Source of the DNA: an uncultured Bacteroidales bacterium
Lineage (GTDB): Bacteria > Bacteroidota > Bacteroidia > Bacteroidales > Muribaculaceae
DNA length: 46,540 bases
Reading direction: 5' to 3'
Assembly (NCBI GenBank): GCA_902776955.1
Contig: CACYSG010000031.1
Location: forward strand, 1-46,540
Numbering within the stretch: the stretch's first letter is position 1; every line of letters starts with the position of its first letter. The notes under the pieces are model-generated. The model ran no database searches, was not told the origin of the DNA, and saw only the letters and a list, made by a program, of their open reading frames with translations. Both the position numbers and the translations under genes were made by a program. Positions 1-46,540 of the stretch are shown one piece after another.

Positions 1-26
1 TTAACTCTTATCTCTTATCTCTCTTC

Positions 27-701
27 TTAGAATCCGTAGAGGCTGCCGACGGCACCTTCCTGGATTTGCTGCAAGAGATTCTCGTTGTTCATGAGGCGGA
101 AAGCCTGGATACACGACCAGACGAGTCCGATGATAATCGTGATGATCATCCACTTCTTGGCTGACGCGGCGTCGGTTGCCGAGCCTGAGACGTCACCGTT
201 CATGTACTTGCCCTTGGAGCTGTTGGCCTTGAAAATCGAGTAAATACCCGACAGCAGGCCTATAGGATTGCAGCAGCACAGGGCCGACAAGACGGTAACG
301 ACGATGCACTCGGTGAGCCACGTCTTGGGCATCCCTTGGTTAGGCTGGTTGGTGCTGGGGCCGTATTGTGGCGGGGCGTAAGGCTGGTTGACCTGCGGCT
401 GCGGGCTGTAAGGATTGTTGGTGGTCGTCGGCTGGGCTGTGCCGCCGAAGGGGGGCACCTGAGGCAGCGGAATCTGCTGGTCGCCGATGGGAGGCATCTG
501 TGGCAGGTCCATATTTACACCGCCGGGATTGAAGGGTTGGCCGCTGAGCAGTGCCATCAGTTCGGGCACCTGGCTGGCCGACGTCCAGTTGGCCATACCT
601 TCGCACCACACGAGGGAGTTCACCGTCAGGCCATGCAACAACAGTTCATTAGGCTCAAATGGTCCGGCCTGCTGGCCGTTCTCTGCAATGTAGTATTTCA
701 T
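27..701 (-). CDS. GYF-domain / dispanin-like (CD225) membrane protein
   Basis: The protein has 224 residues. The N-terminal ~50 residues (MKYYIAENGQQAGPF, then a conserved GMANWTSA-like stretch) match the GYF_2 (DUF4339) pattern. A Pro/Gln/Asn-rich linker follows (about residues 65-120). The C-terminal part has two hydrophobic segments with a CCCNPIGLLSGIYS motif between them, typical of CD225/dispanin membrane proteins. Such proteins are common in Bacteroidetes and have no firm biochemical role; the GYF domain suggests binding of a proline-rich partner. I chose the ATG at 701 because the GYF homology starts there and a TATATTTGC -7 element at 743-751 puts the transcription start downstream of the more upstream ATG at 746. 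It appears to be a single-gene unit. Confidence 0.85.
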   Translation of the reverse strand: MKYYIAENGQQAGPFEPNELLLHGLTVNSLVWCEGMANWTSASQVPELMALLSGQPFNPGGVNMDLPQMPPIGDQQIPLPQVPPFGGTAQPTTTNNPYSPQPQVNQPYAPPQYGPSTNQPNQGMPKTWLTECIVVTVLSALCCCNPIGLLSGIYSIFKANSSKGKYMNGDVSGSATDAASAKKWMIITIIIGLVWSCIQAFRLMNNENLLQQIQEGAVGSLYGF

Positions 702-742
702 AATTATCAAGTTTTTGGTGTTAAGTTGTCGGATTTCAATCT

Positions 743-751
743 GCAAATATA
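743..751 (-). promoter_or_regulatory. -7 promoter element of the GYF/dispanin gene
   Basis: TATATTTGC on the minus strand matches the Bacteroidetes TAnnTTTG -7 box, about 42 bases upstream of the chosen start codon. Confidence 0.6.
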
Positions 752-804
752 GTACTTTTTCAGAAATTTAGCCACCTTGCTACCATTTTTTCACCATAAA
801 ACGA

Positions 805-844
805 CGCAATGGCAACTAGCCACAGGGGACTTGTTGCCATTGCG
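805..844 (-). terminator. Hairpin downstream of the nif3/zinc-ribbon unit
   Basis: CGCAATGGCAAC at 805-816 pairs perfectly with its reverse complement at 833-844. On the minus strand a short T-rich stretch (cgTTTTatgg) follows. It lies 100 bases after the zinc-ribbon stop codon, so it is a plausible terminator, though the T-run is weak. The rest of 752-944 shows no gene. Confidence 0.45.
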
Positions 845-944
845 GTATCTTGTAGCGGGAAGGAGCCCGGTGCCACACACGTTGGCCCTCTGGGTCGCTG
901 CCGCTAGGGATTGGCCTGGGCGAATGAGGCCAGTAGGGGACGCT

Positions 945-1715
945 TTACTTGTTCTTGGCGTCCTCGGGGGTGATGCCCACCAGCTCGGGGTCGATGAGGA
1001 TGCGTCCGCAGTACTCACAGACGATGACCTTCTTGTGCATCTTGATCTCCATCTGTCGCTGGGCGGGGATGCGGTTGAAGCAGCCGCCGCAGGCGTTGCG
1101 CTGCACGACGACGATACCCAGACCGTTGCGGGTGTTCTTGCGGATGCGCTTGAATGCCGTCAAGAGGCGCTCCTCGATCTTGTTCTCCTGCTTCTTGGCT
1201 TTCTCGCGCAGGGTCTCCTCCTTCTGCTTGTTCTCGGAGACGATCTCGTTGAGCTCGCTCTTCTTCTCCTCGAGGGCGTGTTCACGGTCGGCGCACATCT
1301 CTTTCGCCTTTTGGATTTCGGCTTCCAGGGCCTCGGCATGTCGTGCTGCCTCGTTCATCTTCTTCTCGGCCAGCTCGATATTCAGGGTCTGGTATTCGAT
1401 TTCCTTGGTCAGGTAGTCATACTCACGGTTGTTGCGCACGTTGTCCTGGTCGGCGGTGTACTTTTCAATCATGGCCTCGGACTGCTGCTTGATGTCGTTG
1501 TGGCGGGCGATTTCGTCCTTTTGGGCTGCGATTTCGTCCTGGTACTTGGCCACGCGAGTCTGCAGACCGGCGATTTCGTCTTCCAGGTCTTGCACTTCCT
1601 GGGGCAACTCGCCTCTCAGGGTCTTGATAGCGTCAATCTCCGAGAGTTTCTGTTGCAGGTCATAGAGTGCTTTGAGCTTTTCTTCAACGGTGAGTTCTTT
1701 TTTCTGTGTTGCCAT
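945..1715 (-). CDS. Coiled-coil C4 zinc-ribbon protein (zf-RING_7 family)
   Basis: The protein has 256 residues. Residues ~8-195 are Lys/Glu-rich heptads predicted to form a long antiparallel coiled coil. The C-terminal part carries two CxxC pairs, CGGC and CEYC, about 25 residues apart, forming the treble-clef/zinc-ribbon of the zf-RING_7 (formerly DUF164) family. Family members are thought to bind nucleic acid, but the role is not settled. It starts 11 bases after the nif3 stop codon, and nif3 next to this gene is a recurring Bacteroidetes arrangement. A possible internal -7 box (TACCTTTGC, minus strand, 1773-1781) lies in the end of nif3 and may give it its own transcript. Confidence 0.9.
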   Translation of the reverse strand: MATQKKELTVEEKLKALYDLQQKLSEIDAIKTLRGELPQEVQDLEDEIAGLQTRVAKYQDEIAAQKDEIARHNDIKQQSEAMIEKYTADQDNVRNNREYDYLTKEIEYQTLNIELAEKKMNEAARHAEALEAEIQKAKEMCADREHALEEKKSELNEIVSENKQKEETLREKAKKQENKIEERLLTAFKRIRKNTRNGLGIVVVQRNACGGCFNRIPAQRQMEIKMHKKVIVCEYCGRILIDPELVGITPEDAKNK

Positions 1716-1726
1716 AACCTTCTTAG

Positions 1727-2527
1727 TTATAAATATTTAACTTGGTTTGTTTCGCTTTTCGCAAAATCGACTGCAAAGGTAGGATTTTTTTTCTGAATAA
1801 TCTCTAAAAAAATCTCTTTTGTGTAATGCTCGCTCTCGTAGTGGCCTATATCGGCAACCACGATGCGCTGGCTGTTGTCGAGGAAATCGTGGTAGCGCAT
1901 GTCGGCGGTAACATAGAGTTGCGCACCCTGCTCAACGGCCTTGTCGAGCAGGAACCCGCCTGCTCCGCCGCACAGGGCCACGCGCGTGACGATGCGCTCG
2001 CCGTCACCGCTGTAGCGCACGGCACCGACCTCAAAGGCGGCCTTTACCCTCGCCAGCACCTCGGTGGCTTTCATGGGCTCGATGTTGCCGATCACGCCGC
2101 AACCCGCTGTGGCGCAGTCCTGCTCGCCATAGGGGTCCACATGACCCGCGTCCAGGAACTCGACATCGGTCATCCCGATTTTGTCGGCCATGCGGAACGA
2201 CACGCCGTGCCAGGCGCTATCCATGTTGGTGTGGGCGCTGTAGATGGTGACATCGTGCTTGATGGCCATCGCCACGGTGCGCTCAACGGGGGTGCGGCCC
2301 ATGATTTTCTTGAGACCGCGAAAGATGAGCGGGTGGTGAGAAACGACGAGGTTGAAGCCGCGCGAGACGGCCTCGGCGACAACGGCCTCGGTCGCGTCGG
2401 TGCACAGGAGCACACCCGTGACCTGGGCCTCGGGGTCACCCACCTGGATGCCCGCATTGTCCCACTCCTCTTGCAGCCTTAGGGGAGCGTACTGCTCGAT
2501 GGCATCAGTGATTTCCTTGATTTTCAT
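1727..2527 (-). CDS. Nif3-like dinuclear metal-centre protein (YbgI family)
   Basis: The protein has 266 residues, close to E. coli YbgI (about 247), so it is the short form without the large inserted domain. Metal-binding motifs are visible: VVSHHPLIF near residue 63, SAHTNMDSAWHG near residue 97, and a C-terminal DIGHYESEHY that supplies the last His and Glu ligands. Family proteins form toroidal hexamers with two metals per subunit; the substrate is unknown despite the old GTP-cyclohydrolase label. It lies 144 bases downstream of aspS on the same strand, with a 9-bp tandem array between them, and is followed closely by the zinc-ribbon gene. It may therefore be read from the aspS promoter. 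Confidence 0.93.
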   Translation of the reverse strand: MKIKEITDAIEQYAPLRLQEEWDNAGIQVGDPEAQVTGVLLCTDATEAVVAEAVSRGFNLVVSHHPLIFRGLKKIMGRTPVERTVAMAIKHDVTIYSAHTNMDSAWHGVSFRMADKIGMTDVEFLDAGHVDPYGEQDCATAGCGVIGNIEPMKATEVLARVKAAFEVGAVRYSGDGERIVTRVALCGGAGGFLLDKAVEQGAQLYVTADMRYHDFLDNSQRIVVADIGHYESEHYTKEIFLEIIQKKNPTFAVDFAKSETNQVKYL

Positions 2528-2555
2528 TCATCTAGTGGTTGGTTGGCCCTGGTGA

Positions 2556-2652
2556 ACTAGAGAAACTAGAAGCTCTAGAAGTTCTAGAAGTTCTAGAAGT
2601 TCTAGATTTTCTAGATATTCTAGATATTCTAGATATTCTAGATTCTCTAGTA
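2556..2652. repeat. 9-bp tandem array with CTAG in every unit
   Basis: About eleven consecutive 9-mers of the form (A/T)CTAGANNN fill the aspS-nif3 gap: ACTAGAGAA, ACTAGAAGC, TCTAGAAGT three times, TCTAGATTT, TCTAGATAT three times, TCTAGATTC. The period is exact. It lies between the nif3 start and the aspS stop codon and overlaps no real gene. Confidence 0.95.
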
Positions 2653-2671
2653 GATGGGACTAGAAACTCAA

Positions 2672-4453
2672 TTAAATCTTTTGCTCTGCTTTCAGGCGCT
2701 CGCGGTCGATGTCGATGTAGAGTTCGTCGAGCTGTTTCTGGTCAACGGGGCTGGGGGCATCGAGCATCACGTCGCGGCCACTGTTGTTCTTGGGGTAGGC
2801 GATGCAGTCGCGGATGCTGTCCAGACCGGCCATGATCGAGACGAAGCGGTCGAAACCGAAGGCCAGACCGGCGTGGGGAGGTGCGCCATACTTGAATGCG
2901 TTGATCAGGAAGCCGAATTGAGCCATTGCACGCTCGGGGGTGAAGCCCAGGATGTCAAACATCTTGGCCTGCAGTTTGCCGTCGTGGATACGCAGGCTAC
3001 CGCCGCCCACCTCGATGCCGTTGCACACGAAGTCATAGGCCACGGCGCGCACCTGCTCGGGATGCTCGTCGAGCAAGGGGATATCGTCGGGGTTGGGCAT
3101 GGTGAACGGGTGGTGCGTCGCCATCAGGCGCTGCTCCTCGTCGCTCCACTCAAACAGGGGGAAGTCAACAATCCAGAGGCACTCAAACTTGTTCTTGTCC
3201 CTCAGGCCCAGGCGGTCGCCCATCTCCAGACGCAGGGTGCACAGCTGCACGCGCGTCTTGTTGGCGTTATCGCCGCTCATGATGAGAACGAGGTCGCCGT
3301 CCTTGGCGCCCATCTTCTCCTTGAGTCGCTGCCATACCTCGGGCTCGTAGAACTTGTCGATGCTGCTCTTGACGGTGCCGTCGGTGTTGAATTTCACATA
3401 TACCAGGCCCTTGGCTCCCACCTGCGGGCGCTTCACAAAGTCAACCAGTCCGTCGAGCTGCTTGCGGGTGTAGTCGGCACAGCCGGGGGCGCAGATGGCG
3501 CCGATGTAGGTTGCCTCGTTGAACACGGGGAACGTGCCGGTGCCCTTGAGCACATCGTCCACCTCGACAAAGGTCATGCCGAAGCGGCGGTCGGGCTTGT
3601 CGCTACCGTACAGGCGCATCGCCTCGTGCCAGGTCATCTGGTCCAACTTCTCGGGCAGGTCCACGTTGCGCACCTTCTTGAACAAGTGGCGGGCCAGACC
3701 CTCGAATACCTCGAGCACGTCCTCCTGGTCGACAAAGCTCATCTCGCAATCAATCTGGGTGAACTCGGGCTGACGGTCGGCACGCAGGTCCTCGTCGCGG
3801 AAACACTTGGCAATCTGGAAGTAGCGGTCAAAGCCGGCCACCATCAGCAGTTGCTTGAGCGTTTGCGGGCTCTGGGGCAGGGCGTAGAATTGGCCCGGAT
3901 TCATGCGCGAGGGCACGATGAAGTCGCGTGCACCCTCGGGGGTCGAACCGATGAGAATCGGCGTCTCGACCTCCAGGAAGCCCTTGTCGTCGAGGTAGTT
4001 GCGGATGAGGATGGCCATGTCGTGACGCAGCTCCAGATTCTTGCGCACGGCATTGCGGCGCAGGTCCAGATAGCGGTATTTCATCCTCAGGTCGTCGCCA
4101 CCGTCGGTGTTGTCCTCGATGGTGAACGGCGGCGTGATGCTCTCGCTCAGGATATTCAACTTGCTGGCGATAATCTCGATGTCGCCGGTGGGGATATTGG
4201 CATTCTTGCTCGAGCGCTCGGCTACCGTGCCGACCACCTGAATCACATATTCACGACCCAGGTGGTTGGCCTGCTCGCACAGGTCGGCGTCCACCTCGTT
4301 GTTAAACACGATTTGAGTGATACCATAGCGGTCGCGGAGGTCCACAAACGTCATGCCGCCCATCTTGCGGGTGCGCTGTACCCAGCCGGCCAGAGTCACG
4401 ACTTCGCCCACATTGGCAAGACGAAGTTCGCCGTTAGTCTTTGTTCTGTACAT
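2672..4453 (-). CDS. aspS: Aspartyl-tRNA synthetase
   Basis: The protein has 593 residues, the normal length for the bacterial-type enzyme with a GAD insertion. The N-terminal OB-fold binds the anticodon ([21 protein letters not shown]). Class II motif 2 is visible as [21 protein letters not shown], and motif 3 as GLAFGFDRF near the C-terminus, followed by the family signature FPKNNSG-like stretch (here [16 protein letters not shown]). It charges tRNA-Asp with aspartate in the cytoplasm. A possible -7 box TAACTTTGT lies at 4507-4515 on the minus strand. Nif3 lies downstream, and tRNA-Pro is divergently transcribed from the same spacer. Confidence 0.98.
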
Positions 4454-4575
4454 TGTCGATTGTTATATTGATAGTATTATTGATATGTTATTGTCCTAAT
4501 AAACAGACAAAGTTACTACTTTCTTGCCACAAATAAGCCATTATGCCAAAAAAAATTGAATTTCACGCCATTTGC

Positions 4576-4607
4576 CTTGCCATATCTAAAAAAAACAGTA
4601 CCTTTGC
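4576..4607 (+). promoter_or_regulatory. Promoter of tRNA-Pro
   Basis: CTTG at 4576-4579, a 19-base spacer and TACCTTTGC at 4599-4607 match the Bacteroidetes -33/-7 promoter with ideal spacing, 22 bases before the tRNA. Confidence 0.75.
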
Positions 4608-4628
4608 ACCGCTCAAAACGAGAGCCCA

Positions 4629-4703
4629 CGGGGTGTAGCGCAGTCCGGTTAGCGCGCCTGCTTTGGGAGCAGGAGGTCCCTGGTTCGAATCCAGGTACCC
4701 CGA
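4629..4703 (+). tRNA. tRNA-Pro (anticodon TGG)
   Basis: A full cloverleaf of 75 bases. The acceptor CGGGGTG pairs with TACCCCG and is followed by discriminator A. The anticodon stem CCTGC/GCAGG encloses loop TTTGGGA with anticodon TGG. The T-arm is CTGG-TTCGAAT-CCAG. CCA is not encoded. Confidence 0.97.
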
Positions 4704-4712
4704 CAAGACACA

Positions 4713-4760
4713 GAAAACGCTGGTAATCAAGTGAACACTTGCATTACCAGCGTTTTCTTG
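4713..4760 (+). terminator. Intrinsic terminator after tRNA-Pro
   Basis: GAAAACGCTGGTAAT at 4713-4727 pairs with its exact reverse complement at 4743-4757. An inner CAAGTG/CACTTG stem makes the hairpin almost continuous, and it ends in a T-rich tail. The symmetric A/T flanks could let it also stop transcription from the minus-strand gene ending at 4807. Confidence 0.85.
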
Positions 4761-4806
4761 TATGTCACGGGCCGCTCAGGTAGCGGCTCGTTGTGGGCTG
4801 GGCTTA

Positions 4807-6690
4807 TTAACCGTTGGCGAGGATGAACTGGATGAACTCGGTGACATCACTGATGTTGGTAGTGCCATCGCTGTTGTAGTCGGCAGCATCGATATTGATG
4901 CCACTGTCTTGACCGGTCAGCACATACTGGATAAGGAGGGTAACATCACTGATGTTGAGGATTTCGTTGCCGTCGAGGTCACCGGGGATGAAGGTGGGCT
5001 GGGGCTCGTCCTTCTCGCCGAGTTTGCGCTTGTTGGCGTTGGTGACATAGAGGTCGGTCAACGCACCGCTGCGCAGGGGACGGCTGATGAAGGCGACAAC
5101 GCTGAGCTTCTCGGGATTCCAGGTGGTGGGAATGTTAACGACAAACTCGTTCTCATAGGTATCGCCATTGCGCTTGAGGGCAACACCTCTGACGCCGCCG
5201 GGAGCGAAGCGCAGCACATTGTTGTGAACATAGTCGTTGCCACCGCTCGTCTGAGCAGCAACAAGGCCGTCCTCGGTGATATAGACGGTGAGCCTGCTGT
5301 CGGCACCCATCTTCTGGTCAAAGTCGGGAATGAGCTCGCCGTTAACGGTGATGGTAGCCTTGCGGGTAGCCTCGTCATAGGTGCTGTTGATGAATACCGA
5401 GGCATGTGAGGGATCCTCGGAGAATTGATCCAGGAAGCTGCTCAGATAGTTGGCGCCCGCCTGTTGCTGGCTTGCCGAACCACCGAAGTTGATGACGGTG
5501 CAAACCTCGTTGGGGGTTGAGGAGTCGGGACCGGGATAGCGGTCGAAGGAACCCTCGGGATAGCCCGTGCAATGCTGGTAGGTTTCGAGCGAGTCACACT
5601 GGGCGGTCCTGAACGGATCGGTTTCACCCATGTTCTCGTGGATAGCCACCCAAGCAATGTCACCACGCAAGTCGCACAACGCGTTGAGCATTGCGGTGCC
5701 GTTGGGACAGAAGGTGCAATAGACCGAGGTGAACTGCTCTACCAGTCGCATCTGGCGGGCGAAACCGTGGTCAAAGCTCTTGAAGGTGAATGATAATACA
5801 GGCGGATTCTCGATGGCCTCACCATTGACCGATACGGCAGTGAGGGTGAGCGTGTGGTAACCCTCGGCGACGTCGTTCACGGGAATCGTCTTGGTGATGG
5901 AATTGTAGGCGCTGGTGAGTGCATCGGGGTTGGTAAAGGTGCTGACAACGTTGCCGTCGATAGCGACCTCATAGGTGCAGCCGCCGGCAGGTACCTGGCC
6001 GACACCAATGTTGCTGGTCTGGAACGTGAAGGTATAGTTGTCACCGTTCTTTACGCTTTTGGGAGCCGTCAGATTGCGCATCAGGATAACGTAGCTGGGG
6101 AAGTTGTCGTTCTCGACAATGCACTGCAGACTCAGGTTACCGATGTTGCTCAAGCCGTAATTCTGCCAGCGGCCTGCCCTCAGCGTGTAGGACGGATAGA
6201 TGGTGCCCACGTTAACTGCCGAGATGGGTTTGTCGGCCGAGTTTTGCTGATTGTACACGAATCCGATTCTCAGCTGATAGTCGCTGGGCAGGTTGATGAG
6301 ATAGGGCGTGTCGAGTTCGACGATGTTCCAGCCCTCTTCACCCACTTCGCAGGGCCACTCAATCATCTCGCCCAGGTTGCCATTGCCGTCAATGGGGATG
6401 AGAAACACACTGGTGACGGGAGTCGCGATGGACATACCCACCCTGAAGGCAACAATCTTGCTGCCCTGGAAGAAGGCCAGTTCCTCGGGACTGAGGTCGG
6501 TAGCAATGGGTGATCCGCCGGTGAGGTAGGTCTTACCCCAACATCCGCCCAGGGCGATGTCATCGGTGGTGTAATGACCCATGATGAGTTGATTGTCGGC
6601 TAGATCCATACGTGACGGGGCGAGTTTCTGGGCCCCGATGGCCATTGGCAACAGCATCGCTGCCAACAGTAGTAATAATGATTTTTTCAT
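4807..6690 (-). CDS. Secreted Omp28-related protein with thioredoxin-like CxxC and C-terminal dockerin
   Basis: The protein has 627 residues. A signal peptide (MKKSLLLLLAAMLLPMAIGA) is followed by a beta-rich region (~25-300) and an Omp28-like thioredoxin-fold region. That region starts near residue 316 with VEQFTSVYCTFCPNG (Cys325-x-x-Cys328), followed by WVAIHEN and a CTGYPEG-like loop. Residues ~567-627 hold two dockerin-type calcium loops, DLDGNEILNISD and DYNSDGTTNISD, each followed by a hydrophobic helix (VTLLIQYVL, VTEFIQFIL). Omp28-related proteins are surface or outer-membrane proteins of Bacteroidetes. The CxxC pair suggests redox or structural disulfide chemistry outside the cell. 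It is a single-gene unit between two tRNAs. The dockerin implies attachment to a cohesin partner; this is inferred. Confidence 0.87.
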   Translation of the reverse strand: MKKSLLLLLAAMLLPMAIGAQKLAPSRMDLADNQLIMGHYTTDDIALGGCWGKTYLTGGSPIATDLSPEELAFFQGSKIVAFRVGMSIATPVTSVFLIPIDGNGNLGEMIEWPCEVGEEGWNIVELDTPYLINLPSDYQLRIGFVYNQQNSADKPISAVNVGTIYPSYTLRAGRWQNYGLSNIGNLSLQCIVENDNFPSYVILMRNLTAPKSVKNGDNYTFTFQTSNIGVGQVPAGGCTYEVAIDGNVVSTFTNPDALTSAYNSITKTIPVNDVAEGYHTLTLTAVSVNGEAIENPPVLSFTFKSFDHGFARQMRLVEQFTSVYCTFCPNGTAMLNALCDLRGDIAWVAIHENMGETDPFRTAQCDSLETYQHCTGYPEGSFDRYPGPDSSTPNEVCTVINFGGSASQQQAGANYLSSFLDQFSEDPSHASVFINSTYDEATRKATITVNGELIPDFDQKMGADSRLTVYITEDGLVAAQTSGGNDYVHNNVLRFAPGGVRGVALKRNGDTYENEFVVNIPTTWNPEKLSVVAFISRPLRSGALTDLYVTNANKRKLGEKDEPQPTFIPGDLDGNEILNISDVTLLIQYVLTGQDSGINIDAADYNSDGTTNISDVTEFIQFILANG

Positions 6691-6768
6691 AAACTTGATT
6701 GGTTATAAAATGAGTTATTAAAAAGTTGAGAAGTTTACAACCTTTGATAGGTTTTGATTAAACAATCC

Positions 6769-6777
6769 ACAAATGTA
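6769..6777 (-). promoter_or_regulatory. -7 promoter element of the Omp28/dockerin gene
   Basis: TACATTTGT on the minus strand, with a TTG about 21 bases further upstream. It is a near match to the TAnnTTTG box, about 80 bases before the start codon. Confidence 0.5.
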
Positions 6778-6852
6778 GGTATTATTTTTAAGAGATTGCA
6801 ACTATTCTTCCGGGTTTTTTTAGATAAGGTAAAGAAAGCATGATCAAGACTA

Positions 6853-6888
6853 CAAAAAAACAGGGTAACCCATCTCTGGATTACCCTG
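6853..6888 (-). terminator. Terminator of tRNA-Asp
   Basis: On the minus strand, CAGGGTAA and TTACCCTG form an 8-bp stem followed directly by seven T residues (AAAAAAA on the plus strand at 6854-6860), just after the tRNA 3' end. Confidence 0.85.
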
Positions 6889-6897
6889 CTTATTGAG

Positions 6898-6971
6898 CGG
6901 TGTGTACGTGACTCGAACACGCGACCCCCTGCGTGACAGGCAGGTATTCTAACCAACTGAACTAACACACC
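6898..6971 (-). tRNA. tRNA-Asp (anticodon GTC)
   Basis: 74 bases on the minus strand. The acceptor GGTGTGT pairs with ACACACC, with discriminator G as expected for Asp. The anticodon stem CCTGC/GCAGG encloses loop CTGTCAC, giving anticodon GTC. CCA is not encoded. It is the substrate of the AspS encoded at 2672-4453. Confidence 0.97.
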
Positions 6972-6996
6972 TGGTTGCATTTTTGAGAAATGCGGT

Positions 6997-7030
6997 GCAA
7001 AGTTAGTACAAAAGTTTCTAATCTTGCAAA
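6997..7030 (-). promoter_or_regulatory. Promoter of tRNA-Asp
   Basis: On the minus strand, TTTG (7030-7027), a 21-base spacer and TAACTTTGC (7005-6997) lie 25 bases upstream of the tRNA. Confidence 0.7.
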
Positions 7031-7210
7031 TTTTTTGACACTTTTTTGTGAAATCCGTGCATTTTTGTCATTTGGTTCTTGTTTAAATGTATCAACACCA
7101 ACTGATTTTGATTTCGTCGGCATGGTCAGATGACGAATTTGCGAAAATGTCAAAAAAATAGACAATTTATTGTAACTTTTTATACAGTATGCGTTTTTTT
7201 CGAGAAAAAA

Positions 7211-7244
7211 CTTGAAAGTTGCCTTTTTCCCATCCTATCTTTGC
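7211..7244 (+). promoter_or_regulatory. Promoter of the BspA-like gene
   Basis: CTTG at 7211-7214, a 21-base spacer and TATCTTTGC at 7236-7244, leaving a 5' leader of about 60 bases before the ATG at 7310. The remaining stretch 7031-7210 shows only AT-rich sequence. Confidence 0.65.
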
Positions 7245-7309
7245 TCCAGTTATGCATTTCCCTCGATGATAAGCAAATACATTTTTATCAATTAAATCAA
7301 TACACTAAA

Positions 7310-10300
7310 ATGAAGAGGCAACTATTTATTACAATGATGATGGTGATGCTTACAAGCATTGCCATGCATGCCTATGACTTTGAGGTCGATGGCATGTATT
7401 ACAACATCAATGGCGATGAGGTTGCTGTCACCAGTGGAGACAATAAATATACTGGCGACGTGGCAATCCCCGAAACAGTGTCCAACCAAGGCACAACCTA
7501 TACGGTTACCGCTATTGGCGAACAAGCATTCGAGTACTGCCCCGATTTGACAGGTGTCACGATTCCTAACACGGTCATCACCATTGGACTTAGAGCCTTT
7601 ATGAACTGTCATTCATTAGCGAGTGCGCAACTCTCCAACTCGCTTACCACGATTGGCAATCTTGCGTTTTATGACTGCAATTTGACAAGCATTTCCATTC
7701 CCAATTCTGTCACCGAGATTGGAAATAGTGCATTCTACAGCTGCTGTTTGACAAGCATTGACATTCCCGGTTCTGTCACTAAGATTGGAATCAACGCATT
7801 CTATGGCAACGGTATTGAAAGCATTAATATCCCCAGTTCTGTCACGACAATCGGTCGTTGTGCGTTCAGCCGCTGTCCCAGATTGACTCAAATTGTGGTT
7901 GATGCTGGCAATCCGGTGTATGATTCCCGTGATAACTGTAATGCCATCATCGAAACGTCCACCAATAAGCTGATCACAGGATGCTGTAACACGATTATTC
8001 CTGATGGAGTCGTCACCATAGGCCAGGAAGCTTTCTCTTACAGTAACAATTTGACCACAATCAACATGCCTAACTCGGTTGCCTCAATTGAACAAGAAGC
8101 TTTTTATGAGTGTAGGGCCCTCAGGAATCTCACGATTGGCAATTCGGTAACTTCCATTGGTCAGTATGCATTCGTTGGTTGCCAAGCACTGATCGACTTG
8201 GTTATCCCCGATGCGGTCACAACCATCGGTTCAAATGCGTTTTATGGATGCTCGGCACTCAAGAGTGTCACCATCGGTAATTCGGTCACATTTATGGGTG
8301 AAAAACTATTCGGTAATTGTAATGCCCTGGAAACGATAAACTTTAATGCTGTCTCATGCCCCGATTTCAGCTCTACTGTGGCCGCCCGTCCGTTCAATGG
8401 TTTGAATATAAAAACAATCAATATCGGTAACAGCGTACAGAGGGTTCCCGGTCGTTTCGCACAGGGTTTGACTTCATTGACAAGATTGACTATTGGCAGT
8501 TCTGTCGCTGAATTCGGTGAATATGCGTTCTATGACTGCGATGCGTTATCTCAATTATCTGTATCCGACGACAATCCTTTATTTGATACCCGAGATAACT
8601 GTAATGCGTTGATTGAAACAGCTACCAACACGCTGGTTCTCGGCTTGAACAACTCAACCATCCCCAATTCAGTTACTGCCATCGGAACAGGGGCATTTCA
8701 GAGCCGTAAAGGAATCACCGAGATCTCCATCCCCGCTTCGGTAATCACTATCGGTGACAATGCATTCTATTACTGTACTGGCCTGACAGGTATCACGATT
8801 CCCAATTCGGTCACGACCATTGGCACAAATACGTTTTATGGCTGTACGGCACTGACTGATGTCACGATTCCCAATTCGGTAACGACTCTTGGCGCCAGTG
8901 CGTTCAACGGCTGTATAAGTCTGTCAAATACCACGATTCCCAGTTCGGTCACGGCCATTGGCAACGATGCTTTTGCCAATTGCAAAAGCTTAACAGATAT
9001 GACGATTCCGAATTCAGTCTCTGCAATAAGCAGTGGAATGTTTTATAATTGCACTAATCTGACGAGTGTAACCATCCCTAATACGGTCACCTCAATCGGT
9101 GCCAGAGCCTTCAGCAGTTGCTCTGGTCTAACGGACATCATGATCCCCAGCGCTGTTACAACCATAGGTAAAAATGCTTTTTATAAATGCATTGGTTTGA
9201 CAAGCATTACCATCCCCGGTTCGGTCACTGCAATCGGTGACTATGCTTTCCAGTACTGTACTGGTCTGACCGACGTGGTTTTCCTCAATTCGCCTGCAAC
9301 AATTGGCCAGAAAGTATTTAACGGATGCAGCAATCTGGAAAACGTTGATCTGGGCAATAGAGTTAAAGATGTCGGCACTTCAGCATTCGAGGCATGTACC
9401 GGTTTGAAGACCATAACCATTCCTAACTCTGTCCAAGAGGTCAATTCAAGAGCGTTTTACGGCTGCAGCGGTTTGACCACTGTATATATCGGGTCAGGTG
9501 TTACATCTATCGGGAGCAAAGCTTTTCAGGAGTGCACCGCTCTGGATACTCTCAATTACAATGCTGCCAATTGTTCATACTATAATTTTGGATATATGCC
9601 AGATAATCCTTTTGCTAATCTGAATATCTCGACAGTGAATATTGGAAACAGTGTAAGAGTTTTACCCAAGCACTTTGCCTACAATTTTTCTAGGTTGACA
9701 AGTGTGGTTATCCCTAACTCTGTCACTACAATTGACGACGCTGCTTTTGCTAATTGCACTAACTTGGCAAATGTGGACCTTGGCGCTGGAGTCGAAACAA
9801 TCGGCGAGTTAGCTTTCCGAGGCTGCGCTATGAAACACTTAACTATTCCTAACAGTGTCAAGAAGATTCAAGACGAGGCATTCGATGGTTGTAGCAGTAT
9901 GACGTGTGTTGATATCGGCACTGGGGTCACATTTATCGGTGATAGGGCTTTTCTGAATTGTAACGCCCTTGATACGCTCAATTATAATGCTGTCTCTTGT
10001 ACTTTCTTTCACACAACGACACAGCAATATCATCCCTTCTATAATTTAACGATTTCGAATGTTAACATAGGGAACGGTGTACAGAAGATACCTGATTATT
10101 TCATGTACGGTTTTACTCGATTGACCAGTATCACGATCCCTGAGTCTGTCACTAGAATCGGCGAGAAAGCCTTCTATAGCTGCACTGGATTGACCAGCGT
10201 GACCATCCCCGAAGCTGTCACTGTAATCGGTGACCAGGCGTTCAAGGAGTGCACTGCTCTGGATACGTTATATTATAATGCTGTATCCTGTGCTGATTTT

Positions 10301-11092
10301 AATACGACAACGCCGTTTTATGCGATGCTGACACCTTTTCCTTATGGCATTTCAACCATCACTATTGGCGATGCGGTCGAGAAGATCCCGGCTTCTTTCG
10401 CTCATGGCATAACGGGTTTGACCGAGTTGACCTTTGGCAATTCAGTAACGTCTATCGGAGGCGCTGCATTCTATGAATGCACGGGTCTGACAGGAAAACT
10501 GACCATTCCTCACCTCGTCAAAACGATCGGATCATCGGCATTCTGGAAATGCTCCGGACTTACCGAGGTCGTCATCAGTGACTCGGTTAACAGCATCGGT
10601 TCAGGCGCATTCGGCTATTGTTCAGAACTGTTGACCTTAACGTTACCTTCATCTGTCACATTCATCGGCGATTGTGCATTTGAGTACTGCGGCAAGTTGA
10701 AGGAGGTATATTGCTATGTTCCTGACCCGTCCCAGATAACCATAGGCGTCTCCAGCGATAATAATTATTATGGCATGTTCTTACAGAGCCATACTTATGA
10801 CAATACGCTTTATGTGCCCCAGGGTGCGGGTGAGGCCTATCGCGCAGACAGCAAGTGGAACAATCCTTTTGATAACATCGTCGAGATGGGTGATGGATCC
10901 GATATGCCGGGCGATGTGGACGGCAACGGCGAGCTCACTATCAGTGATATCTCAATGTTGATCAATTGCCTGATTACGGAGAATACTGACGGCATTAACC
11001 TGTCGAATGCCGACTTGAACGGTGACGGCGAGTTGAATGTCAGCGACATTACCATTCTGGTCAATTATGTGCTCACCGGCAACGAGGAATGA
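7310..11092 (+). CDS. Large secreted BspA-like LRR_5 protein with C-terminal dockerin
   Basis: The protein has 1260 residues from the ATG at 7310, where a signal peptide starts (MKRQLFITMMMVMLTSIAMHA). The open frame extends 60 codons upstream, but that part is AT-rich and contains the promoter. About residues 60-1170 are LRR_5/BspA-type repeats of ~23 residues (consensus TIPNSVTTIGxxAFxxCxxL). They are interrupted several times by longer blocks of the form ALDTLNYNAxxC...INIGNSV. The last ~60 residues contain two dockerin-type loops, DVDGNGELTISD and DLNGDGELNVSD, each followed by a hydrophobic helix. BspA relatives bind host or matrix proteins and mediate adhesion; that role is inferred here. 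It has no T9SS-like tail after the dockerin, unlike the LRR proteins at 34-38 kb. It has its own promoter and terminator. Confidence 0.92.
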   Translation: MKRQLFITMMMVMLTSIAMHAYDFEVDGMYYNINGDEVAVTSGDNKYTGDVAIPETVSNQGTTYTVTAIGEQAFEYCPDLTGVTIPNTVITIGLRAFMNCHSLASAQLSNSLTTIGNLAFYDCNLTSISIPNSVTEIGNSAFYSCCLTSIDIPGSVTKIGINAFYGNGIESINIPSSVTTIGRCAFSRCPRLTQIVVDAGNPVYDSRDNCNAIIETSTNKLITGCCNTIIPDGVVTIGQEAFSYSNNLTTINMPNSVASIEQEAFYECRALRNLTIGNSVTSIGQYAFVGCQALIDLVIPDAVTTIGSNAFYGCSALKSVTIGNSVTFMGEKLFGNCNALETINFNAVSCPDFSSTVAARPFNGLNIKTINIGNSVQRVPGRFAQGLTSLTRLTIGSSVAEFGEYAFYDCDALSQLSVSDDNPLFDTRDNCNALIETATNTLVLGLNNSTIPNSVTAIGTGAFQSRKGITEISIPASVITIGDNAFYYCTGLTGITIPNSVTTIGTNTFYGCTALTDVTIPNSVTTLGASAFNGCISLSNTTIPSSVTAIGNDAFANCKSLTDMTIPNSVSAISSGMFYNCTNLTSVTIPNTVTSIGARAFSSCSGLTDIMIPSAVTTIGKNAFYKCIGLTSITIPGSVTAIGDYAFQYCTGLTDVVFLNSPATIGQKVFNGCSNLENVDLGNRVKDVGTSAFEACTGLKTITIPNSVQEVNSRAFYGCSGLTTVYIGSGVTSIGSKAFQECTALDTLNYNAANCSYYNFGYMPDNPFANLNISTVNIGNSVRVLPKHFAYNFSRLTSVVIPNSVTTIDDAAFANCTNLANVDLGAGVETIGELAFRGCAMKHLTIPNSVKKIQDEAFDGCSSMTCVDIGTGVTFIGDRAFLNCNALDTLNYNAVSCTFFHTTTQQYHPFYNLTISNVNIGNGVQKIPDYFMYGFTRLTSITIPESVTRIGEKAFYSCTGLTSVTIPEAVTVIGDQAFKECTALDTLYYNAVSCADFNTTTPFYAMLTPFPYGISTITIGDAVEKIPASFAHGITGLTELTFGNSVTSIGGAAFYECTGLTGKLTIPHLVKTIGSSAFWKCSGLTEVVISDSVNSIGSGAFGYCSELLTLTLPSSVTFIGDCAFEYCGKLKEVYCYVPDPSQITIGVSSDNNYYGMFLQSHTYDNTLYVPQGAGEAYRADSKWNNPFDNIVEMGDGSDMPGDVDGNGELTISDISMLINCLITENTDGINLSNADLNGDGELNVSDITILVNYVLTGNEE
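7545..9270 (+). repeat. Coding repeats of about 69 bp within the BspA-like gene
   Basis: Units of ~69 bp encode the 23-residue LRR_5 repeat. Neighbours between about 8690 and 9250 are especially alike (recurring ACGATTCCCAATTCGGT and CATTGGC...GCTTT). Further, more degenerate units continue to about 10700. The similarity would allow unit gain or loss by recombination. Confidence 0.8.
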
Positions 11093-11126
11093 TGATTCAT
11101 TAGTTACTGTTCAAGACATTAAAAAT

Positions 11127-11160
11127 TCAGGCCGAGTGAAATCCCGGCCTGAGTTTTTTT
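11127..11160 (+). terminator. Terminator of the BspA-like gene
   Basis: TCAGGCCG (11127-11134) pairs with CGGCCTGA (11145-11152), followed by G and seven T residues. Confidence 0.9.
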
Positions 11161-11247
11161 GCATTCCTTCTATTTTTTTGCATTCTTTCCTCAAAGTTGT
11201 GTCGCTGCTGCGTGACATTGGTCTCAAGCAGCATTGTGGCAGCAGGA

Positions 11248-12585
11248 TCAGTCCTTGCTGCTGTCGAGAAGGTCCACGCGGATGAGCTCGATGCGGGCTG
11301 CGGTCTTGCGTTCGACGGTGAAGCGGTAGGGCGGCAGGTCAAGCACCTCGCCGACGTTGGGAATCGCCTCATTCTCGTTGAGCAGGTAGCCTGCCAGCGT
11401 CTGGTAGTCGTCGCTCTCGGGGATGTCGAGGTGGAAACGCTCGTTGATTTCCTCGATTTCCATGCGTCCCGAAAATTCATAGCTGGTGTCGTTCAACTGG
11501 CGCGCGATGAGGTGGTTGCGGTCGTGCTCGTCCTCGATTTCGCCGAAGATTTCCTCGACCAGGTCCTCGAGGGTCACCATGCCGCTGGTGCCGCCGAACT
11601 CGTCTAGGACAATGGCCATGGAGCGTTTCTCGCCCATGAGGCGCTGCATCATCTTGCGGGCCAGCAGGGTCTCGGGGGCAAACAGCACGGGCTTGATGCG
11701 TTTTTTCCAATCGACGTTGGTGACAAAGAGTTCGCTCACCTGGATGAAGCCGATGACCTCGTCGATGTTTTCCTTATAGACGACTATCTTGGACAGTCCT
11801 GAACGCGAGAAGAGCTTGACCAGATCGTCGCGGCTGGTGTCGTCGACGTCTACGGCGACAATCTCGTTGCGCGGCACCATGCAGTCTCGCAGCCTCGTGT
11901 CGCTGAAGTCCAGTGCGTTCTCAAAGATTTTCACTTCACGCTCGACCTCCTTGTTCTCGTCCTCGTGCTTGTCGATGTTCTCCTGCAGGTAGGCGTCAAG
12001 CTCATCGACGGTGAGCAGTCTCATGCGCGACGTGTCGATCTTGATGCCGAACAGTTTCATCAGCATGGCCGACATCCACTCGGTGAAACGCGAGATGGGG
12101 TAGAGCACGCAGTAGACCATGAACAACGGGATGGAAGCGGTGCGCAACGACTTGTTGGGGTTGATCCTGAAGATGCTCTTAGGCACGAATTCACCGAAGA
12201 TGAGGATAATCAGCGTGGCGATGACCGTCTGGATGAGCAGCAGCGCCGCCTCGTTGTGCACCCATTGCTGCAAGGGGTTGGTCAGCAACTTGGCCATGGC
12301 CATGGAATAGACGATGTTGGCGATGTTGTTGCCGATGAGCAGCGTCGAGATGAACATCTCGCGGTGGCGGTAATAGATGTTGAGGATGCGGTTGATGATG
12401 CCGCCGCGCGCCATCTCGATCTCGGCCCGCACCTTGTTGGACGAGACGAAGGCGATTTCCATGCCCGAGAAGAATGCCGAGCACAGCAGCGCGATGAACG
12501 CGATAATCAGTGGTGTTGTATAATTCGGATCCACGTTGTCAATATCTTGGGTTGTCGGGTCATTGCATGGGACGGGGCGGGGCAT
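11248..12585 (-). CDS. gldE: GldE-like CNNM/CBS-domain membrane protein (HlyC/CorC family)
   Basis: The protein has 445 residues. An N-terminal DUF21/CNNM transmembrane domain (~20-200; FSGMEIAFVSSNK motif) is followed by paired CBS domains (~215-335; CMVPRNEIVAVD, then the GTSGMVTLEDLVEEIFGEIEDE signature) and a C-terminal CorC_HlyC domain (~350-430). Bacteroidetes members are named GldE after gliding mutants. In non-gliding gut species the likely role is ion transport or envelope maintenance, so the gliding label should not be taken literally. The ATG at 12585 is chosen because the upstream part of the open frame is a shadow of lptC; this gives a 26-base overlap with the lptC end and suggests coupled translation. 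It is last in the coaX-OMP-lptC-gldE unit. Confidence 0.9.
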   Translation of the reverse strand: MPRPVPCNDPTTQDIDNVDPNYTTPLIIAFIALLCSAFFSGMEIAFVSSNKVRAEIEMARGGIINRILNIYYRHREMFISTLLIGNNIANIVYSMAMAKLLTNPLQQWVHNEAALLLIQTVIATLIILIFGEFVPKSIFRINPNKSLRTASIPLFMVYCVLYPISRFTEWMSAMLMKLFGIKIDTSRMRLLTVDELDAYLQENIDKHEDENKEVEREVKIFENALDFSDTRLRDCMVPRNEIVAVDVDDTSRDDLVKLFSRSGLSKIVVYKENIDEVIGFIQVSELFVTNVDWKKRIKPVLFAPETLLARKMMQRLMGEKRSMAIVLDEFGGTSGMVTLEDLVEEIFGEIEDEHDRNHLIARQLNDTSYEFSGRMEIEEINERFHLDIPESDDYQTLAGYLLNENEAIPNVGEVLDLPPYRFTVERKTAARIELIRVDLLDSSKD

Positions 12586-13159
12586 TACCGCTGTTGGGGT
12601 GCGGCATCCGGCTCTCGTCGATGGGGAAGATGGCCTCGACCTGCCGCAACTTGTAGGTGGTGAGCCGCTCGTTGGACTCATAGCCGTATCCCTCGATGAT
12701 GCGTCCCTGTTTCTCGATGTGGATAAAGGCCTCGCTGTACATTCGGTGAGCCCGTTGGTCCCACATGAGCTCGTCGGTGAGGACGACATCGCCGGCGGGA
12801 TTGGTGATGCGCACGTTGCCGGTGAGGGTCCACAGGTTGTTCATCTTGTCGAAGTAGGCCGAGTCGCACTTGATGGTGGAGGCCGTCTTGAAGTTGTCGT
12901 CCAGTTCCTCGCAGGTCACCCCTTTGGGAAACGTCCAGTGGGGATGCTTGGCTTCCTCAAACATGTTCCACAGCGGGGTGGAGATGCGGTATCGCGTGTG
13001 CCCCGAGTCGCTGATGACCGTCTGCACGTCGCTGGTGGTCATGGTGGGCACCACGTCGGGGTTGGTGGGATGGCTCACCACGCTGGTGGAATCCTCCTTG
13101 CAGGACACCACCGCCAGCGTCAGGATGAGCGCAAACACGATATGTATCAGGAATCTCAA
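12560..13159 (-). CDS. lptC: LPS export protein LptC
   Basis: The protein has 199 residues with a lipoprotein signal (VFALILTLAVVSC; the lipobox Cys is at about residue 20) followed by the LptC beta-jellyroll. Core strands are visible as CDSAYFDKMNNLWTLTGNV, followed by ITNPAGDVVLTDELMWDQR. LptC is part of the LptB2FGC-A-DE bridge that carries lipopolysaccharide from the inner to the outer membrane. Proteobacterial LptC has a transmembrane anchor, but a lipoprotein form is usual in Bacteroidetes. The start is 17 bases after the end of the upstream outer-membrane protein gene, and the end overlaps gldE. Confidence 0.92.
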   Translation of the reverse strand: MRFLIHIVFALILTLAVVSCKEDSTSVVSHPTNPDVVPTMTTSDVQTVISDSGHTRYRISTPLWNMFEEAKHPHWTFPKGVTCEELDDNFKTASTIKCDSAYFDKMNNLWTLTGNVRITNPAGDVVLTDELMWDQRAHRMYSEAFIHIEKQGRIIEGYGYESNERLTTYKLRQVEAIFPIDESRMPHPNSGNAPPRPMQ

Positions 13160-13176
13160 GGTGGCGAGACCGGTTG

Positions 13177-14424
13177 TTAACGGATGCGGCTCTTCCAGAA
13201 CCAGAGTTCATTGAAGTTCACACCCAGCGTGATGTTGAGGTAATTCTCGGTGATGAGCTTGGTGGGGCTGCTCTCGCGGTGGCGCCATTCCACGCCCAGG
13301 TTCACCGTCGTCTTGCTGTTGGGGGCGGGCAGGCCGACACCGATGCTCACGCCATAGTCGCGCACGTTGTTGTCGTTGTAGTTCAGGTAGTCATGGTTGT
13401 AGAACACACCTGCGCGGAACGACATCGCGCCCACATAGCTGCCACGCTTGTTGGGGGTGTACTGGATACCGCCGGCGATTCTCCACCGGTCGTCAAACTG
13501 GGTGGTCTCGGGCTCCATGCCGCCGATGGGCAGGTATTTGACTTTGCTCCAGTTCTGGTAGGTGTAATCGGCCTCGATGGTGAGGCGGCGGTTGATGTTG
13601 TAGCTCACACCGGCGCCTATCGAGGCTGCCTGCTCATAGTTGCCGCTCATCGATACGTAGCCGATGGTGTCCACCTTGTTGTCTTGAGAGTCAAACTTGG
13701 TTCCCCAGGTGTTGCCGTGGTAGGATTTCTTGGGCTGGAACACGGCACCCACGGTGAGCAGGTCCTGACCCTTGCGCAGGGGCAGGCTGTACTGGAGTCC
13801 TACCTGGGTGTTCCAGTCGCGCATCTTAATGTTGCGGGTGAAGTAGCTGTTGGACGATGACGTGATGAGCGTCGTGTTGAGCGAGGAGCCGAACAGGTAT
13901 GCGAAGTTGAATCCCACGGTCAGGTTCTTCAAGGGCTCGTATCCCAGTCCGACAAACAGCTGGTTGAAGCCGCCGTTGCCGCTGCGTGACTCGTTGCCGC
14001 CGTCAATGGTGCCGCCGTAGGAATAGCCTATCGACGAGTAGGGCAGCAGACCGAAGGCACCACCCAGCCCCTTGGCAATCTTGAAGTGACCCGTCAGGTA
14101 ATCGAGTCCACCGCCAAAGTTGTAACCCTTTTTGTCGTTCTCTTTACTCCAGAGGTTCGTCACGTCAACACCCACGTCCCACAGGAAGGTGAGGGAGTCC
14201 ACGTTGGCATAGGAGGCGGGATTCATCACGTTGACGATGCGTCCGCCCCTCATGGCGTAGCCCACGCCGCCCATCGAGCGCTGGATGCTCGACACGTTGT
14301 CGTTGAGCATGCCATAACCCATCTTGGAATAGGGCGTGGACACGATTTGAGCAAGAACGCTGCCGCTGGCCGAGGCCATGACGAGCGCCACGAGCAGCAG
14401 AAATATCTTTTTATTTATTTTCAT
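13177..14424 (-). CDS. Outer-membrane beta-barrel protein (OmpP1/FadL-like)
   Basis: The protein has 415 residues: a signal peptide (MKINKKIFLLLVALVMASASGSVLA), then a strand-rich chain with FadL-like N-terminal features (TPYSKMGYGMLNDN, SMGGVGYAM, NPASYANVDSLTF) and a final strand ending in WFWKSRIR. FadL-family barrels take up hydrophobic substrates. Here the substrate is unknown, and the place between coaX and lptC is conserved in Bacteroidetes. The start at 14424 overlaps the end of coaX by 14 bases. The longer open frame upstream lacks a signal peptide and runs into coaX, so it was rejected as the start. Confidence 0.85.
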   Translation of the reverse strand: MKINKKIFLLLVALVMASASGSVLAQIVSTPYSKMGYGMLNDNVSSIQRSMGGVGYAMRGGRIVNVMNPASYANVDSLTFLWDVGVDVTNLWSKENDKKGYNFGGGLDYLTGHFKIAKGLGGAFGLLPYSSIGYSYGGTIDGGNESRSGNGGFNQLFVGLGYEPLKNLTVGFNFAYLFGSSLNTTLITSSSNSYFTRNIKMRDWNTQVGLQYSLPLRKGQDLLTVGAVFQPKKSYHGNTWGTKFDSQDNKVDTIGYVSMSGNYEQAASIGAGVSYNINRRLTIEADYTYQNWSKVKYLPIGGMEPETTQFDDRWRIAGGIQYTPNKRGSYVGAMSFRAGVFYNHDYLNYNDNNVRDYGVSIGVGLPAPNSKTTVNLGVEWRHRESSPTKLITENYLNITLGVNFNELWFWKSRIR

Positions 14425-15175
14425 TGGCTTGATTGTATAAATAGATGCGGTTGAGGCCCTCAGCCGCAAGGTGTTCGTTGAAAATGATGCTCTCGTCGCA
14501 CAGGCGGGAGTGCAGTCGCTTGCCGTCACCTCCGGTCATGAAGACCATCAGGTTGGGGTGGGACAGCTTGAGGTCGGCGATGTAGCTGTGAATCTCGCCC
14601 AGCATGCCCAGCAGCACGCCGCTGCGGATGGCGGTCTCGGTGTCATAGCCCACTACGGGAGCGTCGCCGTCGGCCTCGACCAGCGGCAGGAGTCCCGTGT
14701 GCTCGTGCAGCGCCTTGAAGCGCAGGTGCAGGCCCGGAGAGATGTTGCCGCCGACAAAGCAGCCGTCGGCTGTCACCAGGTCATAGGTGATGGCTGTGCC
14801 CGCGTCGATGACCAGCACGTCGCTGGCGTTGTCGAGGCGCTGTGCTATGGTCCATGCTCCGACGGCCGTGGCGATGCGGTCGCGGCCCAGCGTGTGGGGC
14901 GTGCGGTAGCCCAGCCTGATGGGCATCGGGGTCTCGTGCGTGAGGTGTATCACGCGGTTACAGCGCTGCTCGGCCAACTGCTCGATGCGTTGGCTGGCGG
15001 CACTCGATGCGGTACTGCAAACGATAGCGGTCTCGGGCTTGTAGGTGCTGATGAAACGTTCGAGCAGTCGTGAGTCGCGACGCACGAACCGGTTGGTGGC
15101 AACCACTTGAGCACCGATGAAGAAGGCCACCTTTACCGAGGTGTTGCCGTTGTCTATGGTGAGATTACCTTTCAT
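14411..15175 (-). CDS. coaX: Type III pantothenate kinase
   Basis: The protein has 254 residues, normal for CoaX. The phosphate-1 motif is IDNGNTSVKVAFF near residue 7, and the VIDAGTAITYDLV motif lies near residue 120. The ribbon GGNISPGLHLRFKALHEHT supplies the pantothenate-binding region, and FMTGGDGKRL is the C-terminal nucleotide motif. The enzyme phosphorylates pantothenate, the first step of CoA synthesis. A good -7 box (TAACTTTGC, minus strand, 15183-15191) lies just upstream, so coaX probably heads the unit coaX-OMP-lptC-gldE. Confidence 0.97.
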   Translation of the reverse strand: MKGNLTIDNGNTSVKVAFFIGAQVVATNRFVRRDSRLLERFISTYKPETAIVCSTASSAASQRIEQLAEQRCNRVIHLTHETPMPIRLGYRTPHTLGRDRIATAVGAWTIAQRLDNASDVLVIDAGTAITYDLVTADGCFVGGNISPGLHLRFKALHEHTGLLPLVEADGDAPVVGYDTETAIRSGVLLGMLGEIHSYIADLKLSHPNLMVFMTGGDGKRLHSRLCDESIIFNEHLAAEGLNRIYLYNQANENK

Positions 15176-15182
15176 TAAAAGC

Positions 15183-15191
15183 GCAAAGTTA
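15183..15191 (-). promoter_or_regulatory. -7 promoter element of coaX
   Basis: TAACTTTGC on the minus strand; a TTTTTTG about 18 bases further upstream could serve as the -33 box. Confidence 0.6.
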
Positions 15192-15235
15192 CTAAAACCT
15201 GTGTAATTACAAAAAATATTTCTACAAAGGAGCGC

Positions 15236-15610
15236 CTATTTTTCGCTTTTCCCTTGTTGGCGGTCAATCATCCACTGGGCATAGGATTGCGTCACAATAC
15301 CTGCCAGCAGGAACGCGATCCAGTTGTTGGTGCCCTCATAGATGAACATGCACGAGGCACTGGCGCAATACAGCAGTGCGCTGAAGGCGAGGATGCCGTG
15401 CAGGCGCTTGATGCGCAGTGAGGCATCGCGGTCCATGCCGATGAGACGTCCGGCCAGCACCGTGAAGGTGCCGGCGAAGTATATCCACTTCAACACCTCG
15501 GGGTTGATGTCGAGGTTGACCAATAGAAAAGCCACGGCCATCACGATCATCAGGATCAATCCCACGATGACCAGGATGTTTGAAATGGTGATTCTCTTGT
15601 CTTGTTTCAT
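15236..15610 (-). CDS. Small four-helix membrane protein, function unknown
   Basis: The protein has 124 residues with four hydrophobic segments (about 9-31, 39-53, 68-90 and 95-112) separated by short polar loops (GMDRDASLRIKRLHG, YEGTNN) and ending in a basic tail. I do not recognise the family; similar small membrane proteins are common next to divIC in Bacteroidales. It begins 7 bases after the divIC stop codon on the same strand, so it is probably co-transcribed, and it precedes the coaX promoter. Confidence 0.8.
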   Translation of the reverse strand: MKQDKRITISNILVIVGLILMIVMAVAFLLVNLDINPEVLKWIYFAGTFTVLAGRLIGMDRDASLRIKRLHGILAFSALLYCASASCMFIYEGTNNWIAFLLAGIVTQSYAQWMIDRQQGKSEK

Positions 15611-15617
15611 CGTCTTG

Positions 15618-15926
15618 TCAGGGTATGTCGGTGATGTAAACTTCCTCGTTGATGCGTTTCATGCCGTATTTCTCGCGCACGAGGCGTTCGAGGGACTCGT
15701 TGTCGGTGTTTAGCTCGTTGATTTTGGCTTCATAGGCCGATGCCGAGTCCTCGTAGTTCTTGATTTGGCTCTTCAACTCGTTGATCTGAGCGCGGTACTT
15801 GCTGCTCTGCACGAAGCTGTTGTCGCCGACGAAGATGAGCACGAGCACAAAGCCGATGAAGATGAGCAGCGTGAACGTGACCCATCGAGGTATCCATTTG
15901 GGGCGTTTGAATGTGAGTGGTGACAT
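15618..15926 (-). CDS. divIC: DivIC/FtsB-type septum formation initiator
   Basis: The protein has 102 residues: a short cytoplasmic N-terminus, one transmembrane helix (about 15-34), then a coiled coil (YRAQINELKSQIKNYEDSAS) and the family ending LERLVREKYGMKRINEEVY. FtsB/DivIC joins FtsL and FtsQ/DivIB at the division site. It lies downstream of trmD across a 55-base gap that holds a GTTTAGA heptad array. Confidence 0.9.
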   Translation of the reverse strand: MSPLTFKRPKWIPRWVTFTLLIFIGFVLVLIFVGDNSFVQSSKYRAQINELKSQIKNYEDSASAYEAKINELNTDNESLERLVREKYGMKRINEEVYITDIP

Positions 15927-15940
15927 ATGTTTGTAAAATA

Positions 15941-15975
15941 GTTTAGAGTTTAGTGTTTAGAGTTTAGAGTTTAGA
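15941..15975. repeat. 7-bp tandem array, GTTTAGN x5
   Basis: Five consecutive heptamers (GTTTAGA, GTTTAGT, then GTTTAGA three times) fill most of the trmD-divIC gap. They begin 14 bases upstream of the divIC start codon. Confidence 0.9.
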
Positions 15976-15981
15976 GAGAGT

Positions 15982-16668
15982 TCACTGTTCGTCCTTGAGA
16001 AGGTTGGGACGCAGGCGGCGCGTGCGCTCCAGTGACATCTGCATCTTCCACTCGGCGATTTTAGCCGCATGGCCGCTCAGCAGAATTTCGGGTACATGCC
16101 AGCCGTTGAACACCTCGGGGCGGGTATAGACCGGTGCCTCGATGAGTCCGTCCTGGAACGAGTCGCTCAGGGCGCTCTGCTCGTCACCGATGGCGCCGGG
16201 CAGCAGCCTCACCACGGCGTCGGCGATGACAGCCGCGGGCAATTCTCCGCCGGTGAGCACATAGTCGCCGATGGTGATTTCGCGGGTAATCAGGTGCTCG
16301 CGTATGCGGTAGTCCACACCCTTATAGTGGCCGCACAGGATCATGATGTTCTCCTTGAGCGACAGGGCATTGGCCATGGGCTGGTCCAACTGCTCGCCGT
16401 CGGGCGAGGTGAAGATGATTTCGTCATAGTCCCGCTGGCTCTTCAACTCCTCCATGCATCGCCACACGGGTTCAATCTGCATCACCATGCCCGCCTCGCC
16501 GCCGAAGGGGTAATCGTCCACCTTGCGGTGCTTGCGCAGGCTCCAGTCCCTGAGGTTGTGCACATGGATCTCCACCAGCCCCTTGTCCTGGGCACGTTGC
16601 AGGATAGAGGTGTGCAGCGGCGACTCCAGGGCGTCGGGCATGACCGTGAGTATGTCTATTCTCATCAT
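15982..16668 (-). CDS. trmD: tRNA (guanine37-N1)-methyltransferase
   Basis: The protein has 228 residues, normal for TrmD. The SPOUT trefoil-knot motif is clear: [18 protein letters not shown], then [16 protein letters not shown]. The family [16 protein letters not shown] follows, and the C-terminal domain begins near residue 170. It uses SAM to make m1G37 and so prevents frameshifting. It begins 9 bases after the stop codon of the dockerin phosphoesterase gene and is presumably in the same transcript. Confidence 0.98.
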
Positions 16669-16677
16669 TGTTGCTTC

Positions 16678-18504
16678 TTATCTGTTGTAAATCAGTTTGA
16701 TAATCGTGTTAATATCGCCGATGCTGATTTCGTCATCGCCATTGCAGTCGGCCAGCACGGGCGGGCATGGCATGCTCCCGTTGCCCAGCATGATGTCGAT
16801 GATGAGGTTGATATCGGCGATGTTGATCTCGCTGTCGCTGTTCACGTCTCCTGCCATCAGGTCCTTTTCTCTCTTCTCCATGCTCAGGCTGTAGGTATGG
16901 GGGCGCTTGATGGACTTGAGGTAGATGTTGCCAAAGGTGTCAATCACCCTGACCGTGATGGGCTCGCGGGATGTCGTGGCTTGAGCCTTGAACATGTGGG
17001 TGTTGGCCGTAGTGGCATAGTAGGACGTGTAGTAGCCGACGGCACTGTAACGGGCTATGTCATAGGCCAGCGTGTGGAACGGGTCCTCGGTATAGGTGCG
17101 CTGGCATGCCAGCATGGTGTTCCCTTCACACACACTCACGCGCCATTTGGGGTCGTAGCAGAACACGTTGAACATCACTACGTTGCTGTCGAGTTGGGCA
17201 TAGTCCACACGTGAGGGATAATCCTTGAGAATGGCACGTATGGCGCTGTTGGTCTGGTAGTAGTTCCTCACGGTGTTCATGTCGTAGAGCCGCATCTGGC
17301 TATCGCCCGCATGGATGGATTGGTAGGTCCATTGCGGCGCTGTGCCGTCAACCGTCCAGCGCAGGTAACCGGCAGGGCTGCCGTCCTGGTTGATGTGGTG
17401 GCCGCTCGCGGCGCCGCTGTTCCACAGGTTGCCGCTGACGGTGGCGATGTTGTGCTCGGTGATGTGGGAGTAATAGGAGGGACGGGCGACATAGTTGCCG
17501 TGGGTGTGTCCGCTCATGATGTGGACGTTGTCAAACTTGTTGAGCATGCTGGCTAGGGCCGAGGTGTTGTCCAGGCGGGAATAGAAGCCGAACGATGATG
17601 AGATGCCCCAGGCAGGGATGTGAAGGCACACGACCACGGGCGTGTGGGGGCTGACGAGAGCGAGGTCCTTGGCGAGCCACGTCATCTGCTCGGCGGTGAT
17701 TCGGCCTTGGTAGTTGCGGCTGCCGGCGACGCCCTCGGGATTGCTGTCGCCCGGATTGGCGTCGTTCAGATAGACGATATCGTCAAGCACCACATAGTGG
17801 ACCTTGCCCAGATTGAAGCTGTAGTATGTCGGACAGACGATTTCGCGCCAGCGCTGCGAGGCTCGCTCGTCGGTGTCGTTGCCGGCGGGAATGCTCGGGT
17901 CGTGATCGTGGTTGCCGATAACGGCCCACAACGCCATCGGATAGTTGTAATGCTGCATGTCGTCCATGAAGTCGGTCAGGTCATACTCGTTCTGATACCA
18001 GAAGACGTCCCACGTGAGGTCTCCCAGCAGGACCGAGTAGATGGGGGTCCCGTCGGCGCGCGCAACCTCGTCATTGAGGCTGGCCAAAAAACCTTTCTTG
18101 AAAAAGGCGCGGTCACTGTTGCGGCGTGCCAGATGCGTGTCGGCACCGAAGATGACGATGTGCCTGTCGTTGTCGACGCGTTGCAGCGTGAAGTCGTGCG
18201 TCTCGTGCACGGTGACGTCAGTGCTCGTGAGCGGAGCCCAGAACTGAGGGTTGAAACCGTCGGCAAGCACGGGCTCGTAGCCGCCGGGCAGGGTGTAAAA
18301 GACATAGCCGTTCGCCTTATCGCTGGTCATGGTATAGTAGCCGTGGGCATCGGTGAGCACCACGATGTTGCCGTCGCTCACGGCGACATCGGCCACGCCG
18401 TGCCCGTCACAAGTGATGCGGCCGCTCAAGTTTTGAGCCGCAAGACCTGCCATGCCGGCGAGCGCCAGCATCCAAGTCAGCGATATGAGCCTGGGCGTTG
18501 TCAT
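16678..18504 (-). CDS. Secreted calcineurin-like phosphoesterase with C-terminal dockerin
   Basis: The protein has 608 residues: a signal peptide (~1-23), an N-terminal carboxypeptidase-regulatory-like beta domain (~26-110), a metallophosphoesterase domain (~114-345) and a C-terminal beta domain (~360-540). Metal ligands visible are GADTHL (Asp122, His124), LLGDLTWD, IGNHDHD (197-203) and SGHTHGN; the first motif has Thr between Asp and His. Residues ~548-608 carry two dockerin loops, DVNSDSEINIAD and DCNGDDEISIGD. It probably hydrolyses a phosphate ester at the cell surface; the substrate is unknown. Its start codon overlaps the DUF4491 stop by 4 bases (ATGA), and trmD follows 9 bases later, so a secreted dockerin protein sits inside a housekeeping operon. 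Confidence 0.92.
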   Translation of the reverse strand: MTTPRLISLTWMLALAGMAGLAAQNLSGRITCDGHGVADVAVSDGNIVVLTDAHGYYTMTSDKANGYVFYTLPGGYEPVLADGFNPQFWAPLTSTDVTVHETHDFTLQRVDNDRHIVIFGADTHLARRNSDRAFFKKGFLASLNDEVARADGTPIYSVLLGDLTWDVFWYQNEYDLTDFMDDMQHYNYPMALWAVIGNHDHDPSIPAGNDTDERASQRWREIVCPTYYSFNLGKVHYVVLDDIVYLNDANPGDSNPEGVAGSRNYQGRITAEQMTWLAKDLALVSPHTPVVVCLHIPAWGISSSFGFYSRLDNTSALASMLNKFDNVHIMSGHTHGNYVARPSYYSHITEHNIATVSGNLWNSGAASGHHINQDGSPAGYLRWTVDGTAPQWTYQSIHAGDSQMRLYDMNTVRNYYQTNSAIRAILKDYPSRVDYAQLDSNVVMFNVFCYDPKWRVSVCEGNTMLACQRTYTEDPFHTLAYDIARYSAVGYYTSYYATTANTHMFKAQATTSREPITVRVIDTFGNIYLKSIKRPHTYSLSMEKREKDLMAGDVNSDSEINIADINLIIDIMLGNGSMPCPPVLADCNGDDEISIGDINTIIKLIYNR

Positions 18505-18854
18505 TGCTTGTCCTTGTTCTTGTTCTTGTTCTCGTTGTCGTTATCCCACGGATAAGTGCGTTTGGGATTGCGCGGGAACCACCCTTTGCGCACCCGCTCC
18601 TGCTGGTCGCGCATCTCCTTGATGCCCCAGAAGCACGAGAATGCCCCGACGCCCATCAGCGACGACAGCAGCACCCCGTCAACCATCAACGAGCCGATGC
18701 AGAGCGCCACGCCCGCCACCACAAAGAACCACTTGAACCGTTGCCCGTAGTAGTACTCGCCCTTGATGACGATGGGATGGCAGATGCCGATAATCAGGAA
18801 CGAGCACAAGCCGAGCACCAGTCCCTGCAGATGATATGTCGATAGGAATTCCAT
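18501..18854 (-). CDS. DUF4491 family membrane protein
   Basis: The protein has 117 residues. Three hydrophobic segments (about 10-27, 42-58 and 62-80) carry the family pattern LIIGICHPIVIKGEYYYG, then WGIKEMRDQQERVRKGWFP. The tail is low-complexity (DNDNENKNKNKDKQ), encoded by a short GTTCTT-type DNA repeat that could vary in length. Function is unknown. It appears to head the unit DUF4491-phosphoesterase-trmD-divIC, with a -7 box (TATCTTTGC) at 18912-18920 on the minus strand. Confidence 0.9.
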   Translation of the reverse strand: MEFLSTYHLQGLVLGLCSFLIIGICHPIVIKGEYYYGQRFKWFFVVAGVALCIGSLMVDGVLLSSLMGVGAFSCFWGIKEMRDQQERVRKGWFPRNPKRTYPWDNDNENKNKNKDKQ

Positions 18855-18911
18855 TTTTTTCAGTTTTTTGCCGCTACCTTGTTGCAGGCGCCATACGCCT
18901 GATTTTAGCCT

Positions 18912-18920
18912 GCAAAGATA
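18912..18920 (-). promoter_or_regulatory. -7 promoter element of the DUF4491-trmD unit
   Basis: TATCTTTGC on the minus strand, about 58 bases upstream of the DUF4491 start. No clear -33 box is seen. Confidence 0.55.
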
Positions 18921-19086
18921 CGTTTTTTGCGCGACACTCCCACACGAATAATCCTTAAATTGTGTTTAGTTATCACCTTTTAACCTTGGGTAGTGTTTAC
19001 CAGCGTGCCGCAGCCTCCAGGGGTGTCAGGACAAATTATTAAAACTAATATCGGTGAGATGGTGCGGCAGTTTGCGGAATATTGCC

Positions 19087-19095
19087 TAAATTTGC
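19087..19095 (+). promoter_or_regulatory. -7 promoter element of the phosphatase pair
   Basis: TAAATTTGC matches TAnnTTTGC, 35 bases upstream of the ATG at 19131. No convincing -33 box is seen. Confidence 0.5.
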
Positions 19096-19130
19096 AACAT
19101 GAAATCCATAAACCCTACTGATAACCGACT

Positions 19131-20429
19131 ATGAAAAGAATCTTCACCGTTTTCACTGTGGCCCTGATGGCCGTGCTGACGTTGACGGCGGGTGTGCGCG
19201 AGGACTTCAAAGCAGACCCCAAGAAGAGCGCCAACAACTATCAGGCTTATCCCACCACAGGCTTTCCCGAGTTGACGGCGGCCCCGTCGGGCTACGAGCC
19301 GTTCTTTATTAACCACTATGGCCGCCACGGCAGCCGCTGGCTTATTCAAGAGGAGAGTTACACCTATCCGATGCAGATGCTGGAGATGGGCGCGCGCAAC
19401 GGCAAACTCACCCGCCGCGGACAGGAGGTGCTCGACATCCTGCATGAGGTGCACGAGGCCAGCAAGGGCCGCCTGGGCGAACTGAGTGATATCGGCCATG
19501 AGCAGCACCGGCAGATTGCTCAACGTATGTACCAAAATTTCCCGCAGGTGTTCCAGGACGGTGCGCCTGTTGTGGCCCGCTCGACGGTCGTGATACGCTG
19601 CATCCTGTCGATGCAGAACGAGGTGGACATGCTGGCCTCGCTCAACCCGCGGTTGAACATCACCACCGACGCCAGCCAGGCGACGATGTACTACATGAAC
19701 TACTCGGACTCGGTGGCCAAGTCCCTGCGTGCCAGCCAGGCCGAGATGCGCCGCTATATCTTTGAAAAGTGGGTCAATCCCAAGTTCATGCTGAAGAAAC
19801 TTTTCACCGACCAGAAGTTTGCGCGTGACAGCATTGATGATGCGCGCACGATGATGCGTTACCTCATGGAAGTCGCCGGAAACATGCAGAGCCATCATCA
19901 GTTTGAGAACGTGAACCTGTATGACGTGTTCAGTGCCGATGACATCTACAACGTGTGGCGCTATAACAACGCCTATTGGTACCTCAACTCGGCCGAGACT
20001 CCGCTGACGCAGTGCCGCGTGGACTATATGGAAGCCAACCTGCTGCGCAACTTCATCGAGGATGCCGACCATGCGATCACCAGTGCCCTGCCGGCACCCG
20101 GTGCCTCGCTGCGCTTCGGTCACGAGAGCGTGGTGCTGCCCCTGTGCTGCCTGATGGGCCTGAACGGTACCGATTACCGCACCACCGACCTCGAGACGCT
20201 GGACCAGCACTGGCAGACCTACAAAATCTTCCCGATGGCTGCCAATGTCCAGTTCATTTACTTCCGCAAGGCCGGCAGTGACGACATCCTGGTGCTGCCG
20301 CTGCTCAACGAGCATGAGGCGACGCTGCCCGTCGAGACCGATGTCGCTCCCTACTACCACTGGAGCGCCGTGCGCGACTATTTCATTGACAAACTTTCAC
20401 GCCAACCCTTCATCACAACGACCAAATGA
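19131..20429 (+). CDS. Secreted histidine-type phosphatase (MINPP-like), copy 1
   Basis: The protein has 432 residues with a signal peptide ending near Ala20. The catalytic RHGSR is at residues 65-69 (HYGRHGSRW) and the proton-donor motif LRFGHES is near residue 331, so both halves of a histidine acid phosphatase site are intact. A conserved NEHEATLP lies near 393. Length and motifs resemble the Bacteroides MINPP-type inositol polyphosphate phosphatases that remove phosphate from phytate; the substrate is inferred from family. The next gene begins within its stop codon (ATGA, 20426-20429), so translation is likely coupled. It has its own promoter and is divergent from the DUF4491 unit. Confidence 0.92.
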   Translation: MKRIFTVFTVALMAVLTLTAGVREDFKADPKKSANNYQAYPTTGFPELTAAPSGYEPFFINHYGRHGSRWLIQEESYTYPMQMLEMGARNGKLTRRGQEVLDILHEVHEASKGRLGELSDIGHEQHRQIAQRMYQNFPQVFQDGAPVVARSTVVIRCILSMQNEVDMLASLNPRLNITTDASQATMYYMNYSDSVAKSLRASQAEMRRYIFEKWVNPKFMLKKLFTDQKFARDSIDDARTMMRYLMEVAGNMQSHHQFENVNLYDVFSADDIYNVWRYNNAYWYLNSAETPLTQCRVDYMEANLLRNFIEDADHAITSALPAPGASLRFGHESVVLPLCCLMGLNGTDYRTTDLETLDQHWQTYKIFPMAANVQFIYFRKAGSDDILVLPLLNEHEATLPVETDVAPYYHWSAVRDYFIDKLSRQPFITTTK

Positions 20430-21745
20430 AACGCATCACATTATACCTACTGGCAGTACTTGCATGCCTGACGCTGAATGCCGTTAACCCCCGCACACAG
20501 GTCATTGGCAACTTTAGCCGCTCGGCCAGCAACCATTATGCTTACCCGTATGGCATCGGCGTTGAATTGCCGTCGCTGACGGCGGCCCCCGCGGGCTACG
20601 AGCCGTTCTTTATCGACCACTATGGCCGTCACGGCAGCCGCTGGCTCACCAACGGCAAGGTGTATTATTATCCCGTCAAGATGCTTCAAAATGCGCAAGA
20701 GGCGGGGATGCTCAACCTGCAGGGACAGCGCCTGTTGAAGACGCTCACCCTCGTTAACGAGGCGTCACAGAAGCGTGCCGGCGACCTGAGCGACATCGGT
20801 GCCGAGCAGCACCGCGAGATTGCCGAGCGCATGTACCGCAACTTCCCCGAGGTTTTCAAGGGGGATGCCCGTGTGGATGCCCGCTCGACGGTCATCATCC
20901 GCTGCATCCTGTCGATGCAGAACGAGACGATGACCCTGCGCTCATTGAACCCGTCGCTGCGCATCACCACCGACGCCAGCTACCACGACATGTACTACAT
21001 GGGGTGGGGCTATGGCGAGGATACGCTGGCCAACGACCTGCGCAAGAGCGTGGACCCGATTTCTAATGAGATGTACGCTAAGCATTTGGATGCCCGCCGT
21101 TTTGTCGCCCAGTTGGTCAACGACACCGCATGGGCAAGTGCCAACATGGATGGTGTGAAATTGATGCGCGACGTGTTTGACATCGCTGGCTCGCTGCAGG
21201 GTCATCATCAGTTTGACGACATCAACCTGTTCAACTATTTCTCCAACGATGAGATCTTTGAGCTCTGGCGCATGAAGAACATCTACTGGTACATCCATTG
21301 GGCCAATGCGCCCCAAAACGGCAACCGCATGCCCTTTATCGAGCGCGCCCTGTTGCGCAACATGATCGCCACGGCCGATGACGCCATCGCCACCGGTGAG
21401 CACGGCGCGGCCCTGCGCTTCGGCCACGAGACGTGTGTGCTGCCGCTGGCCTGCCTGCTCGAACTGGACAATGTGAACTACAGCTGCGATGACCTGGAAA
21501 CGTTGCACGAGCACTGGCAGGACTACAATACCATCCCTAAGGCCTGCAACATCCAGATGGTATTCTACCGCCCAGCGGGAACAAGCGGCAACAGGCCCGA
21601 AGACATCCTGGTGAAGGTGCTGTTCAACGAGCACGAGGCCACACTTCCCGCCACGCCCGTCCAGGGTCCCTACTACCGCTGGACCGACCTGAAACGCTAC
21701 TACGAGAACAAACTCGCCACCTCCATCGACTGGAGCGTGAAATAA
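20426..21745 (+). CDS. Secreted histidine-type phosphatase (MINPP-like), copy 2
   Basis: The protein has 439 residues with a signal sequence (MKRITLYLLAVLACLTLNA). RHGSR is at 68-72 and LRFGHET near 334, both intact. It aligns with copy 1 along its whole length (shared AAPxGYEPFFI, RCILSMQNE, HHQF and NEHEATLP), so the pair arose by tandem duplication. It differs by an insertion before the NEHE motif (AGTSGNRPEDI). The most divergent part is the middle alpha-helical domain, which usually shapes substrate preference. It ends just before a palindromic repeat that may act as terminator. Confidence 0.92.
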   Translation: MKRITLYLLAVLACLTLNAVNPRTQVIGNFSRSASNHYAYPYGIGVELPSLTAAPAGYEPFFIDHYGRHGSRWLTNGKVYYYPVKMLQNAQEAGMLNLQGQRLLKTLTLVNEASQKRAGDLSDIGAEQHREIAERMYRNFPEVFKGDARVDARSTVIIRCILSMQNETMTLRSLNPSLRITTDASYHDMYYMGWGYGEDTLANDLRKSVDPISNEMYAKHLDARRFVAQLVNDTAWASANMDGVKLMRDVFDIAGSLQGHHQFDDINLFNYFSNDEIFELWRMKNIYWYIHWANAPQNGNRMPFIERALLRNMIATADDAIATGEHGAALRFGHETCVLPLACLLELDNVNYSCDDLETLHEHWQDYNTIPKACNIQMVFYRPAGTSGNRPEDILVKVLFNEHEATLPATPVQGPYYRWTDLKRYYENKLATSIDWSVK

Positions 21746-21770
21746 AGGCCATTTCGTTCACCGGATGGCA

Positions 21771-21802
21771 CTGTAGAGACGCAAAATTTTGCGTCTCTAC
21801 AG
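21771..21802. repeat. 32-bp perfect palindrome (REP-like)
   Basis: CTGTAGAGACGCAAAA is followed directly by its exact reverse complement. It lies 25 bases after the second phosphatase gene and may double as its terminator. A second copy near 25.2-25.4 kb is interrupted by a miniature element. Confidence 0.92.
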
Positions 21803-21805
21803 ATT

Positions 21806-21895
21806 GGAAGTGTTGATTATCAATGCTTTATCGTTGTCTAAATTTAGGTGATGGTTACGGGGTTGGTGCATCATTGGGACGGGTCTTTGTGATGG
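21806..21895. repeat. ~90-bp direct repeat, left copy
   Basis: It matches 24996-25084 in direct orientation. The strongest part is the last ~50 bases (tttaggtgatgg...GGGACGGGTCTTTGTGATGG), with two differences. The two copies bracket the glycosyltransferase-ATPase block. Confidence 0.88.
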
Positions 21896-21961
21896 CGTCG
21901 CTTCGCTTCAATGTACCTGCAACAAACAACGCAAGACAAAAAGACAGTTCGAACCTGTGCC

Positions 21962-23668
21962 TCAAGAATTGTTATTTTCTTTCCAGCGTGTATATGCAAT
22001 ACTAAGCCTTAATGGTGGTATTCTGGACAGTTCTTCTGAAAAATCCATGCACTCTTCAATCTCATCCGGATCCCACTTCAAATCGAGGCAGAATTTTTCG
22101 AACATATTTAGGGATTCGAATGTAGCAAAATTAAGCACAGACGCGTATGTGTGCATTATCACCCAATTTCTTACAACAGAGTCAGAAATGGGTTTAAGAT
22201 GAGATACAATCTGAGCGTAGTCTGGCATCGGATATTTCCGCACGTCTTCTATAGTTAATCCCAAAGCATCAAGATATAATTGTCCTCCCTCGTTAATCAT
22301 TTCATCAATCTGATGATATCCGTCAAAGAGCATAAGTGCTGATATGATGTAGCATCTAGTTTCTTTGCTCTGCTTACAGAGTATTACTGATTTTGGATCT
22401 ATGTATTTTGTTGTCGTTTGTTGTGGGGTGGATGGGTAGATGTCTTTGTAGCGGCTGGCAACGACAGATTCGGCATAGGTGAAATGGGCGGTTGTGCAGG
22501 CGGCGGCACATAAGTTAGCATGACGGGTTTCGCTGAGGCACCAGGCGATGCCCTGGGCAAAATCGATGCTGTCGCAGTAATCGGCCACGTAACCGTTCTG
22601 TTTATGGCTGATCATTTCGGGAATACCTCCCACATTAAAGCCGACGCAGGGTGTGCCGCATGCCATCGCCTCGACGATGGTGTTGGGCAGGTTGTCCTGT
22701 AACGAGGGCGTGACAAACAAATCAACAGCATTGTAAAGTTCGGCAATTTCTGCCTCATTGCTCAGGTAATTAACCGGATAGACGGGTAAAGGCAAAGCCT
22801 CCTTCACGCTGGTGGCATCTCCGCCAAGCACGACAACTCCAAGTTTGCGAGACAGAGAGGAAGAATGCTTGCTGATGTGTTCACAGGCTTCGGCCAGGTA
22901 GCGGAAACCCTTGCGCTCATCGGTGATGCGCTGCGCTCCAAAGAGGAGTAACTTTTTGTCTGTCGGCAGATTATGCTTTTTTCGGGCTTTAAGTTTGTCC
23001 ATCGGCGTGAAAACGTCGGTGTCGATGGCATTGGGGATATTGGTGACCAGGTGGCCCTGGGTCAACGGGCTCTTGCGGGCCAGGTCGGCCATCCAGCGGC
23101 TGCAGCCCACAAAGGTGACGTTCTTGCCCTCGTACATCGCCCGCTTGCGGTCGAACACGTGCTGCGCCAAGTCCATGCCGATGTTTTTCAGCATCGGGCA
23201 TTTTTCGCACTGTTTCTGGTACTTGGAGCACTCGCCCGAGTAGTGGCAGATGCCCGTGAAATACCACTGGTCGTGCATCGTTATCACGATGGGTTTGCCC
23301 GAGGCCATGATGCGCTCCAAATTGTTGAGCGACAGGAACCCTTGGTTGACCCAGTGCAGGTGGATGACGTCGGCCCACTTGAAGTCGGGCATCGTGGTGA
23401 TGTCGGTGCCCGCGTTGGCGATATCGACCTGGAAAAGGTTTTGTTTGCTCAGCCCGTTATTCAGCCAGATGACACCGCGCTCCCACAGGAAGTTGGCCTT
23501 CAAGCGCCACGACGGGGGAATGTTGACGACCTCGGTGGCGTCGGTCTTGCGGTCGCGCACGAGCATCCGCGCTTCGACCCCGTTGTGGTTCAAGGCGTGC
23601 ATCAGGCGGTTGGCGGCAATCGCCGCTCCACCCGTCCGTTCGGCAGTATTGACAATCAGTACCCGCAT
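21962..23668 (-). CDS. GT4-type glycosyltransferase with unusual C-terminal extension
   Basis: The protein has 568 residues. Residues ~1-415 form a GT-B glycosyltransferase of family 4. The N-terminal Rossmann half is MRVLIVNTAERTGGAAIAAN; the C-terminal half has LLLFGAQRITDERKGF and the nucleotide-sugar site FVTPSLQDNLPNTIVEAMAC, followed by VGGIPEMI. A Cys cluster (CHYSGECSKYQKQCEKC) near residue 145 is seen in related mannosyl/galactosyl transferases. Residues ~420-568 form an added all-helical region; its DNA is visibly AT-richer than the GT part. It may be a TerB-like or other helical domain; I cannot place it firmly. It probably makes a surface glycan. Only 13 bases separate the start from a 39-bp double palindrome also found upstream of the neighbouring ATPase. 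Confidence 0.88.
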   Translation of the reverse strand: MRVLIVNTAERTGGAAIAANRLMHALNHNGVEARMLVRDRKTDATEVVNIPPSWRLKANFLWERGVIWLNNGLSKQNLFQVDIANAGTDITTMPDFKWADVIHLHWVNQGFLSLNNLERIMASGKPIVITMHDQWYFTGICHYSGECSKYQKQCEKCPMLKNIGMDLAQHVFDRKRAMYEGKNVTFVGCSRWMADLARKSPLTQGHLVTNIPNAIDTDVFTPMDKLKARKKHNLPTDKKLLLFGAQRITDERKGFRYLAEACEHISKHSSSLSRKLGVVVLGGDATSVKEALPLPVYPVNYLSNEAEIAELYNAVDLFVTPSLQDNLPNTIVEAMACGTPCVGFNVGGIPEMISHKQNGYVADYCDSIDFAQGIAWCLSETRHANLCAAACTTAHFTYAESVVASRYKDIYPSTPQQTTTKYIDPKSVILCKQSKETRCYIISALMLFDGYHQIDEMINEGGQLYLDALGLTIEDVRKYPMPDYAQIVSHLKPISDSVVRNWVIMHTYASVLNFATFESLNMFEKFCLDLKWDPDEIEECMDFSEELSRIPPLRLSIAYTRWKENNNS

Positions 23669-23681
23669 ATCTCGATGACGA

Positions 23682-23720
23682 AAAAGTTACATGGATGTAA
23701 GTTACATTGATGTAACTTTT
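23682..23720. repeat. 39-bp double palindrome, copy A
   Basis: Two GTTACAT-NN-ATGTAA units in tandem, flanked by AAAA and TTTT. It lies in the 60-base gap between the ATPase stop and the glycosyltransferase start. It matches copy B (24898-24936) with a single difference. Confidence 0.95.
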
Positions 23721-23728
23721 GAATGACT

Positions 23729-24859
23729 TTAGTTACTATATTCTTGATTGAACCACAGTTGGAAAATCGGATCCACAAAGTCAAACCTTGTGCCTTTCTG
23801 CTCAATGTAGTCCTTGTCTTGCAGGATGCGCTTGTTGCGTGCAATGGTGTTGGCATTGCCCATGGCATACATCCGCTTGGTGGCTTCGGCAGCGAACTGG
23901 TAATTACCATTGTTCACGGCGTGAAGCATGGCTTTCTGGCTGGCAGTGAGTTGCTCGACGTCATTCTGGAACATCGGTGCATTGGTGTCGATCAGGCGTT
24001 GCAATGCCCGGTTAAAGATTTCCTCGGTGACCTGGCTGTCGGTCGCGTTCCAGATAAAGAAACTCAATTGTTGCACATACCACGAGTGGCATTTGGTGAC
24101 GTCGCAAATGCGCTTGGCAAACTCGGTCGTGATACTTTTTCCTGTGCGTTCAAACGCTTTAACAATAAACTCGACCCAATAGCGCTCTTCAATCTTCTTG
24201 AGCCAGATGACTTGCCCGAAACGATAGAATGGCTTGGTCGAATCGTTGAAGATTTCGGTCATCATGTGGCGCTTGCTGCCATACATGCAGTAGGACACAT
24301 TGTGCTGCTGTTGCCACACCGAACGCATCTTGCCCTCCATGTCGGGATATTGCGGGATGTTGGCCAACTGCTGGAACTCATCAATGCACACGATGATTCT
24401 CAGCCCCTTGGCAGCGGCGATTTTCTCAGGCAGTTCTAGGATTTCCAGTTTGTCCTTTTCTTGGGGCTGGAACCGCAGGTCAAAGGTGACAAATTCGGTC
24501 ACCTTGTCACGGATGACAAGTTGGGGCACCGCCCCCGTGATGAATTTCTTCATCTCTTCTACCCCCTTTTTAAATCGCGAAACCGCACACGACATGACGC
24601 GGCTGGCGAACACGCGGTAGAATTCAGTCTCGGTGCTGATGCTGAATGCGTCAATGTAGCATACGCGCACGTTCTTATTCTCGGCCATCAGTTCCTCGCC
24701 CACAGCCTTGACAAGCGATGACTTGCCCCAGCGACGTGGCGAAATGAGCATGACATGGATGCCCGACATGAGCAACTGCTTGAGCAGTGCCCTGTCATCA
24801 ACGCGGTCGATGAAATTCTCCTTCTCGGCCAACGATCCGAATTGAAATGGTGCCTTCAT
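23729..24859 (-). CDS. AAA ATPase of the archaeal-ATPase type (PF01637-like)
   Basis: The protein has 376 residues. Walker A is SPRRWGKSS (40-48) and Walker B is IIVCIDEF (Asp160, Glu161). A sensor-like YGSKRHMM follows near residue 193, and then the helical lid. The C-terminal ~90 residues (LTASQKAMLHAVNNGN...NTIARNKRILQDKDYI) look like a winged helix. The family belongs to the STAND-related archaeal ATPases common in Bacteroidetes, often in variable loci, with no settled role. The -7 box TATCTTTGC at 24887-24895 lies beside double palindrome copy B, which covers the expected -33 region, so autoregulation is plausible. A matching palindrome follows the gene. No transposase or integrase lies next to it. 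Confidence 0.9.
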   Translation of the reverse strand: MKAPFQFGSLAEKENFIDRVDDRALLKQLLMSGIHVMLISPRRWGKSSLVKAVGEELMAENKNVRVCYIDAFSISTETEFYRVFASRVMSCAVSRFKKGVEEMKKFITGAVPQLVIRDKVTEFVTFDLRFQPQEKDKLEILELPEKIAAAKGLRIIVCIDEFQQLANIPQYPDMEGKMRSVWQQQHNVSYCMYGSKRHMMTEIFNDSTKPFYRFGQVIWLKKIEERYWVEFIVKAFERTGKSITTEFAKRICDVTKCHSWYVQQLSFFIWNATDSQVTEEIFNRALQRLIDTNAPMFQNDVEQLTASQKAMLHAVNNGNYQFAAEATKRMYAMGNANTIARNKRILQDKDYIEQKGTRFDFVDPIFQLWFNQEYSN

Positions 24860-24886
24860 CTTCTTGATAATGATTGGTTATCGGCT

Positions 24887-24895
24887 GCAAAGATA
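24887..24895 (-). promoter_or_regulatory. -7 promoter element of the AAA ATPase gene
   Basis: TATCTTTGC on the minus strand, 28 bases before the start codon; the adjacent 39-bp palindrome overlaps the expected -33 position. Confidence 0.65.
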
Positions 24896-24897
24896 AT

Positions 24898-24936
24898 AAA
24901 AGTTACATGAATGTAAGTTACATTGATGTAACTTTT
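24898..24936. repeat. 39-bp double palindrome, copy B
   Basis: Same structure and orientation as 23682-23720 (two GTTACAT-NN-ATGTAA units). It lies just upstream of the ATPase -7 box, an operator-like place. Confidence 0.95.
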
Positions 24937-24995
24937 TTCTGTCAACAAGCAAAAATTATGCCATTTCAGCGAAATAATCGTTCAAATTTTCAGTG

Positions 24996-25084
24996 GGAGG
25001 TGTTGATTGTCAATGCCTTTCTTCGTTTGGGTTTAGGTGATGGCTTCGGGGTTGGTGCATCATTGGGACGGGTCTTTGTGATGG
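24996..25084. repeat. ~90-bp direct repeat, right copy
   Basis: Partner of 21806-21895. Read on the minus strand it is open and encodes a Pro/Lys-rich tail (ITKTRPNDAPTPKPSPK); the left copy has a stop in the same frame. Both may be relics of a lost coding sequence. Confidence 0.85.
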
Positions 25085-25181
25085 GGTTGCTCCGCACAAG
25101 ATGGGCTGCGCCTTAGCCATTAATGCAAGCATTATGGCATTCGGCTTGCACCCCCGTTGCTTTCAGGTCAACGGGGTAGCA
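25085..25181. other. Gene-free spacer between repeats
   Basis: No gene or recognisable signal is seen. It separates the 90-bp direct repeat from the interrupted palindrome. Confidence 0.5.
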
Positions 25182-25390
25182 CTGTAGAGACGTGTCATAA
25201 TTCAACCTCTAGAACAATAACCGCCCTGCGGGCGGGAAATTAATCAAATTTATTATAAATTTTTTATTAATATGATAATAATGTCAATTTTAATTTAAAA
25301 ATTTGCTTAATTTCCCGTGCGATAGCACGGTTATATTACCGAATCGCAAATATGCTGGTCCTTGAGACGCAAGATTTTGCGTCTCTACAG
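25182..25390. mobile_element. Miniature inverted-repeat element (copy 1) apparently inserted in a palindromic repeat
   Basis: CTGTAGAGACG (25182-25192) and the rest of the same palindrome (GAGACGCAAGATTTTGCG and onward, to 25390) flank a ~170-bp element at about 25193-25363. The element begins TGTCATAATTC and has inner inverted repeats ATAACCG (25217-25223) ... CGGTTAT (25328-25334). It contains subterminal hairpins CCGCCCTGCGGGCGG and CCGTGCGATAGCACGG, each next to GGGAAATTAA or its complement. The centre is AT-rich and non-coding. GAGACG is present on both sides, as expected for a 6-bp target duplication. The outer right end has drifted. A second copy lies at 43378-43544. Confidence 0.85.
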
Positions 25391-25435
25391 ATGGGAGGGT
25401 GCAGCGGATAAAGAGGTCGGAGAACTAGATATCAG

Positions 25436-25475
25436 GGTATAAAAAGAGAACGGTCCCCATGGGGGAACCGCTCTC
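25436..25475 (-). terminator. Terminator of pckA
   Basis: On the minus strand GAGAGCGGT pairs with ACCGTTCTC through a G:T pair, with an inner CCCC/GGGG stem. CTTTTTAT follows. Confidence 0.85.
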
Positions 25476-25512
25476 AAAAACTATAGAATTTGTTTTATTA
25501 TTGCCCTAATGT

Positions 25513-27129
25513 TTAGAGCTGGGGACCGGCGGCTACGAGAGCCTTGCCTGCCTCGTTGTCCTCGTACTTCACGAAGTTCTTGATGAAGCGGCTTGCCAGA
25601 TCCTTGGCCTTCTCTTCCCACTGTGCGGGGTCGGCATAGGTGTCGCGCGGGTCGAGGATGCCGGTGTCAACGCCCTCGAGCTGGGTGGGAACGGTGAAGT
25701 TGAAGTAAGGAATCACCTTGGTGGGAGCGTTGTCGATGCTGTGGTTCAGGATAGCGTCGATGATGCCGCGGGTGTCGCGAATCGAGATACGCTTGCCAGT
25801 GCCGTTCCAACCGGTGTTCACCAAGTAAGCCTTGGCACCGCTCATTTCCATGCGCTTAACGAGTTCCTCGGCATACTTCGTCGGGTGCAGCTCCAGGAAT
25901 GCCTGGCCGAAGCAAGCGCTGAAGGTGGGAGTGGGCTCGGTGATGCCGCGCTCGGTACCGGCGAGCTTGGCGGTGAAGCCGCTCAGGAAGTAGTACTTGG
26001 TCTGCTCCGAGTCGAGAATCGATACGGGAGGCAGTACGCCAAATGCGTCAGCACTCAAGAAGATCACCTGCTTGGCAGCGGGAGCGTGGCTGATGGGGCG
26101 CACGATGTTCTTGATGTGGTAGATGGGGTAGCTCACGCGGGTGTTCTCGGTCACGCTCTTGTCGGCGAAGTCGATCTTGCCGTTCTCGTCAACGGTGACG
26201 TTCTCGAGCAGCGCGTCGCGGTGGATGGCGTTGTAGATGTCGGGCTCAGCGTCCTTGTCGAGGTTGATGACCTTGGCATAGCAGCCGCCCTCAAAGTTGA
26301 AGATACCGTTGTCGTCCCAGCCGTGCTCGTCGTCGCCGATGAGTTTGCGCTTCGGGTCGGTGCTCAGGGTGGTCTTGCCGGTTCCCGAGAGGCCGAAGAA
26401 GATGGCGGTGTTCTCACCGTTCATGTCGCAGTTGGCCGAGCAGTGCATGGCAGCGATGCCCTTGAGGGGCAGGAAGTAGTTCATCATCGAGAACATACCC
26501 TTCTTCATCTCACCACCGTACCAGGTGTTGAGGATGACCTGCTCGTTGCTGGTCACGTTGAAGACAACGGCGGTGTCGCTGTTCAGACCCAGCTCCTTGT
26601 AGTTGTCCACCTTGGCCTTGCTGGCGCAGTAAACGGTGAAGTCGGGCTCCTGGTCAAACTCTTCCTCGTTCTGGGGACGGATGAACATGTTGGTCACGAA
26701 GTGGGCCTGCCATGCCACCTCCATGATGAAGCGAACCTTCATGCGGGTGTCCTTGTTGGCGCCGCAGAAGCCGTCAACAACAAACAGGCGCTTGCCGCTC
26801 AGCTGCTTCACGGCGAGATCCTTTAGGGCTGCCCAGGTGGCCTCGGTCACGGGCTTGTTGTCGTTGGGGTAACCGGGTGTGGTCCACCACACCTTGTCGT
26901 GGCTGTTGGCATCGTCAACGATGAATTTGTCTTTAGGCGAGCGGCCGGTGTAAACGCCGGTCATCACGTTGATGGCGCCCAGCTCGGTCTCCTGACCCTT
27001 GTCAAAGCCCTCGAGCTCGGGTTTCATCTCCTCGTTGAACATTACCTCATAGGTGGGGTTGTAAAGAACCTCGGTAACACCAGTGATACCGTACTTCTCT
27101 GCTAAGATAGCCTTATCAAATTTAGCCAT
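25513..27129 (-). CDS. pckA: Phosphoenolpyruvate carboxykinase (ATP)
   Basis: The protein has 538 residues, full length for the ATP-type enzyme. The kinase-1a P-loop is [13 protein letters not shown] near residue 245, preceded by [12 protein letters not shown], with the kinase-2 motif [11 protein letters not shown] after it. The substrate-binding segment [12 protein letters not shown] lies near residue 59, and the adenine-binding [15 protein letters not shown] near residue 450. It interconverts oxaloacetate plus ATP with PEP plus CO2. In gut Bacteroidales it usually runs towards oxaloacetate to fix CO2 for succinate formation. It stands alone with a strong promoter and a terminator, fitting high expression. 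Confidence 0.98.
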
Positions 27130-27182
27130 AACTTAAATATTTAATTATAAATGATTTAGAAATTTTCTCATTCAAATGCGGT

Positions 27183-27214
27183 GCAAAATTACTCATTATT
27201 TTATAATGTGCAAT
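27183..27214 (-). promoter_or_regulatory. Promoter of pckA
   Basis: On the minus strand, ATTG (27214-27211), a 19-base spacer and TAATTTTGC (27191-27183) give near-ideal -33/-7 geometry, 54 bases upstream of the ATG. Confidence 0.75.
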
Positions 27215-27343
27215 ACTAATTAAAGAAATTTTTCCGTAATTAGCGCCTTATTATAAATTTTTAGCATCTCGCGCCCGAAAAACAACTCTCCCGATATTAT
27301 AAAAACAACTAATACAGCAATTCTGATGTAATAAAAACAACTA

Positions 27344-27510
27344 TAACAACTAAAACAACAAGTTGACAACCTAAACAAAAAATGGTTTTCACGCAATAAT
27401 AAACTATTCGTAAAAATTCGCATAATTCGCATTAGCCCCGCAGGGCTTGGCAGCGCTGAGTATAGCCTAAAAGAGTTGTTCCAGTTGTAAAAAATGTTGT
27501 TTTAGTTGTT
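27344..27510. repeat. Inverted AACAACT-rich repeat pair between slyD and pckA
   Basis: AACAACTAAAACAACA at 27344-27359 is repeated as its exact reverse complement at 27495-27510. More AACAACT copies lie outside the left arm (27285-27350) and AGTTGT copies inside the right arm. The interior holds a small GC hairpin (AGCCC-CGCA-GGGCT, near 27431). No gene is seen. It may be a small non-coding element or a regulator-binding cluster upstream of pckA. Confidence 0.6.
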
Positions 27511-27533
27511 TGATTAAACATCGCCGTTTGGGA

Positions 27534-28097
27534 TTAGCAGCCGCCGCAGTCGCAGCCGTGGTCGTGGCCACAGTCGCCGCTGCCGCATTCCTCGCAGCCG
27601 CAACCGCAGCCGTGATGGGGCTGGAGTTCCTCGGGGGTGGCGTCGCGCACGAGTTGCACGTGTCCGCTGTAGCGCACCGTCTCGCCGGCCAGCTGGTGGT
27701 TGAAGTCCATGAACACCTTGTCGTCGGTCACCTTGATGACCTGGCCCTCGATGCGCATGCCCTCCTGGGTCATCATCGGCACCATGGCGCCCACGCGGAT
27801 GTTCTCGCTGTCAAACTTACCGTCGACGTGGAAGATTTCCTTCTCCAGTTCGTAAACCAGGCTGGGGTCTTTCAGGCCGAAGGCCTCCTCGGGCTTGAGG
27901 GTGAAGTCAAACTTCTCGCCCTGCTCCAGTCCCATGATGTGGTTCTGGAAGCCCTCGATGAGCGACAGGTCGCGACCGAACACAAATGCGTCGGGCTTGT
28001 CCTCGCTGAATTTCCACACGCTGTTCTGCTCCTCGCCGTTAACGACAAAGATTTCGTACACGAGCTCTACATATTTTCCTGCTTCGATTTTCTCCAT
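27534..28097 (-). CDS. slyD: SlyD-type FKBP peptidyl-prolyl isomerase with metal-binding tail
   Basis: The protein has 187 residues. An FKBP fold is split by the insert-in-flap chaperone domain: the first part is KYVELVYEIFVVNGEE, then GRDLSLIEGFQNHIMGLEQGE, and the flap insert (~70-125) has the family PEEAFGLKDPSLVYEL. The C-terminal ~30 residues are Cys/His/Gly-rich (HHGCGCGCEECGSGDC), a putative nickel- or zinc-binding tail as in E. coli SlyD. It acts as a folding helper and perhaps metal carrier. It is a single-gene unit with a -7 box TAACTTTGC (minus strand, 28147-28155). Confidence 0.95.
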   Translation of the reverse strand: MEKIEAGKYVELVYEIFVVNGEEQNSVWKFSEDKPDAFVFGRDLSLIEGFQNHIMGLEQGEKFDFTLKPEEAFGLKDPSLVYELEKEIFHVDGKFDSENIRVGAMVPMMTQEGMRIEGQVIKVTDDKVFMDFNHQLAGETVRYSGHVQLVRDATPEELQPHHGCGCGCEECGSGDCGHDHGCDCGGC

Positions 28098-28146
28098 GTT
28101 CTTTTTTTGTTATGAATTTTATTTTAATGATTAGACAATTGTGGGC

Positions 28147-28155
28147 GCAAAGTTA
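28147..28155 (-). promoter_or_regulatory. -7 promoter element of slyD
   Basis: TAACTTTGC on the minus strand, 50 bases before the start codon. Confidence 0.6.
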
Positions 28156-28305
28156 CTCAAAATTTATGCAATTCCAGCACAAAAGCGAGCCGAAGTTTTG
28201 GTAATGACCTATTTGACTGGCTGTGACCGATTTTGTTGGTCCCGTTTGAAGGGAGAAATATTGTTAAAAACAATGGATTTGTATACATAACTGAAAACTT
28301 ATTTG

Positions 28306-28551
28306 TACCTTTGCGGCCAAGTTTTGATTCTACCCCGAAAGGGGTTGCTGTGGTATAAGATTATGTGCAACAAATCATCAATGATGGAATTCATTGACTT
28401 TCAGCCATATAGCAATTATTGCTACGTGGCAAGGAAATCGATGGGTGCCATTTTTTCTTTTATCCTCTATTATACATTCACCGCCATCGCTGGCAGGGCA
28501 ATCGGTCGAAATAATCATTTTACTAACTAAATATTAATAATCCACTTTTTT
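28306..28551 (+). promoter_or_regulatory. Promoter and long leader of the large secreted protein gene
   Basis: A -7 box TACCTTTGC at 28306-28314 predicts a transcript start near 28320 and an untranslated leader of about 230 bases. The leader starts with a small hairpin with a GAAA tetraloop (ACCCC-GAAA-GGGGT, 28332-28345) and has further short palindromes (AGCAATTATTGCT; GCCATCGCTGGC). I recognise no known riboswitch. A 75-codon open frame here has no family resemblance and no composition support. Confidence 0.55.
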
Positions 28552-31500
28552 ATGAACAGGTTACTTACTTTTTTATTGACTGCTCTGCTGGCATTCTCGG
28601 TCGGCTGGGCAGAAACTGAGACGGTGACAACAACCATTAGCTCAGCCAACGCTACTGGCACGACTTTGACGTGGAGTAATTCAAATTTGACTTTTTCTTT
28701 GACGCAAAAGCCATCAAGTACCAGTTACTCAGTTGAAACCAGTAATTATGCTCGTGGCTTATCAACTGGCGCGAAGACGGGTACCCATGTGCTCACTTCT
28801 AATCAGTCTTTTAGCAATGTTACAAAGGTTGAAGTTGTTGCATCTACCAATGGCAATAATAATACCTTATCGGTAAAAGTTGGAGGCACAACAATTGGCA
28901 CTACTCAAACCATAACAAGTGGTACAGGTAGTGCAAATGCGACTTATACTTTTGACGCATCCAGTGCTGCTAGTGGAAAAATTGCTATTACCATCGATGA
29001 TGAAAATAAAACTGTTTGGGTCAAAACAATTACAGTGACTTATTCTACTGGGGGCACAACCGAGCCCTGTGCTACCCCGGTGTTCAATCCTGACGGTGGT
29101 ACTTATACCGATGCTGCAACGGTAACCATTACCAGTGCTACCAATGGTGCCACCATCTACTATACCACCGACGGCACCACCCCAACGACAAATAGCAGCA
29201 GTATCAGCAATGGCGGCTCTGTCGTCCTTTACCAGAGCTGCACGCTCAAGGCCATGGCCGTGTTGAGTGGCATGGAAAACAGTGCTGTTGCAACCAGTCA
29301 AGCCTATACCATCAACTCGGGTGGTACTCCCAGCTCCAGCACGATTTACCGCAGGGTTTCCAGTATAAATGATCTTGTTCCTAGCCGGCAGTGCATCATC
29401 GTCTATGAGAACGGCGATAATTCGGCCGCCATGGGTGCCTTCAACGGCAGTACTCCTACCACAGTCAGCAATTTCGCTGCAGTGACAGGCCTCTCCGTCA
29501 CCGACCACCGCATTGATATCGCCGATGCAGACGGCGTGCTCATCCTAACCTTGGCTGGCACACAGAACGCCTGGACGCTTTCCAATAACGGATATATTAC
29601 TGGTTCGAACAACACAACGACTTTTACATTTCCTACTAGCCCGGTTGCCGGGAGTGCGTCGTATTGGACCATCTCGGCGGATGAAGGTACTATTCAGAAT
29701 AACTTGAGCACGACCCGTTATATCCGGTATTATACAAGCAACCCTTCTTTCAGACACTATACTACTGACTATGGTGAATGGGCCTACCTCTATGTTCAGG
29801 ACACCAATCCGACATTAACGGTAAGCGACGACAACCTGACCTTGCCCGACATCCCCTACGATGCTGCTGCGGGCGCCTCAACGTCGAGCACCTTTACCGT
29901 GACCGGATCCAACCTCGAGGATGACGTGACGATTACCTATACGGGCGCAGACTTCACGGTTACTCCTACAAGCATCTCGCCTGTTGACGGCTCGGTCGAT
30001 GAGACCATCACCGTGACCTATAACGGCACGAGCACCGACCCTGTCACTTGCGTGATTACCGTAACCTGCGGCAACCTGACCCGCACCGTCACCGTGACGG
30101 CCAAGAAACAGACCCCTCCGCCCGCTGTAATCACCGTTGCTCCCGCCACGCTGAACATCAACGACAGCGGTGAGAACAACACGCTGACCATCACCGGCCA
30201 GTATGTGAACGGCAACATCAATGCCAGCCTGGCCACCACCACCGACTGGACGCTGTCTCCCGAGACGTTCGGCAACACGGGTGGCACTGCCACTGTGGCC
30301 TATACCGGCCGCGCCCTGAGCGCTAGCAATACCGTGACGGCCCAGGCCGCCAACGACAACACCGTGTCGGCCCAGGCAACCGTCAACTACCTGGCCGACC
30401 TGTATATCGTTACCGACAACGGCCAGAACACCAACAACGGCTATCCCAGCAACAACTGGGACTTCGCCCACGGCGTTCACATGACCTATGAAAACGGTGT
30501 CTATACCGGAGAATTCCAGGCCAATCAAGCCACGACGTTTATTGTGTTTACCAGGAAGTTGGTTGAAACCGAACCTTGGGGCACCCGTCTGGCATTCGGC
30601 CCCAGCAGCAATGGTGACTGGTGGTTACCCGCCAGTGGTAACGGCTCGGGTAATATCGACCTGAACGATAGTGATCCCATCAGGATCCAGTATCCGGGTC
30701 TCTACCACATCAGCATTAATGCCAACGCTGGTACTTTCACCATCACCAGCACGCTCCCGACTGTAGCGACCCCGACCTTCTCGCCGGCTCCCGGTACCTA
30801 CACCGAGGCTCAGACCGTGACTATCTCCTGCGCTACCGATGGCGCCACCATCAGCTACAGCACCGACGGCGGCAACACCTGGACCGTGGGCAACACGGTC
30901 ACCGTGAGCGAGACCACGACCATCATCGCCAAGGCCACCAAGGAGGGCATGAATGACAGCGAACCTGCCAGCGCCACCTACACCATCCACATCCCGGGTG
31001 AGGGCGACTTTGTGCTGGTAACCAGCATCGGCGACCTTGCCGAGGGCGACGAGATCATCATTGTGAACAGCGGAGGGGACGGCGATGCTAAGGCCATGGC
31101 CGGTCAGAGGGATAACAACCGCGCTGCTACCGATGTCGAGGTGTTAGGCCAGACTGTAGCCGACGACTACCCCGACATGCAGATTATCCACCTCGAGGGA
31201 GATAATACCGATGGCTGGTACTTCAACGTGGGTGACGTTAGCGATGCCTACCTGTATGCAGCAAGCAACACCAGCAACCATCTGAAGACACAAGCTGAGA
31301 AGAATGATAATGCCAAAGCAAGCATCGATATCACCACGGCTGGCGTAGCAACCATCCAGTTCCAGGGCAGCTATAGCCATAACTGGTTGCGTTATAACAG
31401 TGGTAGTAACATTTTCTCATGCTATGCCAGTGGCCAGCAGCCTGTTTACATCTACAAGCGTGAGGCTGCCAAGGTTTCTTCTCCCGTGATCACGCCTGCT

Positions 31501-33762
31501 GGCGGCACGGCCAATAAGAAGTTTGACGACGTTGAGGTGACCATGACCGCAGCCGATGGTTGCATCATCTATTACACCCTGGATGGTAGTGTCCCCACCG
31601 TGGACAGCGATGTCTATGACCCGAACAACAAGCCCGTGGTAGCCTACGGTTCGGCTCCCGTCACTGTCAAGGCGATTGCCGTTGACGGCGATGGCAACAT
31701 CAGCAAGGTGGCCACCGTGACCTATTACTGGGATAATGTTACCGTCAATATCTCTCCCGCCAGCGGCCGCGTGAGTGAACCTGTCACCGTGACCATCACC
31801 CCGACGCCCAGCGATGCTACCGTGACCTATACCATCAATGGTGGCGCATCGCAGACCTACACCGGCCCCTTCACGGTTAACGTTGACGAGACCAACCACG
31901 AGGTGACTGTCGAGGCCACGGCTGTCAAGGGCCAGTCCACGGCAACGGCCAGCGTGACCTATAACTACAAGAGCGATAAGGTGTACAGCATCGCCGAGTT
32001 CAAGGAATTGGATGAAGGCGAAGAGGTTACCTTCATGAACCCCGTGACCGTACTGTTTGACTACTCACAAAACAGTGCCAGTGGTCAAGAATACATCTGG
32101 GTAAAGGACCGCACGGGCTACATGCAGTTGTTCATCCGGCCTCAGTTCAAATCAGATTTTGCTGCCAGGTATGAGAACAGTGACGTCATTCCTCCTGGCT
32201 TCAAGGTGAAGAAAGGCTACCATGACGAAGGCCAGTACTATCAGGCTCAGTGCTTCGAGTGGCACGATACATTCCGCGACACTACCCTGACGGCCCTTGC
32301 CGATCCCGAGCAGGTGCTGCTCAGCGAGTTGCTTGACAATCCCGCTGACTACAATGACCGTTACCTGTACATCAACAAGCTGCAGGTATCCAACGTCAAT
32401 GGCCTTAGCTTCCGCATCGCTGCCGATGAGAACGGCGACAATTTATCGGAGGTACAAGGCGGCACCGCCATTGTGGGTTACAACAAGTACAACAGCCCGG
32501 CATGGAAGGACAAGGAGGGCAATGTGGTTGGTGTTACACTGCCCTCCGATAACAAGTTCTACAATGTGACTTTCATCTTCCAGAAGTGGCAGAACGGTTA
32601 TGAAATCATGCCTATCAAGTTTACCGAGTGGGAAGACAACAGCGTGCGTCTCGAGGACCTGGTACAGATTGGTGAAAAGGGCAATCCTTACACTATCTCC
32701 AACCCGCTGATAGCCGCTCACGTGACTTGGGATGACAACAAGGGCAAGTTCGCCATCTTTGCCAAGGACGACGAGATGTATGCCGCCAAGCGTTATCCCG
32801 CCGAGGGCCAGAAGACTTACTTGATCGACTACTTCAACCAGGATACCACCATCATCAACAAGGTTGAGCAGGCCGACTACGACCAGAGCAACTGGATTGA
32901 GATTCTGATTCCCAGCAACATCTCCGAGAAGACGGCCGACGTCAACGCTTATCGTCAGACGCTGGACTTGCTCAAGGAGCAGTATGAGAACAAGATTCTT
33001 GAGGCCACTAGCGTTAGCGGTACCTATGTTGACGCCCTGAACCCGACCATCGACATGGGTGCTACGCTGCCCAGGGTACAAGGAACTACTAACTACACGC
33101 CCAACTTCTACTGCACGGCCAACTTCCTGAGCGAGAACATCGACACCGACGGTGCCTACAGTTACCGCGAGGACTACCTGGGTGGAGATTACTACTTCTT
33201 CATGGACGCCAAGCCTCAGGAGTTCTGCGAGGTAGTGTGGGCTTACTACATGCATGTGGATAGCTTCTTTGTCGCTCCCGCACAGGAAGGCGTCGACATC
33301 AACGGCCACAGGTTCAAGGGTAGCTTCCCTGCCAATATGTCGTTGTGTGAAGACTATAACGTGACCAAGGAAACTCCTGTATTGAGCTGCTTCAGCGCTT
33401 CCAATAGCACCACTCCCGAGAAGCTCTACGGCTTCCAGGCAATTGTGCGCAAGAATCCCGAAGCTTGGACCCAAGGCGGCAATGGCAGCAACGGTGCTCC
33501 GCGCCGCATCCAGCCTTACACCGAGGATGACGGCAACTTGAAGGACGATCTGCCGCTCTACATCGTTTACCCGCTCAGTACCGAGGGCTCATCCAACGGA
33601 ACTGTTACCGCAGTAAACGAGATCGTGAGTGTCAAGACCATCAAGAGTGTACATTACTACAACCTGATGGGTATGGAGAGCGAGACCCCGTTTGAGGGCA
33701 TCAACATCGTGGTGACCCTCTACAACGACGGCACACGCTCGGCAGTCAAGGTGCTGCGTTAA
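28552..33762 (+). CDS. Giant secreted multidomain surface protein with T9SS-like C-terminal tail
   Basis: The protein has 1736 residues with a signal peptide (MNRLLTFLLTALLAFSVGWA). An N-terminal beta-sandwich (~20-165) is followed by chitobiase-type/CHB_HEX_C repeats at about 175, 735 and 970 (pattern GTYTDAATVTITSATNGATI ... YYTTDGTTPT) and a related Ig-like unit near 1062. Between these lie two VxSIxDL...IIVxxxG modules (near 265 and 820) and a SusE-like starch-binding-type stretch (~615-730). An OB-fold-like DUF5689-type domain begins near 1143 (VYSIAEFKELDEGEEVTF). The last ~50 residues (VHYYNLMGMESETPFEGINI and onward) resemble a T9SS type A sorting domain and the tail of the protein at 34326. 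It contains no dockerin. A role in carbohydrate or surface binding is inferred from domains only. Confidence 0.88.
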   Translation: MNRLLTFLLTALLAFSVGWAETETVTTTISSANATGTTLTWSNSNLTFSLTQKPSSTSYSVETSNYARGLSTGAKTGTHVLTSNQSFSNVTKVEVVASTNGNNNTLSVKVGGTTIGTTQTITSGTGSANATYTFDASSAASGKIAITIDDENKTVWVKTITVTYSTGGTTEPCATPVFNPDGGTYTDAATVTITSATNGATIYYTTDGTTPTTNSSSISNGGSVVLYQSCTLKAMAVLSGMENSAVATSQAYTINSGGTPSSSTIYRRVSSINDLVPSRQCIIVYENGDNSAAMGAFNGSTPTTVSNFAAVTGLSVTDHRIDIADADGVLILTLAGTQNAWTLSNNGYITGSNNTTTFTFPTSPVAGSASYWTISADEGTIQNNLSTTRYIRYYTSNPSFRHYTTDYGEWAYLYVQDTNPTLTVSDDNLTLPDIPYDAAAGASTSSTFTVTGSNLEDDVTITYTGADFTVTPTSISPVDGSVDETITVTYNGTSTDPVTCVITVTCGNLTRTVTVTAKKQTPPPAVITVAPATLNINDSGENNTLTITGQYVNGNINASLATTTDWTLSPETFGNTGGTATVAYTGRALSASNTVTAQAANDNTVSAQATVNYLADLYIVTDNGQNTNNGYPSNNWDFAHGVHMTYENGVYTGEFQANQATTFIVFTRKLVETEPWGTRLAFGPSSNGDWWLPASGNGSGNIDLNDSDPIRIQYPGLYHISINANAGTFTITSTLPTVATPTFSPAPGTYTEAQTVTISCATDGATISYSTDGGNTWTVGNTVTVSETTTIIAKATKEGMNDSEPASATYTIHIPGEGDFVLVTSIGDLAEGDEIIIVNSGGDGDAKAMAGQRDNNRAATDVEVLGQTVADDYPDMQIIHLEGDNTDGWYFNVGDVSDAYLYAASNTSNHLKTQAEKNDNAKASIDITTAGVATIQFQGSYSHNWLRYNSGSNIFSCYASGQQPVYIYKREAAKVSSPVITPAGGTANKKFDDVEVTMTAADGCIIYYTLDGSVPTVDSDVYDPNNKPVVAYGSAPVTVKAIAVDGDGNISKVATVTYYWDNVTVNISPASGRVSEPVTVTITPTPSDATVTYTINGGASQTYTGPFTVNVDETNHEVTVEATAVKGQSTATASVTYNYKSDKVYSIAEFKELDEGEEVTFMNPVTVLFDYSQNSASGQEYIWVKDRTGYMQLFIRPQFKSDFAARYENSDVIPPGFKVKKGYHDEGQYYQAQCFEWHDTFRDTTLTALADPEQVLLSELLDNPADYNDRYLYINKLQVSNVNGLSFRIAADENGDNLSEVQGGTAIVGYNKYNSPAWKDKEGNVVGVTLPSDNKFYNVTFIFQKWQNGYEIMPIKFTEWEDNSVRLEDLVQIGEKGNPYTISNPLIAAHVTWDDNKGKFAIFAKDDEMYAAKRYPAEGQKTYLIDYFNQDTTIINKVEQADYDQSNWIEILIPSNISEKTADVNAYRQTLDLLKEQYENKILEATSVSGTYVDALNPTIDMGATLPRVQGTTNYTPNFYCTANFLSENIDTDGAYSYREDYLGGDYYFFMDAKPQEFCEVVWAYYMHVDSFFVAPAQEGVDINGHRFKGSFPANMSLCEDYNVTKETPVLSCFSASNSTTPEKLYGFQAIVRKNPEAWTQGGNGSNGAPRRIQPYTEDDGNLKDDLPLYIVYPLSTEGSSNGTVTAVNEIVSVKTIKSVHYYNLMGMESETPFEGINIVVTLYNDGTRSAVKVLR

Positions 33763-33796
33763 TCCCGTCACACACACCCTAATCCCTTTTCACAAA

Positions 33797-33840
33797 CGAG
33801 GGAGGCTTCCCGGCACTCGGGCGAGCCTCCCTCGCTGTTT
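33797..33840 (+). terminator. Terminator of the giant surface protein gene
   Basis: CGAGGGAGGCT (33797-33807) pairs exactly with AGCCTCCCTCG (33824-33834), followed by a short T-tract (CTGTTT). Confidence 0.8.
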
Positions 33841-33966
33841 CCTCACCCCCCCCACGGAAAGGGCCCCACGCTAAGGCGCAAAGGCGCTAAGAATTAATGG
33901 GATTGCTCGCTTGGGCTCGCAAGAAATCAAAAAAATCTTTTAATTGGCATCCGCGCGGTAAAAGAG
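33841..33966. other. Gene-free spacer with C8 tract and short direct repeat
   Basis: A run of eight C residues (33846-33853) and GCTAAGGCGCAAAGGCGCTAAG-like short repeats (33869-33890) are visible. No gene is seen. Confidence 0.5.
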
Positions 33967-34024
33967 GGGACGGCTCTGCTGGATGAAAAATGCGTGCATT
34001 TTTCGGACTGCAGAACCGTCCCCC
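33967..34024. repeat. REP-like hairpin 1 (GGGGACGG type)
   Basis: GGGGACGG at 33967-33974 pairs with CCGTCCCC at 34017-34024. The stem continues with CTCTGC/GCAGAA, and the apex is GAAAAATGC/GCATTTTTC. Confidence 0.9.
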
Positions 34025-34055
34025 CGTATATCTACTGGATGTTCCGTTTTCGTTC

Positions 34056-34120
34056 AAGGGGACGGTTCTTTTGGACCAAATTGCGGCTGCAATTCGTTCC
34101 AAAATAAGCCGTCCCCTTGA
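34056..34120. repeat. REP-like hairpin 2 (GGGGACGG type)
   Basis: CAAGGGGACGG (34056-34066) pairs with CCGTCCCCTTG (34110-34120). Inner TTTTGGA/TCCAAAA and AATTGC/GCAATT stems extend the fold. It is adjacent to hairpin 1 with the same outer bases. Confidence 0.9.
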
Positions 34121-34273
34121 CGTTCCCTTCCCTTCTGCAGAACCGCCCCCGTAACCGATTCTGCTTCCACGCCAAGCCGCAAAATGTGTTGTTTGGCGCT
34201 TTCAGAATCGCCATGGGAATACACAATAATTCAAAAAAATAGTTAAAACAATTACTGTGACTGAAATTATGTG

Positions 34274-34282
34274 TATATTTGC
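34274..34282 (+). promoter_or_regulatory. -7 promoter element of the 34.3-kb LRR gene
   Basis: TATATTTGC, 44 bases before the ATG. The same box precedes the paralogue at 36587. Confidence 0.6.
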
Positions 34283-34325
34283 GGGTTAAAACAACTGAAA
34301 TACAACTAACAAAGAATAAAACGAT

Positions 34326-36413
34326 ATGCGCAAATTGTTTTTCCTGCTGCTCCTGGCAGCAGTCATTACACCTGCCAGCAAAGCCATCACCGTTGAGAAT
34401 ACGGCTGGACAGCTGGCCCAACTGGTGAGCGATACCCAGATTACAGAATTGACCGTTACCGGCACTATGGATGCCCGTGACTTCCTGTTCATCAGTGAAG
34501 AGCTCGCCGAACTCACCTCAATAGACCTGACCCAGGTGACCATCGTCCCGTTTGACAACGGCAAGACGCTGTATGGAACGGTCACGGCCTATTATGCCAA
34601 CGAGATTCCCCGTACGGCATTTTTTGGTAAGAAACTCACTTCGGTGGCGCTTCCCACCAATATCGAGATTATCGGTTACGCTGCCTTTGCCGGCTGTTAC
34701 CAGCTGCGTAGCGTGACGATTCCCGAGAGCGTGACCGACATCGATGACTATGCCTTTGCCGGCTGTGCCTTGACGAGCATCGACATCCCCGCCAACGTGT
34801 TGGGTATGGGCGTGGGCGTGTTCTCGCGCTGTGAGTCGCTCGAGAGTGCGGTCATCGATTCCCACATCATCGGCTCATTCGCCTTCTTGGGCGACACCAA
34901 CCTGAGCGACGTGACGCTCGGTCCTAGCGTCGTTAGTATCGATGAGGGCGCATTCAATGGTTGCACCGCCTTGAAGACGGTTGCCATCGACTACCGCTCG
35001 CGTCTGGGCCAAATCGGTGATGAAGCCTTCATCAATTCGGGCCTGGAAAACATCGACATCAGGTCGCTGACCGTGAGTCGCATCGGTGCTTGGGCTTTTG
35101 CCCAGACCCAGTTGACGGACATCGCCCTGCCGGGATCAGCATCTAACCTGGGTATGGGTATTCTGGCCCATAATCCGTTGCTCACCAAGGTATATCTTCC
35201 CGACGTGCGCACTTCTGGCGGTAGGCGCCTGCATGGTGCTCCCGCCCTGCGCCGCACCATCGAGCGTCTGCCGGACTATGCCTTTGCAGGCGACGAAATC
35301 CTCAACCCCGGCACCATGCTTCTCAATGGCACCAAGACCATCGGCAATTATGCGTTCTATAACGTTTGCCAGGATATCGACACCATGTTCCTTCCCTCGA
35401 GCATCACCTATCTGGGCGACTATGCGATGGCAGGTATGACGGGCATGAAGGTCCTCCAGACCAATGCCAGCGAGGTTCCCGCGCTGGGTATCGAAGTGTG
35501 GGCCGGTGTGGATCAGGCCTCTATTCCCCTGATTGCTCCCAGCGAGGAGAGCACCGAGCTCTACAAGGTTGCCGACCAGTGGATGAACTTCTTCTACGGC
35601 GAGCCTGAGCCTCAGTACATCCTGGGTGACGTGAACCGCGACGGTTATGTGAACATCACCGACGTGACGTTGCTCATCAGCTACGTCCTCAACGGCTCGG
35701 GCGACATCGACCTGCTTGCCGCTAACATTAACGGTGACGAAGATGTGAACATCACCGACGTGACGTTGCTCATCAGCAGGGTACTCTCCAGCACCAGCAA
35801 GATGTCGATCACCGACCAGCGCGACCAGGTTCTCGCTTGGAGTAACGCCACTGGCGACGGGCTGGAGATCGAGCCCATCACCCTGCGTGCCGGCGAGACC
35901 CGCACCATCGACGTGACTCTTGACAACAACGAGCGCATCTATATGGCTATCCAGTGTGACGTGGTGCTTCCCCAGGGAGTAACCCTTACCGCCGTTAACG
36001 GTATCGACCGTGGCGCCGACCACAGCTTCTACAGCATCAAGAACGAGGTCGAGCAGAATGCCTATACGCTGATGGGTGTTTCGATGGAGATGGCCAACTT
36101 CGCCGGTAACGATGGCAAGGTCATGAGGCTTACCGTCACCGCCGATGACGACTTTGACGCACAGGATGCCCAGATCGAGTTTGCCAATGTAAGCCTCGTG
36201 TCCACCAAGCACAACATCTACCTGGCCGAGAATGCTTTGGCAAGAATCAATGACGCCACGGGCATCGAGCGCGTGACCGCCGACAAGGAGATCGCCAGCG
36301 TGCGCTACATCAACGTGGCAGGCCAGGAGAGCGAACTCCCGTTCAACGGCATCAACATCGTGGTGACCACCTATACCGACGGCTCCACATTGACGAACAA
36401 GATTATTAAATGA
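34326..36413 (+). CDS. LRR - dockerin - cohesin-like - T9SS-tail surface protein, paralogue 1
   Basis: The protein has 695 residues with a signal peptide (MRKLFFLLLLAAVITPASKA). LRR_5/BspA repeats (~25-410; CYQLRSVTIPESVTDIDDYA) lead to a dockerin pair at ~433-495 (DVNRDGYVNITD, NINGDEDVNITD, each with a VTLLIS helix). Then comes a cohesin-like beta-sandwich (~510-630: ITLRAGETRTIDVTLDNNE, then AIQCDVVLPQGVTL, KVMRLTVTADDDF and IEFANVSLVS). The last ~45 residues are a T9SS type A-like tail (ASVRYINVAGQESELPFNGI). Having both a dockerin and a cohesin-like module on one chain would allow homo-assembly or display of dockerin partners at the cell surface. The cohesin call is from pattern recognition and is less sure than the rest. 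Confidence 0.87.
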   Translation: MRKLFFLLLLAAVITPASKAITVENTAGQLAQLVSDTQITELTVTGTMDARDFLFISEELAELTSIDLTQVTIVPFDNGKTLYGTVTAYYANEIPRTAFFGKKLTSVALPTNIEIIGYAAFAGCYQLRSVTIPESVTDIDDYAFAGCALTSIDIPANVLGMGVGVFSRCESLESAVIDSHIIGSFAFLGDTNLSDVTLGPSVVSIDEGAFNGCTALKTVAIDYRSRLGQIGDEAFINSGLENIDIRSLTVSRIGAWAFAQTQLTDIALPGSASNLGMGILAHNPLLTKVYLPDVRTSGGRRLHGAPALRRTIERLPDYAFAGDEILNPGTMLLNGTKTIGNYAFYNVCQDIDTMFLPSSITYLGDYAMAGMTGMKVLQTNASEVPALGIEVWAGVDQASIPLIAPSEESTELYKVADQWMNFFYGEPEPQYILGDVNRDGYVNITDVTLLISYVLNGSGDIDLLAANINGDEDVNITDVTLLISRVLSSTSKMSITDQRDQVLAWSNATGDGLEIEPITLRAGETRTIDVTLDNNERIYMAIQCDVVLPQGVTLTAVNGIDRGADHSFYSIKNEVEQNAYTLMGVSMEMANFAGNDGKVMRLTVTADDDFDAQDAQIEFANVSLVSTKHNIYLAENALARINDATGIERVTADKEIASVRYINVAGQESELPFNGINIVVTTYTDGSTLTNKIIK

Positions 36414-36479
36414 TATTCATCAGATTAATTAATTGTGTTAATTAACATCGGACAATAAAGAAATAATAAGTATTGTATT

Positions 36480-36515
36480 GCGTCGCCACCCGTGAGGGCA
36501 GCGACGCTTTTTTTG
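36480..36515 (+). terminator. Terminator of the 34.3-kb LRR gene
   Basis: GCGTCGC (36480-36486) pairs with GCGACGC (36501-36507), followed by seven T residues. Confidence 0.88.
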
Positions 36516-36547
36516 TGAAAAAAGGACCTTGTTTGTGGAAAAACCAT

Positions 36548-36556
36548 TATATTTGC
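36548..36556 (+). promoter_or_regulatory. -7 promoter element of the 36.6-kb LRR-trmB unit
   Basis: TATATTTGC, 31 bases before the ATG at 36587, just after the preceding terminator. Confidence 0.65.
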
Positions 36557-36586
36557 AAGATTAACTCTATCAGTTATCACAATAGT

Positions 36587-38563
36587 ATGAAAAACCAGAT
36601 CATCATATGTCTGATGGCGATGGCAGCGGTGTTCCTGCATGCCGGGGCTATCGATGTGGCCACCACTGCGGGTGAATTATCCGGTAAGGTGACCGATTAC
36701 TCCATCACCGACCTGACGGTGACGGGAACCATGGATTTTAATGACTTTTACTTCATTGCCGACAACCTCAAGCAGCTCAGGTCGCTCGATTTGACCGATG
36801 TGAGGGTGGTCGGCAGCAGCAGCGTGAGCCGACGCTATTGGCAGGACGGATTCAAGGACGACGAGCTGCCCGTGGGCGCGTTGGGAGGCATGAACCTAAC
36901 CACCGTGAAGCTGCCGTCGTCACTGCAGAGCATCGGGCAGGCCGCCCTGGCGGGCTGCATCGCCCTGGAAGAGGTGACCTTGCCCGCCGAACTGGACAGC
37001 ATCGGTGAATATGCCTTTGCGGGCTGCACCTCGCTCCAGGGGGTGACCCTGCCGGCCAGCGTCAGGGTGGTGGCGACAGGCGCCTTTGTGCACTGCACGT
37101 CGCTCACACGCTTTGACGTGGAGCCGTCGAGCCGCTTGGAAAGGGTGGACGCTACGGCACTGATGGATTGTCCCGCGTTGACGGCTGTCGAGCTGGGGCC
37201 CTCGGTGCAGTACCTCGGTGAGCGGGCGCTGTTGGGAGCAAGTGTACAGCATATCGACCTGACTGCCAATGAGCGCCTTGCCGAAATCGGTGATTGGGCG
37301 CTGGCACAGTCGCCGGTCAACGAGATTAGTTTGCCCTCCAGTGTGACCCGTGTGGGCGATGGCGCATTCTTTGGCGACGACCAGCTCACGGCGGTACGTT
37401 TAGGCGGCAGCGTTGCCGAACTCAATGACTACTTGATGGCCGGAACGGGGCTGAATGGAGAGCTCGACTTGACGGGCGTGAGCCGGATTGGCAATTATAC
37501 GTTCTATAACGTCTCGGAGCTGCCCGAAGTGACCCTGCCCGCGACGGTGACCTGGCTGGGCTCGTTTGCCATGGCCGGCATGACGGGCATGACGGCGCTG
37601 ACGAGCGAAGCGGTCGATGTCCCCGCCCTGGGCGACAGCGTGTGGGCTGGAGTCAACCAGTCCCTCATCCCCCTGACCGTCCCCGACGAGGCCCGTGAAC
37701 ACTATCAGGAGGCTGAACAATGGAAGGAGTTCTACTTCTATGTCGAGCCGAAGTGGCTGCGTGGCGATGTCAATAATGACGGCGAGGTGAATATCGCCGA
37801 TGTCAACACGTTGATAGACATTATTCTGGGCGGACGCTTCGATGAAGGCACCATGCGCCGCGCCGATGTCAACGAGGATGGCGAAATCGGCATTGCCGAC
37901 GTCAACACGGTTATCGATATCATTCTGAACCCCGGTGCTTATGCCGCGCCTGCGGTGGACACCGGCGACACGATGCACCTCGACGACGTGACGCTCAGGC
38001 CGGGCGAGGAGCGGACGCTGACGGTCACCCTTGACCACGCCGAGGCCTATAGCGCGCTGCAGTGCGACATCATCCTGCCTGCAGGCTTGACACTGGTGAA
38101 TACCGCCGCCCTGGGACAGACCACCGAGACCCGTGTCATGGGCGACCAATGGGTGCGCACGTTGACCTACTCGATGGACAAGCGCCGCTTTAGCGACGAG
38201 GATGGTGTGGTGCTCACGCTAACCGTCCGCGCCGACGACAATCTGCCTGCGTCAGGGCAGTTGACCATCAGCAACATCGTCCTTGCCGATGAGCACAACG
38301 TCGGATGGCACGCCGGTGACTGCGTGGCCATGGTGAACAGCACGACGGGCATCGAGGATGTGACCGCCGCCGGCGATCGCGTATGGGTCGAGGGAAACAC
38401 CCTGTGCATCGATTCACGCCTTGTAGCGACGGCACGCGTGTCGGCCATCAACGGCATGACGCGTGACCTCTCGCTCGACGCGGGTGTGAACCGCTACAGG
38501 ATGCAGCAGGGCTTCTATGTCGTTGTCCTCAATGGCAGGAGCTATAAAGTGGCAATTAGATAA
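36587..38563 (+). CDS. LRR - dockerin - cohesin-like - C-terminal-tail surface protein, paralogue 2
   Basis: The protein has 658 residues from the ATG at 36587, where the signal peptide starts ([20 protein letters not shown]); the open frame upstream overlaps promoter and terminator. LRR_5 repeats (~20-375) are followed by a dockerin pair at ~392-452 ([24 protein letters not shown], each with a VNTxIDIIL helix). A cohesin-like domain follows (~465-590: [44 protein letters not shown]). The final ~55 residues form a sorting-tail-like segment ending [22 protein letters not shown] in two pieces. It has the same architecture as the neighbouring 34326 gene but is clearly diverged. trmB starts 22 bases downstream, so this surface protein seems to head the trmB-mrp-xse unit. 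Confidence 0.87.
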
Positions 38564-38585
38564 CACGACTAATAAAACCGAAACA

Positions 38586-39359
38586 ATGGGAAAGAACAAA
38601 CTCAAGAAATTTGCCGACATGGAGCGCATGGAATGTGTGTTCCAGTTCCCCTTTGCCGTGGTCACGCGCGAGGGAGGCTGTCCCATGCGCGGCAAGTGGA
38701 ATGAGCAGTATTTCAAGAACGATAACCCCATCGTGCTCGAACTCGGGTGCGGCAAGGGGGAATATGCCGTGGGACTGGCTCAGCGCTTCCCCGGCAAGAA
38801 CTACATCGGTGTGGACATCAAGGGTGCCCGCATGTGGACCGGTGCCAAGCTGGCGACGGAGCTGGGGCTGCCCAATGTGGCGTTCCTGCGCACCAGCATC
38901 GAGCTGATTGACCGCATGTTTGCCCCCGACGAGGTTTCCGAGATCTGGATCACCTTCCCCGATCCGCAGATGAAGAAGGTGAACAAGCGCCTCACGTCAA
39001 CCCGCTTCCTGGACAATTACCGCAACATCCTGTGTGACGGCGGCATCGTCCACTTGAAGACCGACAGCCCGTTCCTCTACACCTACACCCATGCCCTGGT
39101 CGAGGAGAACCATTTGCCGGTCGAGGCCGACACCGACGACCTCTATGCCAGCGGCCTGGCCAACGACATCCTGGACATCAAGACCCACTATGAGATGCAG
39201 TGGCTGCAGCGTGGCTTGACCATCAAGTACATCCGCTTTGCCCTGCCTCACGGTGTGGAACTCATCGAGCCCGACATCGACATCGAGCCCGACACCTACC
39301 GCAGCTACAACCGCGGCTACATCCAGATGCCTCAACTCATGCCTGATAACGAATCATAG
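38586..39359 (+). CDS. trmB: tRNA (guanine46-N7)-methyltransferase
   Basis: The protein has 257 residues. The SAM-binding motif is [16 protein letters not shown], with [13 protein letters not shown] as motif [21 protein letters not shown] is the family signature with the catalytic Asp/Pro loop. It makes m7G46 in tRNA. The start at 38586 follows the preceding stop by 22 bases; the longer frame upstream overlaps the LRR gene. A heptad array separates it from mrp. Confidence 0.97.
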
Positions 39360-39362
39360 ACG

Positions 39363-39454
39363 TTAGATGTTAGACATTAGACTTTAGACGTTAGACATTA
39401 GACATTAGACGTTAGATTTTTAGACTTTAAACATTAAACTTTAAACTTTAAACT
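39363..39454. repeat. 7-bp tandem array, TTAGACN/TTAAACN x13
   Basis: Eight TTAGANN heptamers, one extra base, then TTAGACT and four TTAAACN heptamers run right up to 9 bases before the mrp start codon. The period is exact apart from the single inserted base. Confidence 0.95.
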
Positions 39455-39462
39455 AAAATAAT

Positions 39463-40566
39463 ATGAGTATTTATCCGAATCTGATACTGGACGCCCTGCG
39501 CACGGTGCGTTACCCCGGAACGGGACGCGACATCGTGGACATGGGCATGGTAAATGACGACATCCGCATTGACGGTAACCGAGTGAGTTTCTCGCTGACG
39601 TTTGAAAAGCCCACCGATCCCTTCATCAAGAGCGTGGTTAAGGCCGCCGAGGCCGCCATTCTCGCTCATGTGAGCCCCGATGTGGACATTAAGGGCAATA
39701 TCGGCGTCAAGACCGCTCAGGATAACCCCGTCCGCAAAATAGAAAAACCGCTGCCCGGCGTGAAGAACATCATCGCCGTGAGCTCAGGCAAGGGCGGCGT
39801 GGGCAAATCGACCATCGCCTGCAACCTGGCTGTGGCGCTGGCCCTGCAGGGCTACCGCGTCGGCCTGCTCGATGCCGATATCTTCGGCCCCTCGATGCCC
39901 AAGATGTTCGGCGCCGAGGACGAGCAACTCTATATGCACGAGGTGGACGGTAAGAACCTCATCATCCCCCTGGAGAAATATGGCGTGAAGATGCTCTCGC
40001 TGGGATTCCTCGTGGACAAGGAGAAAGCCATCCTGTGGCGTGGCGCCATGGCGAGCAACGCCCTGCGTCAGCTCATCAACGAGGCCGATTGGGGTGAGCT
40101 TGACTATTTCGTCATCGACCTGCCGCCCGGCACCAGTGATATCCACCTGACACTGGTGCAGACGCTGGCCATCACGGGCGCCATCGTCGTCACAACCCCG
40201 CAGCAGGTCGCCCTGGCCGATGCGCGCAAGGGTATCTCGATGTTCATGGGCGAGCACGTGAATGTGCCCGTGCTGGGCATCGTCGAGAATATGTCCTGGT
40301 TCACGCCCGCTACCCATCCCGACGAGAAATACTTCATCTTTGGCCACGATGGCGGCAAGTTGCTGGCCGAGGCCCTGGGTGTAGAGCTGCTGGGGCAGAT
40401 TCCGCTGGTTGCCAGCATCTGCAAGGGCAGTGACGACGGCCAGCCCGTCGTGCGCTTGAACGACGTGAGCGGTGTGGCCTTCAAGCACCTCGCCACACGC
40501 GTGGTCGAGGCCATCGACCGCCGCAACCAGGAGTTGCCTCCTACCGAAGTCGTACAGACTCATTGA
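39463..40566 (+). CDS. mrp: Mrp/NBP35-type Fe-S cluster carrier ATPase
   Basis: The protein has 367 residues. An N-terminal DUF59/MIP18-like domain (~1-85) is followed by the P-loop ATPase, whose deviant Walker A motif is SSGKGGVGKST near residue 107. Further motifs are LLDADIFGPSMPKMF, IDLPPGTSDIHLTL and NMSWF. The usual CxxC metal pair of many Mrp proteins is not visible after NMSWF (TPATHPDEKYFIFG); the family varies here. It likely moves Fe-S clusters to target proteins in the cytoplasm. It is in line with trmB upstream and the M48 lipoprotein gene downstream. Confidence 0.95.
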   Translation: MSIYPNLILDALRTVRYPGTGRDIVDMGMVNDDIRIDGNRVSFSLTFEKPTDPFIKSVVKAAEAAILAHVSPDVDIKGNIGVKTAQDNPVRKIEKPLPGVKNIIAVSSGKGGVGKSTIACNLAVALALQGYRVGLLDADIFGPSMPKMFGAEDEQLYMHEVDGKNLIIPLEKYGVKMLSLGFLVDKEKAILWRGAMASNALRQLINEADWGELDYFVIDLPPGTSDIHLTLVQTLAITGAIVVTTPQQVALADARKGISMFMGEHVNVPVLGIVENMSWFTPATHPDEKYFIFGHDGGKLLAEALGVELLGQIPLVASICKGSDDGQPVVRLNDVSGVAFKHLATRVVEAIDRRNQELPPTEVVQTH

Positions 40567-40604
40567 AGTTCATAACTAATATTCACCAACTAACTAGATT
40601 GATT

Positions 40605-41402
40605 ATGAAAAAGATTATCGCAATGTTGGCCGTAGCAGCCATGCTGCTCACCAGCTGTGGCTCGGTCCCCATCACGGGCCGCAAACAACTGAATCTTGTC
40701 AGCGACCAAGAGGTGCTGGCAGCCAGTCTCCAGCAGTATGCCAGCTTCATGCAGACGGCGCAGATTTCCACCCAGAAGGCACAAAGCGCCCAGGTGACCC
40801 GCGTCGGTCAGCGCATTGCCGCCGCCACCGAGGCCTACCTCAGGTATGCAGGCCTGGAGAGCGAGTTGCAGAACTTCGCTTGGGAATTTAACCTGGTCAA
40901 GAGTGATGACGTGAATGCCTGGTGTATGCCTGGCGGTAAGATTGTGGTCTATGAGGGCATCATGAACCTTGTGAGCAGCGATGACGAGCTGGCTGTGGTC
41001 ATCGGCCACGAGGTGGCTCACGCTGTCGCTAAGCACAGCAACGAGCGCATGAGCCAGCAGGTGCTCGCACAATATGGCGCACAGGCCGTCGGCATCTTTA
41101 CCAGCGGCAAGAGCGCTGCCACCCAGCAGATTGCCCAGCAGGTCTATGGCCTGGGCGCCCAGTATGGTGTGATGCAGCCCTTCTCGCGCAAGCATGAGAG
41201 CGAGGCCGACAAGATGGGCCTGGTGCTCATGACCATCGCCGGCTATAACCCCGATGTGGCCATCACCTTCTGGCAGAAGATGGCATCGACCACTACCCAG
41301 GAGCCGCCCGAGTTCATGAGCTCTCACCCGAGCCATGCCACCCGCATCTCTGACATCCAGAAGTGGTTGCCCGAGGTCAAGAAACAGTACGGCGGCAAGT
41401 AA
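40605..41402 (+). CDS. M48-family metallopeptidase lipoprotein
   Basis: The protein has 265 residues with a lipoprotein signal (MKKIIAMLAVAAMLLTSCGS). The zinc motif is VVIGHEVAHAVAKHSNERMS (HExxH), and the third ligand is in KHESEADKMGL (Glu). It resembles E. coli LoiP/YcaL, periplasmic outer-membrane-associated proteases that deal with misfolded envelope proteins. The ATG at 40605 is chosen because the signal peptide begins there. The stop codon is directly followed by the DUF3256 start (taaATG). Confidence 0.95.
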   Translation: MKKIIAMLAVAAMLLTSCGSVPITGRKQLNLVSDQEVLAASLQQYASFMQTAQISTQKAQSAQVTRVGQRIAAATEAYLRYAGLESELQNFAWEFNLVKSDDVNAWCMPGGKIVVYEGIMNLVSSDDELAVVIGHEVAHAVAKHSNERMSQQVLAQYGAQAVGIFTSGKSAATQQIAQQVYGLGAQYGVMQPFSRKHESEADKMGLVLMTIAGYNPDVAITFWQKMASTTTQEPPEFMSSHPSHATRISDIQKWLPEVKKQYGGK

Positions 41403-42044
41403 ATGAGACGCTTTTTAACCTTCCTCGTCCTGTCGGTGGCATTGATGCCACTGACAGGTGAGGCTCGTTCGATAGCCGAGCTGTTCGCCATGGAGCCGGG
41501 GAATATTTTCCCCCTGCTCACGCGCACCGCGCGCCTCGACATGGTGGACTATTACAATAGCGGGCAGATGGTCGCCGTCCCCAATAATCTGGCGGGCGAG
41601 AGCCGGCTTTTGGAGCTGGACAGTGCCTACCTGAAGGTGCAGACGAGCGACAGCCGCGTCGTGGAGATGCTCGTCAGGAAGGCGGGCAAGGACACGGTCA
41701 TCACGGTCATTGAGACGGTGATGACACCTGTGCCCGACAGCCGCCTCACCCAGTGGAACGCACACTGGCAGCAATTCACGAGCGACAAGCTGTTCAAGAA
41801 ACCCGCTATCGACGATTTCATGGTGAAAAAGATGCCGCAGGAGCTGCGGGCCGAGTTGCAGGCAGTCATGGCGTTCCCGCTTGTCCAGCTGGCCTTCACG
41901 GGCGAGAACCATAGCGCCATCGAGGCGACCCACGGCCTGGACCGCTTCCTCACCCGCGAGGAATACAAGCGCTTTGCCGGTTATTTCAAGCCGTCCATCA
42001 GTTTCGGCTTCAACGGATTGAAAATCAAGCCTGTCAAGAAGTAG
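41403..42044 (+). CDS. DUF3256 family secreted protein
   Basis: The protein has 213 residues with a signal peptide (MRRFLTFLVLSVALMPLTGEA). Conserved stretches are LFAMEPGNIFPLLTRTARLD, then YYNSGQ and ITVIETVMTPVPDSRL. This Bacteroidales family has no known role and is often found between an M48 protease gene and xseA, as here. There are no bases between it and the M48 stop, and two bases to xseA, so the three are clearly co-transcribed. Confidence 0.9.
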   Translation: MRRFLTFLVLSVALMPLTGEARSIAELFAMEPGNIFPLLTRTARLDMVDYYNSGQMVAVPNNLAGESRLLELDSAYLKVQTSDSRVVEMLVRKAGKDTVITVIETVMTPVPDSRLTQWNAHWQQFTSDKLFKKPAIDDFMVKKMPQELRAELQAVMAFPLVQLAFTGENHSAIEATHGLDRFLTREEYKRFAGYFKPSISFGFNGLKIKPVKK

Positions 42045-42046
42045 CC

Positions 42047-43372
42047 ATGCCACAACCCACACTTTTCACCCAGCCGCCCCAGGGCATGACCTTGAGCGAG
42101 TTCAACGCGCGCATCGAGAGTCATCTCAATGGCCAGGAAGACCTCCGGGCCCAGTGGGTCATTGCCGAGACCAGCGACCTGCGGCTCAACCGCAGCGGCC
42201 ATTGCTATACCGAACTCATCGAGAAAGACGCATCGGGAACGACCGTAGCAAAGGTAGGAGCTGCCATCTGGGCCAACACCTACAGGGAGCTGTACCACAA
42301 GTTCTTGAGGGCCACGGGACAAGTGCTGTCCACGGGCATGAAGGTGCTGGTTAACGTGACGGCATCGTTCCATCGGCTGTATGGCATCAAGGTGGTCATC
42401 AACGACATCGACCCCAATTACACGATGGGCGACATGGCACGTCAGCGCCAGGAAATCATCAACCGCCTCACTGCCGAGGGGCTCATCGACAAGAACAAGC
42501 AGCAACCGTGGTACGACGTGCCGCGGCGCGTCGCTATCGTCTCGGCGGCAGGGGCGGCAGGCTATGGCGACTTCATGAACCAGCTGGCGGGCAACCCCTA
42601 CGGCCTGCAGTTCTACACCTGCCTGTTCAATGCCGTCATGCAAGGCGCCCAGACGGTTCCCACGGTCATGGCGGCCCTGGACCGCATCAACACCTATGCC
42701 GACCTGTTCGACTGCGTGGTCATTATCCGTGGCGGTGGAGCGACATCCGAGCTCAACTCATTTGACAGCTACGACCTGGCGGCCGCTGTCGCCAATTTCC
42801 CCTTGCCCGTCATCGTGGGCATCGGCCACGAGCGTGACGAGACGGTGCTGGACTATGTTGCCGCCATCAGGGTGAAGACGCCCACAGCGGCTGCCGAGTG
42901 GCTCATCCAGCAGGGAGCCGACGCGCTGGCACATCTCGACGAGCTGCAGGACGCCGTCGTGACCGCTGTGCGCGACACCGTGAGTCAGGCACGGGAGCAT
43001 CTGGCCTATTTCACCAGCATGATACCCGCCGCGGCACGCCACATCATCGATACTAACCGCATCAGGCTCGACAACCACGCCCGTAACATCCCCTTTGCTG
43101 CCACGAGCCTCATCAAGGGGCAGTGCACCCTGCTGGACCGCGCCGTGGAGCGCATGGGCGATGCCGTCGCCGCAGCCTTCCACCGTGAACAGCAACGCCT
43201 GCAGGCCCTCGGCGACAAGGCAGCCCTGCTGTCACCCGAGAACACCCTGCGCCGCGGCTATTCCCTCGTGAGAAAAGACGGCAAGTGCGTCACCGCCGCC
43301 TCCCAGCTACAGCCCGGCGACAACGTGACCATGCAGTTCGCAACCGGCACCGCCGCCGCCACAGTAAAGTAG
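42047..43372 (+). CDS. xseA: Exodeoxyribonuclease VII large subunit
   Basis: The protein has 441 residues. An N-terminal OB-fold (~15-115) binds single-stranded DNA. The catalytic core has RVAIVSAAGAAGYGDFMNQL, VVIIRGGGATSELNSFD, and VIVGIGHERDETVLD, the usual active-site His/Asp motif. A helical region and a short C-terminal barrel (LRRGYSLVRKDGK) follow. With XseB it cuts single-stranded DNA into oligonucleotides during repair. xseB lies unusually far downstream because a 167-bp miniature element lies between them. Confidence 0.97.
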   Translation: MPQPTLFTQPPQGMTLSEFNARIESHLNGQEDLRAQWVIAETSDLRLNRSGHCYTELIEKDASGTTVAKVGAAIWANTYRELYHKFLRATGQVLSTGMKVLVNVTASFHRLYGIKVVINDIDPNYTMGDMARQRQEIINRLTAEGLIDKNKQQPWYDVPRRVAIVSAAGAAGYGDFMNQLAGNPYGLQFYTCLFNAVMQGAQTVPTVMAALDRINTYADLFDCVVIIRGGGATSELNSFDSYDLAAAVANFPLPVIVGIGHERDETVLDYVAAIRVKTPTAAAEWLIQQGADALAHLDELQDAVVTAVRDTVSQAREHLAYFTSMIPAAARHIIDTNRIRLDNHARNIPFAATSLIKGQCTLLDRAVERMGDAVAAAFHREQQRLQALGDKAALLSPENTLRRGYSLVRKDGKCVTAASQLQPGDNVTMQFATGTAAATVK

Positions 43373-43377
43373 AGGGT

Positions 43378-43544
43378 GTGTCATATTTCAATTGCTAGAA
43401 TTATAACCGCCCTGCGGGCGGGAAATTAATCAAATTATTTTTAAAAATTTTATTAATATGAATAAAATACTAATTTTAATATAAAATTTTGTTTAATTTC
43501 CCGTGCGATAGCACGGTTATATTACCGAGTCGTAATTATGACAC
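43378..43544. mobile_element. Miniature inverted-repeat element (copy 2) between xseA and xseB
   Basis: It begins GTGTCATA and ends TATGACAC as outer inverted repeats. Inner ATAACCG/CGGTTAT and CGGGAAATTAA/TTAATTTCCCG arms carry hairpins CCGCCCTGCGGGCGG and CCGTGCGATAGCACGG. The interior is AT-rich and non-coding. The hairpin-bearing arms are identical in sequence to copy 1 at about 25.2-25.35 kb. It starts 5 bases after the xseA stop. Confidence 0.92.
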
Positions 43545-43620
43545 AGACTCCCCAAGGCACTATAAGAACGCAGATGCCAAACAATTAGTTTAATTCGTGA
43601 AATTCATAGTTTAAAAGAAT

Positions 43621-43824
43621 ATGGAAGAGAACAATGAAATGACTTATACCCAAGCGGTTACCGAACTCGAACAGCTTGTGCAGAAGATGCAGGACCCGCA
43701 GTGCAGCATCGACAACCTGAGCGACTACACCAAGCGAAGCAAGGAACTCCTTGACCTGTGTCGCAAGAAACTCACCGCCGCCGACGAGCAACTCAAGCAG
43801 ATACTCGCCACCATCCAGCAATAA
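43621..43824 (+). CDS. xseB: Exodeoxyribonuclease VII small subunit
   Basis: The protein has 67 residues, the usual size. It has the family pattern MTYTQAVTELEQLVQKMQ ... LSDYTKRSKELLDLCRKKL and ends in a helix. It forms the helical stalk of ExoVII with XseA. Normally xseA and xseB are adjacent or overlap; here the gap is about 250 bases because of the miniature element. Confidence 0.95.
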   Translation: MEENNEMTYTQAVTELEQLVQKMQDPQCSIDNLSDYTKRSKELLDLCRKKLTAADEQLKQILATIQQ

Positions 43825-43854
43825 GGGTGGCAATTTGCACAGGGTAAAAAACTA

Positions 43855-43882
43855 TTAGATGTTAACTATTAACTGTTAACTA
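43855..43882. repeat. 7-bp tandem array, TTARNTN x4
   Basis: TTAGATG, TTAACTA, TTAACTG, TTAACTA in a row, just before the tRNA-Leu -7 box. It overlaps the expected -33 position. Confidence 0.85.
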
Positions 43883-43891
43883 AAAAATTAT

Positions 43892-43900
43892 TACCTTTGC
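43892..43900 (+). promoter_or_regulatory. -7 promoter element of tRNA-Leu
   Basis: TACCTTTGC, 24 bases before the tRNA 5' end, the same box as at tRNA-Pro. Confidence 0.7.
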
Positions 43901-43924
43901 ACCCGCAACGATGGAGCAAGTCAC

Positions 43925-44006
43925 GCGCCTGTGGCGAAATTGGTAGACGCGCCAGACTTAGGATCTGGTAACTCCGGTTGTGTAGGTTCGAGTCCTATCA
44001 GGCGCA
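43925..44006 (+). tRNA. tRNA-Leu (anticodon TAG)
   Basis: 82 bases with a long variable arm. The acceptor GCGCCTG pairs with CAGGCGC, discriminator A. The anticodon stem CCAGA/TCTGG encloses loop CTTAGGA, giving anticodon TAG. The T-loop is TTCGAGT. CCA is not fully encoded. The last 16 paired bases (43990-44005) are repeated at 46098-46113. Confidence 0.96.
43990..44005. repeat. Putative attachment site in tRNA-Leu 3' end
   Basis: GAGTCCTATCAGGCGC, part of the T-arm and the acceptor strand, occurs again exactly at 46098-46113 in the same orientation. The two copies bound a 2.1-kb accessory segment. Confidence 0.8.
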
Positions 44007-44010
44007 CCGG

Positions 44011-44050
44011 AATCACATCGCACTAATAATCAGTGCGATGTGATTTTTTG
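44011..44050 (+). terminator. Terminator of tRNA-Leu
   Basis: AATCACATCGCACT pairs with its exact reverse complement at 44032-44045, followed by a run of T residues. Confidence 0.92.
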
Positions 44051-44060
44051 ATTGTAAAAC

Positions 44061-44159
44061 ATTGTGAGATTTCTATAGGATTTGAAGAAATAAATTGTGA
44101 GATTTCTACAGAATTTCCGTAAAAACATTGTGAGATTTGCCCAAAATGGTTGTTGCGGT
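44061..44159. repeat. 33-bp period tandem repeats downstream of the DUF234 ATPase gene
   Basis: ATTGTGAGATTT starts at 44061, 44094 and 44127, exactly 33 bases apart; the rest of each unit diverges (TTCTATAGG, TTCTACAGA). The stretch 44160-44268 holds only a hairpin, TGGAATAT/ATATTCCA (44185-44220), which may end the minus-strand gene. Confidence 0.9.
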
Positions 44160-44268
44160 TGGTGAATTAATCAGATGTTTATAGTGGAATATATTTGTGT
44201 ACTGTTACAAAAATATTCCATATCTTGAACAACTCATTTCGGCCGAGGGGGCGGGATGATTAAGGTCA

Positions 44269-45666
44269 TTACTTGAAAAGGTCGTGGAGGGTGACCTGAC
44301 GGTGGATAAGGTTGATGGAATGTTGGTTGGGTGTGAGGCCGTTGGCAGTAATCATCACGGGCTGGATGAGGACTCGTTTCTTAATTGTGTCACGCAATAC
44401 ATCCATTTTATTTCGGATTGATGCTGCTGTGGCAGCGGTGAATGCGAATGGCCTTCGAGTGTATTTAGCCTCACACAAGTTGACAACTTTGTCGCCACGA
44501 ATTATCACCAAGTCAATCTGTGCTTTGCTTGAAGTGAATCCCATGGCCTGGGTGCTAACTCCTTCGATTCCTAATGACCGCTTCATCTGCGGCAAATGAG
44601 CCAGACAGAGCCTCTCAAACGACAAGCCACACCAAGTGTTATAGGCGGGCGTCTCCATCATGTGCATCCATGTGTCGGAGTCATAGAACTGCTTGTTGTG
44701 GATGAATGCGAAATAGAAAATAGTATAGAAGTCGATTAGTTGATAGATTTCGGTGGCCTCACCAAGAGAACGGTAAGTCCTGATAAAACCGCACTGTTCC
44801 AGTTCATCAAGCCTATTGGTGAGACTGCCTCCATTGCTCATGCCCGTCGCTTCTATTATTTGGTTTCGAGTCAACCCTTGACGTTTTGCTGAGAGCGCTT
44901 TGACTATCTTGATGTGATCCCCGCTTGATTTAAATAATGATGCGTATAGGTCTTGAAATTCCGTCTCAAGCAATGGCGACTCGTTAAAAAACAATGCATC
45001 CATGTTCTGAGCCAGACTCAGGGCAGGGGAGAGTAAATCCAAGTAATAGGGAATGCCGCCCAATGACATATAGCATTCGGCTATCATGTCCTCCTCCCAC
45101 TGGATTCCACGATTCATCAAGAACTGCTGTACCTCGTTAAGCGTAAACGGATTGATCTTGATGCGGAATGTCAAGCGGTTGTGCAATCCTCCATGATTAC
45201 GAACTATCTTCTTAACCAGCCATGAAGCAGCAGAACCGCAAACGATTAATAAAATGTCTTCGCGTGCTGAGGCCCAACTATTCCAAAACCATTCCAGAGC
45301 CTTGACGAAATCACTTTTAGCGGTATCCATCCAAGGCAATTCATCAAGAAATATGACTTTACGCTTACTTTGATTGTGCTCTAGTAATGTGATTAAAGCC
45401 CCAAAAGCATCTAACCAATTGCTATGAGGCTTTAAACCGTCAAGTCCATAGCGCACCAGTGAGGCATCAAAATTGAATAATTGTTCCTGCCGTGTTCCAC
45501 GAGCGATGCCTGTCACCTGAAAAGCAAATTCGTTATGGAAAAACTCCCTGATGAGAAATGTCTTGCCCACGCGACGGCGTCCATAAACCATCACAAACTC
45601 GCTGCGCCCAGAGTCGCGGAGGCGCTCCAGTTCACTGATTTCAGCATTACGACCGATAATTTTCAT
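44269..45666 (-). CDS. Archaeal-type AAA ATPase with C-terminal DUF234 nuclease-like domain
   Basis: The protein has 465 residues from the ATG at 45666, where the conserved N-terminus MKIIGRNAEISELERL begins. Walker A is GRRRVGKT (29-36) and Walker B is VIFLDELPW near residue 105, with a sensor-like CGSAASW near 142. A winged-helix region follows (LTRNQIIEATGMSNGGSLTN). The C-terminal ~120 residues carry a PD-(D/E)xK-type signature QIDLVI ... NLCEAKY (Asp, then Glu-x-Lys), as in DUF234, with the catalytic residues intact. It is the only gene in a segment bounded by copies of the tRNA-Leu 3' end. The upstream region has 51-bp periodic repeats, and a -7 box TATCTTTGC lies at 45689-45697 on the minus strand. 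Members of this family are frequent in variable loci; whether they act in defence, regulation or element upkeep is open. Confidence 0.9.
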   Translation of the reverse strand: MKIIGRNAEISELERLRDSGRSEFVMVYGRRRVGKTFLIREFFHNEFAFQVTGIARGTRQEQLFNFDASLVRYGLDGLKPHSNWLDAFGALITLLEHNQSKRKVIFLDELPWMDTAKSDFVKALEWFWNSWASAREDILLIVCGSAASWLVKKIVRNHGGLHNRLTFRIKINPFTLNEVQQFLMNRGIQWEEDMIAECYMSLGGIPYYLDLLSPALSLAQNMDALFFNESPLLETEFQDLYASLFKSSGDHIKIVKALSAKRQGLTRNQIIEATGMSNGGSLTNRLDELEQCGFIRTYRSLGEATEIYQLIDFYTIFYFAFIHNKQFYDSDTWMHMMETPAYNTWCGLSFERLCLAHLPQMKRSLGIEGVSTQAMGFTSSKAQIDLVIIRGDKVVNLCEAKYTRRPFAFTAATAASIRNKMDVLRDTIKKRVLIQPVMITANGLTPNQHSINLIHRQVTLHDLFK

Positions 45667-45683
45667 AGCGTCTATTGTTGATT

Positions 45684-45860
45684 TAGCCGCAAAGATAACA
45701 AAAATTTCATTTTTAGCCAAGTTTTTATCACATAATTAGCTGAAATCAAAAATTTGTACAATATTTAGCCAAATATCTTATGATAGTTGGCTTAAATTAA
45801 AGAATTTGTTCACATCTAGCTGATTTTATTACAATAATCGGCTGAAATCAAAGAAATGTA
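45684..45860. repeat. 51-bp period repeats upstream of the DUF234 ATPase gene
   Basis: TAGCY-like cores occur at 45684, 45714, 45737, 45766, 45788, 45817 and 45839, mostly alternating 22 and 29 bases apart, i.e. a 51-bp unit. The full unit reads TTAGCTGAAATCAAAAATTT with a second TTAGCC half-site. They cover the promoter region of the ATPase. Confidence 0.8.
45689..45697 (-). promoter_or_regulatory. -7 promoter element of the DUF234 ATPase gene
   Basis: TATCTTTGC-type box on the minus strand, 23 bases before the start codon and inside the first repeat unit. Confidence 0.6.
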
Positions 45861-45964
45861 GATTTTAGGGCGGTATGTCATTAATTTTTCTGCTTTCCGC
45901 CCGAAAGTCTGCATTTAGATTGGAGTTAGATAGTTACATTCATCTTGATAATAATCACATTTTC

Positions 45965-45990
45965 TGGGGGGCGTGCGCTCCCCCTTTTTT
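45965..45990 (+). terminator. Orphan terminator-like hairpin
   Basis: GGGGG (45966-45971) and CCCCC enclose a GCGTGCGCT loop region, followed by six T residues. No plus-strand gene ends here, so it may be a leftover of a lost gene. The rest of 45861-46097 shows no gene. Confidence 0.55.
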
Positions 45991-46097
45991 CGCCGTCGGA
46001 TGCCTTTAGACGCCCTTAAACATCTCATCGGCTTGCTGGAAAATGCTGTCAATCAGGCGTTGAGGGGCTTTTAAAGTGTTTTGGGAGGTGCGAACTT

Positions 46098-46113
46098 GAG
46101 TCCTATCAGGCGC
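46098..46113. repeat. Putative second attachment site (tRNA-Leu 3' fragment)
   Basis: An exact 16-base copy of the tRNA-Leu 3' end, without the rest of a tRNA. It marks the right edge of the mini-island. Confidence 0.8.
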
Positions 46114-46118
46114 GCACA

Positions 46119-46152
46119 GAAAACAAAAACCCGCTGAAATTTCAGCGGGTTC
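46119..46152 (-). terminator. Terminator of the last dockerin gene
   Basis: On the minus strand, AACCCGCTGAAA pairs with TTTCAGCGGGTT, followed by TTTGTTTT. It lies about 80 bases after the stop codon at 46234. Confidence 0.85.
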
Positions 46153-46233
46153 TTCACTGGATTTTATAAAGAAGGTTTTTATGGAGCTTGCGCTCACACT
46201 TCAACTGCATTTCCTCCTTGAAAATATCAAAGA

Positions 46234-46540
46234 TTAGTTCTCGGGCCAGCTATCAGTAAGCAGGAAATTAATGAGTAATGTCAAATCAGAGATGCTCACT
46301 TCTTGGTTGCCATCAGTATCGGCACAGATGTTGCAAATCTGCGTCTCGGGATTGAGCATATAGCCAATCAAGGTGGTTACGTCATTGATGTTCACAACGT
46401 TGTCATGATTAACGTCGCCCAGTTGATAGCCATGTTCGCCACCTTCACCATGCAGGACAACGGTCTTGGCCTTGCTCCAAGGGCTCCAGGTGTCGTCGGT
46501 GTAATGGGCCTTCACGCGGAAGAAGAAGGTGCCGCCGGCT
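46234..46540 (-). CDS. C-terminal part of a secreted dockerin protein (cut by the window edge)
   Basis: 102 residues are visible and the frame stays open to the window end. The first ~40 residues (GGTFFFRVKAHYTDDTWSPW) look like the last strand pair of a fibronectin-type domain. The last ~60 form a dockerin pair: DVNHDNVVNIND and DTDGNQEVSISD, each with a hydrophobic helix (VTTLIGYML, LTLLINFLL). There is no sorting tail after the dockerin. The catalytic or binding part lies beyond the window, so its role cannot be read here. It is followed by a strong terminator and lies just outside the tRNA-bounded mini-island. Confidence 0.88.
   Translation of the reverse strand, partial: AGGTFFFRVKAHYTDDTWSPWSKAKTVVLHGEGGEHGYQLGDVNHDNVVNINDVTTLIGYMLNPETQICNICADTDGNQEVSISDLTLLINFLLTDSWPEN

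Follow-up and report, generated by a model that had tools for sequence, protein, structure and literature searches.

The genome examined here probably encodes a cohesin-dockerin surface-assembly system, in which a dockerin does the job of a secretion tail, and belongs to a genus of gut Bacteroidota that is very likely Sodaliphilus (Muribaculaceae). More than 100 secreted proteins would terminate in a type I-like dockerin. The sockets for them would be a multi-cohesin scaffoldin, small cohesin-dockerin (Coh-Doc) adaptors and proteins with a tail like that of the type IX secretion system (T9SS) and one or two cohesins, including a pair of LRR proteins in the window (the whole stretch of DNA that was analysed, 46,540 nucleotides).

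Dockerin-bearing proteins in the window

Six dockerin-bearing proteins had been proposed in the first-pass annotation, and all six exceeded the curated cut-off of the Pfam model Dockerin_1 (PF00404, 22.9 bits), with scores of 27.6-46.2 bits. These proteins, and the modules and tails of the LRR pair, are as follows.

4807..6690, minus strand: Omp28-family protein with a C-terminal dockerin at 4819-4986 (Omp28 74.1 bits, Dockerin_1 37.1 bits)
7310..11092, plus strand: BspA-type LRR protein with a C-terminal dockerin at 10907-11074 (LRR_5 814 bits, Dockerin_1 46.2 bits)
16678..18504, minus strand: calcineurin-like phosphoesterase with a C-terminal dockerin at 16690-16854 (MetallophosC 103.4, MetallophosN 67, Metallophos 33.5 and Dockerin_1 27.6 bits)
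34326..36413, plus strand: LRR-dockerin-cohesin-tail protein, pair member 1, dockerin at 35622-35786 (LRR_5; Dockerin_1 40.5 bits)
35853..36257, plus strand: predicted cohesin-fold module of LRR protein 1 (AlphaFold2, Foldseek and profile match to the genome cohesins)
36258..36410, plus strand: T9SS-like C-terminal tail of LRR protein 1 (by resemblance)
36587..38563, plus strand: LRR-dockerin-cohesin-tail protein, pair member 2, dockerin at 37763-37924 (LRR_5; Dockerin_1 35.5 bits)
37964..38341, plus strand: putative cohesin-family module of LRR protein 2 (E 2.3e-41 to a profile that includes its own sequence; alignment with the folded module, this one having entered the modelling solely as an aligned sequence)
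38342..38560, plus strand: T9SS-like C-terminal tail of LRR protein 2 (by resemblance)
46234..46540, minus strand: partial protein (C-terminus, truncated at the window end), dockerin at 46258-46422 (Dockerin_1 41.8 bits)

The accessory domains were also those that had been claimed, namely Omp28, the MetallophosN, Metallophos and MetallophosC domains, and BspA-type LRR_5 in three of the six (all by Pfam). An alternative in-frame ATG lies upstream of the LRR protein at 7310..11092, at position 7130. Four dockerins had been placed at the extreme C-terminus, and in these the stop follows the dockerin match by only 3 (4807), 5 (7310), 3 (16678) and 7 (46234) residues; the LRR proteins at 34326 and 36587 run on for 208 and 212 residues respectively. 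The two-loop pattern Dx[N/D]xD...D parses in 5/6 of the window dockerins, the exception being that of the first LRR protein, whose second loop begins with N. The partial protein from 46234 is likely to be the C-terminal end of a C10 peptidase, as judged from a C10-like ORF of 162 residues upstream on the same contig (C31, ~47,529-48,014). The bases just beyond the window end are unread (X).

Dockerins across the genome

The six proteins do lie within the window, but a local dockerin gene cluster was rejected as dockerins are dispersed genome-wide, the search giving 154 matches (E <= 1) and all 150 listed ones lying above the cut-off. In the same search 9/14 control genomes had a match at E <= 1 and 2/14 had one above the cut-off. 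As a control for chance, dockerin and cohesin profiles built from the genome gave no hits among 2,350 ORF sequences that had been reversed or shuffled.

Judged by their sequences, the dockerins are type I-like with two near-symmetric putative calcium loops and helices after them. A strict two-loop pattern, which itself fixes positions 1 and 12, parsed 129/150, and positions 3 and 5 are mostly N and D. The recognition positions 10/11 are equal in both repeats of 55 of the 129 parsed dockerins (shuffle mean 20.8, maximum 34). Among the 143 dockerin ORFs having a 3' end, the dockerin lies within 15 residues of the C-terminus in 126, and a T9SS-like tail, called by eye, follows it in six. Cohesins are present in 5/6 of these tailed ORFs vs 3/137 of the untailed, so that the division first drawn in the window, between tailed proteins bearing cohesins and tail-less cargo, extends genome-wide with the tails called in this way. 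A signal-peptide rule was satisfied by 128/142 and a lipobox rule by only 8/128 of the predicted signals.

Cohesin-fold modules and scaffoldins

The cohesin-like domain suspected after the dockerin in the LRR pair was checked by structure prediction. The AlphaFold2 model of the first window module (35847-36263) had a pLDDT of 95.7 and a pTM of 0.88, and cohesin modules were present in 50/50 of the hits listed by Foldseek against the PDB (query TM 0.56-0.74). As modelled, this post-dockerin domain has a cohesin fold, and so it did not turn out to be an unrelated beta-sandwich. It was the fold comparison that settled this identity, sequence alone having missed it: the Pfam cohesin model PF00963 matched neither window module at E <= 1, and searches of PDB sequences with two profiles of post-dockerin modules (A2 and A5) gave no significant cohesin (best for A5, E 0.24), with a weak cohesin match from the mixed profile A1 (best E 0.0013). 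A model of dockerin, cohesin and tail together (AlphaFold2, pLDDT 93.0, pTM 0.78) has a helix separating dockerin and cohesin, and its Foldseek hits contain cohesin, save rank 36, which is a pilin. Intramolecular docking, of the window dockerin onto its own cohesin, is a possibility in such a model.

The two LRR proteins had also been credited with a T9SS-like tail. The T9SS tail model TIGR04183 had no match to the window tails at E <= 1, nor, for the first protein in a search with the aligned set, at 0.1; it matched 12/18 aligned orthologs and paralogs of the pair (best E 1.7e-5). The window tails are assigned as T9SS-like from these relatives and by resemblance. The gene pair recurs in many of 76 named loci, and dockerin classes across the pair stood at 14/18.

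A search of the genome for more cohesin-like proteins found further ones. There were 15 strong matches by profile, 12 of them to sequences that had gone into the profile, and five modules outside the window exceeded the PF00963 cut-off. They include a scaffoldin outside the window, with five cohesins and a terminal dockerin split over two overlapping frames, and it has no tail. In two other genomes (G060 and G135) the scaffoldin has six cohesins and a terminal dockerin in one frame and adjoins an LRR-dockerin-cohesin-tail gene. Small Coh-Doc adaptors were also found, and other genera have small proteins in which a single cohesin is combined with a T9SS-like tail, one of them adjoining a dockerin protein (L180). 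The second scaffoldin ORF was scanned as part of an alignment (A6), and the 25 families shown for that alignment include no cellulose-binding module. The SprA translocon gene is present (TIGR04189, 2629 bits, positions 2-2318 of 2319).

The tailed LRR proteins had been put forward as scaffolds. Their role as main scaffolds is uncertain, as either protein carries a single cohesin together with a dockerin of its own, and the scaffoldin with several cohesins is tail-less. The split of the scaffoldin across two frames counts against the surface-assembly reading, as does the number of sockets; with ~15 strong cohesins for ~150 dockerins, equal amounts would leave part of the cargo without a socket at any one time.

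Dockerins and secretion tails in the genus and its sister genera

Among C10 peptidases picked by their C10 domain, a terminal dockerin is present in 16/16 from other members of the genus (those among the matches listed, of 43 C10 matches in five genomes; one dockerin was called by eye) and in 0/44 from sister genera (28 loci and 20 stretches hand-picked from the same list, with one antisense ORF removed, 45 to 44). TIGR04183 matches 27/44 of the latter. Six ORFs from sister genera and two from the genus lack a 3' end and are not in these counts. The C10 peptidases of the genome itself (19/20 of those with a 3' end) were kept out of the evidence because the stretches had been chosen by dockerin.

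Endonuclease I shows this exchange of tail for dockerin only in part, as 8/11 genus ORFs have a T9SS-like tail and no dockerin. Endonuclease I proteins bearing both were found on contig C62 of the genome itself, in G109 and in G001, which belongs to another genus, and could be intermediates if many tails were traded for dockerins. TIGR04183 counts are modestly lower in the genus (median 12.5 vs 18 in sister genera, p 0.046). The idea that dockerins have replaced T9SS tails across the board was rejected, given the tailed, dockerin-free endonuclease I proteins and this modest fall. Both observations also weigh against the surface-assembly reading.

In the surface-assembly reading, tailed proteins would pass the outer membrane via the type IX system and become fixed at the surface, where their cohesins would hold dockerin cargo, directly or via the scaffoldin and adaptors; the dockerin would thereby replace the individual secretion tail used in sister genera. 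What the analysis shows is the domains, the fold of one window cohesin, the protein architectures, their recurrence across the genus and the difference in C10 tags between genera; we infer the binding of dockerins by cohesins, the position of the complex on the outer face and the route of the untailed cargo across the outer membrane. It is possible, if somewhat unlikely, that dockerin cargo, once folded in the periplasm, docks onto the cohesins of T9SS-tailed proteins and crosses SprA together with them. One secretion tail would then export several passengers, and many tails would have been traded for a plug-in tag.

Pairing of cohesins and dockerins away from the cell surface, inside the periplasm or on vesicles that the cell sheds, with the cargo leaving by vesicles, by lysis or never, appears improbable. 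Such pairing would agree with the 126/143 dockerin ORFs that finish at the dockerin, and therefore have no T9SS tail, with the few signals that fit the lipobox rule and with a scaffoldin that is itself tail-less; against it, several cohesin proteins have T9SS-like tails, and the tails of the sister-genus C10 enzymes argue for a job outside the cell.

Co-occurrence of dockerins and cohesins in the family

Outside the genus, dockerins and cohesins tend to occur in the same genomes of the family (p 3.5e-7, uncorrected for kinship); 24 genomes of the family carry a dockerin without any cohesin match. One genome of another genus (G001, 85% complete, 230 contigs) has 31 dockerins and no cohesin by A1 or PF00963, and dockerins can therefore be numerous without a recognised partner. 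These genomes, and the invisibility of the cohesin similarity of the window modules to sequence searches, weigh against the surface-assembly reading and would fit dockerins whose main role is that of calcium-stabilised caps or spacers at the C-terminus, multiplied by duplication and partnerless, with the cohesin-fold domains as ordinary beta-sandwich spacers before the tail. We consider this quite improbable, as it is opposed by that co-occurrence, by the cohesins in all 50 listed Foldseek hits, by the agreement of recognition positions between dockerin repeats and by the tandem cohesins with a terminal dockerin, which is the layout of a scaffoldin.

Cargo of the dockerins

The dockerin cargo includes LRR proteins, peptidases (C10, M6 and S8), CotH proteins and amylases. 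LRR_5 (35) and Peptidase_C10 (15) are the commonest Pfam families over 147 dockerin ORFs; five cargo proteins have alpha-amylase matches, and GH53, GHL10 and GH123 occur on a few. The cargo had been described as other than cellulases, in agreement with which none of the families listed for the 147 dockerin ORFs is a cellulase family, the listing covering all but up to five families. Home-made regular expressions to sort the cargo were dropped, as 120/148 were left unsorted.

A true cellulosome acting on the cellulose of plant cell walls, which passages of an ISME J 2024 paper propose for Sodaliphilus, would accommodate the dockerins, cohesins and scaffoldin, the rumen setting of relatives and the few GH53, GHL10 and GH123 proteins, but is most improbable with no cellulase among the listed families and with LRR_5 and Peptidase_C10 the commonest.

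Comparison with known systems

The system resembles clostridial and ruminococcal cellulosomes in its two-loop dockerins on many secreted enzymes, its multi-cohesin scaffoldin, its Coh-Doc adaptors and its cohesin fold, and differs in the Gram-negative host, in the proposed anchoring by T9SS-like tails and in the lack of cellulases among the listed cargo. Those cellulosomes are anchored by SLH or sortase. With gingipain-type T9SS cargo of the Bacteroidota, to which Ruminococcus bromii and Limousia do not belong, it shares an encoded SprA and a putative C-terminal sorting domain, which some of its cohesin proteins carry; unlike in such cargo, the tail is absent from most dockerin proteins here.

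The dockerin number here falls in the range of the largest cellulosomes; for B. cellulosolvens, the largest, passages of one paper (PMC12484212) give 166 components that bear dockerins. As described in parts of the respective papers, the R. bromii amylosome (PMC9112005) and the Limousia mucinolysome (PMC12997984) are cohesin-dockerin assemblies with non-cellulose cargo, as is the case here with five alpha-amylase matches; those parts describe no T9SS link for either. Three papers describe dockerins in MAGs of rumen Bacteroidetes (PMC10872696, PMC7480376, PMC6071333), with 63 to 107 in what is probably the same genus (PMC10872696), and their role in Bacteroidetes PULs was termed undefined (PMC7480376). 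High Sodaliphilus dockerin counts are already published, and passages of the ISME J 2024 paper interpret them as cellulosomal. In the passages concerned, the three MAG reports give counts and a cellulosome reading, without anchoring by cohesins and T9SS. Engineered Gram-negative display, with a cohesin on the outer surface and dockerin cargo attached (excerpts of PMC9705933 and PMC12484212), is man-made, whereas the system here is apparently natural.

If the surface-assembly reading is true, cellulosome-style assembly extends past Gram-positive fibre degraders, and a rumen Bacteroidota genus runs a large share of its secretome on cohesin-dockerin pairing coupled to type IX secretion. It would raise the question of how enzymes without the T9SS tail of their sister-genus relatives exit the cell, and would offer a display system of natural origin, built on cohesin and dockerin, for Gram-negative cells. 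The high dockerin counts of Sodaliphilus would then point to surface proteolysis, adhesion and the use of starch instead of the digestion of cellulose.

Dockerin proteins of the window and its genome

The first-pass annotation counted six dockerin proteins in 46 kb, and all six match Pfam Dockerin_1 above the cut-off. In four of them the stop codon lies 3 to 7 residues past the dockerin, and the two leucine-rich-repeat (LRR) proteins continue for 208 and 212 residues beyond it. The genome to which the window (contig C31) belongs (3.23 Mb, 123 contigs, 89.7% complete) gave 154 dockerin matches at E <= 1, and all 150 matches listed exceed the cut-off; the window's six represent a set found across the genome. 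When control genomes were searched in the same way, 9/14 had a match at E <= 1 and 2/14 had one over the cut-off. As a chance control, the home-built profiles were run on 2,350 ORF sequences that had been reversed or shuffled, and gave no hits.

The anatomy of these proteins was determined from the stretches around the 150 listed dockerins, which include 143 ORFs with a 3' end. The dockerin is at most 15 residues from the C-terminal end in 126 of the 143. In 8/150 it lies close to the N-terminus and over 100 residues follow it (e.g. at loci L118, L043 and L077); some of these eight proteins have a formylglycine-generating-enzyme-like domain next, as judged by Pfam or by eye. Of the 142 dockerin ORFs that include a 5' end, 128 have a signal peptide predicted by a home-made rule; obvious signals can be seen by eye in several of the other 14. 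A lipobox rule is fitted by 8/128 predicted signals.

A Pfam search covered 147 dockerin ORFs, and 103 were re-run in smaller sets for rarer families. The cargo families detected were LRR_5 (35), Peptidase_C10 (15), CotH (8), FGE (6), Peptidase_M6 (6), alpha-amylase (5), CBM26 (4), Endonuclease_1 (3), Peptidase_S8 (3), GH53 (2) and GHL10 (2), with single occurrences of, for example, Omp28, GH123 and phosphoesterase. The non-cellulase character proposed for the window's cargo extends to the genome, as no cellulase family is among the matches listed for the 147 ORFs (up to five families fall outside this list).

Cohesin modules and their architectures

The Pfam cohesin model PF00963 has seven matches in the genome, five of them above cut-off, and none in the window proteins. 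The window domains can be aligned with the Pfam-positive cohesin modules of their own genome, and hhalign comparison of the post-dockerin modules with the remaining modules gave a probability of 98.9. When a profile of all twelve modules was searched against PDB sequences, the top nine chains were labelled scaffoldin, cohesin or NagJ, the best at E 0.0013; with the post-dockerin modules as sole input, cohesins were not reached in this search. The first window module was modelled with AlphaFold2 (91 rows; pLDDT 95.7, pTM 0.88), and each of the best 50 of its 143 Foldseek hits against the PDB at E <= 0.001 contains a cohesin module (E from 9.4e-9, query TM 0.56-0.74). The domain previously termed cohesin-like is therefore predicted to have a cohesin fold. 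Further cohesins are present in the genome, where the twelve-module profile gave 18 matches, 15 of them at E <= 7e-23 (12 of the 15 being sequences used in building the profile). A weak, partial match on contig C67 (E 4.7e-5) was excluded from the counts.

Cohesin proteins of the window's genome (Coh, cohesin; Doc, dockerin; tail, T9SS-like C-terminal tail)
Contig C12, locus L062:3601-5870: five-cohesin scaffoldin; signal-like start, five cohesins and a dockerin, two overlapping reading frames
Contigs C35 and C19: Coh-Doc-Coh-tail protein, then a small Coh-Doc protein (239 or 237 residues)
Contig C65: Coh-Doc-Coh-tail protein
Window, 34326-36413 (+) and 36587-38563 (+): two adjacent LRR-Doc-Coh-tail genes

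The scaffoldin frames are 317 and 469 residues long from ATG, and the split is either genuine or an assembly error within the repeats. Two other genomes of the genus (G060 and G135) encode a comparable single-frame protein of 919 residues with six cohesins and a terminal dockerin, and this gene adjoins a Doc-Coh-tail gene (576 or 574 residues). In other genera a T9SS-like tail occurs on small single-cohesin proteins, and one such protein is encoded immediately beside a dockerin protein (L180).

The division noted in the window, in which it is the tailed dockerin proteins that carry a cohesin, holds genome-wide. With tails assigned by eye, a cohesin is present in 5/6 dockerin ORFs with a T9SS-like tail after the dockerin versus 3/137 untailed ones, the latter being the scaffoldin and two adaptors (n = 143, Fisher p 7e-7). 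The tailed ORF without a cohesin is an endonuclease I protein on contig C62.

Upstream of the LRR pair, 28552-33762 (+) encodes a protein of 1736 residues with chitobiase-C-terminal-like repeats and neither dockerin nor cohesin. Its tail resembles, by eye, that of the first LRR-Doc-Coh protein, and it is probably T9SS cargo.

Distribution in the genus, family and order

All ten sampled genomes of the genus have at least 40 scored dockerins (93-280 first-look candidates each). Elsewhere in the family, dockerins were detected at E <= 1e-3 in 46/139 genomes, with 31 in one (G001) and 1-9 in the others. Cohesins were found with a mixed profile in 40/149 family genomes, including 10/10 of the genus. 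Outside the genus, 22 family genomes have both modules, 8 cohesin alone, 24 dockerin alone and 85 neither (p 3.5e-7 for co-occurrence, kinship not corrected); no cohesin was detected in G001. Across the order, dockerins were detected at E <= 1e-5 in 79/344 genomes, and a few further families have large sets: G151, G195, G416, G241 and G342 have at least 18 each, so large dockerin sets recur outside the genus.

When named genomes were searched with 18 relatives of the window pair, 180 related loci were returned, of which 76 were kept; these contain 127 ORFs with the Doc-Coh-tail order. Where a record title states the source, it is goat, deer, buffalo, yak or horse gut, and two records are Candidatus Sodaliphilus. 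We infer that the window's genus is Sodaliphilus.

Exchange of T9SS tail and dockerin

C10 peptidases were gathered by their C10 domain from other members of the genus and from sister genera. The genus sample comprises the 16 listed ORFs with a 3' end from five genomes in which 43 C10 matches were counted, and 16/16 end in a dockerin (15 by profile, one by eye), compared with 0/44 in the sister genera (Fisher p 6.7e-15, kinship not corrected), where TIGR04183, the model of T9SS type A tails, matches 27/44 at E <= 0.1. A quickly built tree of 79 C10 domains requires six changes of tag; its well-supported branches force two changes of sister-genera label. C10 peptidases abound in the genus, where matches number 24 in the window's genome and 6-12 in five others, compared with 0-7 in sister genera.

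Endonuclease I has mixed endings. All 11 ORFs of six genus genomes were classified: eight keep a T9SS-like tail, as judged by eye, two are dockerin-ended and a single one combines dockerin and tail. In the window's own genome, three of four were examined: two are dockerin-ended and one has both. In G001 (L373 and L374), five were examined: two have a tail alone, and there is one each with a terminal dockerin, with an inner dockerin and with dockerin plus tail. No dockerin was found in 30 ORFs of other genera, only three of which include the 3' end. The swap is therefore complete among the C10 peptidases sampled, and endonuclease I shows it only in part. The proteins in which a T9SS-like tail follows the dockerin, on C62 (L371) and in G109 (L360), are possible intermediates between direct and dockerin-mediated display.

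Two dockerin classes in paired genes

Dockerins were compared in 18 neighbouring gene pairs from the loci nearest the window (L182-L211). Helix position 14 is T in both repeats of the first gene's dockerin and N in the second's in 14/18 pairs; three pairs combine a mixed first dockerin with an N second one, and one pair is mixed in both. By eye, the window pair follows the T-then-N pattern, and among 28 pairs from more distant loci T then mixed is commonest (16). The pattern in the close pairs suggests two docking specificities.

A putative surface assembly system

The genome encodes SprA, and every sampled genus member has 8-19 TIGR04183 matches at E <= 0.01. In the simplest reading, the T9SS would take the tailed cohesin proteins to the surface, and dockerin proteins would attach to them directly or via the scaffoldin and adaptors. 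The display model proposed from the window gains support in architecture and in the genus comparison, and fold, layout and co-occurrence form the basis for inferring that cohesins bind dockerins. The boldest possibility, which we consider rather unlikely, is that untailed cargo crosses the outer membrane by piggyback on a tailed protein.

In the parts of the literature consulted, 63 to 107 cellulosome dockerins are given for Sodaliphilus members, which are called candidates for cellulose degradation (PMC10872696); two Prevotella MAGs have dockerins, with their role in rumen Bacteroidetes PULs stated as not defined (PMC7480376); and, in tabulated Bacteroidetes bins, several have dockerins and the two bins 129 and 136 have cohesins (PMC6071333). 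The term 'type IX' is absent from the text passages seen of one review (PMC12484212), and titles and abstract openings of the searched literature, most subscription journals lying outside it, contain no description of a cohesin-T9SS system. The system would be a variant of cohesin-dockerin assembly in a Gram-negative bacterium, with non-cellulase cargo and a tie to type IX secretion.
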